From an uncultured Pelagibacteraceae bacterium (GTDB taxonomy: Bacteria > Pseudomonadota > Alphaproteobacteria > Pelagibacterales > Pelagibacteraceae), in assembly GCA_902614975.1 (NCBI GenBank), contig CACMND010000003.1:1-64000 (forward strand): DNA of 64,000 nucleotides, in the 5' to 3' direction. The notes below the pieces were generated by a model. That model was not told the DNA's origin and ran no database searches. It saw only the letters and a list, made by a program, of their open reading frames with translations. Below, piece after piece: positions 1-64,000 of the stretch; position 1 is the first letter of the stretch; each line of letters starts with the position of its first letter. The translations under genes and the position numbers were made by a program.

Positions 1-549
1 AATTTTGTTTTTTTTACACTCTTTAAGAAAACTCGATCCTGTTAATTCAAGATTTAAATATCTATTAACATCATTTTCATTAATTATAACAGGTTGTCTA
101 TGATGTATTTCTTTAATATTTTCATCTGCGTCCTCGGTTATTAAACAAAATTGATCATTGTCATAAATAGCCGCTAAATACATAAGCTTTTTATCCTCTC
201 TTAAAAAATAATAAGGTATTTTATTTTCTTTTTCTCTTTTCCACTCATAAAAACCATCTGCTACAGCTACACATCTATGTAGTCGAATTAATTTTTTGAA
301 AGAAACTTTTTCATCTATAGTTTCTAGTCTTGCATTTATTAAAGGTTTAAAATCTTTTTGCTTAGCCCAGCTAGGTACTACTCCCCACTTTAAATTTTCT
401 AGAGTATTTCCATTATTATATTTTTTAATTACAGGTAATTTTTGAAAAGGATGTGCATTATAATTTTCAGTATCTTCAACTTGTATAGCTGACTTAACAA
501 GTTTTTTTGTTTTTGTAACAGGGCTAGTTATTACGTATCTTCCACACAT
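1..549 (-). CDS. yedK: SRAP/YedK-family abasic-site DNA-protein crosslinker, 3' end cut by window
   Basis: Translating the minus strand from the ATG at 549 gives an open frame that runs off the window start (about 183 residues seen). It begins MCGRY, so Cys2 becomes the N-terminal residue after Met removal; in this family (YedK/HMCES) it forms a covalent link to abasic sites in single-stranded DNA. An N-A-R motif near residue 72, F-Y-E-W at 100-103 and H-H-R-Q-P-V near 149-154 match the conserved Asn, Glu and His active-site positions. The protein acts in the cytoplasm in abasic-site protection. It is divergent from the GNAT gene, with a 36 bp gap. The family call is firm; only the C-terminus is unseen. 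Confidence 0.9.
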   Translation of the reverse strand, partial: MCGRYVITSPVTKTKKLVKSAIQVEDTENYNAHPFQKLPVIKKYNNGNTLENLKWGVVPSWAKQKDFKPLINARLETIDEKVSFKKLIRLHRCVAVADGFYEWKREKENKIPYYFLREDKKLMYLAAIYDNDQFCLITEDADENIKEIHHRQPVIINENDVNRYLNLELTGSSFLKECKKNKI

Positions 550-585
550 ATTTAATTTTCTTGGTTTAATCTAAATTTAGATTAT

Positions 586-1056
586 ATGTTTTTCAAAACT
601 ATGAAATCAATAGAAAATAATTTTGATGATCCGCAGGTAAATGAGTTGCTAACTAAGCATTTTATTGAATTGAGATCAGTTTCTCCTGAGGGGAGTTCTC
701 ATGTATTAGATATTCCTGGATTAAAGGATCCAAGTATAAAATTCTGGAGTTTATGGGAAAATAATGAATTAATTGGTTGTGGAGCTCTAAAATTATTTGA
801 TGAAACACATGGAGAATTTAAATCTATAAGAGTTTCAGATAAGTTTAGAAATAAAAAATATGGTGGAAAAATAATTTCACATCTTATTGAAAAATCTAAA
901 CAAATAGGAATTACTAAACTAAGTGTCGAAACTGGTGCAGGTGATTTTTTTGCGCCCGCTAGAAAACTATTTAAAAGTTTTGGTTTTAAAGAGTGTGGGC
1001 CTTTTGCGCACTATAAAGACGATCCTAATTCGTGCTATTATTCAGTAGACATTTGA
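586..1056 (+). CDS. GNAT-family N-acetyltransferase
   Basis: This 156-residue protein has the GNAT fold signature: a beta strand with F-K-S-I-R-V, then R-N-K-K-Y-G-G (acetyl-CoA pyrophosphate loop, about residues 87-93) and a C-terminal K-S-F-G-F-K-E strand typical of the family. The sequence resembles the small YsnE/PsnE-like putative acetyltransferases. The acceptor substrate cannot be read from sequence. The ATG at 586 is used here, but an in-frame ATG at 601 is an equally possible start because neither has a clear Shine-Dalgarno. The gene leads a three-gene plus-strand run with the next two. Confidence 0.8.
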   Translation: MFFKTMKSIENNFDDPQVNELLTKHFIELRSVSPEGSSHVLDIPGLKDPSIKFWSLWENNELIGCGALKLFDETHGEFKSIRVSDKFRNKKYGGKIISHLIEKSKQIGITKLSVETGAGDFFAPARKLFKSFGFKECGPFAHYKDDPNSCYYSVDI

Positions 1057-1066
1057 GGAGTTTAGT

Positions 1067-1507
1067 TTGGAAACTGATAAATCAAGACCATTTGTATTAT
1101 ATGTTGCTGAAATCATTTATCGAAAGATATACGAAATCAAGATTAAAAATCCAAATTTAACTAATATTCAAGCTTTTGAAATATTTATTGCATCAGATGA
1201 TTATAATGAAATTAGTTCAGGAAATTTTCATGATAAGTGGTTTAAAGAACTTGAGAGCAATGACTACATAGATAAATCTACAAAAAAAAAAATTAATCAA
1301 GAAACTATAAGACTTTTACAAATACAAAAAGATACTATGATTAAACAACTAATGAAAATCCCAAAATTATATTATGCAAAAAGTCACTTTCCTTTAGAAT
1401 TATCGCAAAGAGCATTTGATCATTTGTGGAGAGTTTGTGAAAGTTATGAACTTTGGTGTAAAGAAACAAAACAAAATGGATTAATATTATTAAATTTAAC
1501 AGAATAA
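1067..1507 (+). CDS. Conserved hypothetical protein, TTG start
   Basis: I do not recognise this 146-residue protein. It is rich in Lys, Ile and Asn, has no signal peptide or membrane segment, and looks mostly helical and cytosolic. The start is a TTG at 1067, chosen because a good GAGGAG Shine-Dalgarno lies at 1055-1060, overlapping the stop of the upstream acetyltransferase. It is followed 3 bp later by the BT1-type carrier, so the three genes are probably one transcript. No catalytic motif is evident. Confidence 0.65.
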   Translation: METDKSRPFVLYVAEIIYRKIYEIKIKNPNLTNIQAFEIFIASDDYNEISSGNFHDKWFKELESNDYIDKSTKKKINQETIRLLQIQKDTMIKQLMKIPKLYYAKSHFPLELSQRAFDHLWRVCESYELWCKETKQNGLILLNLTE

Positions 1508-1510
1508 TTT

Positions 1511-3127
1511 ATGAGTAATAAAATTTTGAGGTTTATAGATAGTACTTTAATAGATTTAGGAAGACAGTTTAAGTGGACCTATCTACCGCCATTGATGATT
1601 TATCTTGCTGCTGGTATTTCAGGACTAACAGGTATTGTTGGAACTTTTTTTGTTAAAGACTATCTAAACTTATCAGCTGCTTTTCTTGCTGGACTGGGTT
1701 TTTGGGCAGGAATTCCATGGGCATTGAAGATGCCTTTAGGTCATCTTGTTGATCTAATCTGGAATAAAAAAAATTACATGGTTTTTGTTGGAGCATCCTT
1801 AATCTCATTAAGTTTAATTATAATGTACGGTTTAATAATTCATACTGAATGGATGTCCTCAATTCTTTCAGTTGAAACATGGTTTGTGATCAGTGTTTTA
1901 CTTGCTCCGATTGGTTATGTTGTGCAAGATGTTGTGGCTGATGCTATGACTGTGGAAGCAGTTCCTTTAGTTGATGACAGCGGAAATAAATTTTCAAGAG
2001 ATGAAATCAAACTTATGCATACAACAATGCAAACTCTTGGAAGATTTGCAATAATTGGTGGAACTGTTTTAGTTGCTTTAGCTAATGTAATTCTCTTTAA
2101 AGGAGTAGACGAACTTGAACAAGCAGATAAGATAAGTTTATACGGTTCAATTTATATATATGCTTTAATTATTCCAATTGTATCTGTACTAGGAATATTT
2201 CTTGCTTCATATCTAAAAAATCAAAAGAAAAAAAAACTTATTGAACAAGGTTTAGAGGGTGACCAAGATTATGCTCCTTCAGACAAAACTGAAGTTAATT
2301 GGTGGATATTAGGTGGAAGCTTGGTTTTTGTTATCTTCACTTTAGGTATTGGTTCATTCAAAGTGCCTTTTGCTCAAGAAATTGTTTTCGTAGGTTCAAT
2401 GGCAATTATTCTATTTTTAATGAATAAATTAGTTAAAGAACTTCCTCAAGATTTAAGACTTACTGTTGTAGGCACAGCAATAATAATTTTTATTTTTAGA
2501 GCAATGCCAGGACCTGGTCCAGGTTTATCTTGGTTTGAAATTGATGTACTTGAATTCAATGAACAATTTTTTTCTGTATTATCTCTTATAGCCTCTGTTT
2601 TAACGCTTGTTGGTATTATTTTATTAAGACCATTTATGGCAAACAACTCTATAGCTAGAATAATAGTAATTTTATCTGTTGCAGGCGCAATTTTATTTTT
2701 ACCAAGTGTTGGTATGTATTATGGATTTCACAATTGGACATCATCAATTACTAATGGAGTTGTTGATGCCAAGTTTATTGCAATATTAAATACTGCACTT
2801 GAGTCACCTTTGGGACAAGTCTCAATGATACCTTTGCTCGCGTGGATTGCTAAAAATGCTCCGTCGCACTTAAAAGCAACTTTCTTTGCAGTATTCGCAT
2901 CTTTTACAAATCTTGCTTTATCAGCAAGTGCTTTAGGAACTAAATATTTAAATGAAATTTATGTTATTACTAGAGAGGTAAAGGATAAGGTAACAAAAGC
3001 TATTCTTACCACTGCCGATTATTCAGATCTAGGTATTTTGTTGATAACAGTAACACTAATAACTTTAATAATTCCAATTGTGTTTGTGGTTATTATTCAA
3101 AAAACTAAATTTAAAACTTCAGAATAA
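1511..3127 (+). CDS. BT1/MFS-type membrane carrier (folate-biopterin transporter-like)
   Basis: The 538-residue protein has about 12-13 hydrophobic segments. Its N-terminal region, with F-F-V-K-D-Y-L-N-L-S followed by P-W-A-L-K-M-P-L-G-H-L-V-D near residues 73-85, resembles the BT1 folate/biopterin transporter branch of the major facilitator superfamily, where a P-W-x-x-K-P-x-x-G-x-x-S-D motif is typical. A charged cytoplasmic loop lies at about 235-260. The substrate is not determined. The neighbouring sox genes use tetrahydrofolate, but they are convergent, so the link is only suggestive. The gene ends 3 bp from soxG on the other strand. Confidence 0.7.
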   Translation: MSNKILRFIDSTLIDLGRQFKWTYLPPLMIYLAAGISGLTGIVGTFFVKDYLNLSAAFLAGLGFWAGIPWALKMPLGHLVDLIWNKKNYMVFVGASLISLSLIIMYGLIIHTEWMSSILSVETWFVISVLLAPIGYVVQDVVADAMTVEAVPLVDDSGNKFSRDEIKLMHTTMQTLGRFAIIGGTVLVALANVILFKGVDELEQADKISLYGSIYIYALIIPIVSVLGIFLASYLKNQKKKKLIEQGLEGDQDYAPSDKTEVNWWILGGSLVFVIFTLGIGSFKVPFAQEIVFVGSMAIILFLMNKLVKELPQDLRLTVVGTAIIIFIFRAMPGPGPGLSWFEIDVLEFNEQFFSVLSLIASVLTLVGIILLRPFMANNSIARIIVILSVAGAILFLPSVGMYYGFHNWTSSITNGVVDAKFIAILNTALESPLGQVSMIPLLAWIAKNAPSHLKATFFAVFASFTNLALSASALGTKYLNEIYVITREVKDKVTKAILTTADYSDLGILLITVTLITLIIPIVFVVIIQKTKFKTSE

Positions 3128-3130
3128 TTT

Positions 3131-3709
3131 TTATTCAGCTTTATAGCCAAATTCTAAACAAGAATCAGTTATTGAATGATAAAGAGATTCGCCAAAACTT
3201 CTTAAAGCAAATATTCTTACTTTTCTTGGATTTGAACTAATAAAATCAATAGTTATTGTAATTGCATGAAAAGCAGAATTAGAACATTTTCCTTCATCAA
3301 GACCATCTAAGTTTAACGGACAACCTTTTTTCAATACTTCATCTACCAAAGAACCTTCTAATTCAAGTATTGTTCTTGAATGAGATAGATCAGTTAATGC
3401 AAAATCATCATGACTTAGGTTTTCAAAAATAGATTTTTCTATTTCTTTATTCGTTGAAACGACTAACCAATTATCAGGTCCCATCCATAAAATTCTTGTA
3501 TTATGATTTGAAGATACCAAAAGAGTCTGAGGTAAATTTAAATTATCTATTTTTATTTTATCAATACTAATTGAAGATTTTTTATATTTAACAATTTGAT
3601 AAATCAAAACATCTTTGATTTCTCTAATATTTATTAGCTCACCTTTACTATCGTGATTACCAAACAATCCATGTTTATGAATATTTTCTAGTGCAGAAAC
3701 ATTTTTCAT
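3131..3709 (-). CDS. soxG: Sarcosine oxidase gamma subunit
   Basis: This 192-residue protein is the last gene of the soxBDAG run and has the length and weakly conserved sequence of SoxG subunits (about 200 residues). The motifs W-M-G-P-D-N-W-L-V in the middle and L-T-D-L-S-H-S-R-T are characteristic of SoxG and GcvT-like folds. In the heterotetramer it packs beside the alpha subunit and has no cofactor. Its ATG overlaps the soxA stop as ATGA (3706-3709), indicating translational coupling. An MgdD subunit of N-methylglutamate dehydrogenase would look much the same. Confidence 0.85.
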   Translation of the reverse strand: MKNVSALENIHKHGLFGNHDSKGELINIREIKDVLIYQIVKYKKSSISIDKIKIDNLNLPQTLLVSSNHNTRILWMGPDNWLVVSTNKEIEKSIFENLSHDDFALTDLSHSRTILELEGSLVDEVLKKGCPLNLDGLDEGKCSNSAFHAITITIDFISSNPRKVRIFALRSFGESLYHSITDSCLEFGYKAE

Positions 3710-6702
3710 GATCTAACTCTTTTTCCCTCTGGGTCAACATAGTGTGAAGATATAACTTCTACCTCAATTGATTTATTTTTTAATGGTGATACCGCAAAAA
3801 ACTTTTTGCCAATCATGTTTTTTCCATCTTTCATAATTGCTAGAGAAAATGGATTATTATTTTCTACACTCCAACAAGAAGAAGAAACGTGACCAAGTTT
3901 AGGATTAGGTAATTTTCCATTCTGATCTTGGACGATATGAGATCCTTCAGGAATACTAGACTTTCTATCAATTGGAATAAGTCCAACAATTTTTTGTCTG
4001 CTTTCAACGTTAAATGCTTCTCTTCCTAAAGAATTTTTACCAATAAAATCTTTTTTCTTTGAAACTAATCCATTTAGTGAAACATCTGATGGGATTGTTC
4101 GACCATCTAACTCTGGTCCTGCAACGTGTCCCATTTCTATTCTTAATGTTGACAAAGCTTCAGTTCCGTAAGGCTGATTTCCAAATTCTTTTCCTACATC
4201 CATCATTTTCTCCCACATGAACATGCCATGATCTGATTTGACATTAATCTCGTATGCAAGCTCACCAGAAAATGAGATTCTAAAAATTCTTGATGGAACT
4301 CCAAAAAAGTCTGCTTCTTTATAGCCCATAAAAGGCAATGTATCATTTGAAACATCTAAGTCTGGATATAATTTTGATAACATGTCTCTAGATTTAGGTC
4401 CAGCAATTGCAGCCCCTGCCCATTGCTCAGTTGTAGAGACAACATTTACATTTAATTCTGGCCAAACAATTTGAAGATAATATTCTAAGTGAGATAAAAC
4501 ATTTGCAGCTTGTGCAGTTGTTGTTGTCATATGATAATGATTTTCTGAAATTCTTGTTGTTGTTCCATCGTCCATGACAATTCCATCTTCTCTAAGCATC
4601 AATCCATATCTTGCTTTTCCAACAGGTAATTTCATCCAAGCATTTGTATAAACTCTATTTAAAAATTCTGCTGCGTCTGGACCTTTAATATCAATTTTTC
4701 CTAATGTTGTTACATCGCAGATACCAACATTCTCTCTAACATTTTTTGCCTCTCTCTTTGAAGCTTCAAATAAAGTTTCATTTCCTTGTTTGTAATATCG
4801 AGGTCTCTTCCAGGCACCTGCATCAACAAATACAGCATTATTTTTTTTATGCCATTCATGCATTGGAGTTTTTCGAGTTGGCATATATTCCATACCTACT
4901 TCACGACCAACTATTGTCCCGATTGTAATTGGTGTAAAAGGTGGTCTAAATGTTGTGTGTCCCACTTCAGGAACTATTTTATTTTCTATATTAGATACCA
5001 ACTGAAGACCATTTAAATTACTTGTACGGCCTTGATCTGTTGCCATTCCAAGAGTTGTGTATCTTTTGACATGCTCTATTGATCTGTATCCTTCTCTTAG
5101 TGCGATTTCTATATCAGAAACAGATACATCATTTTGAAAATCAACAAATCTTTTTGGATTTTCATTCTTAGGTAACGGCATACACCAAAGTTTATCATGA
5201 GCGCCATATTTTTTTTCATTTACATTTGGAATTGTAATTTCTGTTTTAGTATCTGTAATTTTTGCGGAAAGATTTGAACCATTTTCAAAACCATTTTTTA
5301 AACTTTCTTCTAAAGTAAAAGATCCATTTGCTGCGCCAACTGAGGTTTCATGTTGTTTTTTCTTATCTGGAATAAATGCATCAATTTTTTCTTCATACTT
5401 AAGTTTATTTCCTGACTGTGATGCTAAATGTACAGATGGTGTCCAAAATCCAGACACACAAATACAATCACAATCTACAGTTTCTATTTTCTCAAAAGAA
5501 TTTTTATCTTTATTCAGTTTGCCAATTTTTGCAGATTTAACTTTTTTGTAACCATTAGCAACAATAACACCGTGAGAAAATCTTATATCAATTCCCTTTG
5601 ATTTAGCTTCATCAATTAATTCTGATGAATGTTCTTCTCTTGTATCTAATATAATTGGTTCAACATTATTTTTTTTGAACTCTAAAGCTGTTTCATATGC
5701 ACTATCGTTATTTGTGAATATTAAAGGTTTCTTTCCAACCAATACTCCATAGACTTTCATATATTCTTTTGCAGCTGCTGATAAAAAAATTCCTGGAGTA
5801 TCATTGTTGCCGAACACAATTGGTCTTTCAATTGAACCAGTTGATAAAATTGTTTCTTTGGCTCTAATATACCAAAGTCTTTGTCTTGGGGTGAATTTTG
5901 ATTTTTTCTCTAAATGATCACTAACTCTCTCAAACATTACCAGCATGTTATGATCATAATAACCAAAAACTTGAGATCTATTTTTTACAGTGACATTGGG
6001 CATAGATTTTAATTCAGTAATTATTTTTTCTGCCCAATCTTTTCCTGATAAATTATCGATGCTTACGTCATCAGTTAAAAGAGTTCCTCCAAATCTTGGT
6101 TTATCCTCAGCTAAAATTACTTTTGCTCCATTTTTTGCAGCAGCATAAGCACTTGCTAATCCAGAGGGTCCAGATCCAGTAACTAATAAATCGCAATACT
6201 CAAATTTATGTTCATATCTTTCTTTATCTTTTTCTATCGAAGCAACCCCTAATCCTGCGGCTTTTCTAATGAAAGGTTCGTAAATTTTATACCAGAAACT
6301 TTTAGGCCACATAAATGTTTTGTAATAAAACCCTGCAGGGAAAAACATTTTTAAAAAATTATTAATTGCACCAACATCAAAATTGACTGATGGCCAACAA
6401 TTTTGGCTAGTAGCTGATAAACCTTCAACGAGTTCCATTTCTGTTGCATTAACATTTGGCTCTGAATGACCATTGAATTCTACTTGAAGCTTTGCGTTTG
6501 GTTCCTCTACTCCTGCTCCAAAAAAACCTCTTGGTCTATGATATTTAAAACTTCTACCAACTAAATGTATTCCATTTGCAATCAAAGCAGATGCAATTGT
6601 ATCTCCCTCATATCCAAATAATTTTTTTCCGTTAAAAGTAAAAGATATTTTTTTGTTTCGATTAATTAATCCCTCTTTATTTAATCTAAATGGTTGGCTC
6701 AT
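3706..6702 (-). CDS. soxA: Sarcosine oxidase alpha subunit (THF-linked)
   Basis: At 998 residues this is a typical SoxA. Order: an N-terminal Fer2_4-like domain (about 15-95) lacking the usual Fe-S cysteines; a FAD/NAD-binding Rossmann motif V-T-G-S-G-P-S-G-L-A near 173-182; a pyridine-nucleotide-disulfide oxidoreductase body to about 590; and a C-terminal GcvT aminomethyltransferase domain (about 610-990). In characterised heterotetrameric enzymes the methyl group oxidised by the beta subunit is delivered as an imine to THF bound in this domain, giving 5,10-methylene-THF. The gene overlaps soxD by 4 bp. The same architecture occurs in MgdC of N-methylglutamate dehydrogenase, so substrate preference is open. 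Confidence 0.92.
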   Translation of the reverse strand: MSQPFRLNKEGLINRNKKISFTFNGKKLFGYEGDTIASALIANGIHLVGRSFKYHRPRGFFGAGVEEPNAKLQVEFNGHSEPNVNATEMELVEGLSATSQNCWPSVNFDVGAINNFLKMFFPAGFYYKTFMWPKSFWYKIYEPFIRKAAGLGVASIEKDKERYEHKFEYCDLLVTGSGPSGLASAYAAAKNGAKVILAEDKPRFGGTLLTDDVSIDNLSGKDWAEKIITELKSMPNVTVKNRSQVFGYYDHNMLVMFERVSDHLEKKSKFTPRQRLWYIRAKETILSTGSIERPIVFGNNDTPGIFLSAAAKEYMKVYGVLVGKKPLIFTNNDSAYETALEFKKNNVEPIILDTREEHSSELIDEAKSKGIDIRFSHGVIVANGYKKVKSAKIGKLNKDKNSFEKIETVDCDCICVSGFWTPSVHLASQSGNKLKYEEKIDAFIPDKKKQHETSVGAANGSFTLEESLKNGFENGSNLSAKITDTKTEITIPNVNEKKYGAHDKLWCMPLPKNENPKRFVDFQNDVSVSDIEIALREGYRSIEHVKRYTTLGMATDQGRTSNLNGLQLVSNIENKIVPEVGHTTFRPPFTPITIGTIVGREVGMEYMPTRKTPMHEWHKKNNAVFVDAGAWKRPRYYKQGNETLFEASKREAKNVRENVGICDVTTLGKIDIKGPDAAEFLNRVYTNAWMKLPVGKARYGLMLREDGIVMDDGTTTRISENHYHMTTTTAQAANVLSHLEYYLQIVWPELNVNVVSTTEQWAGAAIAGPKSRDMLSKLYPDLDVSNDTLPFMGYKEADFFGVPSRIFRISFSGELAYEINVKSDHGMFMWEKMMDVGKEFGNQPYGTEALSTLRIEMGHVAGPELDGRTIPSDVSLNGLVSKKKDFIGKNSLGREAFNVESRQKIVGLIPIDRKSSIPEGSHIVQDQNGKLPNPKLGHVSSSCWSVENNNPFSLAIMKDGKNMIGKKFFAVSPLKNKSIEVEVISSHYVDPEGKRVRS

Positions 6703-6968
6703 CTTATTTCTTCTGTAACTTTTGCTGTTTGGAAAATTTCATGTGTAGCGGTGTCTCTTTGCACCTTAATCCATTGTCTACATCCAGCTATATGTTGCCA
6801 TAACTCTATATGTTTCCCTCTTGGACTTTTTCTCATATAAACAAAATTATCCCAATCTTCATTTGATACTTCTTCATTTATATTAGGTCTTTTTACAGTT
6901 GCATCACCTCCATATGAAAATTCTTTTTGTGCTCTTAAACCGCAATAAGGACATTTGATGTATAACAT
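6699..6968 (-). CDS. soxD: Sarcosine oxidase delta subunit (zinc-binding)
   Basis: This 89-residue protein carries the SoxD zinc site: C-P-Y-C at Cys6/Cys9 with His59 and Cys63 in W-Q-H-I-A-G-C. These match the four ligands known for the bacterial delta subunit. The W-x-Q-H-x-x-G-C-R-x-W-F/I block and the trailing R-D-T-x-T-H-E-I are typical. Its role is structural, in the BDAG heterotetramer. It overlaps soxA by 4 bp and lies 3 bp from soxB, consistent with a single operon reading B-D-A-G. Confidence 0.92.
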   Translation of the reverse strand: MLYIKCPYCGLRAQKEFSYGGDATVKRPNINEEVSNEDWDNFVYMRKSPRGKHIELWQHIAGCRQWIKVQRDTATHEIFQTAKVTEEIR

Positions 6969-6971
6969 TTT

Positions 6972-8228
6972 TTAACCAATCCAGGTTTTAGTTCCTAAAC
7001 CTTTTTCATCTAAAAGATGGCCTGTAGAAAATCTATTTAATCTTAATTCTGAATTTAATTCATGAACTTGATCTTGCGCAATTGTATGAGCAAATGTCCA
7101 ACCGGAAACAGGAGTTGATTTAAAACCTCCATAACACCATCCGCAGTTTAAATATAAACCTTCAATATGAGTTTTATCAATTATTGGAGAACCATCCATA
7201 GACATATCCATGATCCCTCCCCATGTCCTTAACATTTTTAATCTACTTAAAAATGGAAACAAAGCTAAGCCACCTGTCAATACATGTTGTATAGTTGGCA
7301 AGTTACCTCTTTGAGCATAACTATTATATCCATCAAGATCACCACCCATTACCATCTCACCTTTATCTGATTGACTTATATAAAAGTGGCCTGCACCAAA
7401 AGTTACTACTCCGTCTAATAATGGTTTTACAGGTTCTGAAACACAAGCTTGCAGTACATGAGTTTCTATTGGTAGTGTCATATTTAATTTTTCAGCTAAT
7501 ATATTTGTGCTACCTGCAACACATAATCCAACTTTTTTTGCTTTGATATCTCCTCTTGAAGTTCTAATTCCTTTTATCTTTCCATTAACAACATCAAAGC
7601 CGGTGACCTCACAATGCTGAATTATATCTACTCCCATATCATCTGCTTGACGTGCATAACCCCAAGCAACAGCGTCATGTCTTGCGGTACCAGCGCTTGG
7701 TTGCATTAAGCCTCCAAAAATTGGGAAACGTACTTCATCACTAAAGTCAGCCATTGGAATTAATTTTTTAACTTCGTCTCTATCCAATAACTTTGCATCT
7801 ATTCCATTTAATCTCATAGAGTTTCCTCTACGAGCATATGCATTCATTTGAGCATCTGAGTGGGCTAAGTTTATTATTCCCCTTGGAGAAAACATCACAT
7901 TAAAGTTCAGTTCTTGACTTAAGTTTCTCCATAAATCCATTCCAAATTCATTAAATCTTGCATTAGCATCGTACATAAAATTTGATCTTATGATCGTTGT
8001 ATTTCGACCAACATTTCCACCACCAATCCAGCCTTTCTCAATGATAGCTACATTTCTAATGTTATGTTCTTTTGCTAAATAATATGCAGTGGCAAGACCG
8101 TGTCCTCCACCTCCAATGATGACTACATCATATTCACTTTTTGGAGTTGGATCTTTCCAAGCAACTTTCCAATTTTGGTGATTGGAGAAAGCATTTTTGA
8201 TTAGACTAAATACTGAATATTTCTGCAT
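6972..8228 (-). CDS. soxB: Sarcosine oxidase beta subunit (FAD amine oxidoreductase)
   Basis: This 418-residue DAO-superfamily flavoprotein has the FAD Rossmann motif V-I-I-G-G-G-G-H-G-L-A at about 35-45. The R-H-D-A-V-A-W-G block near residue 183 contains the His to which FMN is covalently attached in characterised heterotetrameric sarcosine oxidases. It oxidises the N-methyl group of sarcosine, or of N-methylglutamate if this is the Mgd enzyme. It is the first gene of the minus-strand soxBDAG operon. The intergenic region to fhs (8229-8349) holds both divergent promoters. Confidence 0.92.
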   Translation of the reverse strand: MQKYSVFSLIKNAFSNHQNWKVAWKDPTPKSEYDVVIIGGGGHGLATAYYLAKEHNIRNVAIIEKGWIGGGNVGRNTTIIRSNFMYDANARFNEFGMDLWRNLSQELNFNVMFSPRGIINLAHSDAQMNAYARRGNSMRLNGIDAKLLDRDEVKKLIPMADFSDEVRFPIFGGLMQPSAGTARHDAVAWGYARQADDMGVDIIQHCEVTGFDVVNGKIKGIRTSRGDIKAKKVGLCVAGSTNILAEKLNMTLPIETHVLQACVSEPVKPLLDGVVTFGAGHFYISQSDKGEMVMGGDLDGYNSYAQRGNLPTIQHVLTGGLALFPFLSRLKMLRTWGGIMDMSMDGSPIIDKTHIEGLYLNCGWCYGGFKSTPVSGWTFAHTIAQDQVHELNSELRLNRFSTGHLLDEKGLGTKTWIG

Positions 8229-8349
8229 CCGTAAGTTTTATAAAATTAAATATAAGTTTTTGCTAATTTTTTTTATATATATTTTTTAGATGTTTAAATA
8301 CGTGACAAAAAAGGATAGTAATTCTGCTCGTTAATAAGTAATTAAATTT
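8229..8349. promoter_or_regulatory. Divergent soxB / fhs intergenic region
   Basis: This 121 bp, very A+T-rich gap separates the divergent soxBDAG operon and fhs, and must carry promoters for both. A TTGTCA hexamer on the minus strand is followed by A/T-rich candidates for a -10 at 18-20 bp, too degenerate to fix. I see no glycine, SAM or THF riboswitch-like structure, and no strong Shine-Dalgarno before either start. Confidence 0.4.
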
Positions 8350-10029
8350 ATGTCAAAATCAGATATCCAAATTGCACGAGAAGCAAAAATGAAACCCATA
8401 AATGAGATTTTGGGTAAAATTAATGTTCCAGACGAACCAAGTGCTTTTAGTCCTATGGGACGTCATATTGCTAAAATAAATTTAGAATATTTAGATAGTT
8501 TAAAAGATAAACAAAGTGGAAAATTAATTTTAGTTACTGCTATTACACCAACTCCTGCAGGTGAGGGAAAAACTACTACATCAGTTGGTTTAAATGATGG
8601 ATTAAATAAAATTGGTAAAAATTCTATAGTATGTCTACGTGAACCTAGTTTAGGTCCCTCATTTGGAATGAAAGGTGGGGCAGCAGGTGGAGGATATGCT
8701 CAAGTTGTTCCAATGGAACAAATCAATTTACATTTTACGGGAGACTTCCATGCAATTACATCTGCTCACAATTTACTGTCAGCGTTAATTGATAATCATA
8801 TTTATTGGGGAAATAAATTAAACATAGATGTAAGAAGAGTAGTTTGGAGAAGAGTTATGGACATGAATGATAGATCTTTAAGATCTATCAATATTAATTT
8901 GGGTGGAGTTGCAAATGGTTTTCCAAGAGAAGATGGTTTTGATATTACAGTAGCATCTGAAATAATGGCTATCTTTTGTTTAGCAAATGATCTTGAAGAT
9001 TTGGAAAAGAGAATAGGTAATATTACAGTTGCTTATACTAGAGATAGAAAGCCTATATTTGCGAAAGATTTAAATGCCCACGGACCAATGACTGTTTTGT
9101 TAAAAGAAGCAATTAGGCCTAACGTAACTCAAACGTTAGAAAATAATCCAGCAATTATTCATGGTGGTCCTTTTGCAAACATTGCGCACGGTTGTAACTC
9201 TGTAATAGCAACTAAAGCAGGTTTAAAACTAGCTGATTATGTTGTAACTGAAGCTGGATTTGGAGCAGACCTAGGAGCAGAAAAATTTTTAGATATTAAA
9301 TGTAGAAAATCAAATTTAAAACCTGAGTGTGTAGTTATTGTTGCAACAATCAGAGCATTAAAAATGCACGGCGGTGTAGCTAAAGATGATTTAAAAAATG
9401 AAAATGTAGAAGCGCTAAAAAAAGGTTTAGTAAATTTAGAAAGACACATTGAAAACGTAAAAAAATTTGGTTTACCGGTAGCGGTTGCTGTTAATCATTT
9501 TATTGCTGATACTGATAATGAGGTAAAAGAGTTAATAAATGCTTGTGATAATATGGGAGTTAAAGCTACTTTATGCACTCATTGGTCAAATGGTGGAGAA
9601 GGAACAAAAGAACTTGCTTCACATGTTGTAGATTTGATTGATCAAAAACAAGCAAATTTTAAATTTTTATATGATGAAAAAACACCTTTGTTAAAGAAAG
9701 TTGAAACTGTTGCAAAAGAAATTTATCGAGCAAACGAAGTTGTTGCTGACAGCAAAATAAAAGATCAATTAAAATCTTTTGAAGAAGCGGGTTATGGAAA
9801 TTTACCGATATGTGTAGCTAAAACACAATATAGTTTTTCTACTGATCCAAATGCAAAAGGTGCTCCAACAGGTCACTCGTTACCAATTAGAGAAGTAAGA
9901 TTATCTTCAGGTGCAGAATTTATTGTTGTTATATGTGGAGCCATCATGACAATGCCTGGACTACCAAGGGTTCCTGCAGCAGACTCTATTAAGCTTAATG
10001 AAAAAGGTGAAATAGAAGGCTTGTTCTAA
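8350..10029 (+). CDS. fhs: Formate-tetrahydrofolate ligase
   Basis: This 559-residue enzyme has the family's full length and the P-loop [13 protein letters not shown] near residues 65-77, then [19 protein letters not shown], which is diagnostic for Fhs. It interconverts formate plus THF plus ATP with 10-formyl-THF. In this context it most likely either recovers ATP from C1 units released by methylamine and sarcosine oxidation or feeds purine synthesis. It is divergent from soxBDAG and convergent with the amidotransferase, sharing 4 bp at the stop codons. Confidence 0.97.
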
Positions 10030-10808
10030 TTTAAATTATTTAGCCAATTTTCTAATTCTCTCATCCTTGCATCTTTATTAGAAATTTTATTTTCATCTTC
10101 TATAATTTTTACATGAGAGTCTATTTCCATTTGGTCAATAAAGGCTTTTTTTTCTAATAGTCGATCTCTCCTAAAATGAATTAAACTTATCATTTTGGCA
10201 TAAGTTATCTCTGGGTGATATTGTATTCCCCATACATTAGTTGAACCAACATTAAAATTTATACCCATTACTTTATTTATTGGATTTGATGAAAGTAATG
10301 TAGAGCCCTCAGGTAATTTTACAACTTCATCAAAATTAAACGCAGGGGTATTAAATTTTTTATTTTTATTTTTATAAAGTGGATGTTTAAGGCCGTTTTC
10401 GTTTATTTCTATGTCATGAGCTATTCCTCTATGTGCACCATTAGGGCATTTCTTTACTTCACCACCAGCAACAGTTACTGCAACTTGCATTCCCCAACAT
10501 ATTGCGAATATATTTTTTATATTCTTTTGACATTCCCTCATAAAGTTTATTTGTCTTCTTATTTCTGGAGTGTCATTGTAAATATTTAAACTACTACCAC
10601 CCCAAATCATTCCATGATATTTAGTTAAATCTTTAGCTACTTCATTAATATTTTCATCTGATGAAGGATTAACAACATCAATATCTAATTGATCTGTAAA
10701 ATAACTAATACTGTCTTTTAAACTTTCAGTATGAGTTTTAATTCCACCATCAGTAAAGCTTTGATTTTCTTCTCTAAGGTTACCTTCAACTATCAGAATT
10801 CTTTTCAT
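10026..10808 (-). CDS. Class I glutamine amidotransferase-like protein
   Basis: The 260-residue protein has the class I GATase fold: nucleophile elbow F-A-I-C-W-G-M-Q (Cys near residue 104) and the G-I-Q-Y-H-P-E triad segment near 196-202. It resembles GuaA-type GATase domains and gamma-glutamyl hydrolases but has no synthetase domain, so it is a stand-alone amidase or transferase. It is coupled to the iron alcohol dehydrogenase, sharing one base (10808). Its location among methylamine genes makes an N-methyl- or gamma-glutamyl amide an attractive substrate, but that is only inference. Confidence 0.75.
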
Positions 10809-11965
10809 TAAAATAATTTACCTGAAATACTATGTTCATAAAGTACTTTCATGTCATCCTTACTCATTGTTCTTGGATTGGTAGAAGTTGAAGGATCTTC
10901 TAATGCCATAACTGATAACTGCTCTAAATTTATTTTATTTACATCAACAATTTCTGATAATTTATGCGGTATATTTAATTCTTTTCTTAGTTCTAAAATC
11001 CACTTTAAAAAACTATCAAAACTTTTATCGAGTTTGAGATAATCACATATAGAAATTATCCTTTTTTCAATCATATCTTTGTTAAAAGTTAATACATAAG
11101 GCATAAAGATAGCATTTGATAAACCGTGGTGAACATTAAATTGTGCATTAATAGGGTGGCTTAAAGAATGAATAGCACCAAGCCCTTTTTGAAAAGCGGT
11201 AGAACCCATACTAGCTGAAGCTAATAATTCTGCTCTAGCATTTAAATCTTTACCGTTCTTAACTGCTTTAATTAATGAGTTTTTAATTAACTTCATTCCC
11301 TCAATCGCAATTCCATCAGCCATCGGGTGGAATCCTGGTGCACAAAAAGCTTCTAAATTGTGTGCCAAAGCATCCATACCTGTCGCTGCAGTCAATCTTG
11401 GAGAAAGATCTAAAGTTAAATTAGGATCTAAAATTACAATTGAAGGTAAAAATTTCGGGTGGAAAATAATTTTTTTTATACCTGTTTGTTTATTGATTAT
11501 AGCTGATGCTCTTCCAGTTTCTGATCCTGTCCCTGCTGTAGTGGGTACAGCAATGATAGGTGCAATGTTAGTCTCATCTGCTCTTTTCCAATAATCACCT
11601 ATATCTTCAAAATCCCATATTGGTCTAGACTGTCCTGACATAAAAGCAATAGCTTTACCTACATCAAGACCGCTGCCACCACCAAATGCAATAACTCCAT
11701 CACAACCTAATTTTTTAAACTCCCCCACTCCCTCTTCCACATTCTCGCCTACAGGATTACCTGAAAAATTTGAAAAAACTTGAAGATGATTAAAGGTTTT
11801 TTTTAAATCTAAAATAATATCTTGAACCATTTTTAGATTAATTAAATCCTTATCTGTGACAAATAATGGTTTATCGATTTTTAGATTTTTACATGCTAGA
11901 CCTAAATCTTGAATTCTGTTCTCTCCAACCCAAATTGTAGTAGGATAATTCCAATTAGTTTTCAT
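10808..11965 (-). CDS. Iron-containing alcohol dehydrogenase
   Basis: This 385-residue protein belongs to the Fe-ADH (group III) family: G-G-G-S-G-L-D-V-G-K-A NAD-binding loop, V-P-T-T-A-G-T-G-S-E motif, and metal ligands in G-M-D-A-L-A-H, A-I-H-S-L-S-H-P and V-H-H-G-L-S-N-A (one Asp, three His). It would oxidise a short-chain alcohol, or possibly methanol, to the aldehyde with NAD. Location beside C1 genes fits earlier proposals for an iron ADH in SAR11 methanol or short-alcohol use, which I recall but cannot check here. It heads a two-gene minus-strand unit with the amidotransferase. Confidence 0.92.
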   Translation of the reverse strand: MKTNWNYPTTIWVGENRIQDLGLACKNLKIDKPLFVTDKDLINLKMVQDIILDLKKTFNHLQVFSNFSGNPVGENVEEGVGEFKKLGCDGVIAFGGGSGLDVGKAIAFMSGQSRPIWDFEDIGDYWKRADETNIAPIIAVPTTAGTGSETGRASAIINKQTGIKKIIFHPKFLPSIVILDPNLTLDLSPRLTAATGMDALAHNLEAFCAPGFHPMADGIAIEGMKLIKNSLIKAVKNGKDLNARAELLASASMGSTAFQKGLGAIHSLSHPINAQFNVHHGLSNAIFMPYVLTFNKDMIEKRIISICDYLKLDKSFDSFLKWILELRKELNIPHKLSEIVDVNKINLEQLSVMALEDPSTSTNPRTMSKDDMKVLYEHSISGKLF

Positions 11966-12011
11966 ATTAAAATAATATTTAATTTTTCTATTTTTCTTAG
12001 TACAATATATT

Positions 12012-12017
12012 TATAAT
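12012..12017 (+). promoter_or_regulatory. Candidate -10 element for tmm
   Basis: A perfect TATAAT lies 25 bp upstream of the tmm ATG, leaving room for a short leader with the GAGGAAAA Shine-Dalgarno near 12028-12035. No good -35 hexamer is visible at 16-18 bp, so the assignment rests on the -10 and position only. Confidence 0.35.
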
Positions 12018-12041
12018 TTTAATTGTAGAGGAAAAATTATC

Positions 12042-13376
12042 ATGACTAAAGTCGCTATTATCGGTGCTGGACCTTGTGGGTTATCAATACTCAGGGCTTT
12101 TGAACATGCCGAGAAAAAAGGAGACAAAATACCTGAAATAGTTTGCTTCGAAAAACAAAGTGATTGGGGAGGTCTTTGGAATTATAGCTGGAGAACGGGA
12201 TCTGACCAATATGGAGATCCAGTTCATAATAGTATGTATAGATATCTTTGGTCAAATGGACCTAAAGAGTGTCTTGAATTCGCAGATTATTCTTTTGATG
12301 AACATTTTGGAAAGCCAATTCCTTCTTTCCCACCTAGAGAAGTACTTTATGATTATATCACTAGTAGAGTAAGTAAGGGAAATTTAAGAAAAAAAATTAA
12401 ATTTAATACAAGAGTAGTTAATACAGTTTTTAAATCAGACAAATTTGAAGTTAGCTATCAAGATAAAGAAAATGATAAAATTTTAACTGATCATTTTGAT
12501 TACGTTGTAGTGTCCACTGGTCATTTTTCAGTTCCTTTTATACCTGAATATAAAGGTATGAGTTCATTTCCTGGAAGAATAATGCACTCACATGATTTTA
12601 GAGATGCAGAAGAATTTAGAGGAAAAAATATTATAGTTTTAGGAAGCAGTTATTCCGCTGAGGATATTGCGCTTCAATGCAATAAATATGGAGCAAAAAG
12701 TGTAACAATTGGCTACAGGCATAATCCTATGGGTTTTAAATGGCCTGAAGGAATGAAGGAAGTATTCTATTTAGATAGATTAGAGGGAAAAAAAGCAATT
12801 TTTAAAGATGGCACGGAACAGGATGCAGATGTAATAATACTATGTACTGGTTACCTACATCATTTTCCTTTCTTGGAAGAAAATTTAAAACTTAAAACAA
12901 GAAACAGACTTTATCCTCCAAAATTATACAAAGGTGTTGTTTGGCAGGATAATCACAAACTTTTGTATCTAGGAATGCAAGATCAGTTTCATACATTCAA
13001 TATGTTTGATTGCCAAGCTTGGTACGCAAGAGATGTTATAATGGGGAAAATAAATATGCCAAATGGAGGGGATATTGAAAAAGATATTAATAAATGGGTT
13101 GCTTTAGAAGAAAAACTAGAAAATCCTGATCAGATGATTGATTTTCAGACTGAATACACAAAAGAATTACATGAGATGTCGGATTATCCAAAAATAGATT
13201 TTGAATTAATCAGAAAACATTTTAAAGAATGGGAACATCATAAGGTTGAAGATATATCAACGTATAGAAATAAATCTTTTTCATCTCCAGTTACAGGGTC
13301 AGTAGCTCCTGTTCATCATACAGCTTGGGCAAAAGCAATGGACGATTCTTCTGAAACATTTCTAAATAAAAACTAA
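12042..13376 (+). CDS. tmm: Trimethylamine monooxygenase (flavin-containing)
   Basis: This 444-residue flavin-containing monooxygenase closely resembles bacterial Tmm. The FAD-binding GAGPCG is at 8-13. The FMO fingerprint FxGxxxHxxxF is met by F176, G178, H182 and F186. A second nucleotide-binding GSSYSA is at 201-206. Bacterial Tmm oxidises trimethylamine to TMAO with NADPH and O2, and can also act on other methylated amines and sulfides. It is preceded by a GAGGAAAA ribosome site and stands alone on the plus strand. TMAO use is encoded some 12 kb downstream (tmo and tdm). Confidence 0.92.
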   Translation: MTKVAIIGAGPCGLSILRAFEHAEKKGDKIPEIVCFEKQSDWGGLWNYSWRTGSDQYGDPVHNSMYRYLWSNGPKECLEFADYSFDEHFGKPIPSFPPREVLYDYITSRVSKGNLRKKIKFNTRVVNTVFKSDKFEVSYQDKENDKILTDHFDYVVVSTGHFSVPFIPEYKGMSSFPGRIMHSHDFRDAEEFRGKNIIVLGSSYSAEDIALQCNKYGAKSVTIGYRHNPMGFKWPEGMKEVFYLDRLEGKKAIFKDGTEQDADVIILCTGYLHHFPFLEENLKLKTRNRLYPPKLYKGVVWQDNHKLLYLGMQDQFHTFNMFDCQAWYARDVIMGKINMPNGGDIEKDINKWVALEEKLENPDQMIDFQTEYTKELHEMSDYPKIDFELIRKHFKEWEHHKVEDISTYRNKSFSSPVTGSVAPVHHTAWAKAMDDSSETFLNKN

Positions 13377-13385
13377 AAATTTAAA

Positions 13386-14645
13386 CTAATTTTCTAAAAC
13401 TAAGTCTAAATATAAAGCTGCGCTCCATGAGAAATTATTTGCGCCCATAACTGATCCATCTTTATAACTGTAATATTCATGAAAACCTTTTTCTTCAATT
13501 AATTCTAAAGTTTTCTTTTTGATTTCATTTGCATATTCTGGCTCTTTTTTAACAAGTCCTTGATAAATTAACCAATTACAATTTATCCATATTGGACCTC
13601 TCCAATATCTTTTTTCCTCAAATGTAGGATGATTTGGTTTTATTGTTGAGAAATAGTAATCGTCATTAATATTATGATTTTTTAAATTCTTAACAATTTT
13701 TTTATTTAATTCATCATCTTGTAAATTTGCGTAGAGAGTAAAATAATTTGTTATCGATGGTACAACAATATTCAAGTTAGTTTTTAAATCTTTTGAGACA
13801 AAATCATTAATATTATTATCATATAATTTTAATATTTCTTTTTCAGTTTTGGATACGAAATTATTTAAATCATCAAAATTTAAATCAAAATTTTTAGCTA
13901 AGCTAAGCAGATCTTTATTTGCTTTCAAAAATAAAGCATTAAATCCAACATCTACTACATTAAAATTAGAGATCTCAAACAATTTATGTGGATCATACTG
14001 AACATCCCTAAATTGATCTCTTAAAGTCACATATCTGTCATAATCAGTTTTTAAAGGTCTCTCATCAGAGTTTGAAACTTCAAGATCTCTTCTTTTATAA
14101 TTAAGGTTTTTGTCTACTTTGATATTGCTCATTGGCTGATCCCAAATTGGTGAATTATCATACCCGCTCTCCCACGGATGTAATATGGATACAAGGCCGG
14201 TTTTATTAGGATCTCTGAATTTTATGAACCAATCATGATAATTTTTAATTTTTGTTATTATATTTACAATTCTTGAACGTTGTTCATTACTAAGTTGATT
14301 TTTTTCAATAATTTTCCTCAAAATACTTGCTAAAACTGGTGGCTGAGTAATGCCAGATGAAGGAATATTTTTTCCACATTGCCAAGTTGTGTGATTTGGA
14401 AAATAAGATGTGTCTTTTTCATGAAAAAGAATGTGGGGTACCATACCATCGTCCCACTGACCATTTAGCAAAGTTTCAATTTCTGTAATTGAAAAATCTA
14501 GATTAAAGTATGAATAACCAAGTGCTATAAAAGCAGAATCCCAATTCCATTGAGCAGGATATAATTTGTTATTAGTAGGAAGTGTGTAACCATCTTTTCT
14601 GTTAACTAATAATATTTTTTTTGCCTCTTCTACTCTATTTTGCAT
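13386..14645 (-). CDS. GH63-like glycoside hydrolase (mannosyl-/glucosylglycerate hydrolase type)
   Basis: The 419-residue protein has an (alpha/alpha)6-barrel GH63/trehalase-like sequence: W-N-W-D-S-A-F near 34-39, G-Q-W-D-D-G-M-V-P-H near 63-71, H-P-W-E-S-G-Y-D-N-S-P near 156-166, Y-W-R-G-P-I-W-I-N near 349-357 and a C-terminal N-N-F-S-W-S-A-A. These are shared with bacterial mannosylglycerate/glucosylglycerate hydrolases, with the Asp and Glu of W-D-S/W-E-S as plausible catalytic acids. There is no signal peptide, so it works in the cytoplasm. It sits as the last gene of an ABC importer operon, sharing one base with the permease before it, and probably cleaves the imported glycoside. Confidence 0.75.
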   Translation of the reverse strand: MQNRVEEAKKILLVNRKDGYTLPTNNKLYPAQWNWDSAFIALGYSYFNLDFSITEIETLLNGQWDDGMVPHILFHEKDTSYFPNHTTWQCGKNIPSSGITQPPVLASILRKIIEKNQLSNEQRSRIVNIITKIKNYHDWFIKFRDPNKTGLVSILHPWESGYDNSPIWDQPMSNIKVDKNLNYKRRDLEVSNSDERPLKTDYDRYVTLRDQFRDVQYDPHKLFEISNFNVVDVGFNALFLKANKDLLSLAKNFDLNFDDLNNFVSKTEKEILKLYDNNINDFVSKDLKTNLNIVVPSITNYFTLYANLQDDELNKKIVKNLKNHNINDDYYFSTIKPNHPTFEEKRYWRGPIWINCNWLIYQGLVKKEPEYANEIKKKTLELIEEKGFHEYYSYKDGSVMGANNFSWSAALYLDLVLEN

Positions 14646-15838
14646 TATCCTTTAACACTTCCTGCAGTAAGACCACTTACTAAATATTTTTCAAAATAAA
14701 CAAAAATAATTAAAATAGGCAAAGTTACTACAACAGACCCTGCCATCAAATATTGTCTAGGTGTTTCAGCTCCAACATTTAGAAACTGAATAGCTCTTGA
14801 TAATGTGAACGTATTTGGGCGGTCTAAAAACATTAATGAAAATAAAAATTCATTCCAAGCTATCATAAATACATACAAAGCTACTGATGATATAGCAGGT
14901 AAACTTAGCGGAAGTATAATTTTAAAAATTATACCAAGCCAATTTTGACCATCTATTATCCCTGCTTCTTCTAATTCTTTTGGTATACTTTTAAAGTAAC
15001 CTTGCAACATATAAATAGCTACAGGTAAAGTAGTAGCTGTATAAACTATTAACAAACCCTCAATAGAATTTCTTAAACCAAGTTGACTAAAAATTGTATA
15101 CAAAGGTATCACTAAAACTATCGCTGGAAACAAATAAATTATCAATATGGATGTTGATAAAAAATTTTTTCCAAAGAAATTAAGTCTTGCAACCGCGTAA
15201 GCAGCTGGTATTGCAAATATTAATGTTATAATGACTGTGCCTAAGGAGACTATTGTGCTAGTTAGCATATATCTTCCAAAATTATAATCTTTGAACACTA
15301 TAAAATAAGATTTGAACAACTCTGGCAATCCTTGTGCAAAGTTAATACTAAAGTCTAATGGGTTCAATAATAACAATGCTTGGGTTTTAAAGCTTGTAAC
15401 TAACATCATATAAAAAGGGAAAAGAATTACAAAAGAGAATAGAGTAATTCCAAATAATGTTAAAAAATTAAAGAATAATTTTTGAGAAGAATGATTTTTT
15501 GACAAAAAGTTTTTGTCGTAGTTTTTTATAGTATTAAAGAAAAACACTGAGATTAAGAATATGCCAAAACTGTACCAAATAGGTAAATTTTTTGAGATGA
15601 AATAATCAAAGATAGAAAATAAAAGTGCTAGTAAAATTATTTTAATATTTAAATTTAATTTTTTCCCAATAAGAAGATTTATTGCACAAAGAATTATTCC
15701 AAATATAAATAATTTATTAAAATTAAAATTTGTTAATTCAATTCCTTGTAATGTAACTAAGATTTTCCAAATACAAATTAATGAAAACAAAAACAAAGAC
15801 GAGATAAAGCAATAATTAAGTATATTTTTAATTTTCAT
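14645..15838 (-). CDS. CUT1 ABC importer permease (MalG-like) with extra N-terminal membrane domain
   Basis: The C-terminal 275 or so residues form a MalG-type permease: six membrane segments and the ATPase-coupling EAA loop E-E-A-G-I-I-D-G-Q-N-W-L-G-I-I-F-K-I-I-L-P near 290-310. The usual family length is about 280 residues, but this protein has 397. The first 110 or so residues add about four hydrophobic segments ending before K-N-Y-D-K-N-F-L-S. It overlaps the MalF-like gene by 11 bp and the hydrolase gene by 1 bp. It imports the substrate of the upstream binding protein. Confidence 0.85.
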   Translation of the reverse strand: MKIKNILNYCFISSLFLFSLICIWKILVTLQGIELTNFNFNKLFIFGIILCAINLLIGKKLNLNIKIILLALLFSIFDYFISKNLPIWYSFGIFLISVFFFNTIKNYDKNFLSKNHSSQKLFFNFLTLFGITLFSFVILFPFYMMLVTSFKTQALLLLNPLDFSINFAQGLPELFKSYFIVFKDYNFGRYMLTSTIVSLGTVIITLIFAIPAAYAVARLNFFGKNFLSTSILIIYLFPAIVLVIPLYTIFSQLGLRNSIEGLLIVYTATTLPVAIYMLQGYFKSIPKELEEAGIIDGQNWLGIIFKIILPLSLPAISSVALYVFMIAWNEFLFSLMFLDRPNTFTLSRAIQFLNVGAETPRQYLMAGSVVVTLPILIIFVYFEKYLVSGLTAGSVKG

Positions 15839-17087
15839 CAGCTCTTTTTCCTAAAAGTTTAAAATAGATAAACATGAAAATTAATAGAAACACTACAATC
15901 ACAATAGAAACTGCAGAACCCATACCAATATCCCCGATTGAAAAACCTTGTTGATATACATTTATTGGCAATGTTCTTGTACCTGATGCCCCGCCAGTGA
16001 GTAAGAAGATGTCTTCAAATTTATTAAAATTCCAAATAAATCTAATCATAAATAAAATTGAAATCACTGCTAATATCTGGGGGAAAGTAATATTAAGAAA
16101 TTTTTGGATAGGATTTGCACCATCAACATCAGCTGCTTCATACAACTCTTTTGGAACTGCTTGAAGACGAGCAAGAATAAATAAAAATGCTAGAGGAAAA
16201 TATCTCCAAATTTCAAAAATAATTACAGTTGTTAATGCTAGCCTCAATTTAAAATCAAAACCAAGTATGTTTAAAGTTACATATTTTTGTCCTAATAAAT
16301 TTATTGGTCCATCAATAATTTGATAGTTAATTAATAAATTATTCAAAGTTCCGCTTGTTGGATCAAGTAAAAGTTCCCACGTATAAGCAAGAGCAACAAC
16401 TGGCGCAACATAAGGAAATAAAAGAACACTTCTCATAAATGTTCTTCCAAAAAATTTTTGATTTACCATTTGTGCAGCTAAAATTCCAAAAACTATTGCA
16501 CCTATGGTTCCAAAAAAAGTGTAATAAAAAGTTGTTGATAATAGATCTATAAAAGCTTTGTCTTTAATTACTTTTTTGAAATTATTTAATGTAAATTCAT
16601 AAGTTAATAATATATTTTGTGACTTACCTGATAGTTTAGGCTTATAAGATTTTAGTTCCTTCTTGGAAATTTCTTGATTATTAATATTTTGAAATACTAT
16701 TTCTAAATTTTCTCGATATTTTTTTGGCCAATTACCTAACTCACACTTAAGTAAATTTGATTTAAATTGACATTTATTATTTAAACTTATTGGTTCGATA
16801 TCATCTGGATATTTATCTTTAAATTTTACATTAGTAATTTCTTGAGTAAGAGAACTATTTCTTAATTTATAAATTACTTTTATTTGATTTGGATTATCAT
16901 TAATTGATTTTACTAATTTTTTTGCTCTTGGTTCAGGAATTCTTAAATCTTTGAGCTCTACATTTTTAAAACTTATCCAAATATTAGAAAATATTGGAAA
17001 TAAAATTATAGAAAATACTAAAAGAACTGATGGTAATATTAAAAGATAAGCTGTTCTTTTTTCAATTTTTGCAAGTTTTGAACTCAT
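15828..17087 (-). CDS. CUT1 ABC importer permease (MalF-like) with large periplasmic insert
   Basis: A MalF-type permease of 419 residues, longer than the usual 290-320. TM1 is about 13-35. A soluble insert of about 130 residues (40-175) follows, before the permease core with EAA loop Y-E-A-A-D-V-D-G-A-N near 315-324. The insert reads like an Ig-like/DUF11-type beta domain, with a V-I-Y-K-L-R-N-S strand, D-K-Y-P-D-D-I, then Cys106 and Cys115 near C-E-L-G-N-W. The start codon at 17087 abuts the U-tract of the terminator-like hairpin at 17088-17124, and there is no separate Shine-Dalgarno. Confidence 0.85.
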   Translation of the reverse strand: MSSKLAKIEKRTAYLLILPSVLLVFSIILFPIFSNIWISFKNVELKDLRIPEPRAKKLVKSINDNPNQIKVIYKLRNSSLTQEITNVKFKDKYPDDIEPISLNNKCQFKSNLLKCELGNWPKKYRENLEIVFQNINNQEISKKELKSYKPKLSGKSQNILLTYEFTLNNFKKVIKDKAFIDLLSTTFYYTFFGTIGAIVFGILAAQMVNQKFFGRTFMRSVLLFPYVAPVVALAYTWELLLDPTSGTLNNLLINYQIIDGPINLLGQKYVTLNILGFDFKLRLALTTVIIFEIWRYFPLAFLFILARLQAVPKELYEAADVDGANPIQKFLNITFPQILAVISILFMIRFIWNFNKFEDIFLLTGGASGTRTLPINVYQQGFSIGDIGMGSAVSIVIVVFLLIFMFIYFKLLGKRADEN

Positions 17088-17124
17088 AAAAAAAAGCGGA
17101 TAATTAATATTACCCGCTTTTTTT
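17088..17124 (-). terminator. Intra-operon terminator-like hairpin after the sugar SBP gene
   Basis: On the minus strand an A-rich arm plus GCGG (complement of 17114-17124) pairs with CCGC plus U7 (complement of 17089-17099). The loop region adds an inner TAAT/ATTA stem, so it is a strong hairpin with a U-tract. Because both arms carry A/T runs it could also act in the other direction. It lies directly between the SBP stop (17139) and the MalF-like start codon (17087). Confidence 0.8.
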
Positions 17125-17138
17125 AATTTTTTAAATTA

Positions 17139-18467
17139 CTAGAAGCTAGCTAGTACAGTATTAATTTCATCTACTGCTTCATCTAACGTCAATTGATCGT
17201 CAATATATTGTCTAGTGATTCTATTTATAAACTTATTGTTAATAATTTTAGATGCTCTAGATAGTTCACCTTCTTTAACACCCCATCTATTAGCAGTATC
17301 TAAACCTGCAACAATATTATTTATTACATCTGCTGAATATAGATCTGTTAAAGGAGCTTTTCTATCAACTCCAACAGGCAGTTTACTCCAAGCTGTTGTA
17401 AATGCATTTGGATCACTTGCATTACCTCTTCTTACAGGGAACTTACCTTCTGGTGCTATAGATAAAGTGCTTGTATATCCTTCATCCATTGAATAAAGAA
17501 TAAACTGCTTAGCTTCATCTGTATCTGCATCTGCAGTTACACCAAAGTATCTAACATCTGCCCAAGCTGCGCCTTTTACATTATTTGGTCCACTAAAATT
17601 AGTTATAAAACCAGTTTTAGATGCCAATTCTGGTGATGTAGGATCACTGTTAATTGTTGGTGGAGCTGAGTCTCTTAAACCAGCTAATTCATCCATGATA
17701 AATGGTGACCATATTATCATAGGAGTTTTACCAGCGAAATAAAGTTCTCTTGATTGTTTCCAATAAAGTTCTCCTGGAGGGCTAGCCTTAGCTAATTTTT
17801 TATAAAACTGTAAAGAATTCTTTAAAGCTCTTCCTTGTTTTTTTGTTCCACCTTTTTTTACAATATTTACACCATTTGCAAGCATGACATGTTCTAAAAC
17901 TTGACTCATAAAGTTTTCGTCAGTTTTAGTTGCCGCAACAAATCCAAACATATCATTACTAGATAAAGCATCTATTGCTTTCTCGATGTTTGCATAAGTC
18001 GTCGGTGGTTCTAAACCAGCAGCTTTAAATAAATCTTTTCTGTATACAACCATTTGCGTCCAGCCATCTACTGGCACGGCTGCAATTTTGCCACCTTTTT
18101 TAGCCATCTTTAGAGCACCTGGAGCAAAAGTTTTCTTTCCAAGTGAGTTAACGATATCATTATTTGCATCAACGTCTAAAATTCCCGCTTCTGCCCATGG
18201 CAATACATATTGCAATGTATGATAAATTACATCAGGAAGATCTCCTGCTGCTGCTGCTGCAGTAGCTCTTGTTCCTAAATCTTTTTCATCAATCGGGATA
18301 ACTTCAACTCCAATTCCAGTTTTGGCTTCAAAAGCTTTTGCCATCTCTTCTTGTTTAGCCATCCTTGCTGGTTGAGTTTCTGTCGTCCAGAATTTGATAT
18401 CTGCAAATGCAATTGAATTAAAAACAAAAGCTATTGCAGAGATTGTTATTAATATATTTTTAAACAT
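17139..18467 (-). CDS. ABC sugar/osmolyte-binding protein (SBP family 1)
   Basis: This 442-residue protein has a signal peptide (first about 22 residues, ending S-I-A-F-A) and an extracellular solute-binding family 1 sequence: D-I-K-F-W-T-T-E, G-I-G-V-E-V-I-P, A-G-D-L-P-D-V-I-Y and W-T-Q-M-V-V-Y-R-K-D-L-F-K-A-A-G-L, as in MalE/UgpB/GgtB-type proteins. The ligand is not readable, but the operon's cytosolic GH63-type hydrolase suggests a small glycoside such as glucosylglycerol or glucosyl-/mannosylglycerate. It has its own candidate promoter and is followed by a terminator-like hairpin. Confidence 0.88.
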   Translation of the reverse strand: MFKNILITISAIAFVFNSIAFADIKFWTTETQPARMAKQEEMAKAFEAKTGIGVEVIPIDEKDLGTRATAAAAAGDLPDVIYHTLQYVLPWAEAGILDVDANNDIVNSLGKKTFAPGALKMAKKGGKIAAVPVDGWTQMVVYRKDLFKAAGLEPPTTYANIEKAIDALSSNDMFGFVAATKTDENFMSQVLEHVMLANGVNIVKKGGTKKQGRALKNSLQFYKKLAKASPPGELYWKQSRELYFAGKTPMIIWSPFIMDELAGLRDSAPPTINSDPTSPELASKTGFITNFSGPNNVKGAAWADVRYFGVTADADTDEAKQFILYSMDEGYTSTLSIAPEGKFPVRRGNASDPNAFTTAWSKLPVGVDRKAPLTDLYSADVINNIVAGLDTANRWGVKEGELSRASKIINNKFINRITRQYIDDQLTLDEAVDEINTVLASF

Positions 18468-18516
18468 ATATTCCCCTCTTTTTTCTTGTTTTCTAAAGTT
18501 ATTTAAAAATTAACAC

Positions 18517-18545
18517 ATAATGAACATTTAAAAGAAGAATAACAA
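18517..18545 (-). promoter_or_regulatory. Candidate sigma70 promoter for the sugar SBP gene
   Basis: On the minus strand TTGTTA (18540-18545) and CATTAT (18517-18522) are spaced by exactly 17 bp, placing initiation about 40 bp before the SBP start at 18467. The gap after the ATPase gene (112 bp) is the only one in this operon large enough to hold a promoter. It would let the binding protein be expressed apart from the upstream genes. Confidence 0.45.
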
Positions 18546-18579
18546 GTATGTAATTTAAACAATTCTACCTGAGATTGAT

Positions 18580-19665
18580 TCAAGAATTTTTAAAAGAAAT
18601 ACCTTTATTATCAAATAAATGGCAACGAAATGGATCAAAACCTATTTTAACAGTGTCACCTACTTTAATATTTGTGTCTCCATCAGTTTGTACAACAAGA
18701 GGATCTCCCTCTTTCTCTAAATATAAATATGTTCCTGACCCTAATTTTTCTACAACGAAGACTTTACTTTCCCATAATGAATCTGTTTTTGCATTTAATA
18801 TCAAATGCTCTGGTCTTATTCCAATTTTTATACTATCCCCTTCTTGAGTATTATCAGAAATTTTTGGTACATTTAACTTTCCAGTCCCCATTATATCTAC
18901 TTCAGAACTCTTTGAACTTTTACTTAAAATTTTACTATCTATAAAATTCATTTTTGGAGATCCGATAAAACCACCAACAAACAGATTATCTGGGTTATTA
19001 TATAAGTTCATGGGTGATCCCTTTTGTGAAACTATACCTTGATCCAATACAACAATATCATTTGCAAGTGTCATGGCTTCAGTTTGATCATGAGTTACGT
19101 AAATCATTGTTGCATTAAGTTGATCATGTAATTTTGCCAATTCTACTCTCATTTGTACTCTTAATGCTGCATCTAGATTAGATAATGGTTCATCGAATAA
19201 AAAAACTTTTGGTTTTCTTGTAATGGCTCTACCAATAGCTACTCTTTGACGTTGTCCTCCAGATAATTGTTTGGGTTTTCTCTCAAGATACTCTTCTATC
19301 TGTAAAATTTTAGCAGCTTCCATTACTCTTTGCTCTATCTCTTCTTTTGATTTTTTTTCAATTTTTAAACCAAAAGCCATATTATCAAATACAGTCATAT
19401 GAGGATAAAGAGCATAAGATTGAAATACCATTGCAATATTTCTTTCTTTAGGTGGTAGATCATTTACAACTTTATCATCAATAGATATTGTACCTGAATT
19501 AATTTCCTCTAAACCAGCAATCATTCTTAAGATTGTTGATTTACCACATCCGCTTGGGCCTACTAGAACTGTGAAGGACTCACTTTTTATATCAAGAGAA
19601 ACATCTTTGATCACATGTGTGCTACCAAAAAACTTGTTTACTTTATCTATTTTAATACTTGCCAT
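18580..19665 (-). CDS. ABC importer ATPase, MalK/UgpC type
   Basis: The 361-residue ATPase has Walker A G-P-S-G-C-G-K-S-T (about 36-44), the Q-loop V-F-Q-S-Y-A-L-Y-P-H, the signature L-S-G-G-Q-R-Q-R-V (about 134), Walker B V-F-L-F-D-E-P-L-S-N-L-D and the H-loop Thr-His-Asp. A C-terminal TOBE/OB domain (about 240-361) with G-I-R-P-E-H is typical of CUT1 ATPases. It energises the MalF/MalG-like pair downstream. It starts 2 bp after the GpsA-like gene. Confidence 0.93.
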   Translation of the reverse strand: MASIKIDKVNKFFGSTHVIKDVSLDIKSESFTVLVGPSGCGKSTILRMIAGLEEINSGTISIDDKVVNDLPPKERNIAMVFQSYALYPHMTVFDNMAFGLKIEKKSKEEIEQRVMEAAKILQIEEYLERKPKQLSGGQRQRVAIGRAITRKPKVFLFDEPLSNLDAALRVQMRVELAKLHDQLNATMIYVTHDQTEAMTLANDIVVLDQGIVSQKGSPMNLYNNPDNLFVGGFIGSPKMNFIDSKILSKSSKSSEVDIMGTGKLNVPKISDNTQEGDSIKIGIRPEHLILNAKTDSLWESKVFVVEKLGSGTYLYLEKEGDPLVVQTDGDTNIKVGDTVKIGFDPFRCHLFDNKGISFKNS

Positions 19666-19667
19666 TT

Positions 19668-20627
19668 TTAATTTAATATTAATTTTTTGTTATTAATTAT
19701 AGATTTAATTAATTTTGTCATCAAAGGGATTTTTTTTTGTTGAATTTTTTTTATTACAAATGGAGCAATTTCTCTTGCAAGTTGCTCTCCCTCTACGGTT
19801 TCATTACGCATAAATTTTCTTTTAGCATTTTTGAATGTATAGCCTTGCCCTAAGTAACTTCCCATTTTACTATTTCTACCACCAGCAGCACTGACGTATA
19901 AATCTCCAACTCCAGCCAATCCAAGAGCAGTCTCAATTTTTCCTTTAAAATATTTAGTAATATATATCATCTCATTAATAGATTTTTTGAATAAACTTGA
20001 AGACATATTTAAACTATCTCCAGCCCCGATAATCATTGAATAAATATTTTTAATTGAAGAACAGATCTCAACTCCAATAACATCTTTCGAAGTTTCGGTT
20101 AAATAGTATTTTGTAGTTATCATATTACAAATTTTTTTTGCGGTTTTGATATTTTTATTAGCAACAATTACACTTGTTTGTTTTTTATTTGAAAGTTCTT
20201 TTGCTAAGCAAGGTCCTTTTAAAACTGAAACGTTTATGTTTTTATTGGTTTTCTTTATATCCTCTGAAATAGTAAAAATTTTCTGTTTTTTTTTCTCATA
20301 CTTCAAACCTTTGGTAAGAATAAGAATTGGACTTTTAATATTTGATTTTTTAAATTCTTCACTAATAAAATTTATTCCTGATAAACTTAACGCAACAACT
20401 ACCAAATCATATTTATTTTTTAATAGATCAGTTGAATATTTTTTGTATTTTAGTTTATTTGGTAAATTTATTTTTAAACTAGAATGATATTTCTTTTTTG
20501 AAGACAAATTTTTAATAAAAGTTTTATTATAAGGCTCTGTGATAGTTACTTCATTTTTATTATCTATACATGGAAAAGTAAAAGCAGATCCCATTGCGCC
20601 ACCGCCTATTATTAAAATTTTTTTCAT
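19668..20627 (-). CDS. gpsA: Glycerol-3-phosphate dehydrogenase (NAD(P)+) family protein
   Basis: This 319-residue protein has the GpsA layout: N-terminal NAD(P)-binding I-I-G-G-G-A-M-G-S-A (6-15), a central L-K-G-P-C-L-A-K-E-L segment, the active-site helix V-G-V-E-I-C-S-S-I-K-N-I-Y with the expected lysine, and L-A-G-V-G-D-L. GpsA enzymes interconvert dihydroxyacetone phosphate and sn-glycerol-3-phosphate for phospholipids. Placement is odd: 6 bp after the TMAO permease gene and 2 bp before a sugar ABC ATPase. It may be the housekeeping GpsA, or a dehydrogenase for the glycerol moiety of the imported osmolyte. Confidence 0.75.
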   Translation of the reverse strand: MKKILIIGGGAMGSAFTFPCIDNKNEVTITEPYNKTFIKNLSSKKKYHSSLKINLPNKLKYKKYSTDLLKNKYDLVVVALSLSGINFISEEFKKSNIKSPILILTKGLKYEKKKQKIFTISEDIKKTNKNINVSVLKGPCLAKELSNKKQTSVIVANKNIKTAKKICNMITTKYYLTETSKDVIGVEICSSIKNIYSMIIGAGDSLNMSSSLFKKSINEMIYITKYFKGKIETALGLAGVGDLYVSAAGGRNSKMGSYLGQGYTFKNAKRKFMRNETVEGEQLAREIAPFVIKKIQQKKIPLMTKLIKSIINNKKLILN

Positions 20628-20633
20628 TTAAGA

Positions 20634-22787
20634 TTAAGCAATTCCTAGATGTTTTTTTCTTTTTTCTACCCAAGTTCTTATCAAATTATCAAAAATTAAA
20701 CCTATAAAAGCTACACAAATACCCAACGTTAATCCAATACCAGCACCATTTTTATCTGATAAAGCTTTTAAAATATATTGCCCTAAATCTTCAGTGCCGA
20801 TAAATGCCCCTATAATCACCATAAATAATGCAAACACTATTGTTTGATTTATACCAAGCATCATGTGAGGGAATGCTAAAGGAAATTCAATTTTTGTTAA
20901 TCTTTGAAATTTATTTACACCAGACATCGTCGCTGCATCATGTAAACCTGCTGGAACACTTCTTAGCCCTTCGATTGTGTATCTTGTTGCTGGTATAGTT
21001 GCATAAACAATGACAGCAATAAGAACAGAGGTGTCAGTTATTCCAAAAAGCATCATAACAGGAATAAGATAAACAAATGATGGAAATGTTTGAAATATAT
21101 CACATACCCCTAACATAAATTTTGCAGAATGTTTATTTTGAAAACATAATGTGCCAACCGTAAAACCAATTATACAAGAGACTATTACCCCAAATGTTGC
21201 CATGTAAGCCGTTACTAAGGCTCTATCCCACCAAGGGCTTAGAGCTATGAATAATGTCAAACCACAAACTACTAATGCAGATCTAATTCCACCAATTAAA
21301 TAGCCTGCACCAACAACTAGAACTAATGTAGCAACAGCTGGCATCCTTAAATACAAAGCCCTCATTGGTTGTAACACTTCTTGAATTAACCATGTATTAA
21401 ATGCTTTTATATAAACAAAGAAGGTATCAAAAATCCAATCGACACCTTTATTCCAAAAATCAGCAGTTGATATTCCTTTATTGTGTGGAACTTCAAATAA
21501 ATAATTGTAACCACCTTTAAAATAAACAGATCCAAAGTAAGCGAGTAAAATTCCAATTATGACCGTAATACTAAAAAATAATAAATTTTTATTTCTTTGA
21601 AAAAAATTCAAATTGCCAAAATAATCGACTTGCTTGTTTGCCCATGCTAATGACATTTTATCTAATAAAATTGCAATTAGACTTATACAAAGACCAGCTT
21701 CTAATGCTAATCCGATATTAAGCTGATTTAGTGCTAACAATAAATTAAAACCTAGACCTTTCGCTCCAATGAAGGCTGAAATAACAGCCATAGAAAAACA
21801 CACCATGATAACCTGGTTTACGCCAATTAAAATATCTCGTCTGGCCGTTGGAATTAGCACTTTAGACATTAGTTGCCAATTATTACAACCACTCATTCTT
21901 CCAGCTTCAATCACTTCTGGAGGAATAGCTCTCAATCCTAGTAAAGTAAGTAATATCATGGGTGGAACAGCAACAACCATAGTTATAATTACTGCAGCGT
22001 GGTCACCGACTCCAAAAAGAACAAGTGCAGGAACTAATACTGCATATTGTGGCATTGTTTGCATAACTAATAGAATTGGATATAAGGCTTTCTCTACACG
22101 TTTACTTTTATAAGCTGCAATACCTAAACTTAACCCAAATATAAAAGATAGAGGCGCAGCAACTAAAATAAAAGAGAGTGTTTGCATCGATGGTTTCCAT
22201 TGTCCAAATATAGAAATGTAAACCATTGTTAAACCGGCAAATAAAGCGAGTCCAATACCACTTAATTTATAAGCAAGTATTGCAAAGCCAGCTGCAACTA
22301 TTGTCCAAGGTAGACCTGGTAACTCTGCCCAAGGGTTCGCATCGATCCAATCCCAACTTGTAAAGGCAACAATTGTTTCAAGTCCACCTAATAGAATTTC
22401 TCTAATTAATTCTATTAAAAAGGTCATAAAAGCTGTTAAATTTCTGCTAATTTGCAAAACTATTGGTCTGGTTTTAAATTCTTGAGTGTCCTCATTCCAA
22501 AACTCCATTGGCATCCACTCATTCATTAAGAAAAACAAGGAGTCATTTATCCATATTGGTAACCATCCAAGTAATGGAGGAAGTCGCCAGAAAACATCAA
22601 AGGCGTAATATCTTACTTCTTTGCCTAAAAATATATAACTACTTTGATTAGGGTCTTTTACGAATTCAGCTTGGCCTCTAATGAATTTATATGTTTCTGG
22701 AACATCAATAGCAAAACAAAGAGCAAAGAAAACAATTAATAGAAATAACCACTGAAATATTTTTGGATATTTTTTTAAAAATTCCAT
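20634..22787 (-). CDS. tmoW: TMAO/glycine betaine ABC importer, fused double permease
   Basis: At 717 residues this is twice the size of E. coli ProW and contains two complete binding-protein-dependent transport domains. Each has an EAA coupling loop: E-A-G-R-M-S-G-C-N-N-W near 290-300 and D-A-A-T-M-S-G-V-N-K-F near 630. The two halves are separated by a long central soluble/amphipathic region (about 430-480). One polypeptide could therefore supply both halves of the channel. It starts 3 bp after the ATPase gene. TMAO versus glycine betaine specificity is set by the binding protein; adjacent tdm argues for TMAO, but SAR11 proteins of this type may be broad. Confidence 0.9.
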   Translation of the reverse strand: MEFLKKYPKIFQWLFLLIVFFALCFAIDVPETYKFIRGQAEFVKDPNQSSYIFLGKEVRYYAFDVFWRLPPLLGWLPIWINDSLFFLMNEWMPMEFWNEDTQEFKTRPIVLQISRNLTAFMTFLIELIREILLGGLETIVAFTSWDWIDANPWAELPGLPWTIVAAGFAILAYKLSGIGLALFAGLTMVYISIFGQWKPSMQTLSFILVAAPLSFIFGLSLGIAAYKSKRVEKALYPILLVMQTMPQYAVLVPALVLFGVGDHAAVIITMVVAVPPMILLTLLGLRAIPPEVIEAGRMSGCNNWQLMSKVLIPTARRDILIGVNQVIMVCFSMAVISAFIGAKGLGFNLLLALNQLNIGLALEAGLCISLIAILLDKMSLAWANKQVDYFGNLNFFQRNKNLLFFSITVIIGILLAYFGSVYFKGGYNYLFEVPHNKGISTADFWNKGVDWIFDTFFVYIKAFNTWLIQEVLQPMRALYLRMPAVATLVLVVGAGYLIGGIRSALVVCGLTLFIALSPWWDRALVTAYMATFGVIVSCIIGFTVGTLCFQNKHSAKFMLGVCDIFQTFPSFVYLIPVMMLFGITDTSVLIAVIVYATIPATRYTIEGLRSVPAGLHDAATMSGVNKFQRLTKIEFPLAFPHMMLGINQTIVFALFMVIIGAFIGTEDLGQYILKALSDKNGAGIGLTLGICVAFIGLIFDNLIRTWVEKRKKHLGIA

Positions 22788-22790
22788 AAT

Positions 22791-23822
22791 TTATTTTCCG
22801 TTCTTTCTTCCGCCAAAGACAGTATTTATTATTTTTGTCGGGTTGATTGAACCAACGGTTTTATTATTTTCATCTATAACTGCTACAGATTTTTCTTGCG
22901 TTAATATTTTTTCTGCAACATTTTCTATGATTTCATCTTTTGAAACTTTAACATCACCTAAATTATTAGATATAGATTCATCCATTACATCTTCGATTAA
23001 TAAAACTTTTTCTCTAGGTACTTCTTCAGTAAATTTTCTTACATATTCTGTGGCTGGATTTAAAACTATATTCGCAGGTGTATCTAGTTGTTCAATTATA
23101 CCATCTTTCATAATTGCAATTCGATCAGCAAGTTTTAATGCTTCATCAAAATCATGAGTAATAAACATAATTGTTTTTTGTAATTTTTCTTGAAGTCTTA
23201 AAAATTCATCTTGCATTTCTTTTCTAATTAAAGGATCTAAAGCAGAAAAAGGTTCATCTAAAAACCATATATCAGGTTCAACTGCTAGAGATCTTGCAAT
23301 ACCCACTCTTTGTTGTTGTCCACCTGAAAGTTCTCTTGGAAAATAATTTTCTCTTCCATCAAGTCCAACTAATTTAACCATCTCCATTGCTTTATTAATG
23401 CTCTCCTCAGTTTTGATACCTTTGATTTGAAGAGGAAAAGCTATATTTTCTACAACGGTTTTGTGTGGAAGAAGAGCAAAGCTTTGGAAAACCATTCCCA
23501 TTTTGTTTCTTCTAAGCTCAATTAACTCTTTATTATTTAAATTTAATAAATCTTGACCTTCAATGAAAATTTTTCCACCTGTTGCATCTGTTAATCTTGA
23601 TATACACCTTAGTAAAGTTGACTTACCAGATCCAGACAGGCCCATTACAACAAGCATCTCTCCTTTTGCCACTTCAAAAGAGGCATTGTTAACACCTACT
23701 ATACAACCATTTTCTTGAAATGTTTTAGCATCAACATTACCATTAGAATCTTGAAGCATCTTTTTGGCGTTTTCACCAAAAATTTTATAAACTGCTTCGC
23801 ATTTGATTACTGCTTCAGACAT
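22791..23822 (-). CDS. tmoV: TMAO/glycine betaine ABC importer ATPase (ProV-like)
   Basis: The 343-residue ATPase has Walker A G-L-S-G-S-G-K-S-T (about 62-70), signature L-S-G-G-Q-Q-Q-R-V, Walker B I-W-F-L-D-E-P-F-S-A-L-D and the H-loop T-H-D-F-D-E-A. It also has the betaine/choline-type N-terminal extension before V-G-V-N-N-A-S-F. The C-terminal 70 residues resemble a CBS-type regulatory tail (E-K-S-V-A-V-I-D-E-N-N-K-T-V-G-S-I-N), which in OpuA/ProV enzymes senses ionic strength. It is followed by the double permease. Confidence 0.92.
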   Translation of the reverse strand: MSEAVIKCEAVYKIFGENAKKMLQDSNGNVDAKTFQENGCIVGVNNASFEVAKGEMLVVMGLSGSGKSTLLRCISRLTDATGGKIFIEGQDLLNLNNKELIELRRNKMGMVFQSFALLPHKTVVENIAFPLQIKGIKTEESINKAMEMVKLVGLDGRENYFPRELSGGQQQRVGIARSLAVEPDIWFLDEPFSALDPLIRKEMQDEFLRLQEKLQKTIMFITHDFDEALKLADRIAIMKDGIIEQLDTPANIVLNPATEYVRKFTEEVPREKVLLIEDVMDESISNNLGDVKVSKDEIIENVAEKILTQEKSVAVIDENNKTVGSINPTKIINTVFGGRKNGK

Positions 23823-23886
23823 AATTCTTATAAAAGTATACGAAAATTAATTAAATTAAAATCAATATAATTGAAGCTTATTTCCA

Positions 23887-24438
23887 TTAAAAATTTTTAA
23901 TAAAATAAACCCTTGTATCAATTCCAGTACTTAAAAAACTTAAGGCTTCACCGCTTACTTTAATTGTTTCGTCTACTCCTACGTTATTTCCACTAACTGT
24001 AAAACCTGCAAAACATTTCTTTTTTTCAGCATCCCATTCAACAAATGTTTCATCAATCTTATTGCCGTTAATAGTATAAATTTCGTGTGCTCTAAAATTT
24101 AAGAAATTTGCACCCATTATTGCTCTTTGAGGGATAAGCTTTGTGGCATTACACACTCCCTCATACAATTCATCTGATAATTTATAATGATCAGTACCAT
24201 CAAAAGTTACTAATATACCCGAGGGAAGTTTTGAAATTAATGCACTTAGTTTTCTCTCTTTTGCAATTCTCTCTTCTTCCAATTTCATTTTCCTAACTAA
24301 TTCATCACCCTCGCTAAATATATTATTTAAAATAGCAAAAGAAGAAATTATGACTATTGTTAAAATTATTAGTCCTATAAATTGTTTTAGGTTCTCGGGT
24401 AATCCTTTTAATTTATTAAATGAAGTTTCGTTCGACAT
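23887..24438 (-). CDS. Unknown membrane-anchored protein in the tmo operon
   Basis: I do not recognise this 183-residue protein. It has one strong N-terminal membrane segment (about 19-42), a short charged, probably coiled stretch (about 50-66, rich in Glu, Lys and Arg), and a soluble C-terminal part with two cysteines (C91 and C144 by rough count) that may lie in the periplasm. It is wedged between tmoX and tmoV and shares one base with the MORN gene before it, so it is co-transcribed with a TMAO/betaine importer. No enzyme motif is visible. Confidence 0.7.
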   Translation of the reverse strand: MSNETSFNKLKGLPENLKQFIGLIILTIVIISSFAILNNIFSEGDELVRKMKLEEERIAKERKLSALISKLPSGILVTFDGTDHYKLSDELYEGVCNATKLIPQRAIMGANFLNFRAHEIYTINGNKIDETFVEWDAEKKKCFAGFTVSGNNVGVDETIKVSGEALSFLSTGIDTRVYFIKNF

Positions 24439-24815
24439 TAATCTTGTAATTTACCGTTTTTCCAAATTCCTTTTTTTTGGTCTCCATTAGTCCAAGTAAA
24501 TGTTCCTTTGCCATTCATAAAACCATTAGCCCACTCTCCTTCATAAGTAGAACCATCAGGGAAAGTTAAAGTTCCAACTCCACTCCAAACACTGTTTTTA
24601 AACTCACCTTTATAGATATATCCGTTTGGCCATGTTTCTACACCTTGGCCATTTTTTTTTGTTCCTACCCACTCACCTTCATAAGTGGTTTTATCTGTAT
24701 AAACCCATTTTCCATATCCATTTTCACAGTTACCTTCTTTACATCCGGTGCTTCGAGCAAAAACTGATGAGCTTATTAATAAACTTAAAATAAAGTAAAA
24801 AAGATATTTTCTCAT
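24438..24815 (-). CDS. Secreted MORN-repeat protein
   Basis: The 125-residue protein has a signal peptide (first about 20 residues, S-S-S-V-F-A-R) followed by about four MORN repeats of the G-x-G-x-x-x-Y-x-x-G-x-x-Y-x-G-E-W type, such as Y-T-D-K-T-T-Y-E-G-E-W and F-P-D-G-S-T-Y-E-G-E-W. MORN repeats bind membranes, lipids or proteins and do not define a reaction. It sits directly after the tmoX terminator-like hairpin and is coupled to the unknown TM protein. Its presence inside an osmolyte ABC operon is unusual. Confidence 0.85.
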   Translation of the reverse strand: MRKYLFYFILSLLISSSVFARSTGCKEGNCENGYGKWVYTDKTTYEGEWVGTKKNGQGVETWPNGYIYKGEFKNSVWSGVGTLTFPDGSTYEGEWANGFMNGKGTFTWTNGDQKKGIWKNGKLQD

Positions 24816-24840
24816 AAATATATTTTACACAAATCTTTGT

Positions 24841-24871
24841 AAAAAAAAATCCCCCCCAACAGAATTGGGGG
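24841..24871 (-). terminator. Intra-operon terminator-like hairpin after tmoX
   Basis: On the minus strand a CCCCCAA arm (complement of 24865-24871), a 5-base loop and a TTGGGGG arm (complement of 24853-24859) are followed by a run of nine U (complement of 24841-24849). It lies 27 bp after the tmoX stop and upstream of the MORN gene and the rest of the transporter operon. Confidence 0.9.
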
Positions 24872-24897
24872 AGATCTTAATTTTTTAACTTTTATCC

Positions 24898-25842
24898 TTA
24901 TTTAAGGAAAGCTTTCCAAGTTGACTCGTTATCAGCTAACCATTTTTTAGCTGCATCTTCGTGAGTCATTTTGTCAACGTCTACTAAAGCTGCCATTGCA
25001 CCAATTTGACTTGTTGAAAATGACAATTTTTTAAACGCTGCTGCTGCATCTGGATGAGTTTTTGGAAAATCTTCGTGAACTGCTTTTTTCAAATAACCAT
25101 CCGGGGAACCACATTTTCCATCACCACCATCTGCTGGTCTACAACCAGCTGTGTATGGAGGGAAGTCGATAAATGTAAAACCAGCACCATCAGTAAAGTT
25201 TGGTGTCCAGTTGAAAATTATTGTTCCTCTTCCTTCTTTTTCAGCAGCTGCTAATTCTGCCCAAAGTGCATCAGCACCTCCAGCAAACTTAACCCACCAT
25301 AAATCTCCTAAGCCTAGAGCATCAATCCTTTGAGGGATTAAGTCACCATGCCAAGTTTGTGGTCCTTCCAACATTCTTCCTTTTCCATCTGGAGAGTCAG
25401 GTGTTGTAAAGTTTTTTGCACAGTCTGGATTTTTTAGAGCTGTCCAATCTGGTAGACCTGGACATAGACCTTTTTCAACAACCCAGTTTGGATATCCCAT
25501 ATCCTCAAGAGTTCTTGCTTCATGATCACCCCAGTCTAACAAACCACCTTTGTCTAAAGCTGTTGTAAATGACTTACCAAAAGCAGATTCCCATACCTCA
25601 TGGGATATAGTTACATCACCAATTCTAATTGACTCGTAAACCGCTTGAGAGTCAGCATTTACATATTTAACATTGTTACCCATGCTTTCAAAGATTCCAC
25701 CAATAACATAGGCCATAACAATTTGACTTGACCAGTTATGAGTTGGGATCACAATGGGTTTTTTACTGTCAGCGTTAGATATTCCTGCAAAGCTTACTAC
25801 AGTAATTACTATAGCTGAGAGTAAAGATAGTATTTTCTTCAT
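24898..25842 (-). CDS. tmoX: TMAO/glycine betaine substrate-binding protein
   Basis: This 314-residue OpuAC/ProX-type binding protein has a signal peptide (first about 24 residues, ending I-S-N-A-D). Many tryptophans are spread through conserved motifs (H-N-W-S-S-Q, V-W-E-S-A, T-W-H-G-D, L-W-W-V-K-F, N-W-T-P-N), consistent with the cation-pi cage that holds trimethylammonium ligands. Adjacent tdm and the known tmoXVW-tdm linkage in marine bacteria support TMAO. I recall that a SAR11 protein of this family was reported to bind glycine betaine and other osmolytes too. It has a strong promoter, AGAGGAG ribosome site and downstream hairpin, suggesting high expression. Confidence 0.9.
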   Translation of the reverse strand: MKKILSLLSAIVITVVSFAGISNADSKKPIVIPTHNWSSQIVMAYVIGGIFESMGNNVKYVNADSQAVYESIRIGDVTISHEVWESAFGKSFTTALDKGGLLDWGDHEARTLEDMGYPNWVVEKGLCPGLPDWTALKNPDCAKNFTTPDSPDGKGRMLEGPQTWHGDLIPQRIDALGLGDLWWVKFAGGADALWAELAAAEKEGRGTIIFNWTPNFTDGAGFTFIDFPPYTAGCRPADGGDGKCGSPDGYLKKAVHEDFPKTHPDAAAAFKKLSFSTSQIGAMAALVDVDKMTHEDAAKKWLADNESTWKAFLK

Positions 25843-25875
25843 TTATTTCTCCTCTCTTAATATATTAAGTAAGTA

Positions 25876-25904
25876 AGTATCCTTAAATTTAATCTTACAG
25901 TCAA
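25876..25904 (-). promoter_or_regulatory. Sigma70-type promoter for tmoX
   Basis: On the minus strand TTGACT (25899-25904) and GATACT (25876-25881) are separated by exactly 17 bp, giving a leader of about 30 nt with AGAGGAG before the tmoX ATG. The -35 overlaps a CAAC-AAAA-GTTG inverted repeat at 25902-25913, a possible operator. Confidence 0.65.
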
Positions 25905-25937
25905 CAAAAGTTGGTACTAAAATTTATATATACAATT

Positions 25938-25979
25938 AATCAGTACTGATTTATTCTTAAACATAAGTAATCATTGATT
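25938..25979. promoter_or_regulatory. Paired AATCA/TGATT dyads between tmoX and tdm
   Basis: The perfect 14 bp palindrome AATCAGTACTGATT lies at 25938-25951. A second dyad with the same half-sites, AATCA-T-TGATT, lies at 25969-25979, just before the tdm ATG at 25984. The two share arms but not spacing. A transcription-factor operator controlling tdm or the divergent pair is a reasonable guess. Confidence 0.4.
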
Positions 25980-25983
25980 TAAA

Positions 25984-28323
25984 ATGTTAGAAGAAAATTT
26001 AAGAATAAATGAACCTGGTTTAAATGTTTTGCCACCTGGGGTTGAAAGATATGTGGTTAATGGCGGTGGATTAACAGGAGTTCAGGTTTTTCCGGATGAT
26101 GAAATTGAAATTATTAATAATGAAGGAAATCAAATTTGTGAAATAGTTGTTTTTAATTCTGATGGAAATTCAGATCCATCAATTTTAAATTTAAAATCAT
26201 CTAAATCAGAAAATGATATAATTAAAATTTTAAATAGAAATGAAGAAAGTTCGAAAATTGCTTTGCGCCAATTAGAAAAAAGAAATCTTAAAATTGCAAA
26301 ATCTAAATCCTCAATCCTTTTTGATAAAGACACTCCACCAGGAGAAAAAATTAAAATAAGTTCAAAAGATAAATGTTATTGCATTTTTTCTGCACCTGGT
26401 AATGATATGTTGGTTCATGAACAAAATCCTCCTACAGAATTAACTTTATTTATTAAAAGAAATAATATTGTTGACTATAAAGAACATAGAATAATTCCAG
26501 ATCCAATTTTTGATCCTTTAGACGAAAAAAATATTGCAAAACAATCAGCGATTTCTTTTGAGGTTAAAGAAGGAGATTATATTCAAATAATTTGTCCAAC
26601 TGGTAGACAATGTTCAGATTTTGTTGCTTTTGATACAGCTAAATTAGGTAAAGGTATTGAGAAAGGTTTAGATTGGCAAACAACCAGGACCTTTATGGGA
26701 AATACATTTCCAGGACCAGGATTGTATTCAAAATTTTATGATACAGACCATGAGCCTTTAGTAGAAGTAATAAGAGATACTGTTGGTAGACATGACACTT
26801 TTAATCTTGCTTGTACATCGAAGTATTACGAAGATGCTGGTTATTTTGGGCATCCAAATTGCTCAGATAACTTAAGTGGTGCTATGGAAAATTTTGGGGT
26901 TAATAGACAAAAGGGATGGCACGCTATAAATTTATTTTTTAATACTTCAGCAGGAGGCTTAAATACCGTACTTTCTGATGAGTCATTTGCTAGACCTGGA
27001 GATTATGTAATATTAAGAGCTTTAAAAGATTTAACCTGCGGAACGTCAGCCTGTCCAAGTGATATAGATCCATGTAATTCATGGAACCCTACAGATATTT
27101 TTGTTAGAACTTACGAAAAAAAAAGAGAATTTACAAAATCTTTTGCATTTAGAATGAAACCAGACTCAGAATTAAAACTAACAAAAAATACAGGATTTCA
27201 TGAAAGAACTTCTAAGTTAACAAGAAACTTTGTTGATGCTAGAGGATATTGGCTCCCCAATGATTACACTAAACACGGAGTAATAAATGAATATACAGCG
27301 TGCAGAGAAAAAGCAGTTTTAATTGATTTATCTTCTTTAAGAAAATTTGAAATATTAGGTCCGGATGCAGAAGAATTAATGGACTATACTTTAACTAGAA
27401 ATGTTAAAAAATTGTCAGTTGGACAAATTGTTTATTCTTCGATGTGTTATGAAAATGGTTCTATGTTTGATGATGGAACATTGTTAAAAATGAGTGATCA
27501 TGGATTTAGATGGGTATGTGGTGATGAATACGCAGGTGAATGGTTAAAGGAACAAGCAAAAAAGAAAAAATTTAATGTTTTAGTTAAAAACTCTACTGAT
27601 CAAATAAATAATATTTCTCTACAAGGACCAAACAGTAGAAAAATTTTAGAAAAGTTTATTTTTACTCCACCAACACAACCTTCTATTTCAGAATTACAAT
27701 GGTTTAGGTTCACAATCTGTAGAGTAAAAGAACTTAGTGGAATTCCATTAATGGTTTCTAGAACTGGATACACAGGTGAGTTAGGATACGAAATATGGTG
27801 TCACCCTTCAGATGCACCAGCGGTTTGGGATGTGCTTATGGAAGCTGGCAAAGATGAAGGAATGATACCTGCTGGTTTCGGAGCATTAGATTTATTAAGA
27901 ATTGAAGCTGGACTAATATTATTTGGTAATGAATTTGACGGCCAAGTTGACCCTTTTGAAGCTGGTGTTGGATTTACAGTTCCTTTAAAAACAAAAACAG
28001 CAGATTTCATTGGTAAAGAAGCATTAATAAAGAGAAAAGAAAATCCGCAAAAGAAATTAGTTGGATTAGAACTTGTAGGCAAAGAAAAAGCTAATCACGG
28101 TGATTGCGTTCACATTGGAAGATCCCAAGTTGGCGTAGTTACAAGCGGATGTCTATCTCCTACTTTGAATAAAAATATTGCTTTGTGCAGAATTGATGTA
28201 GGTCATTCAGAAATAGGTATGAACGTTGAAGTCGGTAAAATTGATGGACATCAAAAAAGAATACCTGCTAAAGTTGTTGGTTTCCCGCATTACGATCCTC
28301 AAAAAACACGTGTAAAATCTTAA
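25984..28323 (+). CDS. tdm: Trimethylamine N-oxide demethylase (DUF1989-GcvT fusion)
   Basis: The 779-residue protein joins a DUF1989 domain (core about 190-375) to a THF-binding GcvT domain (about 400-775, with R-T-G-Y-T-G-E-L-G-Y-E and D-L-L-R-I-E-A-G-L). This architecture defines Tdm, which splits TMAO into dimethylamine and formaldehyde, the latter captured by THF. Cys277, His290, Cys293 and Cys357 are spaced 13, 3 and 64 apart, the same spacing I recall for the zinc ligands of Methylocella silvestris Tdm. It is divergent from tmoX and overlaps the next gene as TAATG. An N-terminal region (1-180) appears to be a degenerate second copy of the DUF1989 fold. Confidence 0.92.
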   Translation: MLEENLRINEPGLNVLPPGVERYVVNGGGLTGVQVFPDDEIEIINNEGNQICEIVVFNSDGNSDPSILNLKSSKSENDIIKILNRNEESSKIALRQLEKRNLKIAKSKSSILFDKDTPPGEKIKISSKDKCYCIFSAPGNDMLVHEQNPPTELTLFIKRNNIVDYKEHRIIPDPIFDPLDEKNIAKQSAISFEVKEGDYIQIICPTGRQCSDFVAFDTAKLGKGIEKGLDWQTTRTFMGNTFPGPGLYSKFYDTDHEPLVEVIRDTVGRHDTFNLACTSKYYEDAGYFGHPNCSDNLSGAMENFGVNRQKGWHAINLFFNTSAGGLNTVLSDESFARPGDYVILRALKDLTCGTSACPSDIDPCNSWNPTDIFVRTYEKKREFTKSFAFRMKPDSELKLTKNTGFHERTSKLTRNFVDARGYWLPNDYTKHGVINEYTACREKAVLIDLSSLRKFEILGPDAEELMDYTLTRNVKKLSVGQIVYSSMCYENGSMFDDGTLLKMSDHGFRWVCGDEYAGEWLKEQAKKKKFNVLVKNSTDQINNISLQGPNSRKILEKFIFTPPTQPSISELQWFRFTICRVKELSGIPLMVSRTGYTGELGYEIWCHPSDAPAVWDVLMEAGKDEGMIPAGFGALDLLRIEAGLILFGNEFDGQVDPFEAGVGFTVPLKTKTADFIGKEALIKRKENPQKKLVGLELVGKEKANHGDCVHIGRSQVGVVTSGCLSPTLNKNIALCRIDVGHSEIGMNVEVGKIDGHQKRIPAKVVGFPHYDPQKTRVKS

Positions 28324-28673
28324 TGTCAAAATCATCAAAGGATTTACTGGAATTTTGGGAAGATCAAATGAAACTATCCCATACATCTAGTAATTACTTT
28401 TTCAGAAAGTCTCCTTCACATTATCACATGATGTTGATAGTGATGAATTCCTATAAATTAAATGAAAACTTATCTGTCGAAGAACTTAAGACTAGACTTT
28501 TCAAAACCTCTAGACCCAAATCTGCTCTCATGATCAAAGAAGCTTGTGATAAAGAATTTTTTTACCTCGAAAAAACGGGAAATGACCATAGAAAAAAGTA
28601 CGTTTTACCCACACAGAATTTTGTAAATGAATTTAACGAATATTTGAAAACTCTGAAAAATTTGAGTTTTTAA
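28323..28673 (+). CDS. Small putative winged-helix protein downstream of tdm
   Basis: This 116-residue soluble protein has no clear family assignment. The region 50-105 reads like a MarR-type winged helix: helices S-V-E-E-L-K-T-R-L-F and S-A-L-M-I-K-E-A-C-D, then F-F-Y-L-E-K-T-G-N-D-H-R-K-K-Y-V-L-P-T, resembling the wing with its conserved D-x-R and a final strand before a C-terminal helix. It starts inside the tdm stop (TAATG), so it is made with Tdm. It could regulate the cluster, or be an accessory protein. Confidence 0.65.
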   Translation: MSKSSKDLLEFWEDQMKLSHTSSNYFFRKSPSHYHMMLIVMNSYKLNENLSVEELKTRLFKTSRPKSALMIKEACDKEFFYLEKTGNDHRKKYVLPTQNFVNEFNEYLKTLKNLSF

Positions 28674-28763
28674 ATAAAAATTCTCACTAATATTTAGAAT
28701 TTATATAAATTATATATAAAAATTATTATATTCTTTCCTTTGCTAAAAAATTAAAGTTCGTTC

Positions 28764-30092
28764 ATGTCGTTACCGACAAAAGCAAAAGTTGTTATAATTG
28801 GTGGAGGAATTCACGGGTTAAGTACTGCTTGGAAACTTTCCGAAAAATATAAAAATCCAAACGATGTAGTTGTCCTAGAAAAAAAAGACACTGCTGCAGG
28901 TGCAAGTGGAATTGCATGTGGAGTTGTTAGAAATAATTATTTTCAACCAGCAATGAGAGAATTAATGGCTCATTCAGTTAGTGTTTGGGAAAGTGATCCA
29001 GAGGCATTTAAATATAATGCTGTTGGCTATATGCAAATTTCTCCAGAAGTAATGCATAAAGATGTTGCAAGTATTTACGAACAACAAAAAGCTATTGGAT
29101 ATGAGTCAGAATTTATAGAAGGTGAAAAAGATTGCATGAAATATATGCAAGGAATTTTTAGTGATTGGCAAGCAAAAGGAATTACATCGGTCTTGCATGA
29201 AAAGAAAGGTGGATACGCATTTAATAAAGATTCAATTAAAGCATTAGAGAAAAAAGCAAATTCAAACGGTGTAAATGTTCATAAAGGAGTAAAGGTTACA
29301 GGATTTAAAAGAGGAAGTAACAGCAATGCAATTACTGGTGTAGTTACAGACAAAGGAACAATTGATTGTGATCAGGTAGTTATTGGAGCTGGACCATGGG
29401 TAAGAGATTTTTGGAATATGTTGGAGTTACCAAAAACAACAAACATAAAAGATGCTAAAAATGGAAAAATGCATGAAGTTGAAATGTGGAAGTACTGGTT
29501 TTTACAAGAAGGTGTATTAGGTGTAGATGCAGATTATCTAAAAACTAATGAAGGTAAACCACCTCCAGTAATTCATGTTGATACAGATGCTCCACTTTAT
29601 TCTGATAAAGATGGTAAAATAATTACAGAAGACTTATGGGGAATTTATTATAAACCTGATATTGAAGGTTTGGGAGTTCAAGGTGGAACATCGCCTTATA
29701 TTGTTCAAAAACATTTTGATGAAGTTAATGTTGATCCATATGGAATTGACTCTCCTGAATATCAAACTACTGATAAATTTTCTGACATGTGGACTTCAGC
29801 ACTAGCACATATTCAAAAACGTTTTGTTGGTAAATCTCATTTGTATAGAAAAGGACCATCAGGAGGATTGGGATGTTTAACTCCAGATTCATTCCCAATA
29901 TTTGATAGATTTTTTGAAAATGTTTACATGATTGCAGATGCAAATCATGGTTATAAAATGATAGGTGTTGGACACCTTGTTGCACAAGAAATTTTAGGTC
30001 AAGAAAGTGAATTATTAAAACCGTTCAGGTTCGATAGATATGAAAAAGGAAAACTTCATCCCACATCGAACAGCCCGTTTCCTTGGAGTTAA
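28764..30092 (+). CDS. FAD-dependent amine/amino-acid oxidoreductase (DAO superfamily)
   Basis: The 442-residue protein has an N-terminal Rossmann motif V-I-I-G-G-G-I-H-G-L-S-T-A-W (about 10-23), an E-K-K-D-T-A-A-G-A-S-G-I-A FAD loop and the G-A-G-P-W-V-R-D motif near 212 of sarcosine/dimethylglycine dehydrogenase-like enzymes. It is related to SoxB but lacks that subunit's R-H-D-A-V-A-W block and has no GcvT domain. Its position between tdm and the glutamine-synthetase/N-methylglutamate-synthase genes suggests an N-methylated amine or amino acid substrate. Dimethylamine, N-methylglutamate or sarcosine are the obvious options; none is proven. Confidence 0.8.
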   Translation: MSLPTKAKVVIIGGGIHGLSTAWKLSEKYKNPNDVVVLEKKDTAAGASGIACGVVRNNYFQPAMRELMAHSVSVWESDPEAFKYNAVGYMQISPEVMHKDVASIYEQQKAIGYESEFIEGEKDCMKYMQGIFSDWQAKGITSVLHEKKGGYAFNKDSIKALEKKANSNGVNVHKGVKVTGFKRGSNSNAITGVVTDKGTIDCDQVVIGAGPWVRDFWNMLELPKTTNIKDAKNGKMHEVEMWKYWFLQEGVLGVDADYLKTNEGKPPPVIHVDTDAPLYSDKDGKIITEDLWGIYYKPDIEGLGVQGGTSPYIVQKHFDEVNVDPYGIDSPEYQTTDKFSDMWTSALAHIQKRFVGKSHLYRKGPSGGLGCLTPDSFPIFDRFFENVYMIADANHGYKMIGVGHLVAQEILGQESELLKPFRFDRYEKGKLHPTSNSPFPWS

Positions 30093-30159
30093 TTTATCTA
30101 AGTAGACAAACGTTTTTTTTTCAGTTACCTTTTTGATCTGAAAATTCAAAGGGGGAAGA

Positions 30160-31629
30160 ATGACGGATCTTGAAAAACACGTAAACCAACCAGGTAGAGC
30201 TAAACTCGTCAAAAAAGTTAGAGAAAAAATAAACGAATTAGGAATTACTTATATCTATTATCAATTTATTTCAGTAACTGGGAGAGTTGTTGGAAAAGGA
30301 ATACCAGCAGACCACTGGGAGAGAACTGCAGAAAAAGGTTTTCAATTAGTTTATGGAGCAACTGCAAACTTATTTTTAGATCGTCATAATAATTATATTG
30401 GTTACGGTCCAGAAGCTATGGAATTGGTGGGAATACCTGATCCAGAAACTTTTGTTCAATTGCCTTGGGATAAGAGAGTTGGAAGAGTTTTTGTTACATG
30501 TTTTAGAAACAGAGAAGAAAGAAAAAATCCAGGTGGTCATTTAACAAGTGACTGCAGAGGTAATCTTAGAATTTTCATGAATGAGTTCAAAAAGAAACAT
30601 GGATTAGAATTAAGAGTTGGAACAGAGCCTGAAATGATGTGGTTAACAAAAAATCCTGACGGAACTCCAACTGGACAAGGTTTCTCAAAACCTTTCTGTT
30701 ATCATATTGATCAATTTGAGTCTTTAAGACCTGTGTTTATGAAGGTTATTGAATACGCAAAAGCGATGGGTCTTGATATGATCCAAGGTGACCATGAAGA
30801 TGCACCTGGCCAATTAGAACTTAACTGGACATTTGATAATGTTTTAAGAAACGCAGATAGATTATCTACCTATCGACAAATTTGTGCTCAGGTAGCAAGA
30901 GAACATAATCTTATTGCTTGCTTTATGACCAAACCATTTATGGGAGTTTCAGCAAGTGGATGTCACACCAACATGTCTTTGTGGAAAGGTGGAAAAGTAT
31001 CTGTGAACAAATTGGGTAACAAAAAACTTCCTGGTGTAGAAGAAGTGTTTAGTTATGTATCAGGCGGAACAAATACTTTCATGCCAGATACTAAAGATAT
31101 GCAGTTACCTGGAAAAATTGGATTACAATCAATTGCAGGTATAATGAAACACTTGCCAGCTTTAACAGCAATTGGTTCTTCGACAGTGAACTCATATAGA
31201 AGATTATGGGATCAAGGTTTCTGGGCACCAGTATATGCTGACTGGGGTTATCAAAATAGAACTTGTGGTTTAAGAGTATCTGCTCCGGGTAGATTTGAGT
31301 ACAGATCAGTTGACTCTATGCATAATCCATATTTATTAGGTGCAGCATTACTTAAAGCTTGCGATGAAGGAATATCTAAAAAAATGAAACCAGCTAAACC
31401 TGAGTCTAGAAATATATATGAAGCTCAAAAAGCTGGTAAAGATGTTAAAAAACTTCCACTAAGTTTAGGTGAAGCTTTAGATAGATTGGCGGAAGATGAA
31501 GTAATAAAATCATCAATGCCAGATGAAATGTATAAAGTATTTAATTGGTACAAACGAGATGAGTGGGAAAAATTCTTAGGTGCAACAACACAGTGGGATC
31601 TTGATACTTATCTGGATTGTTTACCATAA
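30160..31629 (+). CDS. Glutamine synthetase superfamily ligase (GlnA/GlnT-like paralogue)
   Basis: The 489-residue protein has GS superfamily motifs: G-T-E-P-E-M-M-W near 165-172, G-D-H-E-D-A-P-G-Q-L-E-L-N near 214-226, S-A-S-G-C-H-T-N-M-S-L-W near 268-279 and the nucleotide-binding F-E-Y-R-S-V-D-S near 384-391. It would activate a glutamate carboxyl with ATP and add an amine. A GGGGGAAG Shine-Dalgarno precedes it. Because it leads directly into the N-methylglutamate-synthase-like genes, an alkylamine such as methylamine is a plausible co-substrate. The 441-residue GS paralogue at 37220 is the closer match to the type III/GmaS group, so I leave this one unnamed. Confidence 0.8.
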   Translation: MTDLEKHVNQPGRAKLVKKVREKINELGITYIYYQFISVTGRVVGKGIPADHWERTAEKGFQLVYGATANLFLDRHNNYIGYGPEAMELVGIPDPETFVQLPWDKRVGRVFVTCFRNREERKNPGGHLTSDCRGNLRIFMNEFKKKHGLELRVGTEPEMMWLTKNPDGTPTGQGFSKPFCYHIDQFESLRPVFMKVIEYAKAMGLDMIQGDHEDAPGQLELNWTFDNVLRNADRLSTYRQICAQVAREHNLIACFMTKPFMGVSASGCHTNMSLWKGGKVSVNKLGNKKLPGVEEVFSYVSGGTNTFMPDTKDMQLPGKIGLQSIAGIMKHLPALTAIGSSTVNSYRRLWDQGFWAPVYADWGYQNRTCGLRVSAPGRFEYRSVDSMHNPYLLGAALLKACDEGISKKMKPAKPESRNIYEAQKAGKDVKKLPLSLGEALDRLAEDEVIKSSMPDEMYKVFNWYKRDEWEKFLGATTQWDLDTYLDCLP

Positions 31630-31646
31630 TTTAATAAGGAAATTAT

Positions 31647-32588
31647 ATGTGCGGAATAGCAGGATTAATTCATAGAGGAAATACATCAAATGTAGGTTTT
31701 GAACTCCAAGGAATGCTTCAAGCATTAAAGCATAGGGGTGAGGACTCAACTGGATATGCTTTGTATGGAAAAACTGATGGAGAAAATTTCATCATGCGAT
31801 TTAAGGTTGGTGAAAATGTTGCAGAGGGAAGCTCTTCAGTAAAAGAAGATGTATCAGTTTATGATGAAAGAAAAAAAATTGTTGATTCTTATCTTTCTGA
31901 GCTAGGTGCTAAGGTGATAAAAGAAGATAGAATTCTTCCTTATTCATTACGATATGAAATTCAGTATGACAAAGATTTAATGGAATTTTCTCAAAAAATA
32001 GAAAGTGTTGAAGGGGTAGAAATATTATCTATGGGAAAATCTCTAGAAGTAATTAAAGATCTAGGAAACGCTGAAGTTGTTTGTAACAGATATAATTTAG
32101 ATAAAGTTGTTGGGACACATGCAATTGGTCATGCTAGAATGGCAACAGAGTCGGGAGTGGATATTAAATCTGCTCACCCATTTTGGGGTTATCCTTTTAG
32201 CGATGTGTCAGTTGTTCATAATGGACAATTAACAAACTATTGGAATAATAGAAGAGTATTGGAAAACAAAGGCATGAGATTTATGTCAGAATGTGACTCG
32301 GAATTAATCGCTGTATATCTTGCAGAAAAAATGAGAAATGGAGCTACATTAGAAGAGGGAATGAAAGAGTCTCTCGTCGGTTTAGATGGGGTATTTACTT
32401 ATTTTGTTGCTACAAAAGATAGCTTAGGGATGGCGAAAGATACAATGGCTGCAAAACCACTAGTATTGTATGAGTCAGATGATTTAGTTGCAATGGGGTC
32501 AGAGGAAATTGCAATAAGATCAATATTACCACAAGAAATCGAAACTTATGATCCTTTTGATGGAGAAGTTAAAGTATGGCAAATTTAA
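31647..32588 (+). CDS. mgsA: N-methylglutamate synthase / glutamate synthase-like amidotransferase subunit
   Basis: The 313-residue class II glutamine amidotransferase starts M-C-G-I-A-G, so Cys2 is the N-terminal nucleophile. L-K-H-R-G-E-D-S, the H-A-R-M-A-T-E-S block and V-H-N-G-Q-L-T-N-Y complete the GATase II site. It is a stand-alone subunit, as in MgsA/GlxB, rather than part of a large GltB. It follows the GS-like gene by 17 bp with an AAGGAAAT ribosome site and overlaps the next gene by 13 bp. The three-subunit enzyme moves methylamine, or ammonia, from a gamma-glutamyl amide to a keto acid. Confidence 0.85.
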   Translation: MCGIAGLIHRGNTSNVGFELQGMLQALKHRGEDSTGYALYGKTDGENFIMRFKVGENVAEGSSSVKEDVSVYDERKKIVDSYLSELGAKVIKEDRILPYSLRYEIQYDKDLMEFSQKIESVEGVEILSMGKSLEVIKDLGNAEVVCNRYNLDKVVGTHAIGHARMATESGVDIKSAHPFWGYPFSDVSVVHNGQLTNYWNNRRVLENKGMRFMSECDSELIAVYLAEKMRNGATLEEGMKESLVGLDGVFTYFVATKDSLGMAKDTMAAKPLVLYESDDLVAMGSEEIAIRSILPQEIETYDPFDGEVKVWQI

Positions 32589-33430
32589 AAACATCAGAAA
32601 AAAAAAGTAAAGCTCAATCAATGGGACTTCATACAGAAGTCTTAACTGGAAAAACACAACAAAAATTTTTTAATCCAGATGAGGCTGAGAATTTTTATTA
32701 CTTTGGAACATATGATGTAGATTTTAACAAAAGAACTGAAATTGACGTTAAGAACATGGATTGTCGTGAAGCAAATAAAAAAATTGATGAATTAATGAAA
32801 GATGGATACGGAACTATTGTAATAAAGAACCCACAGGGAAAACATAGCTTAGGAGTTGGAATTCTCAATAAATTAAATTTAATATTTGAAGGAAGTTTGG
32901 GGTACTTTGGGTGTGGATCAATGGATGGTCCTATAGTTAGAATTAATGGAAGAGTGGGATGGTCATGTGCAGAAAATATGATGGCAGGAAAAGTAGTAAT
33001 TGAAAAAAATGCAGGTTCTTGTTTTGGTGCGGCAATTAGAGGTGGAGATCTGATATGCAAAGGAAGCGTAGGTGCAAGAACTGGTATTGATCAAAAAGGT
33101 GGAACAATAATTATTGGCGGAGATGCTGGTGCTTTTACAGGTTTTATGATGCAGAGAGGGCGAATTATTATTCTTGGAGATGTTGGAATAAATTTAGGAG
33201 ATTCTATGTATGATGGGACAATTTTTGTAGGTGGAAAAATTGGATCATTTGGTAGTGATGCTGTCGAAGCTGAATTAACTGATTCAGATCAAGACTGGCT
33301 TAAAAGAAAATTAAAGGTTGCGGAGATCGGAGAAAACTTCGATGTTTCTAAGATGACCAAAGTTGTAGCAGGAAAAAAACTTTGGAATTACGATGCTCTT
33401 GAACCTACAGAAAAAAAAGGAGCAATTTAA
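32576..33430 (+). CDS. mgsB: N-methylglutamate synthase-like subunit, GXGXG (GltB domain 3) type
   Basis: The 284-residue protein is a right-handed beta-helix GXGXG domain: repeats such as G-K-V-V-I-E-K-N-A-G, G-G-T-I-I-I-G-G-D-A-G-A and G-T-I-F-V-G-G-K-I-G-S match the C-terminal domain of glutamate synthase. In single-chain GltB this domain lines the ammonia tunnel, and here it is separate, as in MgsB/GlxC. It overlaps mgsA by 13 bp and abuts mgsC. It has no catalytic residues of its own. Confidence 0.87.
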   Translation: MANLKTSEKKSKAQSMGLHTEVLTGKTQQKFFNPDEAENFYYFGTYDVDFNKRTEIDVKNMDCREANKKIDELMKDGYGTIVIKNPQGKHSLGVGILNKLNLIFEGSLGYFGCGSMDGPIVRINGRVGWSCAENMMAGKVVIEKNAGSCFGAAIRGGDLICKGSVGARTGIDQKGGTIIIGGDAGAFTGFMMQRGRIIILGDVGINLGDSMYDGTIFVGGKIGSFGSDAVEAELTDSDQDWLKRKLKVAEIGENFDVSKMTKVVAGKKLWNYDALEPTEKKGAI

Positions 33431-34822
33431 ATGGCAAAGAAAAAAAATGGTAATGGAAAGTCAAAAGGACATTCTAATGGTAATGGAATAGCTTCAAGAA
33501 ACAAAAGTTTGTTGGGACACAACGCTATTTTTACTCCAGAGGTTATGGACGACATTCATATCAAAGCGGAATTAGGAAGATACAGAATGAGAGGAATGGC
33601 TTTGATGAAAAAGATACCTACTTTTGATGATCTAGTTTTCTTGCCAGGTACATTAACAAGATTTGTTATTGAAGGTTACAGAGAAAAATGTGAGACCAAA
33701 ACTATTATTGGTCCAAGATGTGAAAATCCAATTGAGCTTGATATTCCAGTTTACATTACGGGAATGAGTTTTGGAGCTTTATCTTATGAAGCAAAAACTG
33801 CATTAGCTAGAGGTGCTACAATGGCTGGTAGCGCAACATGTTCTGGTGAAGGTGGAATGATACCAGATGAGAGAAGATATTCAGAAAAATGGTTTTATCA
33901 GTGCATACAATCAAGATACGGTTTTAACCCACACCATGCACAACTAGCTGATGGAATTGAGGTATTTATTGGACAAGGACAAAAAGTTGGAATGGGTGGT
34001 CATTTGATGGGTCAAAAAGTTACTGACCAAGTTGCAGAAATGAGATCGCTACCTGCAGGTATTGATCAAAGATCTCCAGCAAGACATCCTGATTGGCTGG
34101 GTCCAGATGATTTAGCTTTAAAAGTTCAAGAGCTTAGAGAATTAACAAAAAACAAAGTGCCAATTCAATTAAAACTTGGAGCAGCTAAAGTGTATGATGA
34201 TGTAAGGATGGCAGCAAAATGTGATCCAGATTCAATTTATCTTGATGGAATGGAAGGTTCAACAGGTGCTGGACCACACATTGCAGCTGCAAACACAGGT
34301 ATCCCAGGAATTGCTGGAATTAGAGAAGCAAGAAGAGCTTTGGATGATGTAGGTAAAACCGGAAAGGTAACTTTAATTTATGCAGGTGGTGTTAGAGATG
34401 GAGCAGATATGGCTAAAGCCTTAGCACTTGGAGCAGACGCAATTGCAATAGGAACGGGTGCAATGGTGGCTTTGAATTGCAATAAAGAAATACCAGAGTC
34501 TAACTTTGAAAAAGAAATGGGTGTACCCGCAGGTCATTGCTATCACTGTCACACGGGTAGATGTCCAGTAGGAGTTGCTACTCAAGATCCTAAATTAAGA
34601 AAAAGATTAAATCCTGATGACGCAGCATTAAGAGTGTATAATTACTTGCATGCTATGACATTGGAGGCTCAATTGTTGGCTAGAGCATGTGGAAAAACAA
34701 ATATTCACTCGCTAGAACCAGAAGATATGGCTGCATTAACAATGGAGGCGTCTGCTTTAGCTAAAGTGCCTCTTGCAGGAACAAATCATACAGTAGGAGT
34801 TAAAGATTTCCATAAAATCTAA
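33431..34822 (+). CDS. mgsC: N-methylglutamate synthase-like FMN/Fe-S subunit
   Basis: The 463-residue protein is a glutamate synthase FMN-binding (GltB domain 2) subunit. A G-M-S-F-G-A-L-S motif lies near 111-118, G-M-E-G-S-T-G-A-G-P near 273-282 and Y-A-G-G-V-R-D-G-A-D near 317-326. The 3Fe-4S-type cluster is likely bound by Cys370, Cys373 and Cys378 in C-Y-H-C-H-T-G-R-C. The low-complexity N-terminus (first about 20 residues, Lys/Gly/Asn-rich) is unusual. MgsC makes N-methylglutamate when methylamine is delivered; GlxD or ammonia-using variants look alike. Confidence 0.88.
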   Translation: MAKKKNGNGKSKGHSNGNGIASRNKSLLGHNAIFTPEVMDDIHIKAELGRYRMRGMALMKKIPTFDDLVFLPGTLTRFVIEGYREKCETKTIIGPRCENPIELDIPVYITGMSFGALSYEAKTALARGATMAGSATCSGEGGMIPDERRYSEKWFYQCIQSRYGFNPHHAQLADGIEVFIGQGQKVGMGGHLMGQKVTDQVAEMRSLPAGIDQRSPARHPDWLGPDDLALKVQELRELTKNKVPIQLKLGAAKVYDDVRMAAKCDPDSIYLDGMEGSTGAGPHIAAANTGIPGIAGIREARRALDDVGKTGKVTLIYAGGVRDGADMAKALALGADAIAIGTGAMVALNCNKEIPESNFEKEMGVPAGHCYHCHTGRCPVGVATQDPKLRKRLNPDDAALRVYNYLHAMTLEAQLLARACGKTNIHSLEPEDMAALTMEASALAKVPLAGTNHTVGVKDFHKI

Positions 34823-34830
34823 TAGCAAAT

Positions 34831-35241
34831 ATGCCAAAGAAAAAAGGTAAGAAAAAAGTCAAATCAAAAGAGATCAAAGGTCAATTAGGTAAGAAAAAAG
34901 AGACTGCTAGAGAAAAAATGATTGGCCAAACAATTGGCTATCGATATGACGTTAATCTTTTGCCTGACTATAGTCGACTCACTCCATTTTTAAAAAAATA
35001 TATAGAAGCTATGGGTTGGGATGATCTTAATTGGTTAGAAGATGTTCATATGGGATATGAAGAAAATAGACCTGCTGTATTCGATAGAAATGCTAACGGT
35101 TGGGTAACGATACCAAGTAAAATAAAATTACCTAATAATCAGCAGGATAGAGATATGATAGCTAGAGAATTATTGGTAAAGTTTCAAATGTCCCCGAATC
35201 ATCCTCTGGTTGACCTTAAAAAAGCATATTTAAAATTCTAA
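34831..35241 (+). CDS. Conserved unknown basic protein in the mgs-amt operon
   Basis: I do not recognise this 136-residue soluble protein. The first 40 residues are very Lys-rich (basic tail), followed by a compact domain with Y-R-Y-D-V-N-L-L-P-D-Y-S-R-L-T-P and W-D-D-L-N-W-L-E-D-V-H. It follows mgsC by 8 bp and precedes amt, so it is probably an accessory of the methylamine/ammonium genes. No known catalytic motif is visible. Confidence 0.7.
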   Translation: MPKKKGKKKVKSKEIKGQLGKKKETAREKMIGQTIGYRYDVNLLPDYSRLTPFLKKYIEAMGWDDLNWLEDVHMGYEENRPAVFDRNANGWVTIPSKIKLPNNQQDRDMIARELLVKFQMSPNHPLVDLKKAYLKF

Positions 35242-35329
35242 TTTCAATTTCAAGTTGATAAAATAATTATTAACTTCTACTTTTTATAAATAAAATAAAA
35301 TTGTCAGCGTAAAAAAAATTTCATAGAGT

Positions 35330-35350
35330 CTATTAACTATTAATAGGAGA
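35330..35350 (+). promoter_or_regulatory. Hairpin over the amt ribosome-binding site
   Basis: CTATTAA (35330-35336) and TTAATAG (35340-35346) are perfect inverted arms separated by CTA, and the second arm touches the AGGAGAG Shine-Dalgarno (35345-35351) of amt. The arms are A+T rich and the fold is weak, so this is only a candidate translation control element. A possible promoter (TTGATA-17-TACTTT, 35255-35283) lies upstream but is poor. Confidence 0.35.
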
Positions 35351-35357
35351 GAGAAAT

Positions 35358-36758
35358 ATGACTGATCAATTAGGTGCTCTCACAACCTTATTTACAGAAT
35401 TTTACTATTGGGTAACTGTGGTTCTTATGTTTTTGATCCACGTGGGATTCTGTATGTATGAAGTTGGGGCATCTCGTTACAAACATCACCAACACACTCT
35501 TATGAAAAATACAATGCTGATACCACTGGTAACAGTCACATGGTTTTTCTTTGGTTGGTGGATATACTGGGCATTTCCAACTGGACCCGGATTAGCTCCT
35601 TCGATTATGACCGAAAGTACTGGTCTAGTTCTTGGAGGTGGATTTGGTGGAAATGATCTTGCTAATCCTACAAATGCATTGATGGCCGTAAATCTTAATG
35701 ATCATATAATGGGTGTCTTCTGGGCAGCCTTTTTATTATTTTCATGGACTGCAGCTTCAATTGTATCTGGAGCGGTTATTGAAAGGATAACTACTTTTGC
35801 ATTTGGAATACTTGCAATTGCAATTGGATCTGTTTTCTGGACAATAGATGCTTCATGGGGATGGCATTTTGATGGATGGATGTTAAAAATATTAGGATAT
35901 CACGATGCTTATGCTTCCGGAGTAATTCACGCAATTGCCGGAGGTTTTGCCTTAGGTGTTCTAATTGTTTTAGGACCAAGAATTGGAAAATTTTCATCTA
36001 GCGGAGAACCAAGAAACATTGGACCAAGAAATCCTTGGTTAGTGACTGTTGGATTATTCTTAATCTATACAGGTTTTTGGGGCTTTTACGCTGCATGTAA
36101 TGTTCCGATTTATGATCTTGGACCTGAATATGGTATGGAAGGTGTAACTTTCTTTACTGCAACGAACATCTACCTAACTCCCACCACACTTAGTGGAATA
36201 ACGATGAACTTTTTAATGTCGTTATCTGGAGGGTTGTTAGCAGGGTATGTGGTCTCGAAAGGAGATCCTTTCTGGACTTATTCATCAGGACTTGCGGGAA
36301 TAATATGTGCATCTGCAGGTAATGATTTATATCATCCAATACAATCAATGATAATCGGTATGATCGGAGTAGTTATAGCTTACAAAATGCATTACTGGGT
36401 CGAGAAAAAATATAAAATCGACGATGCAGTTGGAGCAGTAGCTGTTCATGGTTATGCTGGATTTGTTGGTCTTGTGATATGTGGTTTCGTTTTAAATGGT
36501 TATCCTTCATCTGGATACAGTGTTGGAGCTATGTGGGATGGAACTAATTATGCAGCAATTAATCCTCTTGGAATGTTTATCGGTGCAATAATAATGTTTT
36601 TTGTACTAGGTATGCTTCCTGGATATATAATTGCAAAAGTTCTTCACGGAATGGGTAAATTAAGAATACCAAGAGAAGTAGAACTTGCAGGACTTGACTA
36701 TACAATTATGGAAGAGGCTAAAGAAGACGAAAAAGCTGTAGTCTCGGCCAGTAGATAA
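35358..36758 (+). CDS. amt: Ammonium/methylammonium transporter (Amt family)
   Basis: A 466-residue Amt channel with about 11 membrane helices. Family signatures such as the D-A-S-W-G-W-H-F-D-G-W region near 165-175, the G-V-I-H-A-I-A-G-G segment near 187-195 and A-V-H-G-Y-A-G near 364-370 are present, with the conserved twin-His pore residues in the two His-bearing segments. An ATG with AGGAGAG start is clear. Linkage to the GS/mgs genes means methylammonium import is likely as well as ammonium. Confidence 0.93.
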   Translation: MTDQLGALTTLFTEFYYWVTVVLMFLIHVGFCMYEVGASRYKHHQHTLMKNTMLIPLVTVTWFFFGWWIYWAFPTGPGLAPSIMTESTGLVLGGGFGGNDLANPTNALMAVNLNDHIMGVFWAAFLLFSWTAASIVSGAVIERITTFAFGILAIAIGSVFWTIDASWGWHFDGWMLKILGYHDAYASGVIHAIAGGFALGVLIVLGPRIGKFSSSGEPRNIGPRNPWLVTVGLFLIYTGFWGFYAACNVPIYDLGPEYGMEGVTFFTATNIYLTPTTLSGITMNFLMSLSGGLLAGYVVSKGDPFWTYSSGLAGIICASAGNDLYHPIQSMIIGMIGVVIAYKMHYWVEKKYKIDDAVGAVAVHGYAGFVGLVICGFVLNGYPSSGYSVGAMWDGTNYAAINPLGMFIGAIIMFFVLGMLPGYIIAKVLHGMGKLRIPREVELAGLDYTIMEEAKEDEKAVVSASR

Positions 36759-36771
36759 AGGAGGTATGTAA

Positions 36772-36993
36772 ATGGCAACAGTATCAAATTGGATAGATCA
36801 TTTAAGTGCCTCTGAGGTACAAGGATCTGTCTATCCAGGTGTTGGTTCGGAAGGAGTGCTAGTTATAATAGCAATTCTTATTTGGGTTGGCTGGCATATT
36901 ATTTCATCTAAACAAGAAGATGGTAAGATGAATGCAATTGTCAGAAAAAAACCAAGTGCTAACGACTGGAAAAGCAATATAACAGACGGTTAA
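36772..36993 (+). CDS. Small single-TM protein downstream of amt
   Basis: The 73-residue protein has one hydrophobic segment (about 28-45), flanked by Ser/Gly-rich and then Lys-rich ends. It starts 13 bp after amt with a strong AGGAGG (36759-36765) and ends just before a Rho-independent terminator, so it belongs to the amt unit. I know of no named family. A small channel-associated subunit is a guess. Confidence 0.75.
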   Translation: MATVSNWIDHLSASEVQGSVYPGVGSEGVLVIIAILIWVGWHIISSKQEDGKMNAIVRKKPSANDWKSNITDG

Positions 36994-37000
36994 AACTTTT

Positions 37001-37036
37001 AAGAGGGCGCATGAAATACTGTGCCCTCTTTTTTTT
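37001..37036 (+). terminator. Rho-independent terminator after amt unit
   Basis: AAGAGGGC (37001-37008) and GCCCTCTT (37023-37030) are perfect inverted arms around a 14-base loop, extended by a C-G and a G-T pair, and followed by T at 37031-37036. It closes the amt-small protein unit but is followed 2 bp later by the next gene, so it probably reduces rather than blocks downstream expression. Confidence 0.9.
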
Positions 37037-37037
37037 A

Positions 37038-37202
37038 ATGCAAAATTCTGAAGAAAATAATCAAAATAAAAATAAAACTCCTAGCAAAATGGCACGTCTT
37101 GCATGGCCAAAAGCAAAGTATGGAGTAATTATAGCGATATTAATTATTATTGGTGTAAATTTAATTTATTACAAAGATTTCTTTTTATCATTTTTTAAAT
37201 AA
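37038..37202 (+). CDS. Small single-TM protein before the GS-like gene
   Basis: A 54-residue protein, M-Q-N-S-E-E-N then a Lys/Asn-rich stretch and one membrane segment (about 30-47, G-V-I-I-A-I-L-I-I-I-G-V-N-L). The open frame extends to 37011, but that ATG lies in the terminator loop, so the ATG at 37038 is the likely start. No Shine-Dalgarno. It precedes the GS-like gene by 17 bp. Function unknown. Confidence 0.55.
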   Translation: MQNSEENNQNKNKTPSKMARLAWPKAKYGVIIAILIIIGVNLIYYKDFFLSFFK

Positions 37203-37219
37203 TTGTGTTACGTTATTAG

Positions 37220-38545
37220 ATGGCAAAAAATTTATTTAAAATTTCAAAACAAAAAAAAATTAAATATTTTTTGATAAGTTTTGTAGATTTATTTGGTGTC
37301 TTAAGATCAAAATTGGTTCCTGCTCATGCAATAAAAGATATGCAAGTAGATGGTGCTGGATTTGCTGGATTTGCAGCCTGGCTAGATATGACACCAGCTG
37401 ATTCTGATATGTTTGCAATACCTGATCCTGACAGTTTAATTCAACTACCATGGAATAAAGAAGTTGGTTGGCTAGCTTCAGATTTATGGATGAATGGTAA
37501 ACCAGTCGATGCTTCACCAAGAGTGATGTTAAAAAAACAAATAAAAAAATTATCTGAATTGGGATATAGCATGAAGTCAGGTGTGGAGTGTGAGTATTTT
37601 TTGATTTCTCCTGATGGGAACGCAATTGCAGATAATAGAGATACTCAATCTAAACCTTGTTATGACCAGTCTTCATTAATGAGAAGATATGAGCTTATAA
37701 AAGAAATATGTGATTGTATGATTGAAATGGGATGGGGTCCTTATCAAAATGACCACGAAGATGCTAATGGGCAATTTGAAATGAATTGGGATTATTCAGA
37801 TTGTCTAAAAACTGCTGATAGACACACTTTTTTTAAATTTATGGTTAAAACTATTGCAGAAAAGCATGATTTGAGAGCAACATTTATGCCAAAACCTTTT
37901 GAAAATTTAACTGGTAACGGATGTCATGCACATATTTCTTTATGGAAAGGAAAGAAAAATATCTTTCTTGATAAACATGATAAGCTTGGGCTAAGCAAGA
38001 CAGCTTATAACTTTTTAGGAGGCATTATGAAACATGCTTCATCCTTATCTACTTTTTTTAATCCAACAATAAATAGTTACAGACGAATAAATGCTGCACC
38101 AACAAAATCTGGTGCCACATGGTCTCCGAGCAGTATATCATATACAGGAAATAACCGTACACACATGATAAGGGTTCCTGATCCGGGACGATTTGAATTA
38201 AGACTTATGGATGGATCCGCAAATCCTTATTTACTTCAAGCTAGTGTATTAGCTGCAGGAATAGAGGGATTAAGTAAAAGAATTAATCCTGGCAAACCTC
38301 TTTTTTGTAATATGTATGAGGATTATAAAAAATATCCAAACCTTTCTAAATTACCAAATGAACTAAAAGATTCTCTTGATAAAATTGAAAATAATAAAGA
38401 AATGAATAAAGCATTTGGAAAAGAAGTAATTAAAAGTTATGTCAAGTTAAGGACTTCGGAATTAAAAGATTTTAATGATAACGAAAAATTTGATAAGTCC
38501 AAACCAATTACAAAATGGGAAAGACAGAATACTCTAGACTGTTAA
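37220..38545 (+). CDS. gmaS: Type III glutamine synthetase-like, candidate gamma-glutamylmethylamide synthetase
   Basis: The 441-residue protein matches the roughly 435-445 residue type III GS group that includes GmaS and GlnT: I-K-Y-F-L-I-S-F-V-D-L-F-G near 14-26, K-L-V-P-A-H-A-I-K-D-M near 31-41, N-D-H-E-D-A-N-G-Q-F-E-M-N near 173-185, G-N-G-C-H-A-H-I-S-L near 233-242 and R-F-E-L-R-L-M-D-G near 318-326. GmaS makes gamma-glutamylmethylamide from glutamate, methylamine and ATP. The operon context (mgsABC, amt) favours methylamine. Ordinary type III GS activity cannot be excluded by sequence alone. Confidence 0.7.
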   Translation: MAKNLFKISKQKKIKYFLISFVDLFGVLRSKLVPAHAIKDMQVDGAGFAGFAAWLDMTPADSDMFAIPDPDSLIQLPWNKEVGWLASDLWMNGKPVDASPRVMLKKQIKKLSELGYSMKSGVECEYFLISPDGNAIADNRDTQSKPCYDQSSLMRRYELIKEICDCMIEMGWGPYQNDHEDANGQFEMNWDYSDCLKTADRHTFFKFMVKTIAEKHDLRATFMPKPFENLTGNGCHAHISLWKGKKNIFLDKHDKLGLSKTAYNFLGGIMKHASSLSTFFNPTINSYRRINAAPTKSGATWSPSSISYTGNNRTHMIRVPDPGRFELRLMDGSANPYLLQASVLAAGIEGLSKRINPGKPLFCNMYEDYKKYPNLSKLPNELKDSLDKIENNKEMNKAFGKEVIKSYVKLRTSELKDFNDNEKFDKSKPITKWERQNTLDC

Positions 38546-38546
38546 A

Positions 38547-39680
38547 GTGAAAAGCTTTGATAGTTATAGAAAATGGAAATATGCAAAATTTTTATCGAAT
38601 AAAAATTATAGTTTTAATCGAAACTATATTTTAAATATTATTTCGTCAAAAATAATCACTGATGCTTTTAATTCTATATCTAAGTGGAAATACTATAAAA
38701 AAACACCGTTGTTAAAATTAGAGAAACTAAACAAAAATTTAAAACTTAATAATATTTTTTACAAAGATGAGTCGAAAAGATTTCATTTAAAATCATTTAA
38801 AGCTTTAGGTGGTGCATATGCCGTAGAAAAAATATCTAAAAAGAAAAAAAATATAATAATATCATCTGCCACAGCTGGAAATCATGGTAGATCAGTTGCT
38901 TGGGGTGCTCAAAGATTGGGTTTACAATGTAAAATTTTTGTTAGTCAATATGTAAGTGAAGAGAGAGTAAAAGAAATTGAAAAATTTGGAGCTGATGTAA
39001 TTCGAGTAAAAGGTAATTACGAAAATTCATTAAACGAGTGTAAAAAATTATCAAAAAAGAATAATTGGAATATTGTTCAAGATGTATCTACTAAGAATTA
39101 TAGTTATGTTCCTTTGTTAACTATGGCTGGTTATTCAATTATGATTAAAGAAATTTCAAAACAAACTACGCATTATATTACACATATATTCCTTCAAGCT
39201 GGTGTTGGTGGCATGGCAGCAGGTGTAGTTGCTGGGGTTGCAAAATATTTTAAGAGAATTCCTAAAATAATAATAGTTGAACCTGATGGAGCTGATTGTG
39301 TACTTCAAAGCATAAAAAGCAAAAGTTTAAAAAAAATTAAAATAAAAAAAGAAAGTATAATGGGTGGTATGTCATGCAATGAAATGTCTCTCATACCTTG
39401 GCATGTATTAAAAAAGGCTAGTGATTGTTGTGTCACTGTAAATGACTCAAAAGTTCCTAAAACTGTTGCAATGCTTAAAGACAAGAAACTTAGTAAAAGA
39501 TCAATAATAGGTGGTGAATGTGCTACACCAGGAATTATCAGTCTTATAAGTCTCTGTAATAATCCTAAAACAAAGAAATTAATAAATCTTAACGAAAAAT
39601 CTAACGTTTTAGTTATTGGATGCGAAGGTAATGCAGATGTAAAACTTTACAAACAATTGCTATCTAAAGGCAGAAAGTAA
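38547..39680 (+). CDS. Diaminopropionate ammonia-lyase-like PLP enzyme
   Basis: The 377-residue fold-type II PLP enzyme has K-D-E-S-K-R-F-H-L-K-S-F-K-A-L-G-G-A-Y-A near 73-92, in which the lysine after S-F binds PLP, T-A-G-N-H-G-R-S phosphate-binding loop near 110-117, and a C-terminal serine/glycine-rich G-C-E-G-N-A-D. This pattern matches DpaL/YgeX (2,3-diaminopropionate to pyruvate and ammonia) more than threonine synthase. Length agrees (E. coli DpaL is about 398). It starts with GTG 1 bp after the GS-like gene, so it is likely co-translated. The substrate may differ. Confidence 0.75.
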   Translation: MKSFDSYRKWKYAKFLSNKNYSFNRNYILNIISSKIITDAFNSISKWKYYKKTPLLKLEKLNKNLKLNNIFYKDESKRFHLKSFKALGGAYAVEKISKKKKNIIISSATAGNHGRSVAWGAQRLGLQCKIFVSQYVSEERVKEIEKFGADVIRVKGNYENSLNECKKLSKKNNWNIVQDVSTKNYSYVPLLTMAGYSIMIKEISKQTTHYITHIFLQAGVGGMAAGVVAGVAKYFKRIPKIIIVEPDGADCVLQSIKSKSLKKIKIKKESIMGGMSCNEMSLIPWHVLKKASDCCVTVNDSKVPKTVAMLKDKKLSKRSIIGGECATPGIISLISLCNNPKTKKLINLNEKSNVLVIGCEGNADVKLYKQLLSKGRK

Positions 39681-39685
39681 ATTAT

Positions 39686-41104
39686 ATGTCAAGAAAAGCT
39701 GTTGTTTGGATAAGAGATGATTTTAGAATAAAAAATAATTCTGCATTATCTTATGCAACAAATAATTATGATACTGTCACAGCATTATATATTTATAATA
39801 AGGAAAATTTCGATGATGTTAGAGAAGCACAAAAATGGTGGATAAGTAAATCATTAATAAATTTTAAAGATGAATTAATTAAATACAATATTGAATTAGA
39901 ATTAGTATTTTCTGATGAGATAACTTTTTTTAGTAAAATCAAAGATAAACAAGAAATTTCTATATTTTGGAATAAAATATATGAGCCATCTCAATTAAAG
40001 TTGGATGATGATCTCATTAAAATTTTCGAAAAAAACAAAATACTCTCAAAATGCTTTAAAGGAAATGTTCTTAATGAATATAATAATGTTACAAAAGATG
40101 ATGGAAGCCCTTATAAAGTTTATAGTCCATTTTGGAGAGTTGGAGAGCAAATTTACTTAGATAGTATCCCAAACAAATCATTAAACGTAAAAAAAGTTAA
40201 TAGCAAAATAAAATTATTCAAAAATAATAATGTTCCAGATAAAATTTTACCAAAGAAAAATTGGTATAAAAAATTTGAGAAATATTGGGACCCAACAGAA
40301 AAACAATCCGAAAAATATTTAAATGAGTTTGTTGAAAATAGAATGTTGAAATATGGAGTTGATAGAGATTATCCAGCTATAAACGGTTCGTCAAAACTTT
40401 CGCCATTCATTAGAAATGGACAAATACATGTAAGTAACATTTGGGACAAATGTTATAAATATAAATCAAAAAATATTAGTGTTAAAAAATATCTAAATGA
40501 ATTAGGTTGGAGAGAATTTTCACATAGTTTAATTAATTATTTCCCTCAAATGCTAAAAGGTAATTTAAGAAAAGAATTTGATAAATTTCCATGGGATAAA
40601 AATGCAAAAAATTTGAAAGCTTGGAAAAATGGCATGACTGGATACCCAATTGTTGATGCTGGGATGAGACAACTTTATGAAACAGGTTGGATGCATAATA
40701 GAATTAGAATGGTAGTTGGTTCTTTTCTTGTAAAACATTTAAGAATTAATTGGAAAGAGGGTGAAAAACATTTTAGAAATTGTTTGTTAGATTTTAATGA
40801 AGCAAACAATGTTGCACAATGGCAATGGGTTGCTGGCTGTGGTGCAGATGCAGCCCCTTATTTTAGAATTTTTAATCCTATATTGCAGGGTGAAAAATTT
40901 GATAAACAAGGTTTGTATGTAAAAAAATGGGTACCTGAACTTGAGAGAGTTCCAAGTAAATTTATTCATAAGCCATGGGAGATGGAAACAAAATATCAAG
41001 AAGCTATAAAAACTAAAATTGGTTCTGATTACCCTTCTCCAATAGTTGTACATGAAGAAGCTAGAAATGCAGCTCTCAAAGCATTTCAAACTTTAAAAAA
41101 TTAA
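39686..41104 (+). CDS. phrB: Deoxyribodipyrimidine photolyase
   Basis: A 472-residue class I photolyase. The N-terminal half has the alpha/beta antenna domain (V-V-W-I-R-D-D-F-R near 6-14), and the C-terminal half has the FAD-binding region (W-R-E-F-S-H near 274-279, G-Y-P-I-V-D-A-G-M-R-Q-L near 313-324, W-M-H-N-R-I-R-M near 329-336, and N-N-V-A-Q-W-Q-W-V-A-G near 367-377). It repairs cyclobutane pyrimidine dimers with blue light. A surface-ocean lifestyle fits. Gene start is an ATG 5 bp after the previous stop. Confidence 0.9.
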   Translation: MSRKAVVWIRDDFRIKNNSALSYATNNYDTVTALYIYNKENFDDVREAQKWWISKSLINFKDELIKYNIELELVFSDEITFFSKIKDKQEISIFWNKIYEPSQLKLDDDLIKIFEKNKILSKCFKGNVLNEYNNVTKDDGSPYKVYSPFWRVGEQIYLDSIPNKSLNVKKVNSKIKLFKNNNVPDKILPKKNWYKKFEKYWDPTEKQSEKYLNEFVENRMLKYGVDRDYPAINGSSKLSPFIRNGQIHVSNIWDKCYKYKSKNISVKKYLNELGWREFSHSLINYFPQMLKGNLRKEFDKFPWDKNAKNLKAWKNGMTGYPIVDAGMRQLYETGWMHNRIRMVVGSFLVKHLRINWKEGEKHFRNCLLDFNEANNVAQWQWVAGCGADAAPYFRIFNPILQGEKFDKQGLYVKKWVPELERVPSKFIHKPWEMETKYQEAIKTKIGSDYPSPIVVHEEARNAALKAFQTLKN

Positions 41105-41524
41105 TTAATCTCCAATAAAATGATGAATAATCAGCCTTTTTGTTGAAGCTAACCTATGTTCAAAAAGGTAAATCCCTTGCCAAGTACCTAACAAAAGTTC
41201 TTTGTTTTTTATACTGAGGGATATTTGATTGTTGGTTAAAGCTGACTTTATATGAGCTGGCATGTCGTCCTTACCTTCTATTGTATGAATATATAATTTA
41301 TTATCCATTGGAGCAATTTTATCAAAATAATTAATTAAATCTGATTGAACATCAGGATCAGCATTTTCTTGAACAATTAAAGATGCACTAGTGTGCTGTA
41401 TGCTTAAATTTAAAATACCATTATTAAAATTGTTTTTATTTACCCAGTCTATCGTTTGATCGGTAAATTCATATAATTTTTGACCATTTGTTTTAATTTC
41501 AAGATTAAAAAATTCTTGTCTCAT
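41105..41524 (-). CDS. yjbQ: YjbQ/UPF0047-family protein
   Basis: 139 residues with the UPF0047 motifs H-T-S-A-S near 44-48, D-M-P-A-H-I-K-S near 87-94, G-T-W-Q-G-I near 112-117 and E-H-R near 121-123. The family fold is trimeric with a metal-binding His site, and weak thiamine-phosphate-synthase activity has been reported for E. coli YjbQ; the physiological role is unclear. It is cotranscribed with zapE upstream (4 bp overlap) and nearly abuts the photolyase convergently. Confidence 0.9.
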   Translation of the reverse strand: MRQEFFNLEIKTNGQKLYEFTDQTIDWVNKNNFNNGILNLSIQHTSASLIVQENADPDVQSDLINYFDKIAPMDNKLYIHTIEGKDDMPAHIKSALTNNQISLSIKNKELLLGTWQGIYLFEHRLASTKRLIIHHFIGD

Positions 41525-42576
41525 AAATGCTTTTTAGATGTTAGTTCATATAATCGGCTAATGGTACGCTTAAATGGTTTTTCCAATAATCTTGATGATG
41601 TAAGTTTATCAATATTTTGTTCTGCGCTAATAGCCATAAGTATATTTTGATCATACACGATATCTAAAAAAGTAATAAATCTTTGTTGTTGATTTGAATT
41701 CAAATCATTAAATGCTGGTACATTTTCCATAACTATAAAAAGACAATTTTTTACTATTTTAATATAATCTTCTGATCCTAAATTTTTATCACATACTTCT
41801 TTAAAATTTAATCGAACAATTCCATCATAAAAATTTTTTAAAATAAATTTTCTTCCTTTAATATTTAAAATCTTTTCTTTTAAAACCTTATCTTTAGTCA
41901 TCACTCTAAATAATTTGTTTATTTTAAAATTGTTTTCTTGATTTAAAGGTGAATAATATCTTTGAGTTTTATTGCTTTCAGACTTTCTATAATCATCATC
42001 TATATTTAATTGATATTCAAATGATTGCTTTTGCATTATTTTTATAAAAGGTTTGAATTGATCTCTTTGCAACCCATCTTTGTACAAATTTTCTATTTTT
42101 ATATTAGAAGTTACAATAATTTTTAAATCTTCTTTGAATATTTCATCAAATAATTTTCCAAGTATCATTGCATCTACTATATTTGTAACTTGAAACTCGT
42201 CAAAGTATATTAATTTTGCTTTCGATTTTAATTTTTTAACAAATTTACTTAATTTATTTTCATCATTTTTATTTTTGGATTGGTGTACAAAGTCGTGAAA
42301 GTTAAGCATAAACTCATTGAAGTGAAGTTTTAATTTTTTACCTTCAACTAAGTTGAAAAAAAAATCTAATATCATAGTTTTGCCGACACCAACATCTCCA
42401 TAAAGATAAAAGCCTTTTTTATAATTTTTTTTTGATAAAATTTTTGATATAAATGATTTGTAGTTTAATTTATAATATTCTTCTAATTTTTTTATGAGTT
42501 TTATCTGATGCGAATTAACATCTAAATTTTTTTTTTTGCAGTAAAGTTTAAACTCTTTAACAAAACTTTTTTGCAT
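41521..42576 (-). CDS. zapE: AFG1/ZapE-like ATPase
   Basis: The 351-residue AFG1-like ATPase has Walker A G-D-V-G-V-G-K-T near 59-66 and Walker B L-I-Y-F-D-E-F-Q-V-T near 137-146, both diagnostic for the ZapE/Lace1 family. In gamma-proteobacteria ZapE affects cell division under stress; in mitochondria AFG1 supports respiratory-complex turnover. It lies between yjbQ and a cupin gene with 1-4 bp overlaps. Confidence 0.88.
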   Translation of the reverse strand: MQKSFVKEFKLYCKKKNLDVNSHQIKLIKKLEEYYKLNYKSFISKILSKKNYKKGFYLYGDVGVGKTMILDFFFNLVEGKKLKLHFNEFMLNFHDFVHQSKNKNDENKLSKFVKKLKSKAKLIYFDEFQVTNIVDAMILGKLFDEIFKEDLKIIVTSNIKIENLYKDGLQRDQFKPFIKIMQKQSFEYQLNIDDDYRKSESNKTQRYYSPLNQENNFKINKLFRVMTKDKVLKEKILNIKGRKFILKNFYDGIVRLNFKEVCDKNLGSEDYIKIVKNCLFIVMENVPAFNDLNSNQQQRFITFLDIVYDQNILMAISAEQNIDKLTSSRLLEKPFKRTISRLYELTSKKHL

Positions 42577-43007
42577 TAATTCTTTTTTGAATTAAAATCG
42601 ATACCGTATTCTGATCTTGGTCCTTTTCTTAATCCAAAAGGTCCAGAGATAAAAATTGTCATTGGCCTTGTTCCTGGTTCAAGGTCTACTCTATGATATG
42701 CATTGGCTGATCTAAATCCAATATATCCAGGTTTTCTCCAGAACTTGCCTTTTTTAGTAGTTTCCCAATAACCGCCTCTCAAAATTATTGTAATATAAGG
42801 GAATAGATGATTATGAACTCCATCCCCATGATCATCATCCAACATTTCATGAATTAATATATTAAATGGGAACCATTTTGGTCTATTCCTAAATAATAAA
42901 TAATATCTATTCATCCATGGTTTAGCTTCATTAAATTTTGGGTGAGACGGCCCCCTATCTAAAACTACCTTTTTTCTTCCAATTTTTTCTAAAAATTTTA
43001 ATAACAT
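42576..43007 (-). CDS. Cupin-like protein
   Basis: 143 residues with a single cupin barrel: V-H-N-H-L-F near 65-70 supplies the paired His, G-Y-W-E near 80-83 the Glu-bearing strand, and A-Y-H-R-V near 101-105 the last His. This is a metal-binding signature. Function unknown; it shares single bases with zapE and the BamB-like gene. Confidence 0.7.
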   Translation of the reverse strand: MLLKFLEKIGRKKVVLDRGPSHPKFNEAKPWMNRYYLLFRNRPKWFPFNILIHEMLDDDHGDGVHNHLFPYITIILRGGYWETTKKGKFWRKPGYIGFRSANAYHRVDLEPGTRPMTIFISGPFGLRKGPRSEYGIDFNSKKN

Positions 43008-44275
43008 TAATTTGATCTTATAATTCCATTATTTTTAATTAAAAAAATATTAGCATTATTAATAAATGGCCTCGATATTTTTTCATTATTAAATTTAATT
43101 ACTTTCTCTGTTTCAGAATTAGTTAAATTAATAATCAAAATTCGTCCATTATCTGTTGACAAATAAATTTTATTTTTAGCAATAACAAAACCTACTGGTT
43201 TAACTTTTTCTCTTTTTTTAAAATTTGAGAAAACATCAGTTATCCTAATTATATTTCCAGTCTCTGTATCAATGACGAATAAATATCCTTCCTCAGAAAT
43301 ATTAAAAATATAATTTTCAGAAATCGTAGGTTTTAAACTGGAGTTTACTGTTTGCTTCCATTTTACTATTCCAGTTCTTGAGTCAATCGAAAATAATTCA
43401 TTTTTATTATTTGAAAAATATATTGTCTCATTATTTAAAATCATTTCCGAATTTTTAAGACTAAATGCATTTAAGAATATTTCGTTACTTTGAGTAGGTG
43501 TTTGCCATACTAAACTACCATCGTTAACATTTAAAGCTGTAAGATCTCCTAAATTGTTAAGCGAGTAAACATTATCATCTTTAATAACTATAGATAATTT
43601 TTTTTGTGATTTAATAAATGTATTTTCTGTTTTGAAATTCCATAATTCATTTCCATCGATTACAGAAAAACATCTTATAACATTATCAAAATCAACAGTT
43701 ATAAATTTATCTGCTTGTACAGTAACATTAGAATTAAAAGGAGTAATGCTTTCTTTTTTCCAAATTAATTGTCCATTTTCTAAATTTATTGAAAAAATAT
43801 TAGATAAAGTATCAACAACTAAAAGTCTGTTATCAATATAATTAAAATATAATATTGGATTAAGTTTTCTCTCTTTCTTTGAGTAATGATTTGCTTTCCA
43901 CAAAGTTTCAAAATTTTCATTAATTCTAAAAATTGTGCCCTTATTATCGAAGTAAATTAAATCATTATTTTCAATAAATAAAATATCTGTATCGATTGAA
44001 TTAAACTGTTTAATCTTTGAAAATTTAAACGTTTTCTTTTTTTCAAATGTTGGCTCAAAGTTAATGTTTCCATTATTATTTGTAATATTATTTACAAAAC
44101 TATTGTCTTTAACTAATTTAGAAAGATTTATTTGTATATTTGGATTTAATTGTTCTTGAATTGGTTTAATTTCTTCAAATAAAATTTTAGAATTAGTATT
44201 TTCTACAGATTTATCACTTTGACCACAAGATGATAATAAAAGAAAAAAGACGAAATATAATTTTATCCTACTCAC
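43007..44275 (-). CDS. bamB: BamB-like PQQ-repeat outer-membrane lipoprotein
   Basis: The 422-residue protein starts with a lipoprotein signal (L-L-S-S-C, Cys17) and has a chain of PQQ-type beta-propeller blades such as N-G-Q-L-I-W-K-K, D-G-N-E-L-W-N-F, D-G-S-L-V-W-Q-T and T-G-I-V-K-W-K-Q. In E. coli BamB helps outer-membrane protein insertion and its gene sits next to yfgM. That same pairing is seen here with the TPR-like protein upstream. Sequence identity is low, so the symbol is by structure and context. Confidence 0.78.
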   Translation of the reverse strand: MSRIKLYFVFFLLLSSCGQSDKSVENTNSKILFEEIKPIQEQLNPNIQINLSKLVKDNSFVNNITNNNGNINFEPTFEKKKTFKFSKIKQFNSIDTDILFIENNDLIYFDNKGTIFRINENFETLWKANHYSKKERKLNPILYFNYIDNRLLVVDTLSNIFSINLENGQLIWKKESITPFNSNVTVQADKFITVDFDNVIRCFSVIDGNELWNFKTENTFIKSQKKLSIVIKDDNVYSLNNLGDLTALNVNDGSLVWQTPTQSNEIFLNAFSLKNSEMILNNETIYFSNNKNELFSIDSRTGIVKWKQTVNSSLKPTISENYIFNISEEGYLFVIDTETGNIIRITDVFSNFKKREKVKPVGFVIAKNKIYLSTDNGRILIINLTNSETEKVIKFNNEKISRPFINNANIFLIKNNGIIRSN

Positions 44276-44912
44276 TGAAACTAGATCTTAGCCTTTTTTG
44301 AGCTTTAGTTTTTATTTTAGAGTTATTATTTTCAAGACTAACTATTTGCTCAAAAAATTCTTTTGATTTTTGCATTTGATTTTTTGATAAATAATATTCT
44401 GCCATAATATAAAGACTATGTGGTTTCCATATACTATCCGCTTTAATTAAAGGATTAAAAATAGCTAACAATTCATTTTCATCTGAAAAATCTGAATTAT
44501 ATAAGCCTTTTTTAAAGATTGTTAGCTCTTTAAACTTTTTATCCAAGCCAATATCATTAATTAAAATATCAAAATAATTGTTAATTTCATCTTTTGAATT
44601 TATCAAATCGTTATCTAGCAAAAAATAGAAAGCTAGAGGAGAATATGTTTTGTCTTTAGCATTTATCACCTCTTTAAGATCCGGGATCACATTATATTTA
44701 TTATCAGCTTCATATCTTATTACAGCTAAGTCGTATTTATCAGCTAATTTTTCTCTTTTGCTAGATTGATATTCTTCAAAAGAAAAGTAACCAATTAAAA
44801 CCAAAATAATTATTACTAATATCGAAATTAAAGAATTTTTATTATTTATGAAAAAGTTTTTAATTTTTTCATTACGTGTTTGGGTATTTATTATTTCAAT
44901 ATCTTCATCCAT
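44268..44912 (-). CDS. YfgM-like TPR-domain membrane protein
   Basis: A 214-residue protein with one N-terminal membrane anchor (about 30-47) and a periplasmic helical TPR-like region, with a C-terminal repeat Y-I-M-A-E-Y-Y-L-S-K-N-Q-M-Q-K-S-K-E-F-F. It is adjacent to a BamB-like gene (8 bp overlap), as yfgM is to bamB in enterobacteria. It starts within the stop of acnA. YfgM associates with SecYEG/PpiD-type complexes in E. coli. Confidence 0.75.
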   Translation of the reverse strand: MDEDIEIINTQTRNEKIKNFFINNKNSLISILVIIILVLIGYFSFEEYQSSKREKLADKYDLAVIRYEADNKYNVIPDLKEVINAKDKTYSPLAFYFLLDNDLINSKDEINNYFDILINDIGLDKKFKELTIFKKGLYNSDFSDENELLAIFNPLIKADSIWKPHSLYIMAEYYLSKNQMQKSKEFFEQIVSLENNNSKIKTKAQKRLRSSFSE

Positions 44913-47581
44913 TAAATCATGTTCCTAAGTACATATTGTAAAATTCCACCATTTTTGTAATACTCTAATTCGTTCTTAGTATCTATTCTACTTAACATTT
45001 TAATTCTCTTGATGTCTCCAGAGACATATTTGATTTCAACATCAACTTCATCTCTAGGATCTATGCCTTTTTCTAAGTCAATAATAGAAAATAGTTCTGA
45101 GCCATCTAATTTTAGATTAGTTCTATTTATTCCATCTTTAAACTGTAATGGTAGTATACCCATTCCTATAAGATTTGATCTATGAATTCTCTCAAAACTT
45201 TCTGCAAAAACAGCCTTTACACCTAAAAGTTTGGTTCCTTTGGCCGCCCAATCTCTTGAAGATCCAGTTCCATACTCTTTACCACCAATTACAACTAAAT
45301 CGGTACCTCTTTTTTTATATTCAACAACCGCATCATATACTGGCATTACTTTTTCCTCAGGGTACAACTTAGTAAAACCACCCTCAGTACCAGGTGCCAT
45401 TTCATTTCTAATTCTTATATTTGCAAAAGTTCCTCTCATCATAACCTCATGATTCCCTCTTCTTGCTCCATAGGAATTATAGTCTTTTGGAAGTATTTGA
45501 TGTTTCATAAAATATTCTCCAGTTGGACTATCTTTTTGAATTGATCCAGCAGGTGAAATATGATCAGTGGTAATGCTATCACCCAATATTAACAGTGGTC
45601 TTGCATCCTTAATTTCTTTAAATCCTTCTGGTTTATCAGGAAGGTTGTCAAAAAACGGAGGTTTTTTTACGTACGTTGAATTATCTTCCCAATTATAAAT
45701 ATTGGTTTCCTCTGTTTTAATTTTTTGCCATTGTTCTGGTCCTTGAGAAACATTTGAGTATCTTTTTATAAACATTTCTGCATTTAATGAATTTCTCAAT
45801 GTTTCTTCTATTTCTTTGTTAGATGGCCATATATCTTTTAAAAAAACATCTTTACCATCTTTATCTTTACCTAATGGATTCTTATACAAATCAAATCTCA
45901 TAGTTCCTGCTATTGCATAAGCAACGACTAATGGCGGAGACGCTAAATAATTTGCTTTTATTAAAGGTGAAATTCTTCCTTCAAAGTTTCTGTTTCCAGA
46001 TAAAACCGAGACAGCATAAATATTATTATTTTTTATGGAATCTGAGATATTATCGGCTAATGGACCTGAATTACCAATACAAGTTGTACATCCATAACCA
46101 ACTAAATTAAAACCTAACTTATCTAAATAAATATTTAGCCCAGCTTTTTCTAGATAATCTGTAACTACTTGTGATCCAGGTGCCAAAGATGTTTTTACCC
46201 AAGGCTTAGTCATTAAACCTTTTTCAATTGCATTTTTTGCTAGTAAACCTGCTCCAATTAGTACACTTGGATTGGAAGTATTAGTACAAGAAGTGATTGC
46301 AGCAATTAACACATCGCCATCGGTTATTTTAAAATCTTCTTTTTCAACATCATAAATATTTGGCTCTTCTTTTTTTGTAATTTCTGAAAATACTTTTTTA
46401 AAATTTGATGATGCGTTAGTAAGTAGAACTTTATCCTGTGGACGTTTTGGTCCAGAAATAGTTGGTACTATAGTTGACATGTCTAAAGATAGTGTGTCTG
46501 TAAATTCAACATCCAAACTTGCCCAAAGTCCTTGTTCTTGAGCATACTTTTTTACAATTTCAACATTTTGATCATCTCTTCCTGAGAATTTTAAATATTT
46601 TAAAGTTTCATCATCAATTGGGAAAAAACCACAAGTTGCACCATACTCAGGTGCCATATTTGCTATAGTAGCTCTATCTGCTAAAGTCAGATTTTTTAGT
46701 CCTTCGCCATAGAATTCAACAAACTTTCCAACAACTCCCTTGTCTCTCAACATTTTAACTACTGTTAAAACAAGATCAGTTGCTGTTGTACCTTCTGGCA
46801 TTTTTGATTTCATTTCAAATCCAATAACTTCGGGAATTAACATTGAAATAGGTTGACCTAACATTCCAGCTTCAGCTTCAATTCCACCTACTCCCCAACC
46901 CAAAACAGATAAACCATTTACCATAGTTGTATGACTATCTGTTCCAACCAAAGTGTCTGGAAATATGTATTCTTCATCTTTATATTTTTCATTCCAAACA
47001 ACTTTTGAAAGGTATTCCAGATTGACTTGATGACATATGCCAGTTCCTGGGGGAACGATTCTAAAATTATTGAATGCTTGTTGACCCCATTTAAGGAAAG
47101 AATATCTTTCTGCATTCCGATTAAATTCAATATCAACGTTTTCTTTTAAAGAATTTTTATTTGCAAATTTATCTACTTGTACAGAGTGATCAATTACCAA
47201 ATCAACTGATGATAATGGATTGATAGTACTTGGATCTTTATTTTTTTCTTTTACAGCCTCTCTCATTGCTGCTAAATCTGCAACTGCAGGAATTCCAGTG
47301 TAGTCTTGAAGCAACACCCTCGCAGGCCTATATGCAATTTCTGTGTTAGAACTTTTAGATTTTAACCAATCTTTAATAGCTTCAATTTGATTTTTATTAA
47401 CCGTTATATCGTCCTCAAATCTTAACAAATTCTCAAGTAAGACCTTCAATGATTTTGGAAGCTTTGATATACCTTCTAAACCATTTTTCTCAGCCTCTTT
47501 CAGTGAGTAAAAATTATAACTTTTGCCGTTAACTGAAATTTTAGTTAACGAATTGAACGAGTTTTTGTCTCCTGGTTTCAT
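44912..47581 (-). CDS. acnA: Aconitate hydratase
   Basis: The gene is 889 residues from the ATG at 47581 (M-K-P-G-D-K-N-S), matching E. coli AcnA (891). A longer frame starts at 47644, but it would overlap the LysE gene end and add 21 unmatched residues, so the shorter start is preferred. Iron-sulfur cluster Cys residues sit in S-C-T-N-T-S-N and G-C-T-T-C-I-G-N-S-G-P. The C-terminal swivel domain with G-K-E-Y-G-T-G-S-S-R-D-W-A-A-K-G is typical. It interconverts citrate and isocitrate in the TCA cycle. Confidence 0.95.
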   Translation of the reverse strand: MKPGDKNSFNSLTKISVNGKSYNFYSLKEAEKNGLEGISKLPKSLKVLLENLLRFEDDITVNKNQIEAIKDWLKSKSSNTEIAYRPARVLLQDYTGIPAVADLAAMREAVKEKNKDPSTINPLSSVDLVIDHSVQVDKFANKNSLKENVDIEFNRNAERYSFLKWGQQAFNNFRIVPPGTGICHQVNLEYLSKVVWNEKYKDEEYIFPDTLVGTDSHTTMVNGLSVLGWGVGGIEAEAGMLGQPISMLIPEVIGFEMKSKMPEGTTATDLVLTVVKMLRDKGVVGKFVEFYGEGLKNLTLADRATIANMAPEYGATCGFFPIDDETLKYLKFSGRDDQNVEIVKKYAQEQGLWASLDVEFTDTLSLDMSTIVPTISGPKRPQDKVLLTNASSNFKKVFSEITKKEEPNIYDVEKEDFKITDGDVLIAAITSCTNTSNPSVLIGAGLLAKNAIEKGLMTKPWVKTSLAPGSQVVTDYLEKAGLNIYLDKLGFNLVGYGCTTCIGNSGPLADNISDSIKNNNIYAVSVLSGNRNFEGRISPLIKANYLASPPLVVAYAIAGTMRFDLYKNPLGKDKDGKDVFLKDIWPSNKEIEETLRNSLNAEMFIKRYSNVSQGPEQWQKIKTEETNIYNWEDNSTYVKKPPFFDNLPDKPEGFKEIKDARPLLILGDSITTDHISPAGSIQKDSPTGEYFMKHQILPKDYNSYGARRGNHEVMMRGTFANIRIRNEMAPGTEGGFTKLYPEEKVMPVYDAVVEYKKRGTDLVVIGGKEYGTGSSRDWAAKGTKLLGVKAVFAESFERIHRSNLIGMGILPLQFKDGINRTNLKLDGSELFSIIDLEKGIDPRDEVDVEIKYVSGDIKRIKMLSRIDTKNELEYYKNGGILQYVLRNMI

Positions 47582-47583
47582 AT

Positions 47584-48174
47584 TTAATAATAAAATGTAG
47601 CTATGCAGCCTAATAAAAGCGCTGACATAACATAATTGAACCATTTAATAAATTTCTCATTTGTCGCGAATTTTCTCATAAATTTACCAATTAAAGTCCA
47701 AAATAAGATGCTAAATATAGCAAAAAAAAAGGCAGAAGTTAGGAGCCATAAGGAATAAATAAAAAAGTTATCTCCAGATTCGATATAAGTTGATACTGCA
47801 ATAATTGCAACGATTACTCCTTTAGGATTTAAGAATTGAAAAAGAAATGTTTCTATAAATTTTACAGGTTCAAGTTTTTCTTTTTGATTTGATGATTTAG
47901 AAAATGAAATTCTGTAAGCCAAGTAAACTAAAAATGCAGAGCCTGTAAAAACTAAAATTTTTTGAATTATTGGATATAATTTAAAAATGTTAATTAGCCC
48001 AAAATTGACTAAAGATAACATTGAAGTAAAACCAAATATAACACCTAACATTAGAGGTATAGTTTTTTTTACTCCATGATTAAAACCTGAATGAGATGCA
48101 ACAATATTATTTGGACCAGGCGAACAACTAGTAACAAAAAAAAATAAGCTTAATGATAATAATTCTGGATGCAT
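47584..48174 (-). CDS. LysE/RhtB-family amino-acid exporter
   Basis: A 196-residue protein with six hydrophobic segments and the LysE signature S-C-S-P-G-P-N-N-I-V-A-S-H-S-G-F-N-H-G near 16-34. These proteins export amino acids or derivatives. The substrate is unknown. It ends 2 bp before the acnA start codon and directly follows the CsaA-like gene (no gap), so the three may be one transcript. Confidence 0.85.
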   Translation of the reverse strand: MHPELLSLSLFFFVTSCSPGPNNIVASHSGFNHGVKKTIPLMLGVIFGFTSMLSLVNFGLINIFKLYPIIQKILVFTGSAFLVYLAYRISFSKSSNQKEKLEPVKFIETFLFQFLNPKGVIVAIIAVSTYIESGDNFFIYSLWLLTSAFFFAIFSILFWTLIGKFMRKFATNEKFIKWFNYVMSALLLGCIATFYY

Positions 48175-48516
48175 TTAAGCAATCGGTAATCCATTCTCTG
48201 CTTCTTGAGATGGGTGAACTAAAGTTACTCTGCCCTCTGCATCTATAGCTCCAAGAATTAATACTTGCGAAACAACTCCAGCAATATTTTTTTCTGCAAA
48301 ATTACAAACACCGATTACTTGTTTTCCTTTAAGATTCTCTTCATTATAATAATGAGTAATTTGAGCTGAAGATTGTTTTATCCCTATCTTTTCTCCAAAA
48401 TCAACTTCTACAACTAATGAAGGTTTTCTTGCTTTTTCATTTTTTCTTACAGAAATAATTGTTCCCAATCTAATATCTACTTTATCAAAATCTTCATACG
48501 TAATTTGTTCTTTCAT
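48175..48516 (-). CDS. csaA: CsaA-like tRNA-binding-domain protein
   Basis: This 113-residue protein is a single tRNA-binding (OB-fold) domain, with D-I-R-L-G-T-I near 14-20, S-A-Q-I-T-H-Y-Y near 50-57 and the C-terminal G-x-V-x-L-V-H-P motif of CsaA. CsaA has been described as a small chaperone related to the MetRS C-domain. It is divergent from argE with a 25 bp gap, so its promoter and argE's overlap. Confidence 0.88.
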   Translation of the reverse strand: MKEQITYEDFDKVDIRLGTIISVRKNEKARKPSLVVEVDFGEKIGIKQSSAQITHYYNEENLKGKQVIGVCNFAEKNIAGVVSQVLILGAIDAEGRVTLVHPSQEAENGLPIA

Positions 48517-48541
48517 AAATTTAATATATAATGATTTGTAA

Positions 48542-49729
48542 ATGAGTACAGAAAATAATCCTGATAAAATTTATAAAGATTCGATACGAATATTGACAGA
48601 TTTGATTGCTTTCAAAACTATTTCTGGAAACGATAATAATAGTCTCATTAATTATTGTGATGATATTTTAAAAAATTTAGGAGCAACTTCATTTAGAATT
48701 TTTGATGGAGATAAAAAAAGAGTTAATCTTTTTGCTTCTTTAAAATCTAAAAATGGAAATGGTAAAAAACCTATTATTCTTTCAGGTCATACAGATGTAG
48801 TCCCGGTTTCAAAAGGCTGGTCTACTGATCCATTTGTTGCAACTATAAAAAATGAGAAATTATTTGGGAGAGGTTCTTGTGATATGAAAGGTTTTATTGC
48901 ATGTGCTCTAGCATATGCTCCTGTATTTAGAGAAAATAATTTAGATAGAGACATTCACTTTTCATTTACATTCGATGAAGAAACTGCATGCATTGGTGCA
49001 CCATTATTAATAAAAGAATTAAAAAAAAGAGATATTAAAGATGGAATTTGTATTATTGGTGAACCAACCAATATGAAAATCATTGATGCCCATAAAGGTA
49101 TGAATGAATATACAATTCACTTTGGAGGTTTGGCTGGTCATAGTTCTAAACCAGACCAAGGTGTTAATGCAGTTGAATATGCATCGAGGTATGTAAACAA
49201 ATTACTAGAAATTAGATCAAAACTAAAAGATAGAGCTCCTAAAGATTGTATATTTAATCCACCATATTCTACATTATCAGTTGGTGGAGTTTCAGGTGGT
49301 ATAGCTCATAATGTTATCGCTGATAAATGTAAAGTTGAATGGGAAACTAGACCGGTGGTCAGAGAAGATGGAGATTTTGTAAATCAAATAATAGACGATT
49401 ATGTTGATAAAGAATTATTGCCAGAAATGAAAAAAGTTTTTTCAGATGCTTATATTAAAAAAGAAATTATAGGTGAAGTAGTTGGATTTAATAGATTGAA
49501 CGATTCCGAAGCTTGTGAATTTGTTTCAAGTATAACTGGTGACAATTCAAGAGAAGCTGTTTCATTTGGAACAGAGGCTGGACTCTTTCAAGAAGTTGGT
49601 ATTAGCACTGTAGTTTGTGGGCCCGGTTCGATTGAACAGGCTCATAAAATTGATGAATATATAGAACTTAGTGAATTAAAGAAATGTCTAGACTTTTTAA
49701 AAGGTGTAAAAGATAAGTCTATAAATTAA
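48542..49729 (+). CDS. argE: Acetylornithine deacetylase (M20 family)
   Basis: 395 residues with M20 metal-ligand motifs S-G-H-T-D-V-V-P near 81-88, G-R-G-S-C-D-M-K-G near 107-115, F-D-E-E-T-A near 142-147, and a late G-P-G-S-I-E-Q-A-H-K near 359-368. This pattern fits ArgE (N-acetylornithine to ornithine plus acetate); other M20 deacylases look similar. Nearby agmatinase-family and aldehyde dehydrogenase genes could link to arginine/polyamine turnover. It overlaps the aldehyde dehydrogenase end by 4 bp. Confidence 0.82.
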   Translation: MSTENNPDKIYKDSIRILTDLIAFKTISGNDNNSLINYCDDILKNLGATSFRIFDGDKKRVNLFASLKSKNGNGKKPIILSGHTDVVPVSKGWSTDPFVATIKNEKLFGRGSCDMKGFIACALAYAPVFRENNLDRDIHFSFTFDEETACIGAPLLIKELKKRDIKDGICIIGEPTNMKIIDAHKGMNEYTIHFGGLAGHSSKPDQGVNAVEYASRYVNKLLEIRSKLKDRAPKDCIFNPPYSTLSVGGVSGGIAHNVIADKCKVEWETRPVVREDGDFVNQIIDDYVDKELLPEMKKVFSDAYIKKEIIGEVVGFNRLNDSEACEFVSSITGDNSREAVSFGTEAGLFQEVGISTVVCGPGSIEQAHKIDEYIELSELKKCLDFLKGVKDKSIN

Positions 49730-51159
49730 TTCCAACCACCTACAGATTTAACTTCTAGAAATTCAAGCAATCCTTCTTTACCCGCTTCCCTTCCAATTCC
49801 AGAATGTTTGAAACCTCCAAAAGGTGCATCAACTGCAATACCAGCACCATTTACATCAACCATTCCAGATCTAAGTTTTCTGGCAACTCTTTGTACCTTT
49901 TCCTTATCTTGAGTTTGAATATAGTTTGTTAATCCATAATCAGTATCATTTGCAATTTTAATTGCTTCTTCTTCAGTTTCAAATGGAATAACAGATAAAA
50001 CAGGACCAAATATTTCTGTTCTTGCAATTTCCATTTCATTTTTTACATCTGCAAAAACTGTCGGTTTTACATAATAACCATCATTTAATCCGTTTGGTTT
50101 TCCAACTCCACCTGCAACTAATTTTGCTCCTTCATCTATTCCTTTTTGAATTAAACCTTGAATTTTATTGAATTGAGTTTCAGAAATTACAGGACCAATA
50201 TGCTCTCCATTTTTATTTGGATCGTCTACTTTAAATTCATTTGCATATTTTCTTAGTCTTTCTATCGCTTCATTATAAATTGATTTTTCAACAAGCATTC
50301 TTGTAGGGGCATTACATGATTGTCCTGAATTTCTAAAACATCTAAATGCACCTCTTTCTATTGCTTCAGCATCAGCATCTTCAAATATAATATTTGCACC
50401 TTTTCCTCCTAGCTCCAGACTTACTCTTTTAAAGTCCTTTGCGGCATTTTGAGAAATTAAAGCCCCTGCTCTTGTAGAGCCAGTGAATGAAATCATATTT
50501 ACATCTGGATGACTTGTTAATGCATCTCCAGTTATTTCCCCATCTCCATTTACTAAATTAAAAACACCTTTCGGAAATTTTGCTTCATCTATTAACTCCG
50601 CTATGATCATTGCCGATAAAGGTGCTAGTTCCGAAGGTTTTAAAATCATAGTACAACCAGAGGCCAATGCAGGAATGACTTTTAAAGTAACTTGATTTAT
50701 TGGCCAGTTCCACGGTGTTATTAATGCACACACACCTTTAGGCTCGTATATTATTCTTTGATTTTTTGCATGATCTCCCAAAGGTTTTTCGAATTCAAAT
50801 TCTTTTAGATAACGAATAAATGATTTTGTATGACTCGCACCAGTTCCTGTTTGTAGTTTTGACGCAAAGTCTTTTGGTGCTCCCATCTCTTGAATAATTG
50901 CATCTGTAATATCATTCCATCTTTTTTTATATAATGAATAAAAAACTTCTAATAATGACAATCTTTCTTCTTTAGAGGTAAATCCCCAGGTTTTAAAAGC
51001 TTCTTTAGCTGCTAAAACTGCATCATTGATATCATCCTTACTGCCTAAAGAAATTACTGCACAATTTTTTTCTGTTGCTGGATTTATGACCTCAATGTCT
51101 TTTGGGTTTTTTGGGGGAACCCATGAACCATTAATATAAAAATTTCTCTTTTCAATCAT
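49726..51159 (-). CDS. Aldehyde dehydrogenase
   Basis: A 477-residue NAD(P)-dependent aldehyde dehydrogenase. The general base motif is L-E-L-G-G-K-G near 250-256, and the catalytic Cys lies in F-R-N-S-G-Q-S-C-N-A-P near 278-288. Cofactor-binding F-T-G-S-T-R-A-G is near 228-235. It follows the agmatinase-family gene by 20 bp on the same strand, so it may oxidise an aminoaldehyde such as 4-guanidinobutyraldehyde or 4-aminobutyraldehyde. Substrate specificity is not determinable here. Confidence 0.9.
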   Translation of the reverse strand: MIEKRNFYINGSWVPPKNPKDIEVINPATEKNCAVISLGSKDDINDAVLAAKEAFKTWGFTSKEERLSLLEVFYSLYKKRWNDITDAIIQEMGAPKDFASKLQTGTGASHTKSFIRYLKEFEFEKPLGDHAKNQRIIYEPKGVCALITPWNWPINQVTLKVIPALASGCTMILKPSELAPLSAMIIAELIDEAKFPKGVFNLVNGDGEITGDALTSHPDVNMISFTGSTRAGALISQNAAKDFKRVSLELGGKGANIIFEDADAEAIERGAFRCFRNSGQSCNAPTRMLVEKSIYNEAIERLRKYANEFKVDDPNKNGEHIGPVISETQFNKIQGLIQKGIDEGAKLVAGGVGKPNGLNDGYYVKPTVFADVKNEMEIARTEIFGPVLSVIPFETEEEAIKIANDTDYGLTNYIQTQDKEKVQRVARKLRSGMVDVNGAGIAVDAPFGGFKHSGIGREAGKEGLLEFLEVKSVGGWN

Positions 51160-51179
51160 GCGCGCAAATTATCCTTTCT

Positions 51180-52133
51180 TCATGATTTTGCAAATAAATT
51201 TGTTAATTCATAAACAATTGTTGCTGCAGCTAGAGAGGTTACTTCTGCATGGTCATAAGCAGGCGCAACTTCAACTACATCTGCAGAAATCAAATTTAAG
51301 CCTGATAAACCTCTGAGGACGTTTACCATTTCTCTTGTGGTCATCCCTGCAATTTCAGGTGTTCCTGTGCCTGGTGCAAATGCTGGATCTAATACATCAA
51401 TATCAATGGACAAATATAATGCATTATCACCTACTCTATTTTTTATTCTTTCAACGATTTTATCAATTCCTTCTGTTTGAAATTCATCACAATGAATAAT
51501 TTTAAATCCAAAGCTTTCATCATTTTTTATATCATCTCTGCTATAAAGTGGACCTCTTATACCTACATGCATAGAGGCATCATCTAAAAATAAATTTTCC
51601 TCACGAGCTCTTCTAAATGGAGTGCCATGCGTATATGGTGCTCCAAAGTAAGTATCCCAGGTATCTAAATGGGCATCAAAATGAACAAGTGATACGGGTC
51701 CATTATTCTTTTTATTGGCTGCTCTAAGTAAAGGCACAGCAATTGTGTGATCTCCTCCAAGGCTTATTATTCCTCCAACTTTATTTAATAAATCGGTTGC
51801 TCCTACTTCAATTTGTTTGATGGCTTCATCAATATTAAATGGATTGCAAGTAATGTCACCTGCATCTGCCACTTGTTGTACTTTGAATGGTTCTACATCA
51901 TAATTAGGATGATAATTAGTCCTTAAATGTCTAGATGCTTGTCTAATACTTTGTGGGCCAAATCTTGCACCTGGTCTATAACTAGTTCCTGAATCAAATG
52001 GAACTCCGACAATAGCAACATCACAACTTTCTACATCTCTTAGCTCAGGTAATCTTGCAAATGTAGAAGGGCCCGCATATCTTGGGACTTCTGTGCCACT
52101 AACAGGCTGAATAGGTTTTTTAGACTTTGTCAT
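51180..52133 (-). CDS. speB: Agmatinase/guanidinobutyrase-family ureohydrolase
   Basis: 317 residues with the full ureohydrolase Mn2+ site: His129 in G-G-D-H-T, Asp153/His155/Asp157 in D-A-H-L-D-T, and Asp244/Asp246 in S-I-D-I-D-V. The motif G-T-G-T-P-E-I-A-G near 255-263 and a long N-terminus fit agmatinase or guanidinobutyrase equally. It releases urea from a guanidino compound. Its start codon overlaps the stop of the 44-residue ORF as ATGA, and I see no Shine-Dalgarno of its own. Confidence 0.82.
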   Translation of the reverse strand: MTKSKKPIQPVSGTEVPRYAGPSTFARLPELRDVESCDVAIVGVPFDSGTSYRPGARFGPQSIRQASRHLRTNYHPNYDVEPFKVQQVADAGDITCNPFNIDEAIKQIEVGATDLLNKVGGIISLGGDHTIAVPLLRAANKKNNGPVSLVHFDAHLDTWDTYFGAPYTHGTPFRRAREENLFLDDASMHVGIRGPLYSRDDIKNDESFGFKIIHCDEFQTEGIDKIVERIKNRVGDNALYLSIDIDVLDPAFAPGTGTPEIAGMTTREMVNVLRGLSGLNLISADVVEVAPAYDHAEVTSLAAATIVYELTNLFAKS

Positions 52134-52264
52134 TTTAGTAATAAGAATATTATTAGAATGATCCAGAAAAAGGGATAATAGAAATATATGTATTTTTTTG
52201 CAAACATCTTAGGCACTGACTCATGATCTCTATTAATATTTTTTTTTCTTTTTCTTTTTTTCAT
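52130..52264 (-). CDS. 44-residue single-TM protein coupled to the agmatinase gene
   Basis: An unlisted small ORF: ATG at 52264, stop at 52130-52132. The protein has a very basic N-terminus (M-K-K-R-K-R-K-K-N-I) and a C-terminal membrane segment of about 16 residues (Y-Y-P-F-F-W-I-I-L-I-I-F-L-L-L-K). An AGGA lies 8 nt before the ATG, and a TATAAT with a 17 bp-spaced TTAATA places a promoter 25-50 bp upstream. The stop overlaps the agmatinase ATG as ATGA, so agmatinase translation probably depends on this ORF. Function is unknown: peptide, leader or membrane anchor. Confidence 0.6.
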   Translation of the reverse strand: MKKRKRKKNINRDHESVPKMFAKKYIYFYYPFFWIILIIFLLLK

Positions 52265-52287
52265 TAAATAAATCCTATCACATTCAT

Positions 52288-52316
52288 ATTATATCTAATA
52301 TCATCAAAATTATTAA
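52288..52316 (-). promoter_or_regulatory. Sigma70-type promoter for the small ORF-agmatinase unit
   Basis: On the minus strand a perfect TATAAT (52288-52293) and a TTAATA (52311-52316) are separated by 17 bp, just upstream of the 44-residue ORF. The plus-strand metallopeptidase gene starts at 52318, so the two promoters are back to back. Confidence 0.55.
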
Positions 52317-52317
52317 A

Positions 52318-53049
52318 ATGAGATACATTATATTAATATTTCTATTATTTTTTAATTTTTCTTATGTAAATGCAGATGCAATATATAATTTGATTAAAAT
52401 TCCTAATTTAGAAGTTCATAGGGTTGATAATATAAATGGTATCAAATATTTGGTATCGAAAAGAGGTTTTGTAATAGGTGATACAAATAATATTAAATGT
52501 AACGGCATAAATACTAGTGATTTGGATCGTGAATTTAATACAATTCAAAATAATCTAAGGGATTATAACTCAAATTTTTTAAGGAAAATAAATTTGAAAT
52601 TTGTAGTTCTATGCAAAAACTTAAAAATTTCAGGCATTAATACAGGAGGTATACCAGATAATAAATTCAGAACTTTAATCTTAGACTTAACATTTAACCA
52701 AAACCATTTCGAAAGAATGATCCATCATGAAATATTTCATATGATTGACAACAGTTTTCCAGAGCTTTTTAAAAAAAATAAATGGAGTGAACTTAATAAT
52801 AAAGATTTTTCTTACACATCATGTTCTACATGTACTGATTTATTAGGTTTAGATTTAGAAATTACGAAAGGCTTTTTAACAGAATATTCAATGAGCACAG
52901 CTGAAGAAGATATGGCTGAAATTTATTCATTATTAAAAACAAACTTTAAAGAAATAGATTTATTAATTGAAAAAGATAATATTTTAACTAAGAAGAAAAA
53001 TTTCTTAATTAATGGTCTTAAAGAAATAGATGAAAAGTTTATTTTTTGA
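52318..53049 (+). CDS. Secreted putative zinc metallopeptidase
   Basis: A 243-residue protein with a signal peptide (M-R-Y-I-I-L-I-F-L-L, cleavage near 19) and a H-E-I-F-H zinc motif at 137-141 in I-H-H-E-I-F-H-M-I-D. A candidate third ligand is Glu in A-E-E-D-M-A-E near 204-210. This is the gluzincin/zincin pattern, so it probably cleaves envelope protein or peptidoglycan-like targets; the family cannot be named. It abuts the cyclophilin gene with no gap, and two neighbouring cysteines (C181/C184 by rough count) may form a disulfide. Confidence 0.65.
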   Translation: MRYIILIFLLFFNFSYVNADAIYNLIKIPNLEVHRVDNINGIKYLVSKRGFVIGDTNNIKCNGINTSDLDREFNTIQNNLRDYNSNFLRKINLKFVVLCKNLKISGINTGGIPDNKFRTLILDLTFNQNHFERMIHHEIFHMIDNSFPELFKKNKWSELNNKDFSYTSCSTCTDLLGLDLEITKGFLTEYSMSTAEEDMAEIYSLLKTNFKEIDLLIEKDNILTKKKNFLINGLKEIDEKFIF

Positions 53050-53697
53050 ATGATAAAAAAAATTAAACCATCGCTATCTGAAAAAATATTATTTATTTTT
53101 CTTATTCTGCTTATTATTTTAACTTTAGGTTCATTTTATATATTAAGTAATAAATGTCTTTTTGTAAAAAAAATCGATTTAAATAACATTGATTTTAAAG
53201 ATAAGCAGAATATTGCAATTATGGAGGTTGAATGCGGTAACGTTCTAATAGAATTAGATCCTAAAATTGCACCTAAAGCTGTAAATCGATTTAAGAAGTT
53301 AATAAATAGAGGTTCCTATAATGGTTCAACTTTTTATCGAGTAATAGAAAATACTTTAATACAAGCTGGAGATATTGAATATGGAAATGTATCTAATCTA
53401 AATTATTCTAGAGTAGGAACTGGTAAATCTGGTTTAGGAACAATTAAATCTGAGCTTAGTAGTAATTTTTTATTTAATGCTGGATCTGTGGCTTTTGCAA
53501 GGAAAGATCAATTCGACACAGAAGATAGTGAATTTTTTATTACTTTAATAGATATACCAATATATCAAGGTGAATATACTCCAATTGGAAGAGTAATTGC
53601 AGGGATGGACTCTTTAAAAAAAATTAAAGCGGGAAATAAATCAACCTATGTATTAAAGCCTGATTATATTAAAAATCTAAAGTTATTAGTTAACTAG
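53050..53697 (+). CDS. Membrane-anchored cyclophilin-type peptidyl-prolyl isomerase
   Basis: 215 residues with an N-terminal membrane segment (about 12-32) and a cyclophilin fold: R-F-K-K-L-I-N-R-G-S-Y-N-G-S-T-F-Y-R-V near 82-99, F-A-R-K-D near 156-160, S-E-F-F-I-T near 167-172 and an I-G-R-V near 185. Some catalytic residues differ from classic CypA. It probably acts in the periplasm as a folding helper. It overlaps the beta-oxidation gene end by 12 bp. Confidence 0.8.
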   Translation: MIKKIKPSLSEKILFIFLILLIILTLGSFYILSNKCLFVKKIDLNNIDFKDKQNIAIMEVECGNVLIELDPKIAPKAVNRFKKLINRGSYNGSTFYRVIENTLIQAGDIEYGNVSNLNYSRVGTGKSGLGTIKSELSSNFLFNAGSVAFARKDQFDTEDSEFFITLIDIPIYQGEYTPIGRVIAGMDSLKKIKAGNKSTYVLKPDYIKNLKLLVN

Positions 53698-55908
53698 AGG
53701 TTTTCCAGTTGATAATGTGTGTTTAATTCTATCTTGGGTTTTACTTGTCTCAATTAATTTCATGAAAGCATCTAACTCTAATTTAAATAACTGATCTTCT
53801 GTAAGAGTTTTATCTATAGTTGTATCACCACCACTTAAAACATTTGCTAGCTCTGTTCCAACCATCATTCCATGATCTAATATAATTTTATCGTTATACA
53901 TTTTTTCTAACATGCCGACCATTTTGTCTTTTAAAGATTTACCAGATAAATTAAATGTGCATTCTTTTGGAGGAGTAAATTCTTTATTTTGATCCAAAAT
54001 TTTTCTTGCTTCATTTAATAGACTATTTCTGCTCATAATTTTTTTATTTTCAGGGATTAAGTACTTTAGAGGTTCAGCTTCTACTGGTGATGTTGCAGTT
54101 TTTGCATAACCAATGATATCAAAAACTTTTAAAGGCGCAAAATCTGGATCATTTTTTGCCTCTTCTGTTTGAGACCATCTCCATAACATTTCTTTACATC
54201 CTCCTCCAGCTGGAACTAAACCAACCAATGTTTCAACTAATCCAACAACAATATTTGTATGCGAAGCAACAAAGTTACTTTGAACTAAAACTTCAAAACC
54301 CCCTCCAAGTGTAAGACCCGATGGCGCTGAAACTACTGGAAATTTAGAGTATTTTAAGTGTTTGCATGTTTCTTGAAAATAACCGACAAATTTTTCTATT
54401 GATTTAAAGTCACCTTTATCTGCAAAATTCATAGTATATGTTAAATTAACACCAGCAGAAAACTGCATACTTTCATTAATAATTATCAATGGTTTGTCTG
54501 TAGCGTTTTTTAAAGAGTCCATTGAGTCATAATCCAAAGCGTTTGCTTTAGTTGTAAATTCGACAATGTTAAATTCAGGAAATCTGTAAATTTCAGCAGA
54601 ATTATTTTTATCAAGTTTAAGGGCTCTTGGTTTAATTTTTCCTAAAGTTTCAATTTCAGTATATTGTTGTCTCTCACCATAAAAATTTTCATCTTTGGAT
54701 TTTGATAAATTTTCTAAAAATTTATTTCCCTCAAAATTATCAATTTTTTGAAAAAAATTATTTACTCCAATTTCTTTTAACATTTCAAAAGGCCCTCTAG
54801 ACCAATTGAAGCCAAGTCTCATTGCTTCATCAATATCGTTAAATTTATCTGTAATGCCTGGAACTAACGAAGAAGAATATTTTATTATTTTAGAAATTAC
54901 TGACCAAGCATAATCTCCATATTTATCACCACGATTAATTAATTTTTTTAAATCAACTTTTTCAGATTTAATATCTATTTTTTTTGAAGGAGAATATTCC
55001 CCTGTTTCAAGATTGATGGCCTCTAAAATTTTCTTGCCACCCTCTTTATTCATTCTATAAAATCCGCCTTTTCCTTTTCGACCAGTATATCCGGTCTCTA
55101 TTAATTTTTTTACAAGTGGCATTTCTCTTGCTACAGGTTGAAATGGATCACTTTCGGGTAACTCTTTAATAAAACTTTTCAATACATCTGCCATTAAATC
55201 AATACCAATTAGGTCATACAATCCAAATACTCCAGTTTTAGGTATACCCATTGGTCTGCCAAAGACAGCGTCAGCCTCTTCTACACTAAGTTTCATATTA
55301 AATGCTTCGGTCATTGCAATTTGCATTGCGTAAACTCCAATTCTATTACCTAAAAATCCTGGAGTGTCATTACAGATAATTGCGCCTTTGCCTAAGTCTA
55401 TTTCACAAAAGTCTTTTAAAAGTTTAACTTTATCTAAATCACTTTCATTACTTTTTACTATTTCAAGTAAATCCATGTATCTAACAGGATTAAAGAAGTG
55501 AGTTATGCAGAAATCCTTTTTGTCTTGCTCAGATAATTTTTCTGATAGAACACTTATTGGAATAGATGAGGTATTAGATGAAACAACAGACTCTTTTTTT
55601 CTATGTTTAAAAATTTTTTCGTAAATATTTTGTTTTATATCTATTCTTTCTACAACAGCTTCTACAATCCAATCTGCATTCGAAACCACATCAAAGTTTT
55701 CTTCAATGTTTCCTACATGTATATTATCTAATTTTGATTTATCTATTAACAAAGGAGGTCTAGATTTTCCTATTCTCTCTTTAGCCTTTTGACTAATTTC
55801 TGTAGTTAAATCCAACAAAGTAACAGGAACATTTGCGTTACATAAATGTGCAGCTATACCGCTGCCCATTGTTCCAGAACCAATTACAACTACATTATTT
55901 ATTTTCAT
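53686..55908 (-). CDS. 3-hydroxyacyl-CoA dehydrogenase / enoyl-CoA hydratase (FadN type)
   Basis: 740 residues. N-terminal NAD-binding V-I-G-S-G-T-M-G-S-G near 8-17, then the dehydrogenase body with H-F-F-N-P near 142-146, and C-terminal crotonase domain with T-L-G-G-G-F-E near 531-537 and E-T-L-V-G-L-V-P-A-G-G-G near 555-566. The domain order (dehydrogenase first, hydratase last) is the reverse of E. coli FadB and fits FadN/YusL of Gram-positives. It takes acyl-CoA through two beta-oxidation steps. It lies 57 bp after the dppDF-like gene and may share its transcript. Confidence 0.85.
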   Translation of the reverse strand: MKINNVVVIGSGTMGSGIAAHLCNANVPVTLLDLTTEISQKAKERIGKSRPPLLIDKSKLDNIHVGNIEENFDVVSNADWIVEAVVERIDIKQNIYEKIFKHRKKESVVSSNTSSIPISVLSEKLSEQDKKDFCITHFFNPVRYMDLLEIVKSNESDLDKVKLLKDFCEIDLGKGAIICNDTPGFLGNRIGVYAMQIAMTEAFNMKLSVEEADAVFGRPMGIPKTGVFGLYDLIGIDLMADVLKSFIKELPESDPFQPVAREMPLVKKLIETGYTGRKGKGGFYRMNKEGGKKILEAINLETGEYSPSKKIDIKSEKVDLKKLINRGDKYGDYAWSVISKIIKYSSSLVPGITDKFNDIDEAMRLGFNWSRGPFEMLKEIGVNNFFQKIDNFEGNKFLENLSKSKDENFYGERQQYTEIETLGKIKPRALKLDKNNSAEIYRFPEFNIVEFTTKANALDYDSMDSLKNATDKPLIIINESMQFSAGVNLTYTMNFADKGDFKSIEKFVGYFQETCKHLKYSKFPVVSAPSGLTLGGGFEVLVQSNFVASHTNIVVGLVETLVGLVPAGGGCKEMLWRWSQTEEAKNDPDFAPLKVFDIIGYAKTATSPVEAEPLKYLIPENKKIMSRNSLLNEARKILDQNKEFTPPKECTFNLSGKSLKDKMVGMLEKMYNDKIILDHGMMVGTELANVLSGGDTTIDKTLTEDQLFKLELDAFMKLIETSKTQDRIKHTLSTGKPLVN

Positions 55909-55965
55909 AAAGAAGATTTCTTATATTAAATTGAGACTGAGTAGGAAATAAAATAAATGTCATAA

Positions 55966-57993
55966 CTACTGCTGTAAACTTGCTAATTCATCAATATTAA
56001 TATGACATCTAATAGCGTTACCATTTTCACCTATTTGCCATGGTGGAACCTCTAAATTACAAATATCGCCTATTTTCCTAGGGCATCTTCCTTGAAAAGA
56101 ACAGCCTTTCTCAGGCGGTTTTTCCTCTACTATATCCTCAGCTACTAATTTTGGTTTTATATCTGGATCTGGTTCCAAAACAGCACCTAATAATACTTCA
56201 GTATAAGGATGTGATGGAAATTTGTAGACATTTTGAGAAGGACCAATTTCACATAATCTTCCTTGATATAAAACTGCAACTCTATCACTAATTGCTCTAA
56301 CAACAGCCAAATCATGAGAAACAAATACATAGGTTGTTCCTAGATCTTCTTTTAATTGTTGTAATAAGTTTAAAACAGCTGCTTGAACCGAAACATCTAA
56401 AGCTGATGTAACCTCATCACACAAAATTATATCTGGCTTAGCAGCAAATGCTCTTGCAACTGCAACTCTTTGTTTCTCACCACCTGATAATTGTCTCGGG
56501 TATCTTGACATATAAAATTCTCCTAACCTTACTTTTTTTAGTAGATCGATTATATTTTTTTTTAATTCTTCTCCTGATAAATTAAAATACAACTTTAAAG
56601 GTTGAGAAAGTATTTGCTCAACTGTATGGTTTGGATTTAATGACTCATCTGGATTTTGAAATATGAGTTGTATTGCTCGCAGATCATTTGGATTTCTCAT
56701 TTTTAAATCAGAAGATAATATACGATCATTTTCAAATTTAATTTGACCATCTTTTGTTTTGAGTAAACCAGCAATTGATTTTAAGATAGTAGATTTACCA
56801 CTTCCAGACTCACCAACCAGTGCAATAGTCTCTCCTTTTTTTATATCTATATTTATATCTTTAACTGTTGGGTTTTGATCAGAGATTTTATTTAATAATT
56901 GATCAAAAAATTTCTGCTTTGCATAACTAATTGAAACATCCTTTAATTTTAAAACTTCAATTGCTTCACTATTATTTGATTTTTTTGTTATTGAAGTTTG
57001 TAAATTATTATTTTGATTTATTAATTCTTTATGATTAAAACATCTGACATTGGTATCTAATTCTTTAATATGTTCCAGATCTGGTGAGTTTTTTTTACAA
57101 TGATCAGTTGCTAAGTTACATCTATCATAAAAACTACAACCTTCATTTATGCTTCCAGGCTGAGGTTGGCTTCCTGGCATAGAAGCTGGGAGTCCAGCTA
57201 ATGAGAGTTTAGGTATCGATTTTAACAATCCATAGGTATAAGGATGAATAGGTTCCTTTAATATTTTTCTTGCTGGTCCTTCTAAAACAATTTCTCCCGC
57301 ATACATTACAACTATTCTATCACTGACTTGTGCTATAGCTCCAAGGTCATGACTAACATAGATCATAGATGTTCCAGTATCTTTTGCTATAAATCTTAAT
57401 AGTTCTAATACATGCGCTTGTGTTGTAACGTCTAATCCAGTAGTTGGCTCATCTAATAAAAGTAAATCTGGTTTGCCCGCCAATGCCATTGCAACAGCCA
57501 CTCTTTGTTGCTGCCCTCCAGAAAGCTCGTGTGGATAACGAAAAGCCATAGTTTCTGGTGAAGGAAGTCTAACTTTATTTAGTAACTCCGAAATTTTTTT
57601 ATCTCTCTCTGTTTTATTTAGATCTGTATGTAATCTTAATGCTTCATCAATTTGGTATCCAATTTTTAAATTAGGTGTTAGTGCTTGTCCTGCATTTTGA
57701 GGTATCATGGCTATTTTTCTACCTCTAATTTTTTCTAGCTGTCTACTGCTCATCTTCAATAAATCCTCAGATTTAAAGAGGCATTCACCTTTAAGAGGAA
57801 ATAAGCCTTGTTTTATATAGCCCATCATTGCAAGTGCTAATGTGCTTTTTCCAGAACCCGACTCCCCTACGATCCCTACAGTCTCTCCTTTCTTAATGTT
57901 GGTTGAAACATTTCTAAGTATTGAAATTTGTTTGCCCTTTTGACTATTAAATCCAATTGATAAATTTTTAACACTTTCAATTATTTCGCTCAT
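55966..57993 (-). CDS. Peptide/opine ABC importer, fused double ATPase
   Basis: 675 residues with two complete ABC domains. The first has Walker A G-E-S-G-S-G-K-S-T near 40, signature L-S-G-G-Q-Q-Q-R-V and Walker B L-L-L-L-D-E-P-T-T-G-L-D. The second has Walker A G-E-S-G-S-G-K-S-T near 398, L-S-G-G-E-K-Q-R-V and I-I-L-C-D-E-V-T-S-A-L-D. Each ends with an oligopeptide-type C-terminal Cys-rich motif (C-S-F-Y-D-R-C and C-S-F-Q-G-R-C). These Cys motifs hint at iron-sulfur binding reported for some Dpp/Opp ATPases. It directly follows the DppC-like gene. Confidence 0.93.
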   Translation of the reverse strand: MSEIIESVKNLSIGFNSQKGKQISILRNVSTNIKKGETVGIVGESGSGKSTLALAMMGYIKQGLFPLKGECLFKSEDLLKMSSRQLEKIRGRKIAMIPQNAGQALTPNLKIGYQIDEALRLHTDLNKTERDKKISELLNKVRLPSPETMAFRYPHELSGGQQQRVAVAMALAGKPDLLLLDEPTTGLDVTTQAHVLELLRFIAKDTGTSMIYVSHDLGAIAQVSDRIVVMYAGEIVLEGPARKILKEPIHPYTYGLLKSIPKLSLAGLPASMPGSQPQPGSINEGCSFYDRCNLATDHCKKNSPDLEHIKELDTNVRCFNHKELINQNNNLQTSITKKSNNSEAIEVLKLKDVSISYAKQKFFDQLLNKISDQNPTVKDINIDIKKGETIALVGESGSGKSTILKSIAGLLKTKDGQIKFENDRILSSDLKMRNPNDLRAIQLIFQNPDESLNPNHTVEQILSQPLKLYFNLSGEELKKNIIDLLKKVRLGEFYMSRYPRQLSGGEKQRVAVARAFAAKPDIILCDEVTSALDVSVQAAVLNLLQQLKEDLGTTYVFVSHDLAVVRAISDRVAVLYQGRLCEIGPSQNVYKFPSHPYTEVLLGAVLEPDPDIKPKLVAEDIVEEKPPEKGCSFQGRCPRKIGDICNLEVPPWQIGENGNAIRCHINIDELASLQQ

Positions 57994-58887
57994 TTAAACA
58001 GGTGCCTTTGTTGAACGATCAATTCCTAAAGCTTTTGCAAATGCATCAGCTGTTAAATTTATTCCAATAATTAACGAACTTAATCCTACTATTGGAGCAA
58101 TTACGGACCAGTATGCAAACGACATCAATCCTCTAGCATTGGATATCATCAAACCCCAATCAGGTGTTGGGGGACTGACACCAAAACCTAAGAATGACAA
58201 TGAGCTAAATCCTAATAACATCCAAGACCATCTCATTGCTCCTTCTACTAATATAGCATCTCTAACATTTGGAATAATTTCATTCCAAATAATAGACATG
58301 TTGCTATGACCTCTAGCTCTGGCTGAAACTATAAAGTCTTTAGCAATAACATCGTGCGTAGCAGCTCTAGCAACTCTTACTATTCCTTTACCATAAAAAA
58401 AACCTAGTGCAGGAATTAAAACCTCTGTTGATGTTCCTAAAAGAGAAACAATTAATAACATTGCAAGTATCCAGGGGATAGAAAGAAATGCATCAACAAC
58501 TCTCATTACAACATCATCAATTTTACCTCCAACTAAACCACAAAAAATTCCAAGTAAACCTCCCCACAGAAGAGCAATAAGTGATCCAAAGAAAGTTACC
58601 GTAAGAGCTGTTCGCCCTCCAAGTATTGTTCTTGTAAAAACATCTCTACCCAAGCTATCTGTTCCAAACCAATGTTCGGCTGAAGGTGCAAGTAACATGG
58701 TATTTGGGCTAATAGCTTTATAATCGTATGGTGCAATGTAAGGGCTTATTAATGCTAAGATTACATGAAATAAAACAATTGTAAGTCCAATTAATCCAGA
58801 AGGCTTGGAGGCCATAGTCTTTAAAATCTCAAAAGCCTTTTCTAGCTTATTTTTTTGTTTATCTTCTGTAATTAAATTACTCTCCAT
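57994..58887 (-). CDS. Peptide/opine ABC importer permease (DppC-like)
   Basis: 297 residues with about six membrane segments and the DppC core motif H-W-F-G-T-D-S-L-G-R-D-V-F near 72-84. The EAA loop V-S-A-R-A-R-G-H-S-N near 187-196 couples to the ATPase. An N-terminal soluble stretch of about 25 residues is usual. It starts 1 bp after the DppB-like gene ends. Confidence 0.9.
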   Translation of the reverse strand: MESNLITEDKQKNKLEKAFEILKTMASKPSGLIGLTIVLFHVILALISPYIAPYDYKAISPNTMLLAPSAEHWFGTDSLGRDVFTRTILGGRTALTVTFFGSLIALLWGGLLGIFCGLVGGKIDDVVMRVVDAFLSIPWILAMLLIVSLLGTSTEVLIPALGFFYGKGIVRVARAATHDVIAKDFIVSARARGHSNMSIIWNEIIPNVRDAILVEGAMRWSWMLLGFSSLSFLGFGVSPPTPDWGLMISNARGLMSFAYWSVIAPIVGLSSLIIGINLTADAFAKALGIDRSTKAPV

Positions 58888-58888
58888 T

Positions 58889-59845
58889 TTACTTTCTTAT
58901 TTGTAAACTTTTTAATCTTGGATTAAGCATGAGTGTCATTAAATCTGCTATTAAATTTATTCCCACATAAATTGATGCCAATATTATTGCTAATGCTTGA
59001 ACAACAGGTAAATCTCTATTTGATATAGACTCAATTACCAGTCTCCCTAAACCTGGATAATTAAAAACAACTTCTGTAACAACAACACCACCTAGTAACC
59101 AAGCAATTGTTAACGCCACTACATTAATTGCTGGTAATAATGCATTTGGTAGCACATGTCTAAATACCATTTTCCAATATGGAACACCTTTTAAAATTGC
59201 CATTTGAACATAATCACTAGCCATTACTTGAATTACACTTGAACGTACCATTCTTGCCATGTGTGCGGTCATAATCATTGAAATCGCAACAACAGGTAAA
59301 ATTATATTTGAGAGTAATTCATAAAAAGTTGCATCCGATGGTATAATCACAATGCCTGGTAGCCAACCAAGCCAAATTGCAACAATTAAAATAAGCAAAG
59401 TAGCACTAATAAACTCAGGAATAGTCATTGAAAAAATTGTGATAGTTGAGATCATAATATCTGGAAGCTTATCTCTCCAAAGAGCAGTTATTATTCCTAA
59501 TACGATTGCTAAAGGAATTCCTATAAGTATTGAAACAGAGGCTAAAACTAAAGAGTTTTTAACTCTTGGACCTAGTACTTCATTAATTGGCATTTCTCCA
59601 CTTAAAGAGTAGCCAAAATCACCTCTTATAACATTTGATGCCCAGTCTAAGTATCTTTCATAAGCAGGAACATCTAGACCAAGTCTTTTTATACAAGCAT
59701 CAAGAGCCGCTCCATAAGCTTCTCTTTCTAAATATGTTGTGCATGCATCACCAGGTAAAACTTCGACACCTACAAATGTAATTAATGAAACTATAAATAA
59801 AGTGATAAGCCCTAGTCCAATTCTTTTTAAAATTAATAAAAGCAT
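58889..59845 (-). CDS. Peptide/opine ABC importer permease (DppB-like)
   Basis: 318 residues with six hydrophobic segments and the DppB family E-V-L-P-G-D near 28-33 and a late G-V-V-V-T-E-V-V-F-N-Y-P-G-L-G near 251-265. The EAA loop Q-M-A-I-L-K-G-V-P near 212-220 contacts the ATPase. It follows the binding-protein gene after a terminator-like hairpin and has no clear Shine-Dalgarno. Confidence 0.9.
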   Translation of the reverse strand: MLLLILKRIGLGLITLFIVSLITFVGVEVLPGDACTTYLEREAYGAALDACIKRLGLDVPAYERYLDWASNVIRGDFGYSLSGEMPINEVLGPRVKNSLVLASVSILIGIPLAIVLGIITALWRDKLPDIMISTITIFSMTIPEFISATLLILIVAIWLGWLPGIVIIPSDATFYELLSNIILPVVAISMIMTAHMARMVRSSVIQVMASDYVQMAILKGVPYWKMVFRHVLPNALLPAINVVALTIAWLLGGVVVTEVVFNYPGLGRLVIESISNRDLPVVQALAIILASIYVGINLIADLMTLMLNPRLKSLQIRK

Positions 59846-59887
59846 AAGATTAACTAGAACTTTTTAACAAAAATAAATTAAATAGAA

Positions 59888-59918
59888 ATAAAATAAAGGC
59901 CGCTTATATGCGGCCTTT
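59888..59918 (-). terminator. Intra-operon terminator-like hairpin after the peptide SBP gene
   Basis: AAAGGCCGC (59895-59903) and GCGGCCTTT (59910-59918) are perfect inverted arms around TTATAT. On the minus strand a U-rich tail follows (complement of 59888-59897). It lies 12 bp after the stop of the binding protein and about 40 bp before the first permease gene. Confidence 0.9.
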
Positions 59919-59930
59919 ATCTAAATACTT

Positions 59931-61418
59931 TTAGTCAACTTTAACTTTATGCCACTGTATAGAAAAGTGATCTACAGCATCAAGGTTTTTAACTTTTGAT
60001 GAAGTAACTACAAGTCTAGATACGTGGTATGGGATCATTGTTCCACTTTGTTCCCATAAAGTCATTTGAGCATTTTGATATGCTTTTTTTCTTTTATTGA
60101 AATCCAACTCACTTCTAGCATCAGCTAAATTTTTATCAAAGTCAGCATTTTTGAAATAAGACTCATTCCATTTTGCTCCACTATGATATGCCTCATGCAA
60201 GATTGTATCTGCTGGTCTTTGGTTCCAACGTGTCATTGAAACTGGTTTTTTCATCCATACTTCATTCCAATAACCTTTAGATGGTACCATTTCAATGTTA
60301 ACTTTAATTCCAGCTTTTGCAACTTGCTGCTGAACGACTTCTGCAATTGTAGGCCAAGTTGGTTCTAAAGTTGCTGGGTAAACAGTCAATTCAATTCCAT
60401 TTGGATATCCTGCTTCTCTTAATAAATTTTTTGCTTTACTAATATTTTGAGGACAATCCATTTGTAAACGATATTGATCAGATGGCATTACAGGTGTATC
60501 ACAAGACACAGTTGCTGCGCCGCCCATAACTAGATCTACAAGTTCTTGTCGATCAACTGCTAACCTAAAAGCTTTTCTCACTTTAGGATTATCAAACGGA
60601 GCAGTATCAGTTCTCATAACCACACCTCTCCAGTTTCCAGTTGGAATTACAGTTGTTGTAAATTTAGAATTACTATCAAATATCTTTTTTTGATTGAAAG
60701 GAACATATCTGTTCATATCAATTTGACCTGTTAAAAGCGCTTGAATTCTTGCTTGAGCATCCGGAATCGCAATCACATGAACTTCAGCAACTCCTGGTGC
60801 ACCTTCCCAATAATCTGGGTTAGCTTTTAGAATTGTTGTTCCTTCTGGATCAAATTTATCTACCATGAATGGTCCAGTACCAACTCCAGTTTGTCCTATA
60901 GTATCTCCTGATCCTTCAGGTATCATTCTTAATCTGTAGTCAGTTAATAATAATGGAAAGTCAGCAAATGACGTTGATAACTTCATTTTAACAGTATGTT
61001 GATCAACTACCTCAATATCTTCAACTACATTTAAACTTTTTCTAACTGGAGATCCGATATCAGGATCTTTAGCTCTCATTAGAGAATATTTTACATCTGG
61101 AGCATCAAAAGCTGACCCATCATGGAAATATATTCCTTTTCTTAAATTAAAAGTCCATTCAGTTGCATCAGAATTAGCACTCCAATCTGTTGATAATGAA
61201 GGTGATGGAACACCGTTCATATCTGGTCTTACTAATCTATTTTGTGTTTTGATGACAACTTGAAATAAACGCCCTTTTGTTATGGCATCTAAGTTAGTAT
61301 CTTTTCCAAATCCAAGATCATGTGATACTTTAAATACTCCACTTGATGCATTGGCAATAGAAAAAGATAATATCAGAGACATAAAAGTCGCTGAAAAAAC
61401 TTTAAGTATGTATTTCAT
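59931..61418 (-). CDS. Peptide/opine ABC substrate-binding protein (SBP family 5)
   Basis: A 495-residue family 5 extracellular binding protein with a signal peptide (first about 25 residues, ending I-A-N-A-S). Family motifs include L-S-T-D-W-S-A-N near 75-82, W-T-F-N-L-R-K-G-I-Y-F-H-D-G near 88-101, G-T-G-P-F near 183-187 and R-K-A-F-R-L-A-V-D-R near 274-283. Ligand not readable. The operon's downstream FadN-type gene and divergent GcvT-like methyltransferase leave a modified or N-methylated small molecule as possible, besides peptides. Confidence 0.9.
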   Translation of the reverse strand: MKYILKVFSATFMSLILSFSIANASSGVFKVSHDLGFGKDTNLDAITKGRLFQVVIKTQNRLVRPDMNGVPSPSLSTDWSANSDATEWTFNLRKGIYFHDGSAFDAPDVKYSLMRAKDPDIGSPVRKSLNVVEDIEVVDQHTVKMKLSTSFADFPLLLTDYRLRMIPEGSGDTIGQTGVGTGPFMVDKFDPEGTTILKANPDYWEGAPGVAEVHVIAIPDAQARIQALLTGQIDMNRYVPFNQKKIFDSNSKFTTTVIPTGNWRGVVMRTDTAPFDNPKVRKAFRLAVDRQELVDLVMGGAATVSCDTPVMPSDQYRLQMDCPQNISKAKNLLREAGYPNGIELTVYPATLEPTWPTIAEVVQQQVAKAGIKVNIEMVPSKGYWNEVWMKKPVSMTRWNQRPADTILHEAYHSGAKWNESYFKNADFDKNLADARSELDFNKRKKAYQNAQMTLWEQSGTMIPYHVSRLVVTSSKVKNLDAVDHFSIQWHKVKVD

Positions 61419-61456
61419 AAGTTCCCTCTTTTTCTTTAGTTGTTTAAATAATCAAA

Positions 61457-61485
61457 AAGATAACAATTCCAGAACTGGATAACAA
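61457..61485 (-). promoter_or_regulatory. Promoter with operator-like dyad in the spacer (peptide SBP)
   Basis: On the minus strand TTGTTA (61480-61485) and TATCTT (61457-61462) are spaced by 17 bp upstream of the peptide SBP gene. The spacer contains a perfect 12 bp dyad, TCCAG-AA-CTGGA (61468-61479 on plus). Direct repeats of GATAACAA (61459-61466 and 61478-61485) cover the two hexamers. This suggests a repressor bound across the promoter. Confidence 0.5.
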
Positions 61486-61559
61486 CATGCAAAATGTAAT
61501 GATTCATCTACTAATTGAATAGATATTTTAATTAATATACACTTTTTCTATATTTATAA

Positions 61560-62783
61560 ATGCAAAACGAATTAAACAAAGTCAGATTCTCAGTAAAACC
61601 TTTAAAATCCAATGATAATAAAGTTGTTGAACTAGCGCGAACTGTCGGAATACATCCTCTAGCGTATCAAGAACTTCCTTACGATCCAGAGTATTCTTTT
61701 TATGCTGGAAGATTAAATCCAGAGGTGCTTTCACATGCAACAGCTGATGAAATGTATTGGAAAGTAAGACAAGAGGTAATATTTCGTCATACTGGAGAAC
61801 ATCCCTATGAAATATCTGGTCCTGATGCAGAAAAACTTTTACAAAAAATATTCACAAGAGATATCTCAAAAGTAAAAGTAGGAAGGTGCTCTTACCAATT
61901 CGCTTGTTACAACGATGGAGGCATGCTTACAGATGGAGTTTTACTAAAACTTGAAGAAAATAAATTCTGGTTTGTTCAAGCTGATGGTGATCTTTTTTCG
62001 TGGTATAAAGCGCACACTGATAATCTTAATGTAAAAATATCTGACCCTGACGTTTGGGTAAGTCAAATTCAAGGACCAAAATCTATGGATCTTTTAAAAG
62101 TTTTAAGTAAAGAAACTTTTCCTGAGAATTGGAAATATTTTGATTGGAAAGAAATAACTATACTAAATGAAAAGGTAATCATAAGTAGATCAGGTTTTAG
62201 TAATGAACTTGGTTGGGAAATTTATTTTAGAAAAAATAATAATACTGAAAAAGTTGGGGATTACATACTTGAGGAAGGAAAAAAAATGGGAATGATACTT
62301 ACAGGGACCCCTGGTTTCAGATGTAAAAGAATAGAATCTGGATTATTATCAGCTGGCCAAGACTTTAACCATGAAACAAATCCATATGATGTCGGGTTAG
62401 GTAAGTATGTCGATTTAAAAAAAAATTATTTTATTGGAAAATCAGCATTGATGACTGCCGATAAAGAAAAAAGATGTTGGGGAATACGAGTAGAAAATGG
62501 AACAGGTTTAAAAGGAACTTACATAAAATTTAATAATGAAGTAATTGGAAAAATTACATCAAGTACCTGGTCTCCTTTTCAAAAATGTGGTGTTGGAATA
62601 GTTTTAATGAATTCTACAAAACATAAACCAGGATTAATAGTGGATGTTAGTTGCAATGATAATAAAATTAATAAAGGTGAGATATGCGCCTTACCAATGT
62701 ATGACTTTAAAAATGAAATTGTAAGAGGTTTAAAAATCGATATTCCAACAGGTCCTTCTCCGTGGTCAGGAATAAAAAAATAA
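61560..62783 (+). CDS. GcvT-like aminomethyltransferase (THF-dependent methyltransferase)
   Basis: The 407-residue protein has the GcvT fold with Y-E-I-S-G-P-D-A-E-K near 82-91, I-Q-G-P-K-S near 165-170, R-S-G-F-S-N-E-L-G-W-E near 209-219, C-K-R-I-E-S-G-L-L near 258-266 and the P-Y-D-V-G-L-G near 278-284 substrate region. It is not the H-protein-linked glycine-cleavage T-protein by context (no gcvHP nearby) and has a long N-terminus; related enzymes include DmdA and dimethylglycine/other demethylases. It starts at an ATG without Shine-Dalgarno, divergent from the peptide ABC genes, and overlaps the next gene by 22 bp. Confidence 0.78.
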   Translation: MQNELNKVRFSVKPLKSNDNKVVELARTVGIHPLAYQELPYDPEYSFYAGRLNPEVLSHATADEMYWKVRQEVIFRHTGEHPYEISGPDAEKLLQKIFTRDISKVKVGRCSYQFACYNDGGMLTDGVLLKLEENKFWFVQADGDLFSWYKAHTDNLNVKISDPDVWVSQIQGPKSMDLLKVLSKETFPENWKYFDWKEITILNEKVIISRSGFSNELGWEIYFRKNNNTEKVGDYILEEGKKMGMILTGTPGFRCKRIESGLLSAGQDFNHETNPYDVGLGKYVDLKKNYFIGKSALMTADKEKRCWGIRVENGTGLKGTYIKFNNEVIGKITSSTWSPFQKCGVGIVLMNSTKHKPGLIVDVSCNDNKINKGEICALPMYDFKNEIVRGLKIDIPTGPSPWSGIKK

Positions 62784-63457
62784 TAATAGCAATTGGTGGT
62801 GGTGGATTTACACATTCTTCTGACGAAGACTTGGATGAATATGTAATAAATCAAGTTAATAAATCAAAAATCAATATCGGTTTTTTACCTACAGCTAGCA
62901 ATGATAATCAAGAAAAAACCGATCTTTTTTATAAAAGATTTAAATCAAAAAAATTTAAATTATCTCATTTTAATCTCTGTTCAAGTGTGGAAGGTTTTAA
63001 TGAATGGTTGTTAAACAAAGATATAATTTATGTGGGAGGTGGTAATACCTCTGACATGATTAATATTTGGAAAAGACATAATCTTATCAAAGTCTTTAAA
63101 GATGCATATGAAAAAGGAATAATTCTGAGTGGAATAAGTGCAGGAGCTGTTTGTTGGTTTGATTGGATATTATCAGATTCAGTTAATAAAGAGTTGAGTC
63201 CATTAAAAGGAATAAATCTTTTAGATGGAAGTTGCACACCACACTCATCAGATAATAATCGACTTCGACAATTTATTTCAGAAATTAAAGATGGAAATTT
63301 GCCAGATGGAATAGCTATTGATGATGGTGTAGCTGTGCTTTTTATTGACGGAGTTCCTTCAGAGGTTTATTCTTCAAGAATAAATCACGACGCTTATTAT
63401 GTGACTAGACATGATAAGATAAGTTTAAAAACATATATAAAAAATTTAAATGGATAA
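62762..63457 (+). CDS. Peptidase E-like serine peptidase (S51 family)
   Basis: 231 residues with the S51 nucleophile motif G-I-S-A-G-A-V-C-W near 121-129, preceded by G-G-G-N-T near 92-96. PepE-type enzymes remove N-terminal Asp from dipeptides, and cyanophycinase belongs to the same family. The GTG start at 62762 lies inside the end of the methyltransferase gene. Co-expression with a peptide-type ABC system nearby fits peptide catabolism. Confidence 0.82.
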   Translation: MVRNKKIIIAIGGGGFTHSSDEDLDEYVINQVNKSKINIGFLPTASNDNQEKTDLFYKRFKSKKFKLSHFNLCSSVEGFNEWLLNKDIIYVGGGNTSDMINIWKRHNLIKVFKDAYEKGIILSGISAGAVCWFDWILSDSVNKELSPLKGINLLDGSCTPHSSDNNRLRQFISEIKDGNLPDGIAIDDGVAVLFIDGVPSEVYSSRINHDAYYVTRHDKISLKTYIKNLNG

Positions 63458-64000
63458 TATTAAAGCCAGTAACAAAATTTTTAGCATTGAAGATGCAAAA
63501 AAACTATCGAAGAAAAGATTACCAAAGCTAGTTTATGATTTTATTGATGGTGCATCAGGAGATGAAAAATTATCAGAAATTAATAGTTTTGCTTTAGATC
63601 AAATACGTCTTGAGCCAAGAGTTCTAAGAAATGTAGAGGAAAGAAAACTAAAAAAAAATATTCTTGGATTTAACTATGATTATCCTTTTGGTTTTGCCCC
63701 AATGGGCATGACAAATCTTTCATGGCCAGGTGCAGACTCTATGCTGGCAAAAGAGAGTGCAAGAAATAATATACCAACTTGTGTATCGATGGCTTCAACA
63801 ACTACCTTAGAAAAAATGTATGAGCTTTCAGAAGGTCATTCATGGCTTCAACTTTATATTTTTCAGGATGAAGCTTTTGTCATGGAATTGCTCGATAGAG
63901 CAGAAAAAACTGGTTATGAAGTTGCTATACTTACTGTTGATGTTCCGGTTTTATCTAGGAGAACTAGAGATGATAAAAATGGATTTTCATATCCATTTAA
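63450..64000 (+). CDS. lldD: FMN-dependent alpha-hydroxy-acid oxidase (LldD-like), 3' end cut by window
   Basis: Starts M-D-N-I-K at 63450, overlapping the peptidase E stop by 8 bp, and stays open to the window end (about 183 residues seen). Family features are the N-terminal Y-D-F-I-D-G-A-S-G-D-E region (about 29-39), F-G-F-A-P-M-G-M-T (about 77-85) and L-Q-L-Y-I-F-Q-D (about 133-140), which bind FMN and substrate. It would oxidise L-lactate, glycolate or a related 2-hydroxy acid. The active-site His and Arg lie beyond the window. Confidence 0.88.
   Translation, partial: MDNIKASNKIFSIEDAKKLSKKRLPKLVYDFIDGASGDEKLSEINSFALDQIRLEPRVLRNVEERKLKKNILGFNYDYPFGFAPMGMTNLSWPGADSMLAKESARNNIPTCVSMASTTTLEKMYELSEGHSWLQLYIFQDEAFVMELLDRAEKTGYEVAILTVDVPVLSRRTRDDKNGFSYPF

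Follow-up and report, generated by a model that had tools for sequence, protein, structure and literature searches.

The described system closest to the genes treated here is the gamma-glutamylmethylamide/N-methylglutamate pathway of GmaS, MgsABC and MgdABCD, which employs the same kinds of enzymes: an amine ligase with glutamine synthetase (GS) fold, a set of glutamine amidotransferase (GATase), GXGXG and glutamate-synthase subunits, and a demethylase of the sarcosine oxidase type. Because SAR11 bacteria lack dmmDABC, a bottleneck for dimethylamine (DMA), a gas linked to marine aerosols, has been proposed to exist in surface seawater and to feed marine aerosol (PMC5520151). SAR11 strain HTCC1062, which is devoid of dmmDABC, grows with TMAO as sole nitrogen source, far more weakly than with ammonium (PMC8918994). 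Its TMA/TMAO cluster SAR11_1303-1316 (PMC3160333; PMC8918994) includes, in the naming of Sun et al., AMT (1303), a 'monomeric sarcosine oxidase' (1304), glxBCD (1313-1315) and glnT (1316) (PMC3160333). The clustering of TMA, TMAO and GmaS genes in SAR11 and the route from TMA via TMAO to DMA are already known (PMC3160333, PMC8918994).

The window, that is the whole stretch of 64,000 nucleotides analysed in this work, carries the same genes as the HTCC1062 cluster where these are listed, except for an equivalent of 1313-1315. The product of tmm (12042-13376, plus strand) scores 747.8 bits against the NCBIfam trimethylamine monooxygenase family (trimeth_mono, NF058570; cut-off 675) and 948 bits against Tmm from Pelagibacter HTCC7211 (7d4k). 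The importer genes lie on the minus strand and comprise tmoW (20634-22787), a permease of two fused copies in which choline/betaine permease families match two stretches, tmoV for the ATPase (22791-23822; proV family, 345 bits, cut-off 326.6) and tmoX (24898-25842). The closest solved structure to TmoX is the betaine/proline-type binding protein 4xz6 (283.6 bits; second-best 30 bits), which we take to be the TMAO-binding protein TmoX of R. pomeroyi. Tdm (25984-28323, plus strand) passes the cut-off for TMAO demethylase narrowly (NF053776; 1106.5 versus 1100 bits) and matches the TMAO demethylase structure 9q59 with 826 bits. It is followed by h116 (28323-28673, plus strand), a small protein conserved in SAR11 relatives for which Pfam and NCBIfam searches gave no match. 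An ammonium/methylammonium-type transporter is encoded by amt (35358-36758, plus strand); its product scores 181 bits against TIGR00836, short of that family's cut-off of 343. GmaS (37220-38545, plus strand) is closest to characterised GmaS, with 565.6 bits for RhGmaS (7cql) against 224.6 bits for the best ammonia GS; Asp177, Glu186 and Arg312 of the pocket are conserved and the flap lacks Glu. Since Tmm, Tdm, TmoX and GmaS group with characterised families, conversion of TMA via TMAO to DMA is a well supported prediction for this window.

Apart from h116, the original prediction had named all of these components, and profile and structure matches bear it out; Tmm and Tdm, whose placement outside the characterised clades had been named as grounds against it, both fall within them. 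It had also called the gene set contiguous, which does not hold, as a sugar-type ABC transporter, a glucosylglycerate-hydrolase-like gene and a GpsA-like gene (13386-20627) separate tmm from tmoW. The statement that soxBDAG and fhs lie within 4 kb upstream is accurate for fhs (formate-THF ligase; 8350-10029, plus strand), 2.0 kb away, and holds for soxB where it comes closest (3.8 kb), while soxG ends 8.9 kb off. This soxBDAG-type operon (3131-8228, minus strand), for a sarcosine oxidase or an N-methylglutamate dehydrogenase, an ambiguity already noted (PMC3160333), is one of two in the genome, which has two SoxA copies. No known RNA element was detected between 8000 and 42000 (two matches near tmoX) or between 36700 and 37300 (three further matches), all of these matches being below gathering scores.

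The claimed "most of a route" from TMA to C1-THF passes over an important gap, as neither a dimethylamine monooxygenase nor a canonical MgsABC was found. PF11927, the family of the subunit labelled DmmB here, has no match in the window genome. The canonical MgsABC clade is represented by the set beside gmaS, glxBCD in HTCC1062, which is the top hit of the M. universalis N-methylglutamate synthase (PMC3160333). We refer to this second MgsABC set, identified with 1313-1315 by gene order, as set B. Four of 19 SAR11 loci have it in the interval from amt to gmaS. In the window genome, which is 91% complete, it is found neither there nor elsewhere, and the amt-gmaS gap (36759-37219), with two short open reading frames (73 and 63 amino acids) and, by eye, a terminator-like hairpin, bears no remnant of it.

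What the window offers instead is a separate operon, set A (28764-35241), whose six genes all lie on the plus strand: an FAD-dependent oxidase of the SoxB/MSOX/DMG-oxidase fold (28764-30092), a divergent ligase of glutamine-synthetase fold with a GmaS amine pocket, GSx (30160-31629), the class II glutamine amidotransferase subunit aMgsA with an N-terminal cysteine (31647-32588), the GXGXG subunit aMgsB (32576-33430), the glutamate-synthase-type FMN subunit aMgsC with three cluster-type cysteines (33431-34822), and a conserved 136-residue protein, h136 (34831-35241). By gene counting, GSx, aMgsABC, h136 and amt would correspond to 1305-1310 of HTCC1062. Wherever GSx, aMgsA, aMgsB and aMgsC are all present, they occur in this one order and on one strand (33/33, 59/59 and 14/14 in three locus sets), so that their grouping is not due to chance. 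Among 80 GSx loci from named genomes, 21 show no aMgsC; some of these end with the contig, which does not apply to the loci without aMgsC in cyanobacteria, Marinibacterium and Maritimibacter. The FAD oxidase and GSx had gone unmentioned in the original prediction.

The description of the products of 31647-34822 as MgsABC-like is right as to three subunits with the domains and order of the three-subunit enzyme (GATase, GXGXG, glutamate-synthase domain), but these subunits form a paralogous set. Assignment to canonical MgsABC was rejected: aMgsC and set-B MgsC share about 51% identity, a supported branch of the MgsC tree separates aMgsC from the set-B clade, and the genes belong to another operon. 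Of this tree only the split between sets A and B is used, since its bootstrap had not converged and two long unassigned rows fell inside the set A side. The three cysteines, present in 91 of 91 aMgsC sequences, were discarded as a marker because 4 of 16 set-B rows share them.

GSx is no closer to GmaS than to ammonia GS, with about 30% identity to either, and by this measure does not fall with characterised GmaS; all seven pocket residues of RhGmaS are nevertheless present in each of the six GSx sequences aligned, the flap Glu of ammonia GS is replaced by Trp, and Val occupies the Asp50' site. As read from these residues, GSx is predicted to possess a GmaS-type amine pocket and not an ammonia site.

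The distribution of set A follows that of Tdm. In a sample of 385 alphaproteobacterial genomes, 38 contain set A, defined as GSx at 66% identity or more, and 37 of these have aMgsC; one was counted by GSx alone (G253), and in G406 GSx is a 192-residue fragment at a contig end. The threshold excluded more distant GSx-like proteins (G433, G326 and three GS at 34-37%) and second copies at 53-62% (G223, G225, G321, G349, G398). Tdm is encoded in 27 of the 38, as opposed to 7 of the 347 genomes without set A (Fisher 2e-26), the seven including two with Tdm-like proteins below the cut-off (G082, G395) and G319, which shares its genus with the set A-bearing G090 and G397 and has tdm on a 7-kb contig. 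Counted by family, the figure is 13 of 19, plus 5 further families with Tdm. Strong matches to PF11927 show the opposite pattern, with none in the 27 genomes possessing both Tdm and set A and 5 in the 7 with Tdm only (7.5e-5); weak matches in G090 and G397, which have both, and in G319 were left out of this count. DmmA-, DmmB- and DmmD-type genes were verified in four of the seven (p 7.5e-4), and none of the genomes searched combines set A with verified Dmm. Of the 80 loci, 50 named GSx-containing genomes were searched for Tdm, which occurs in 45; some of the 50 may be among the 385, and for 46 the stretch examined includes aMgsC. Nine of the 50 have PF11927 proteins, which are only 21-28% identical to DmmB and have no DmmA or DmmD genes nearby in the stretches read (G492 seen from one side, at a contig end); Dmm was therefore rejected for these genomes.

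By genomic context, set A takes the same place after Tdm as DmmDABC, with which no part of it is homologous, and we lean towards the view that set A is a DMA route standing in for the missing dmmDABC. A role in DMA conversion fits the subunits encoded at 31647-34822 better than that of canonical MgsABC. Were set A no more than an N-methylglutamate synthase route for methylamine, Tdm-containing SAR11 would excrete DMA, as the bottleneck proposal has it (PMC5520151), and in the window genome, with gmaS and without set B, aMgs could serve GmaS. We regard this as improbable: four SAR11 loci keep both sets, all four genomes with Tdm and verified Dmm, which have to handle methylamine, possess GmaS and set B and no set A, and HTCC1062 can meet its nitrogen demand from TMAO alone (PMC8918994). 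Still less probable is that set A acts on another small amine and is linked to tdm for ecological reasons, as might be suggested by the 11 of 38 set A-containing genomes without Tdm and by a GSx paralogue that plasmids of Ruegeria and Paracoccus carry within other operons; the strong link with Tdm, the exclusion of Dmm and the conservation of the complete methylamine pocket speak against it.

If set A does act on DMA, the chemistry can be sketched tentatively from the enzymes at hand. DMA released by Tdm would be joined to the gamma-carboxyl group of glutamate by GSx at the expense of ATP, the N-terminal cysteine of aMgsA would cleave the amide, and aMgsB and aMgsC would move the amine to 2-oxoglutarate at the FMN site, yielding N,N-dimethylglutamate. 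The SoxB-like FAD enzyme could then demethylate this compound to N-methylglutamate, and a soxBDAG (Mgd-type) complex could remove the last methyl group as methylene-THF and regenerate glutamate; formation of free methylamine would not be required. The direct evidence consists of gene content and order, of the co-occurrence of set A with Tdm, of its exclusion of Dmm and of residue conservation; from these we infer substrates, intermediates and step order. We found no precedent for a GS-fold enzyme that ligates a secondary amine or for N,N-dimethylglutamate as an intermediate. At least two SoxA-type subunits are encoded in 27 of 27 genomes with Tdm and set A, and SoxA-type subunits, found in 44 of 45 genomes searched, are almost equally common without set A. 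Five genomes with Tdm and set A show neither GmaS nor set B, unlike the established pathway; they are drafts of 81-95% completeness, three from one genus.

GSx and aMgs can be placed in such a pathway with more confidence than the FAD oxidase. The gene of the oxidase adjoins GSx in 14 of 14 SAR11 loci, yet outside SAR11 it lies in the fetched stretch of just 24/33 and 28/59 loci with GSx and aMgsC, contig ends accounting for part of the difference. Relative to the GmaS/MgsABC pathway, the oxidase is an addition in SAR11 and in roughly half of the loci elsewhere, and h136 is another. In one SAR11 genome (G004), the FAD gene adjoins set B, and no set A is seen up to a contig end. The protein belongs to Pfam DAO, its best fold matches being sarcosine oxidase beta, MSOX and DMG oxidase, with only 14-21% identity among the structures listed, and it forms a tight family of its own, in which 31 homologues show 58-67% identity and both R56 and K398 are invariant. 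These two residues lie at the carboxylate sites of the N-methyl amino acid oxidases sharing this fold, where they presumably correspond to the substrate-carboxylate binders of sarcosine oxidases. DMA has no carboxylate, which argues against direct oxidation of DMA by the FAD enzyme to methylamine and formaldehyde, with GSx and aMgsABC as a second N-methylglutamate route taking up the product. The retention of set A in 11 Tdm-containing genomes already equipped with GmaS and set B likewise disfavours this reading, which we judge unlikely in spite of the proximity of the FAD gene to tdm and h116 in SAR11, its looser linkage to set A elsewhere, the methylamine-type pocket of GSx and the expression of a general amine oxidase by HTCC1062 under nitrogen limitation (PMC5520151).

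That set A constitutes a second, widespread and oxygenase-free DMA pathway via a gamma-glutamyl amide and N,N-dimethylglutamate, without free methylamine, is a possibility to which we give less than even weight. Should it prove true, the DMA gap in SAR11 would be closed, with set A replacing Dmm in many Tdm-bearing bacteria including a SAR116-cluster genome. If set A is a DMA route by whatever chemistry, counts of dmm genes in ocean metagenomes would underestimate DMA turnover, GSx would be the gene to count as a marker, and some of the genes annotated as MgsABC would need renaming. With a named operon of six genes, the question of the DMA step in SAR11 becomes directly testable. Its last member, h136, has no match in Pfam or NCBIfam and no informative one in a PDB fold search; it is conserved with 62-74% identity over 39 homologues and accompanies GSx and aMgsC in 30/33 and 52/59 loci of the two non-SAR11 sets.

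The trimethylamine (TMA) to trimethylamine N-oxide (TMAO) to dimethylamine gene cluster of this genome, which we assign to SAR11 (1.20 Mb on 25 contigs, 91% complete; the window is part of contig 3), is real and mostly known already; the part of it that matters is an operon inside it. Profile and structure-database matches placed every gene listed in the original prediction at or near its predicted position: tmm (12042-13376) and tdm (25984-28323), both exceeding curated family cut-offs, a TMAO importer with TmoX, for which 4xz6 is the nearest solved structure, the transporter gene amt (35358-36758), the gamma-glutamylmethylamide synthetase gene gmaS (37220-38545), and soxBDAG and fhs upstream. 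The assignment to SAR11 is based on gene content, on the small size of the genome and on the encoded Tmm, which scores as high as 948 bits against that of Pelagibacter HTCC7211 (7d4k; PMC8498191). TmoXWV, Tdm, MgsABC and GmaS are all listed in the available parts of PMC8918994. Contrary to what had been claimed, the set is not contiguous: the stretch 13386-20627 encodes a glucosylglycerate-hydrolase-like protein, a sugar-type ABC transporter and a GpsA-like protein. The genes at 13386-19665, between tmm and the importer, comprise this hydrolase-like gene, which scores below its family cut-off, and a MalEFGK-like transporter, and suggest compatible-solute use. Directly after gmaS lies a diaminopropionate ammonia-lyase-like gene (38547-39680), the identity of which among SAR11 relatives, that is genomes placed in the same genus, is 55-98%, below most of the operon described here.

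This operon, termed set A (28764-35241, plus strand), encodes a SoxB-like FAD enzyme (28764-30092), the divergent glutamine-synthetase-fold ligase GSx (30160-31629), aMgsA, aMgsB and aMgsC (31647-34822) and the small protein h136 (34831-35241), which matched no known family in a profile search and no known fold in a structure comparison. The subunits at 31647-34822 are MgsABC-like, as predicted, but going by gene order they are not those termed N-methylglutamate synthase by Sun et al. A glutamate-synthase domain search in 61 genomes revealed that some SAR11 genomes have a pair of MgsC-type genes separated by about 5 kb and that the genome studied here has one. Among 22 regions from SAR11 relatives the gene order is tdm, h116 (28323-28673 in the window), FAD, GSx, aMgsA, aMgsB, aMgsC, h136, amt, an optional second MgsABC-type set (set B) and gmaS. 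Set B is present in four and absent in 15 of the 19 SAR11 loci, window included, that carry amt and gmaS on one contig. In HTCC1062, an aminomethyltransferase is numbered 1303, a "monomeric sarcosine oxidase" 1304, glxBCD, termed putative N-methylglutamate synthase, 1313-1315 and glnT 1316 (Sun et al., 2011; PMC3160333, available parts). From these gene numbers we infer that 1305-1310 are GSx, aMgsABC, h136 and amt, 1311-1312 two short open reading frames and 1313-1315 set B; with this assignment the numbering matches the observed order gene by gene, and 31647-34822 is accordingly the set A copy. In the MgsC tree, set A stands apart from set B (support 97/96), which forms one group (100/99).

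No remnant of set B was detected in the 461-base amt-gmaS gap of the window, which holds two short reading frames (36772-36993, 73 aa; 37011-37202, 63 aa), both of which contain, as judged by eye, a membrane-like stretch, and a terminator-like hairpin between them; the DNA of this gap is 61-97% identical in 12 other SAR11 loci. In G018, a very near relative, identity is 95-100% over set A and amt and only 78% in gmaS (37220-38545 versus L040 15289-16614), with set B directly upstream; set B and gmaS look swapped there as one block. Set-B MgsC itself (e.g. L039 15092-16408) occurs in two forms, with (4/16) and without (12/16) three cluster-type cysteines, residues present in all 91 aMgsC sequences. 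At the loci examined, aMgsA retains the N-terminal cysteine typical of class II amidotransferases.

Set A is a conserved block well beyond SAR11. Among 385 alphaproteobacterial genomes, GSx (489 aa) was found at 66-76% identity in 36 genomes plus G000, the source of the window, and G267, while paralogues reached 53-64% and ordinary glutamine synthetases 34-37%. The best 80 loci from named genomes belong mainly to Alpha- and Gammaproteobacteria, with one SAR116 member, one of the SUP05 clade and several Cyanobacteria. In a tblastn recount, GSx and aMgsC were both present in 33 of 39 alphaproteobacterial loci, 59 of the best 80 named and 14 of 22 SAR11-relative loci, and GSx-aMgsA-aMgsB-aMgsC had one order and strand in every one of them (33/33, 59/59, 14/14). 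They were accompanied by h136 in 30/33, 52/59 and 14/14 cases and, within the fetched stretches, by FAD in 24/33, 28/59 and 14/14, so that outside SAR11 the FAD gene is often, though not always, nearby. Also nearby in the alphaproteobacterial and best named loci were tdm (8/33 and 16/59), tmm (6/33, 15/59), amt (10/33, 19/59), fhs (6/33, 10/59) and a soxB-type gene (7/33, 8/59). aMgsC was not seen within the fetched stretch of 21 of the best 80 named loci; GSx loci lacking it are partly short contigs, and include cyanobacteria, Marinibacterium and Maritimibacter. In the cyanobacterium Kaiparowitsia implicata (L201 8538-11473), tmm lies immediately upstream of GSx, with no aMgs genes within the fetched 10 kb flanks.

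From its residues, GSx is predicted to act on a small alkylamine rather than on ammonia. In GmaS the amine pocket is formed by Lys30', Tyr147, Gln175, Asp177, Glu179, Glu186 and Asn188, and neither the flap Glu nor the Asp50' found in ammonia-using glutamine synthetases is present (PMC7948447, available parts). All seven pocket residues are kept in six of six aligned GSx sequences (window, L094, L112, the tdm-linked L127, the SUP05-clade L185 and the cyanobacterial L192), Trp occupies the flap, as it does in GmaS, and Val stands in the Asp50' column; the Bacillus subtilis glutamine synthetase shares two of the seven. Overall identity is about 30% to GmaS and glutamine synthetase alike, and GSx has Ile in place of Tyr174, Asn in place of His237 and, in four of the six sequences, Phe or Thr in place of Trp189. 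The FAD enzyme (58-67% identity over 31 homologues; model pLDDT 86) has as nearest folds the beta subunit of sarcosine oxidase, monomeric sarcosine oxidase and dimethylglycine oxidase. Two of its residues, Arg56 and Lys398, are invariant and line up with Arg and Lys of SoxB, and we equate them with Arg52 and Lys348 of monomeric sarcosine oxidase, which we take to hold the substrate carboxylate. This points to an N-methyl amino acid as substrate and away from free dimethylamine.

The distribution of set A (counted as GSx of at least 66% identity) follows that of Tdm. Set A was found in 38 of the 385 genomes (37 with aMgsC), Tdm in 34 and both in 27 (Fisher p 2e-26); by family, Tdm occurs in 13 of 19 set A families and in five others, the total number of families being varied in the family-level test. 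PF11927, the family of the haem subunit of dimethylamine monooxygenase (Dmm), gave no strong profile match in any of the 38 set A genomes, with weak matches in G090 (E 5.6e-14) and G397 (E 2.8e-16). Among Tdm-positive genomes, strong matches numbered 0/27 with set A versus 5/7 without. The regions read in four of these seven (G219, G312, G343, G370) hold DmmA-, DmmB- and DmmD-type genes together, by reference to G312 proteins identified by Pfam and lettered by us; of the remaining three, G082 carries a PF11927 protein, G395 carries none, and in the draft genome G319 tdm lies on a short contig. Tdm was also found in 45 of 50 named GSx-positive genomes examined from the best 80 (46 with aMgsC in the stretch), which may overlap the 385-genome sample. 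PF11927 proteins occur in nine of the 50, each 21-28% identical to DmmB, with no DmmA or DmmD gene nearby in the stretches read.

The available parts of PMC5520151 report that SAR11 lacks dmmDABC, propose a bottleneck and name as a possible candidate a general amine oxidase from HTCC1062; those of PMC8918994 show that HTCC1062 can grow with TMAO as its only source of nitrogen, far more weakly than on ammonium, and suggest some unknown isoenzyme. Dmm of Ruegeria pomeroyi is the subject of a recent study (PMC13390433, 2026). We regard set A as a good candidate for the missing step and incline slightly towards its being a dimethylamine route; the exact chemistry that we propose is tentative. In the simplest reading, set A and one sox complex would convert dimethylamine to glutamate without free methylamine. 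Neither set A in this role nor gamma-glutamyl-dimethylamide or N,N-dimethylglutamate as a bacterial pathway was found in literature in which subscription papers and preprints were thinly covered, so that absence is unproven.

On the question of a methylamine intermediate, both set B and GmaS occur in all four verified Dmm- and Tdm-positive genomes. Set B is absent from 16 of 27 Tdm-positive set A genomes versus none of these four (p 0.04), and GmaS was likewise not found in five of the 16 (G108, G131, G137, G233, G329). These genomes point against a free methylamine intermediate, suggestively only, because the five are 81-95% complete drafts and three belong to one genus. At least two SoxA-type subunits are encoded in 27/27 Tdm-positive set A genomes and at least one in 44/45 other genomes searched; being common elsewhere too, they indicate at most that N-methylglutamate dehydrogenase may be present.

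Beside set B and gmaS of G001, a SAR11 relative, lies a gene resembling N,N-dimethylformamidase (PF20254; L045 4261-6582), a possible dimethylamine source. Within 10 kb of set A, L156 (151-4646) and L197 (381-4866) encode two adjoining large proteins, of about 650 and 845 aa, whose glutamate-synthase-like domains are divergent and which represent a third Mgs-like type. On Ruegeria and Paracoccus plasmids (L133 6449-15489, L134 6903-13690), a GSx paralogue (52-53%) and another glutamine-synthetase-like gene are arranged in tandem alongside glutamine-amidotransferase-type genes; in Ruegeria a P450 and a 2Fe-2S protein are encoded there as well. This arrangement probably serves a different amine route.
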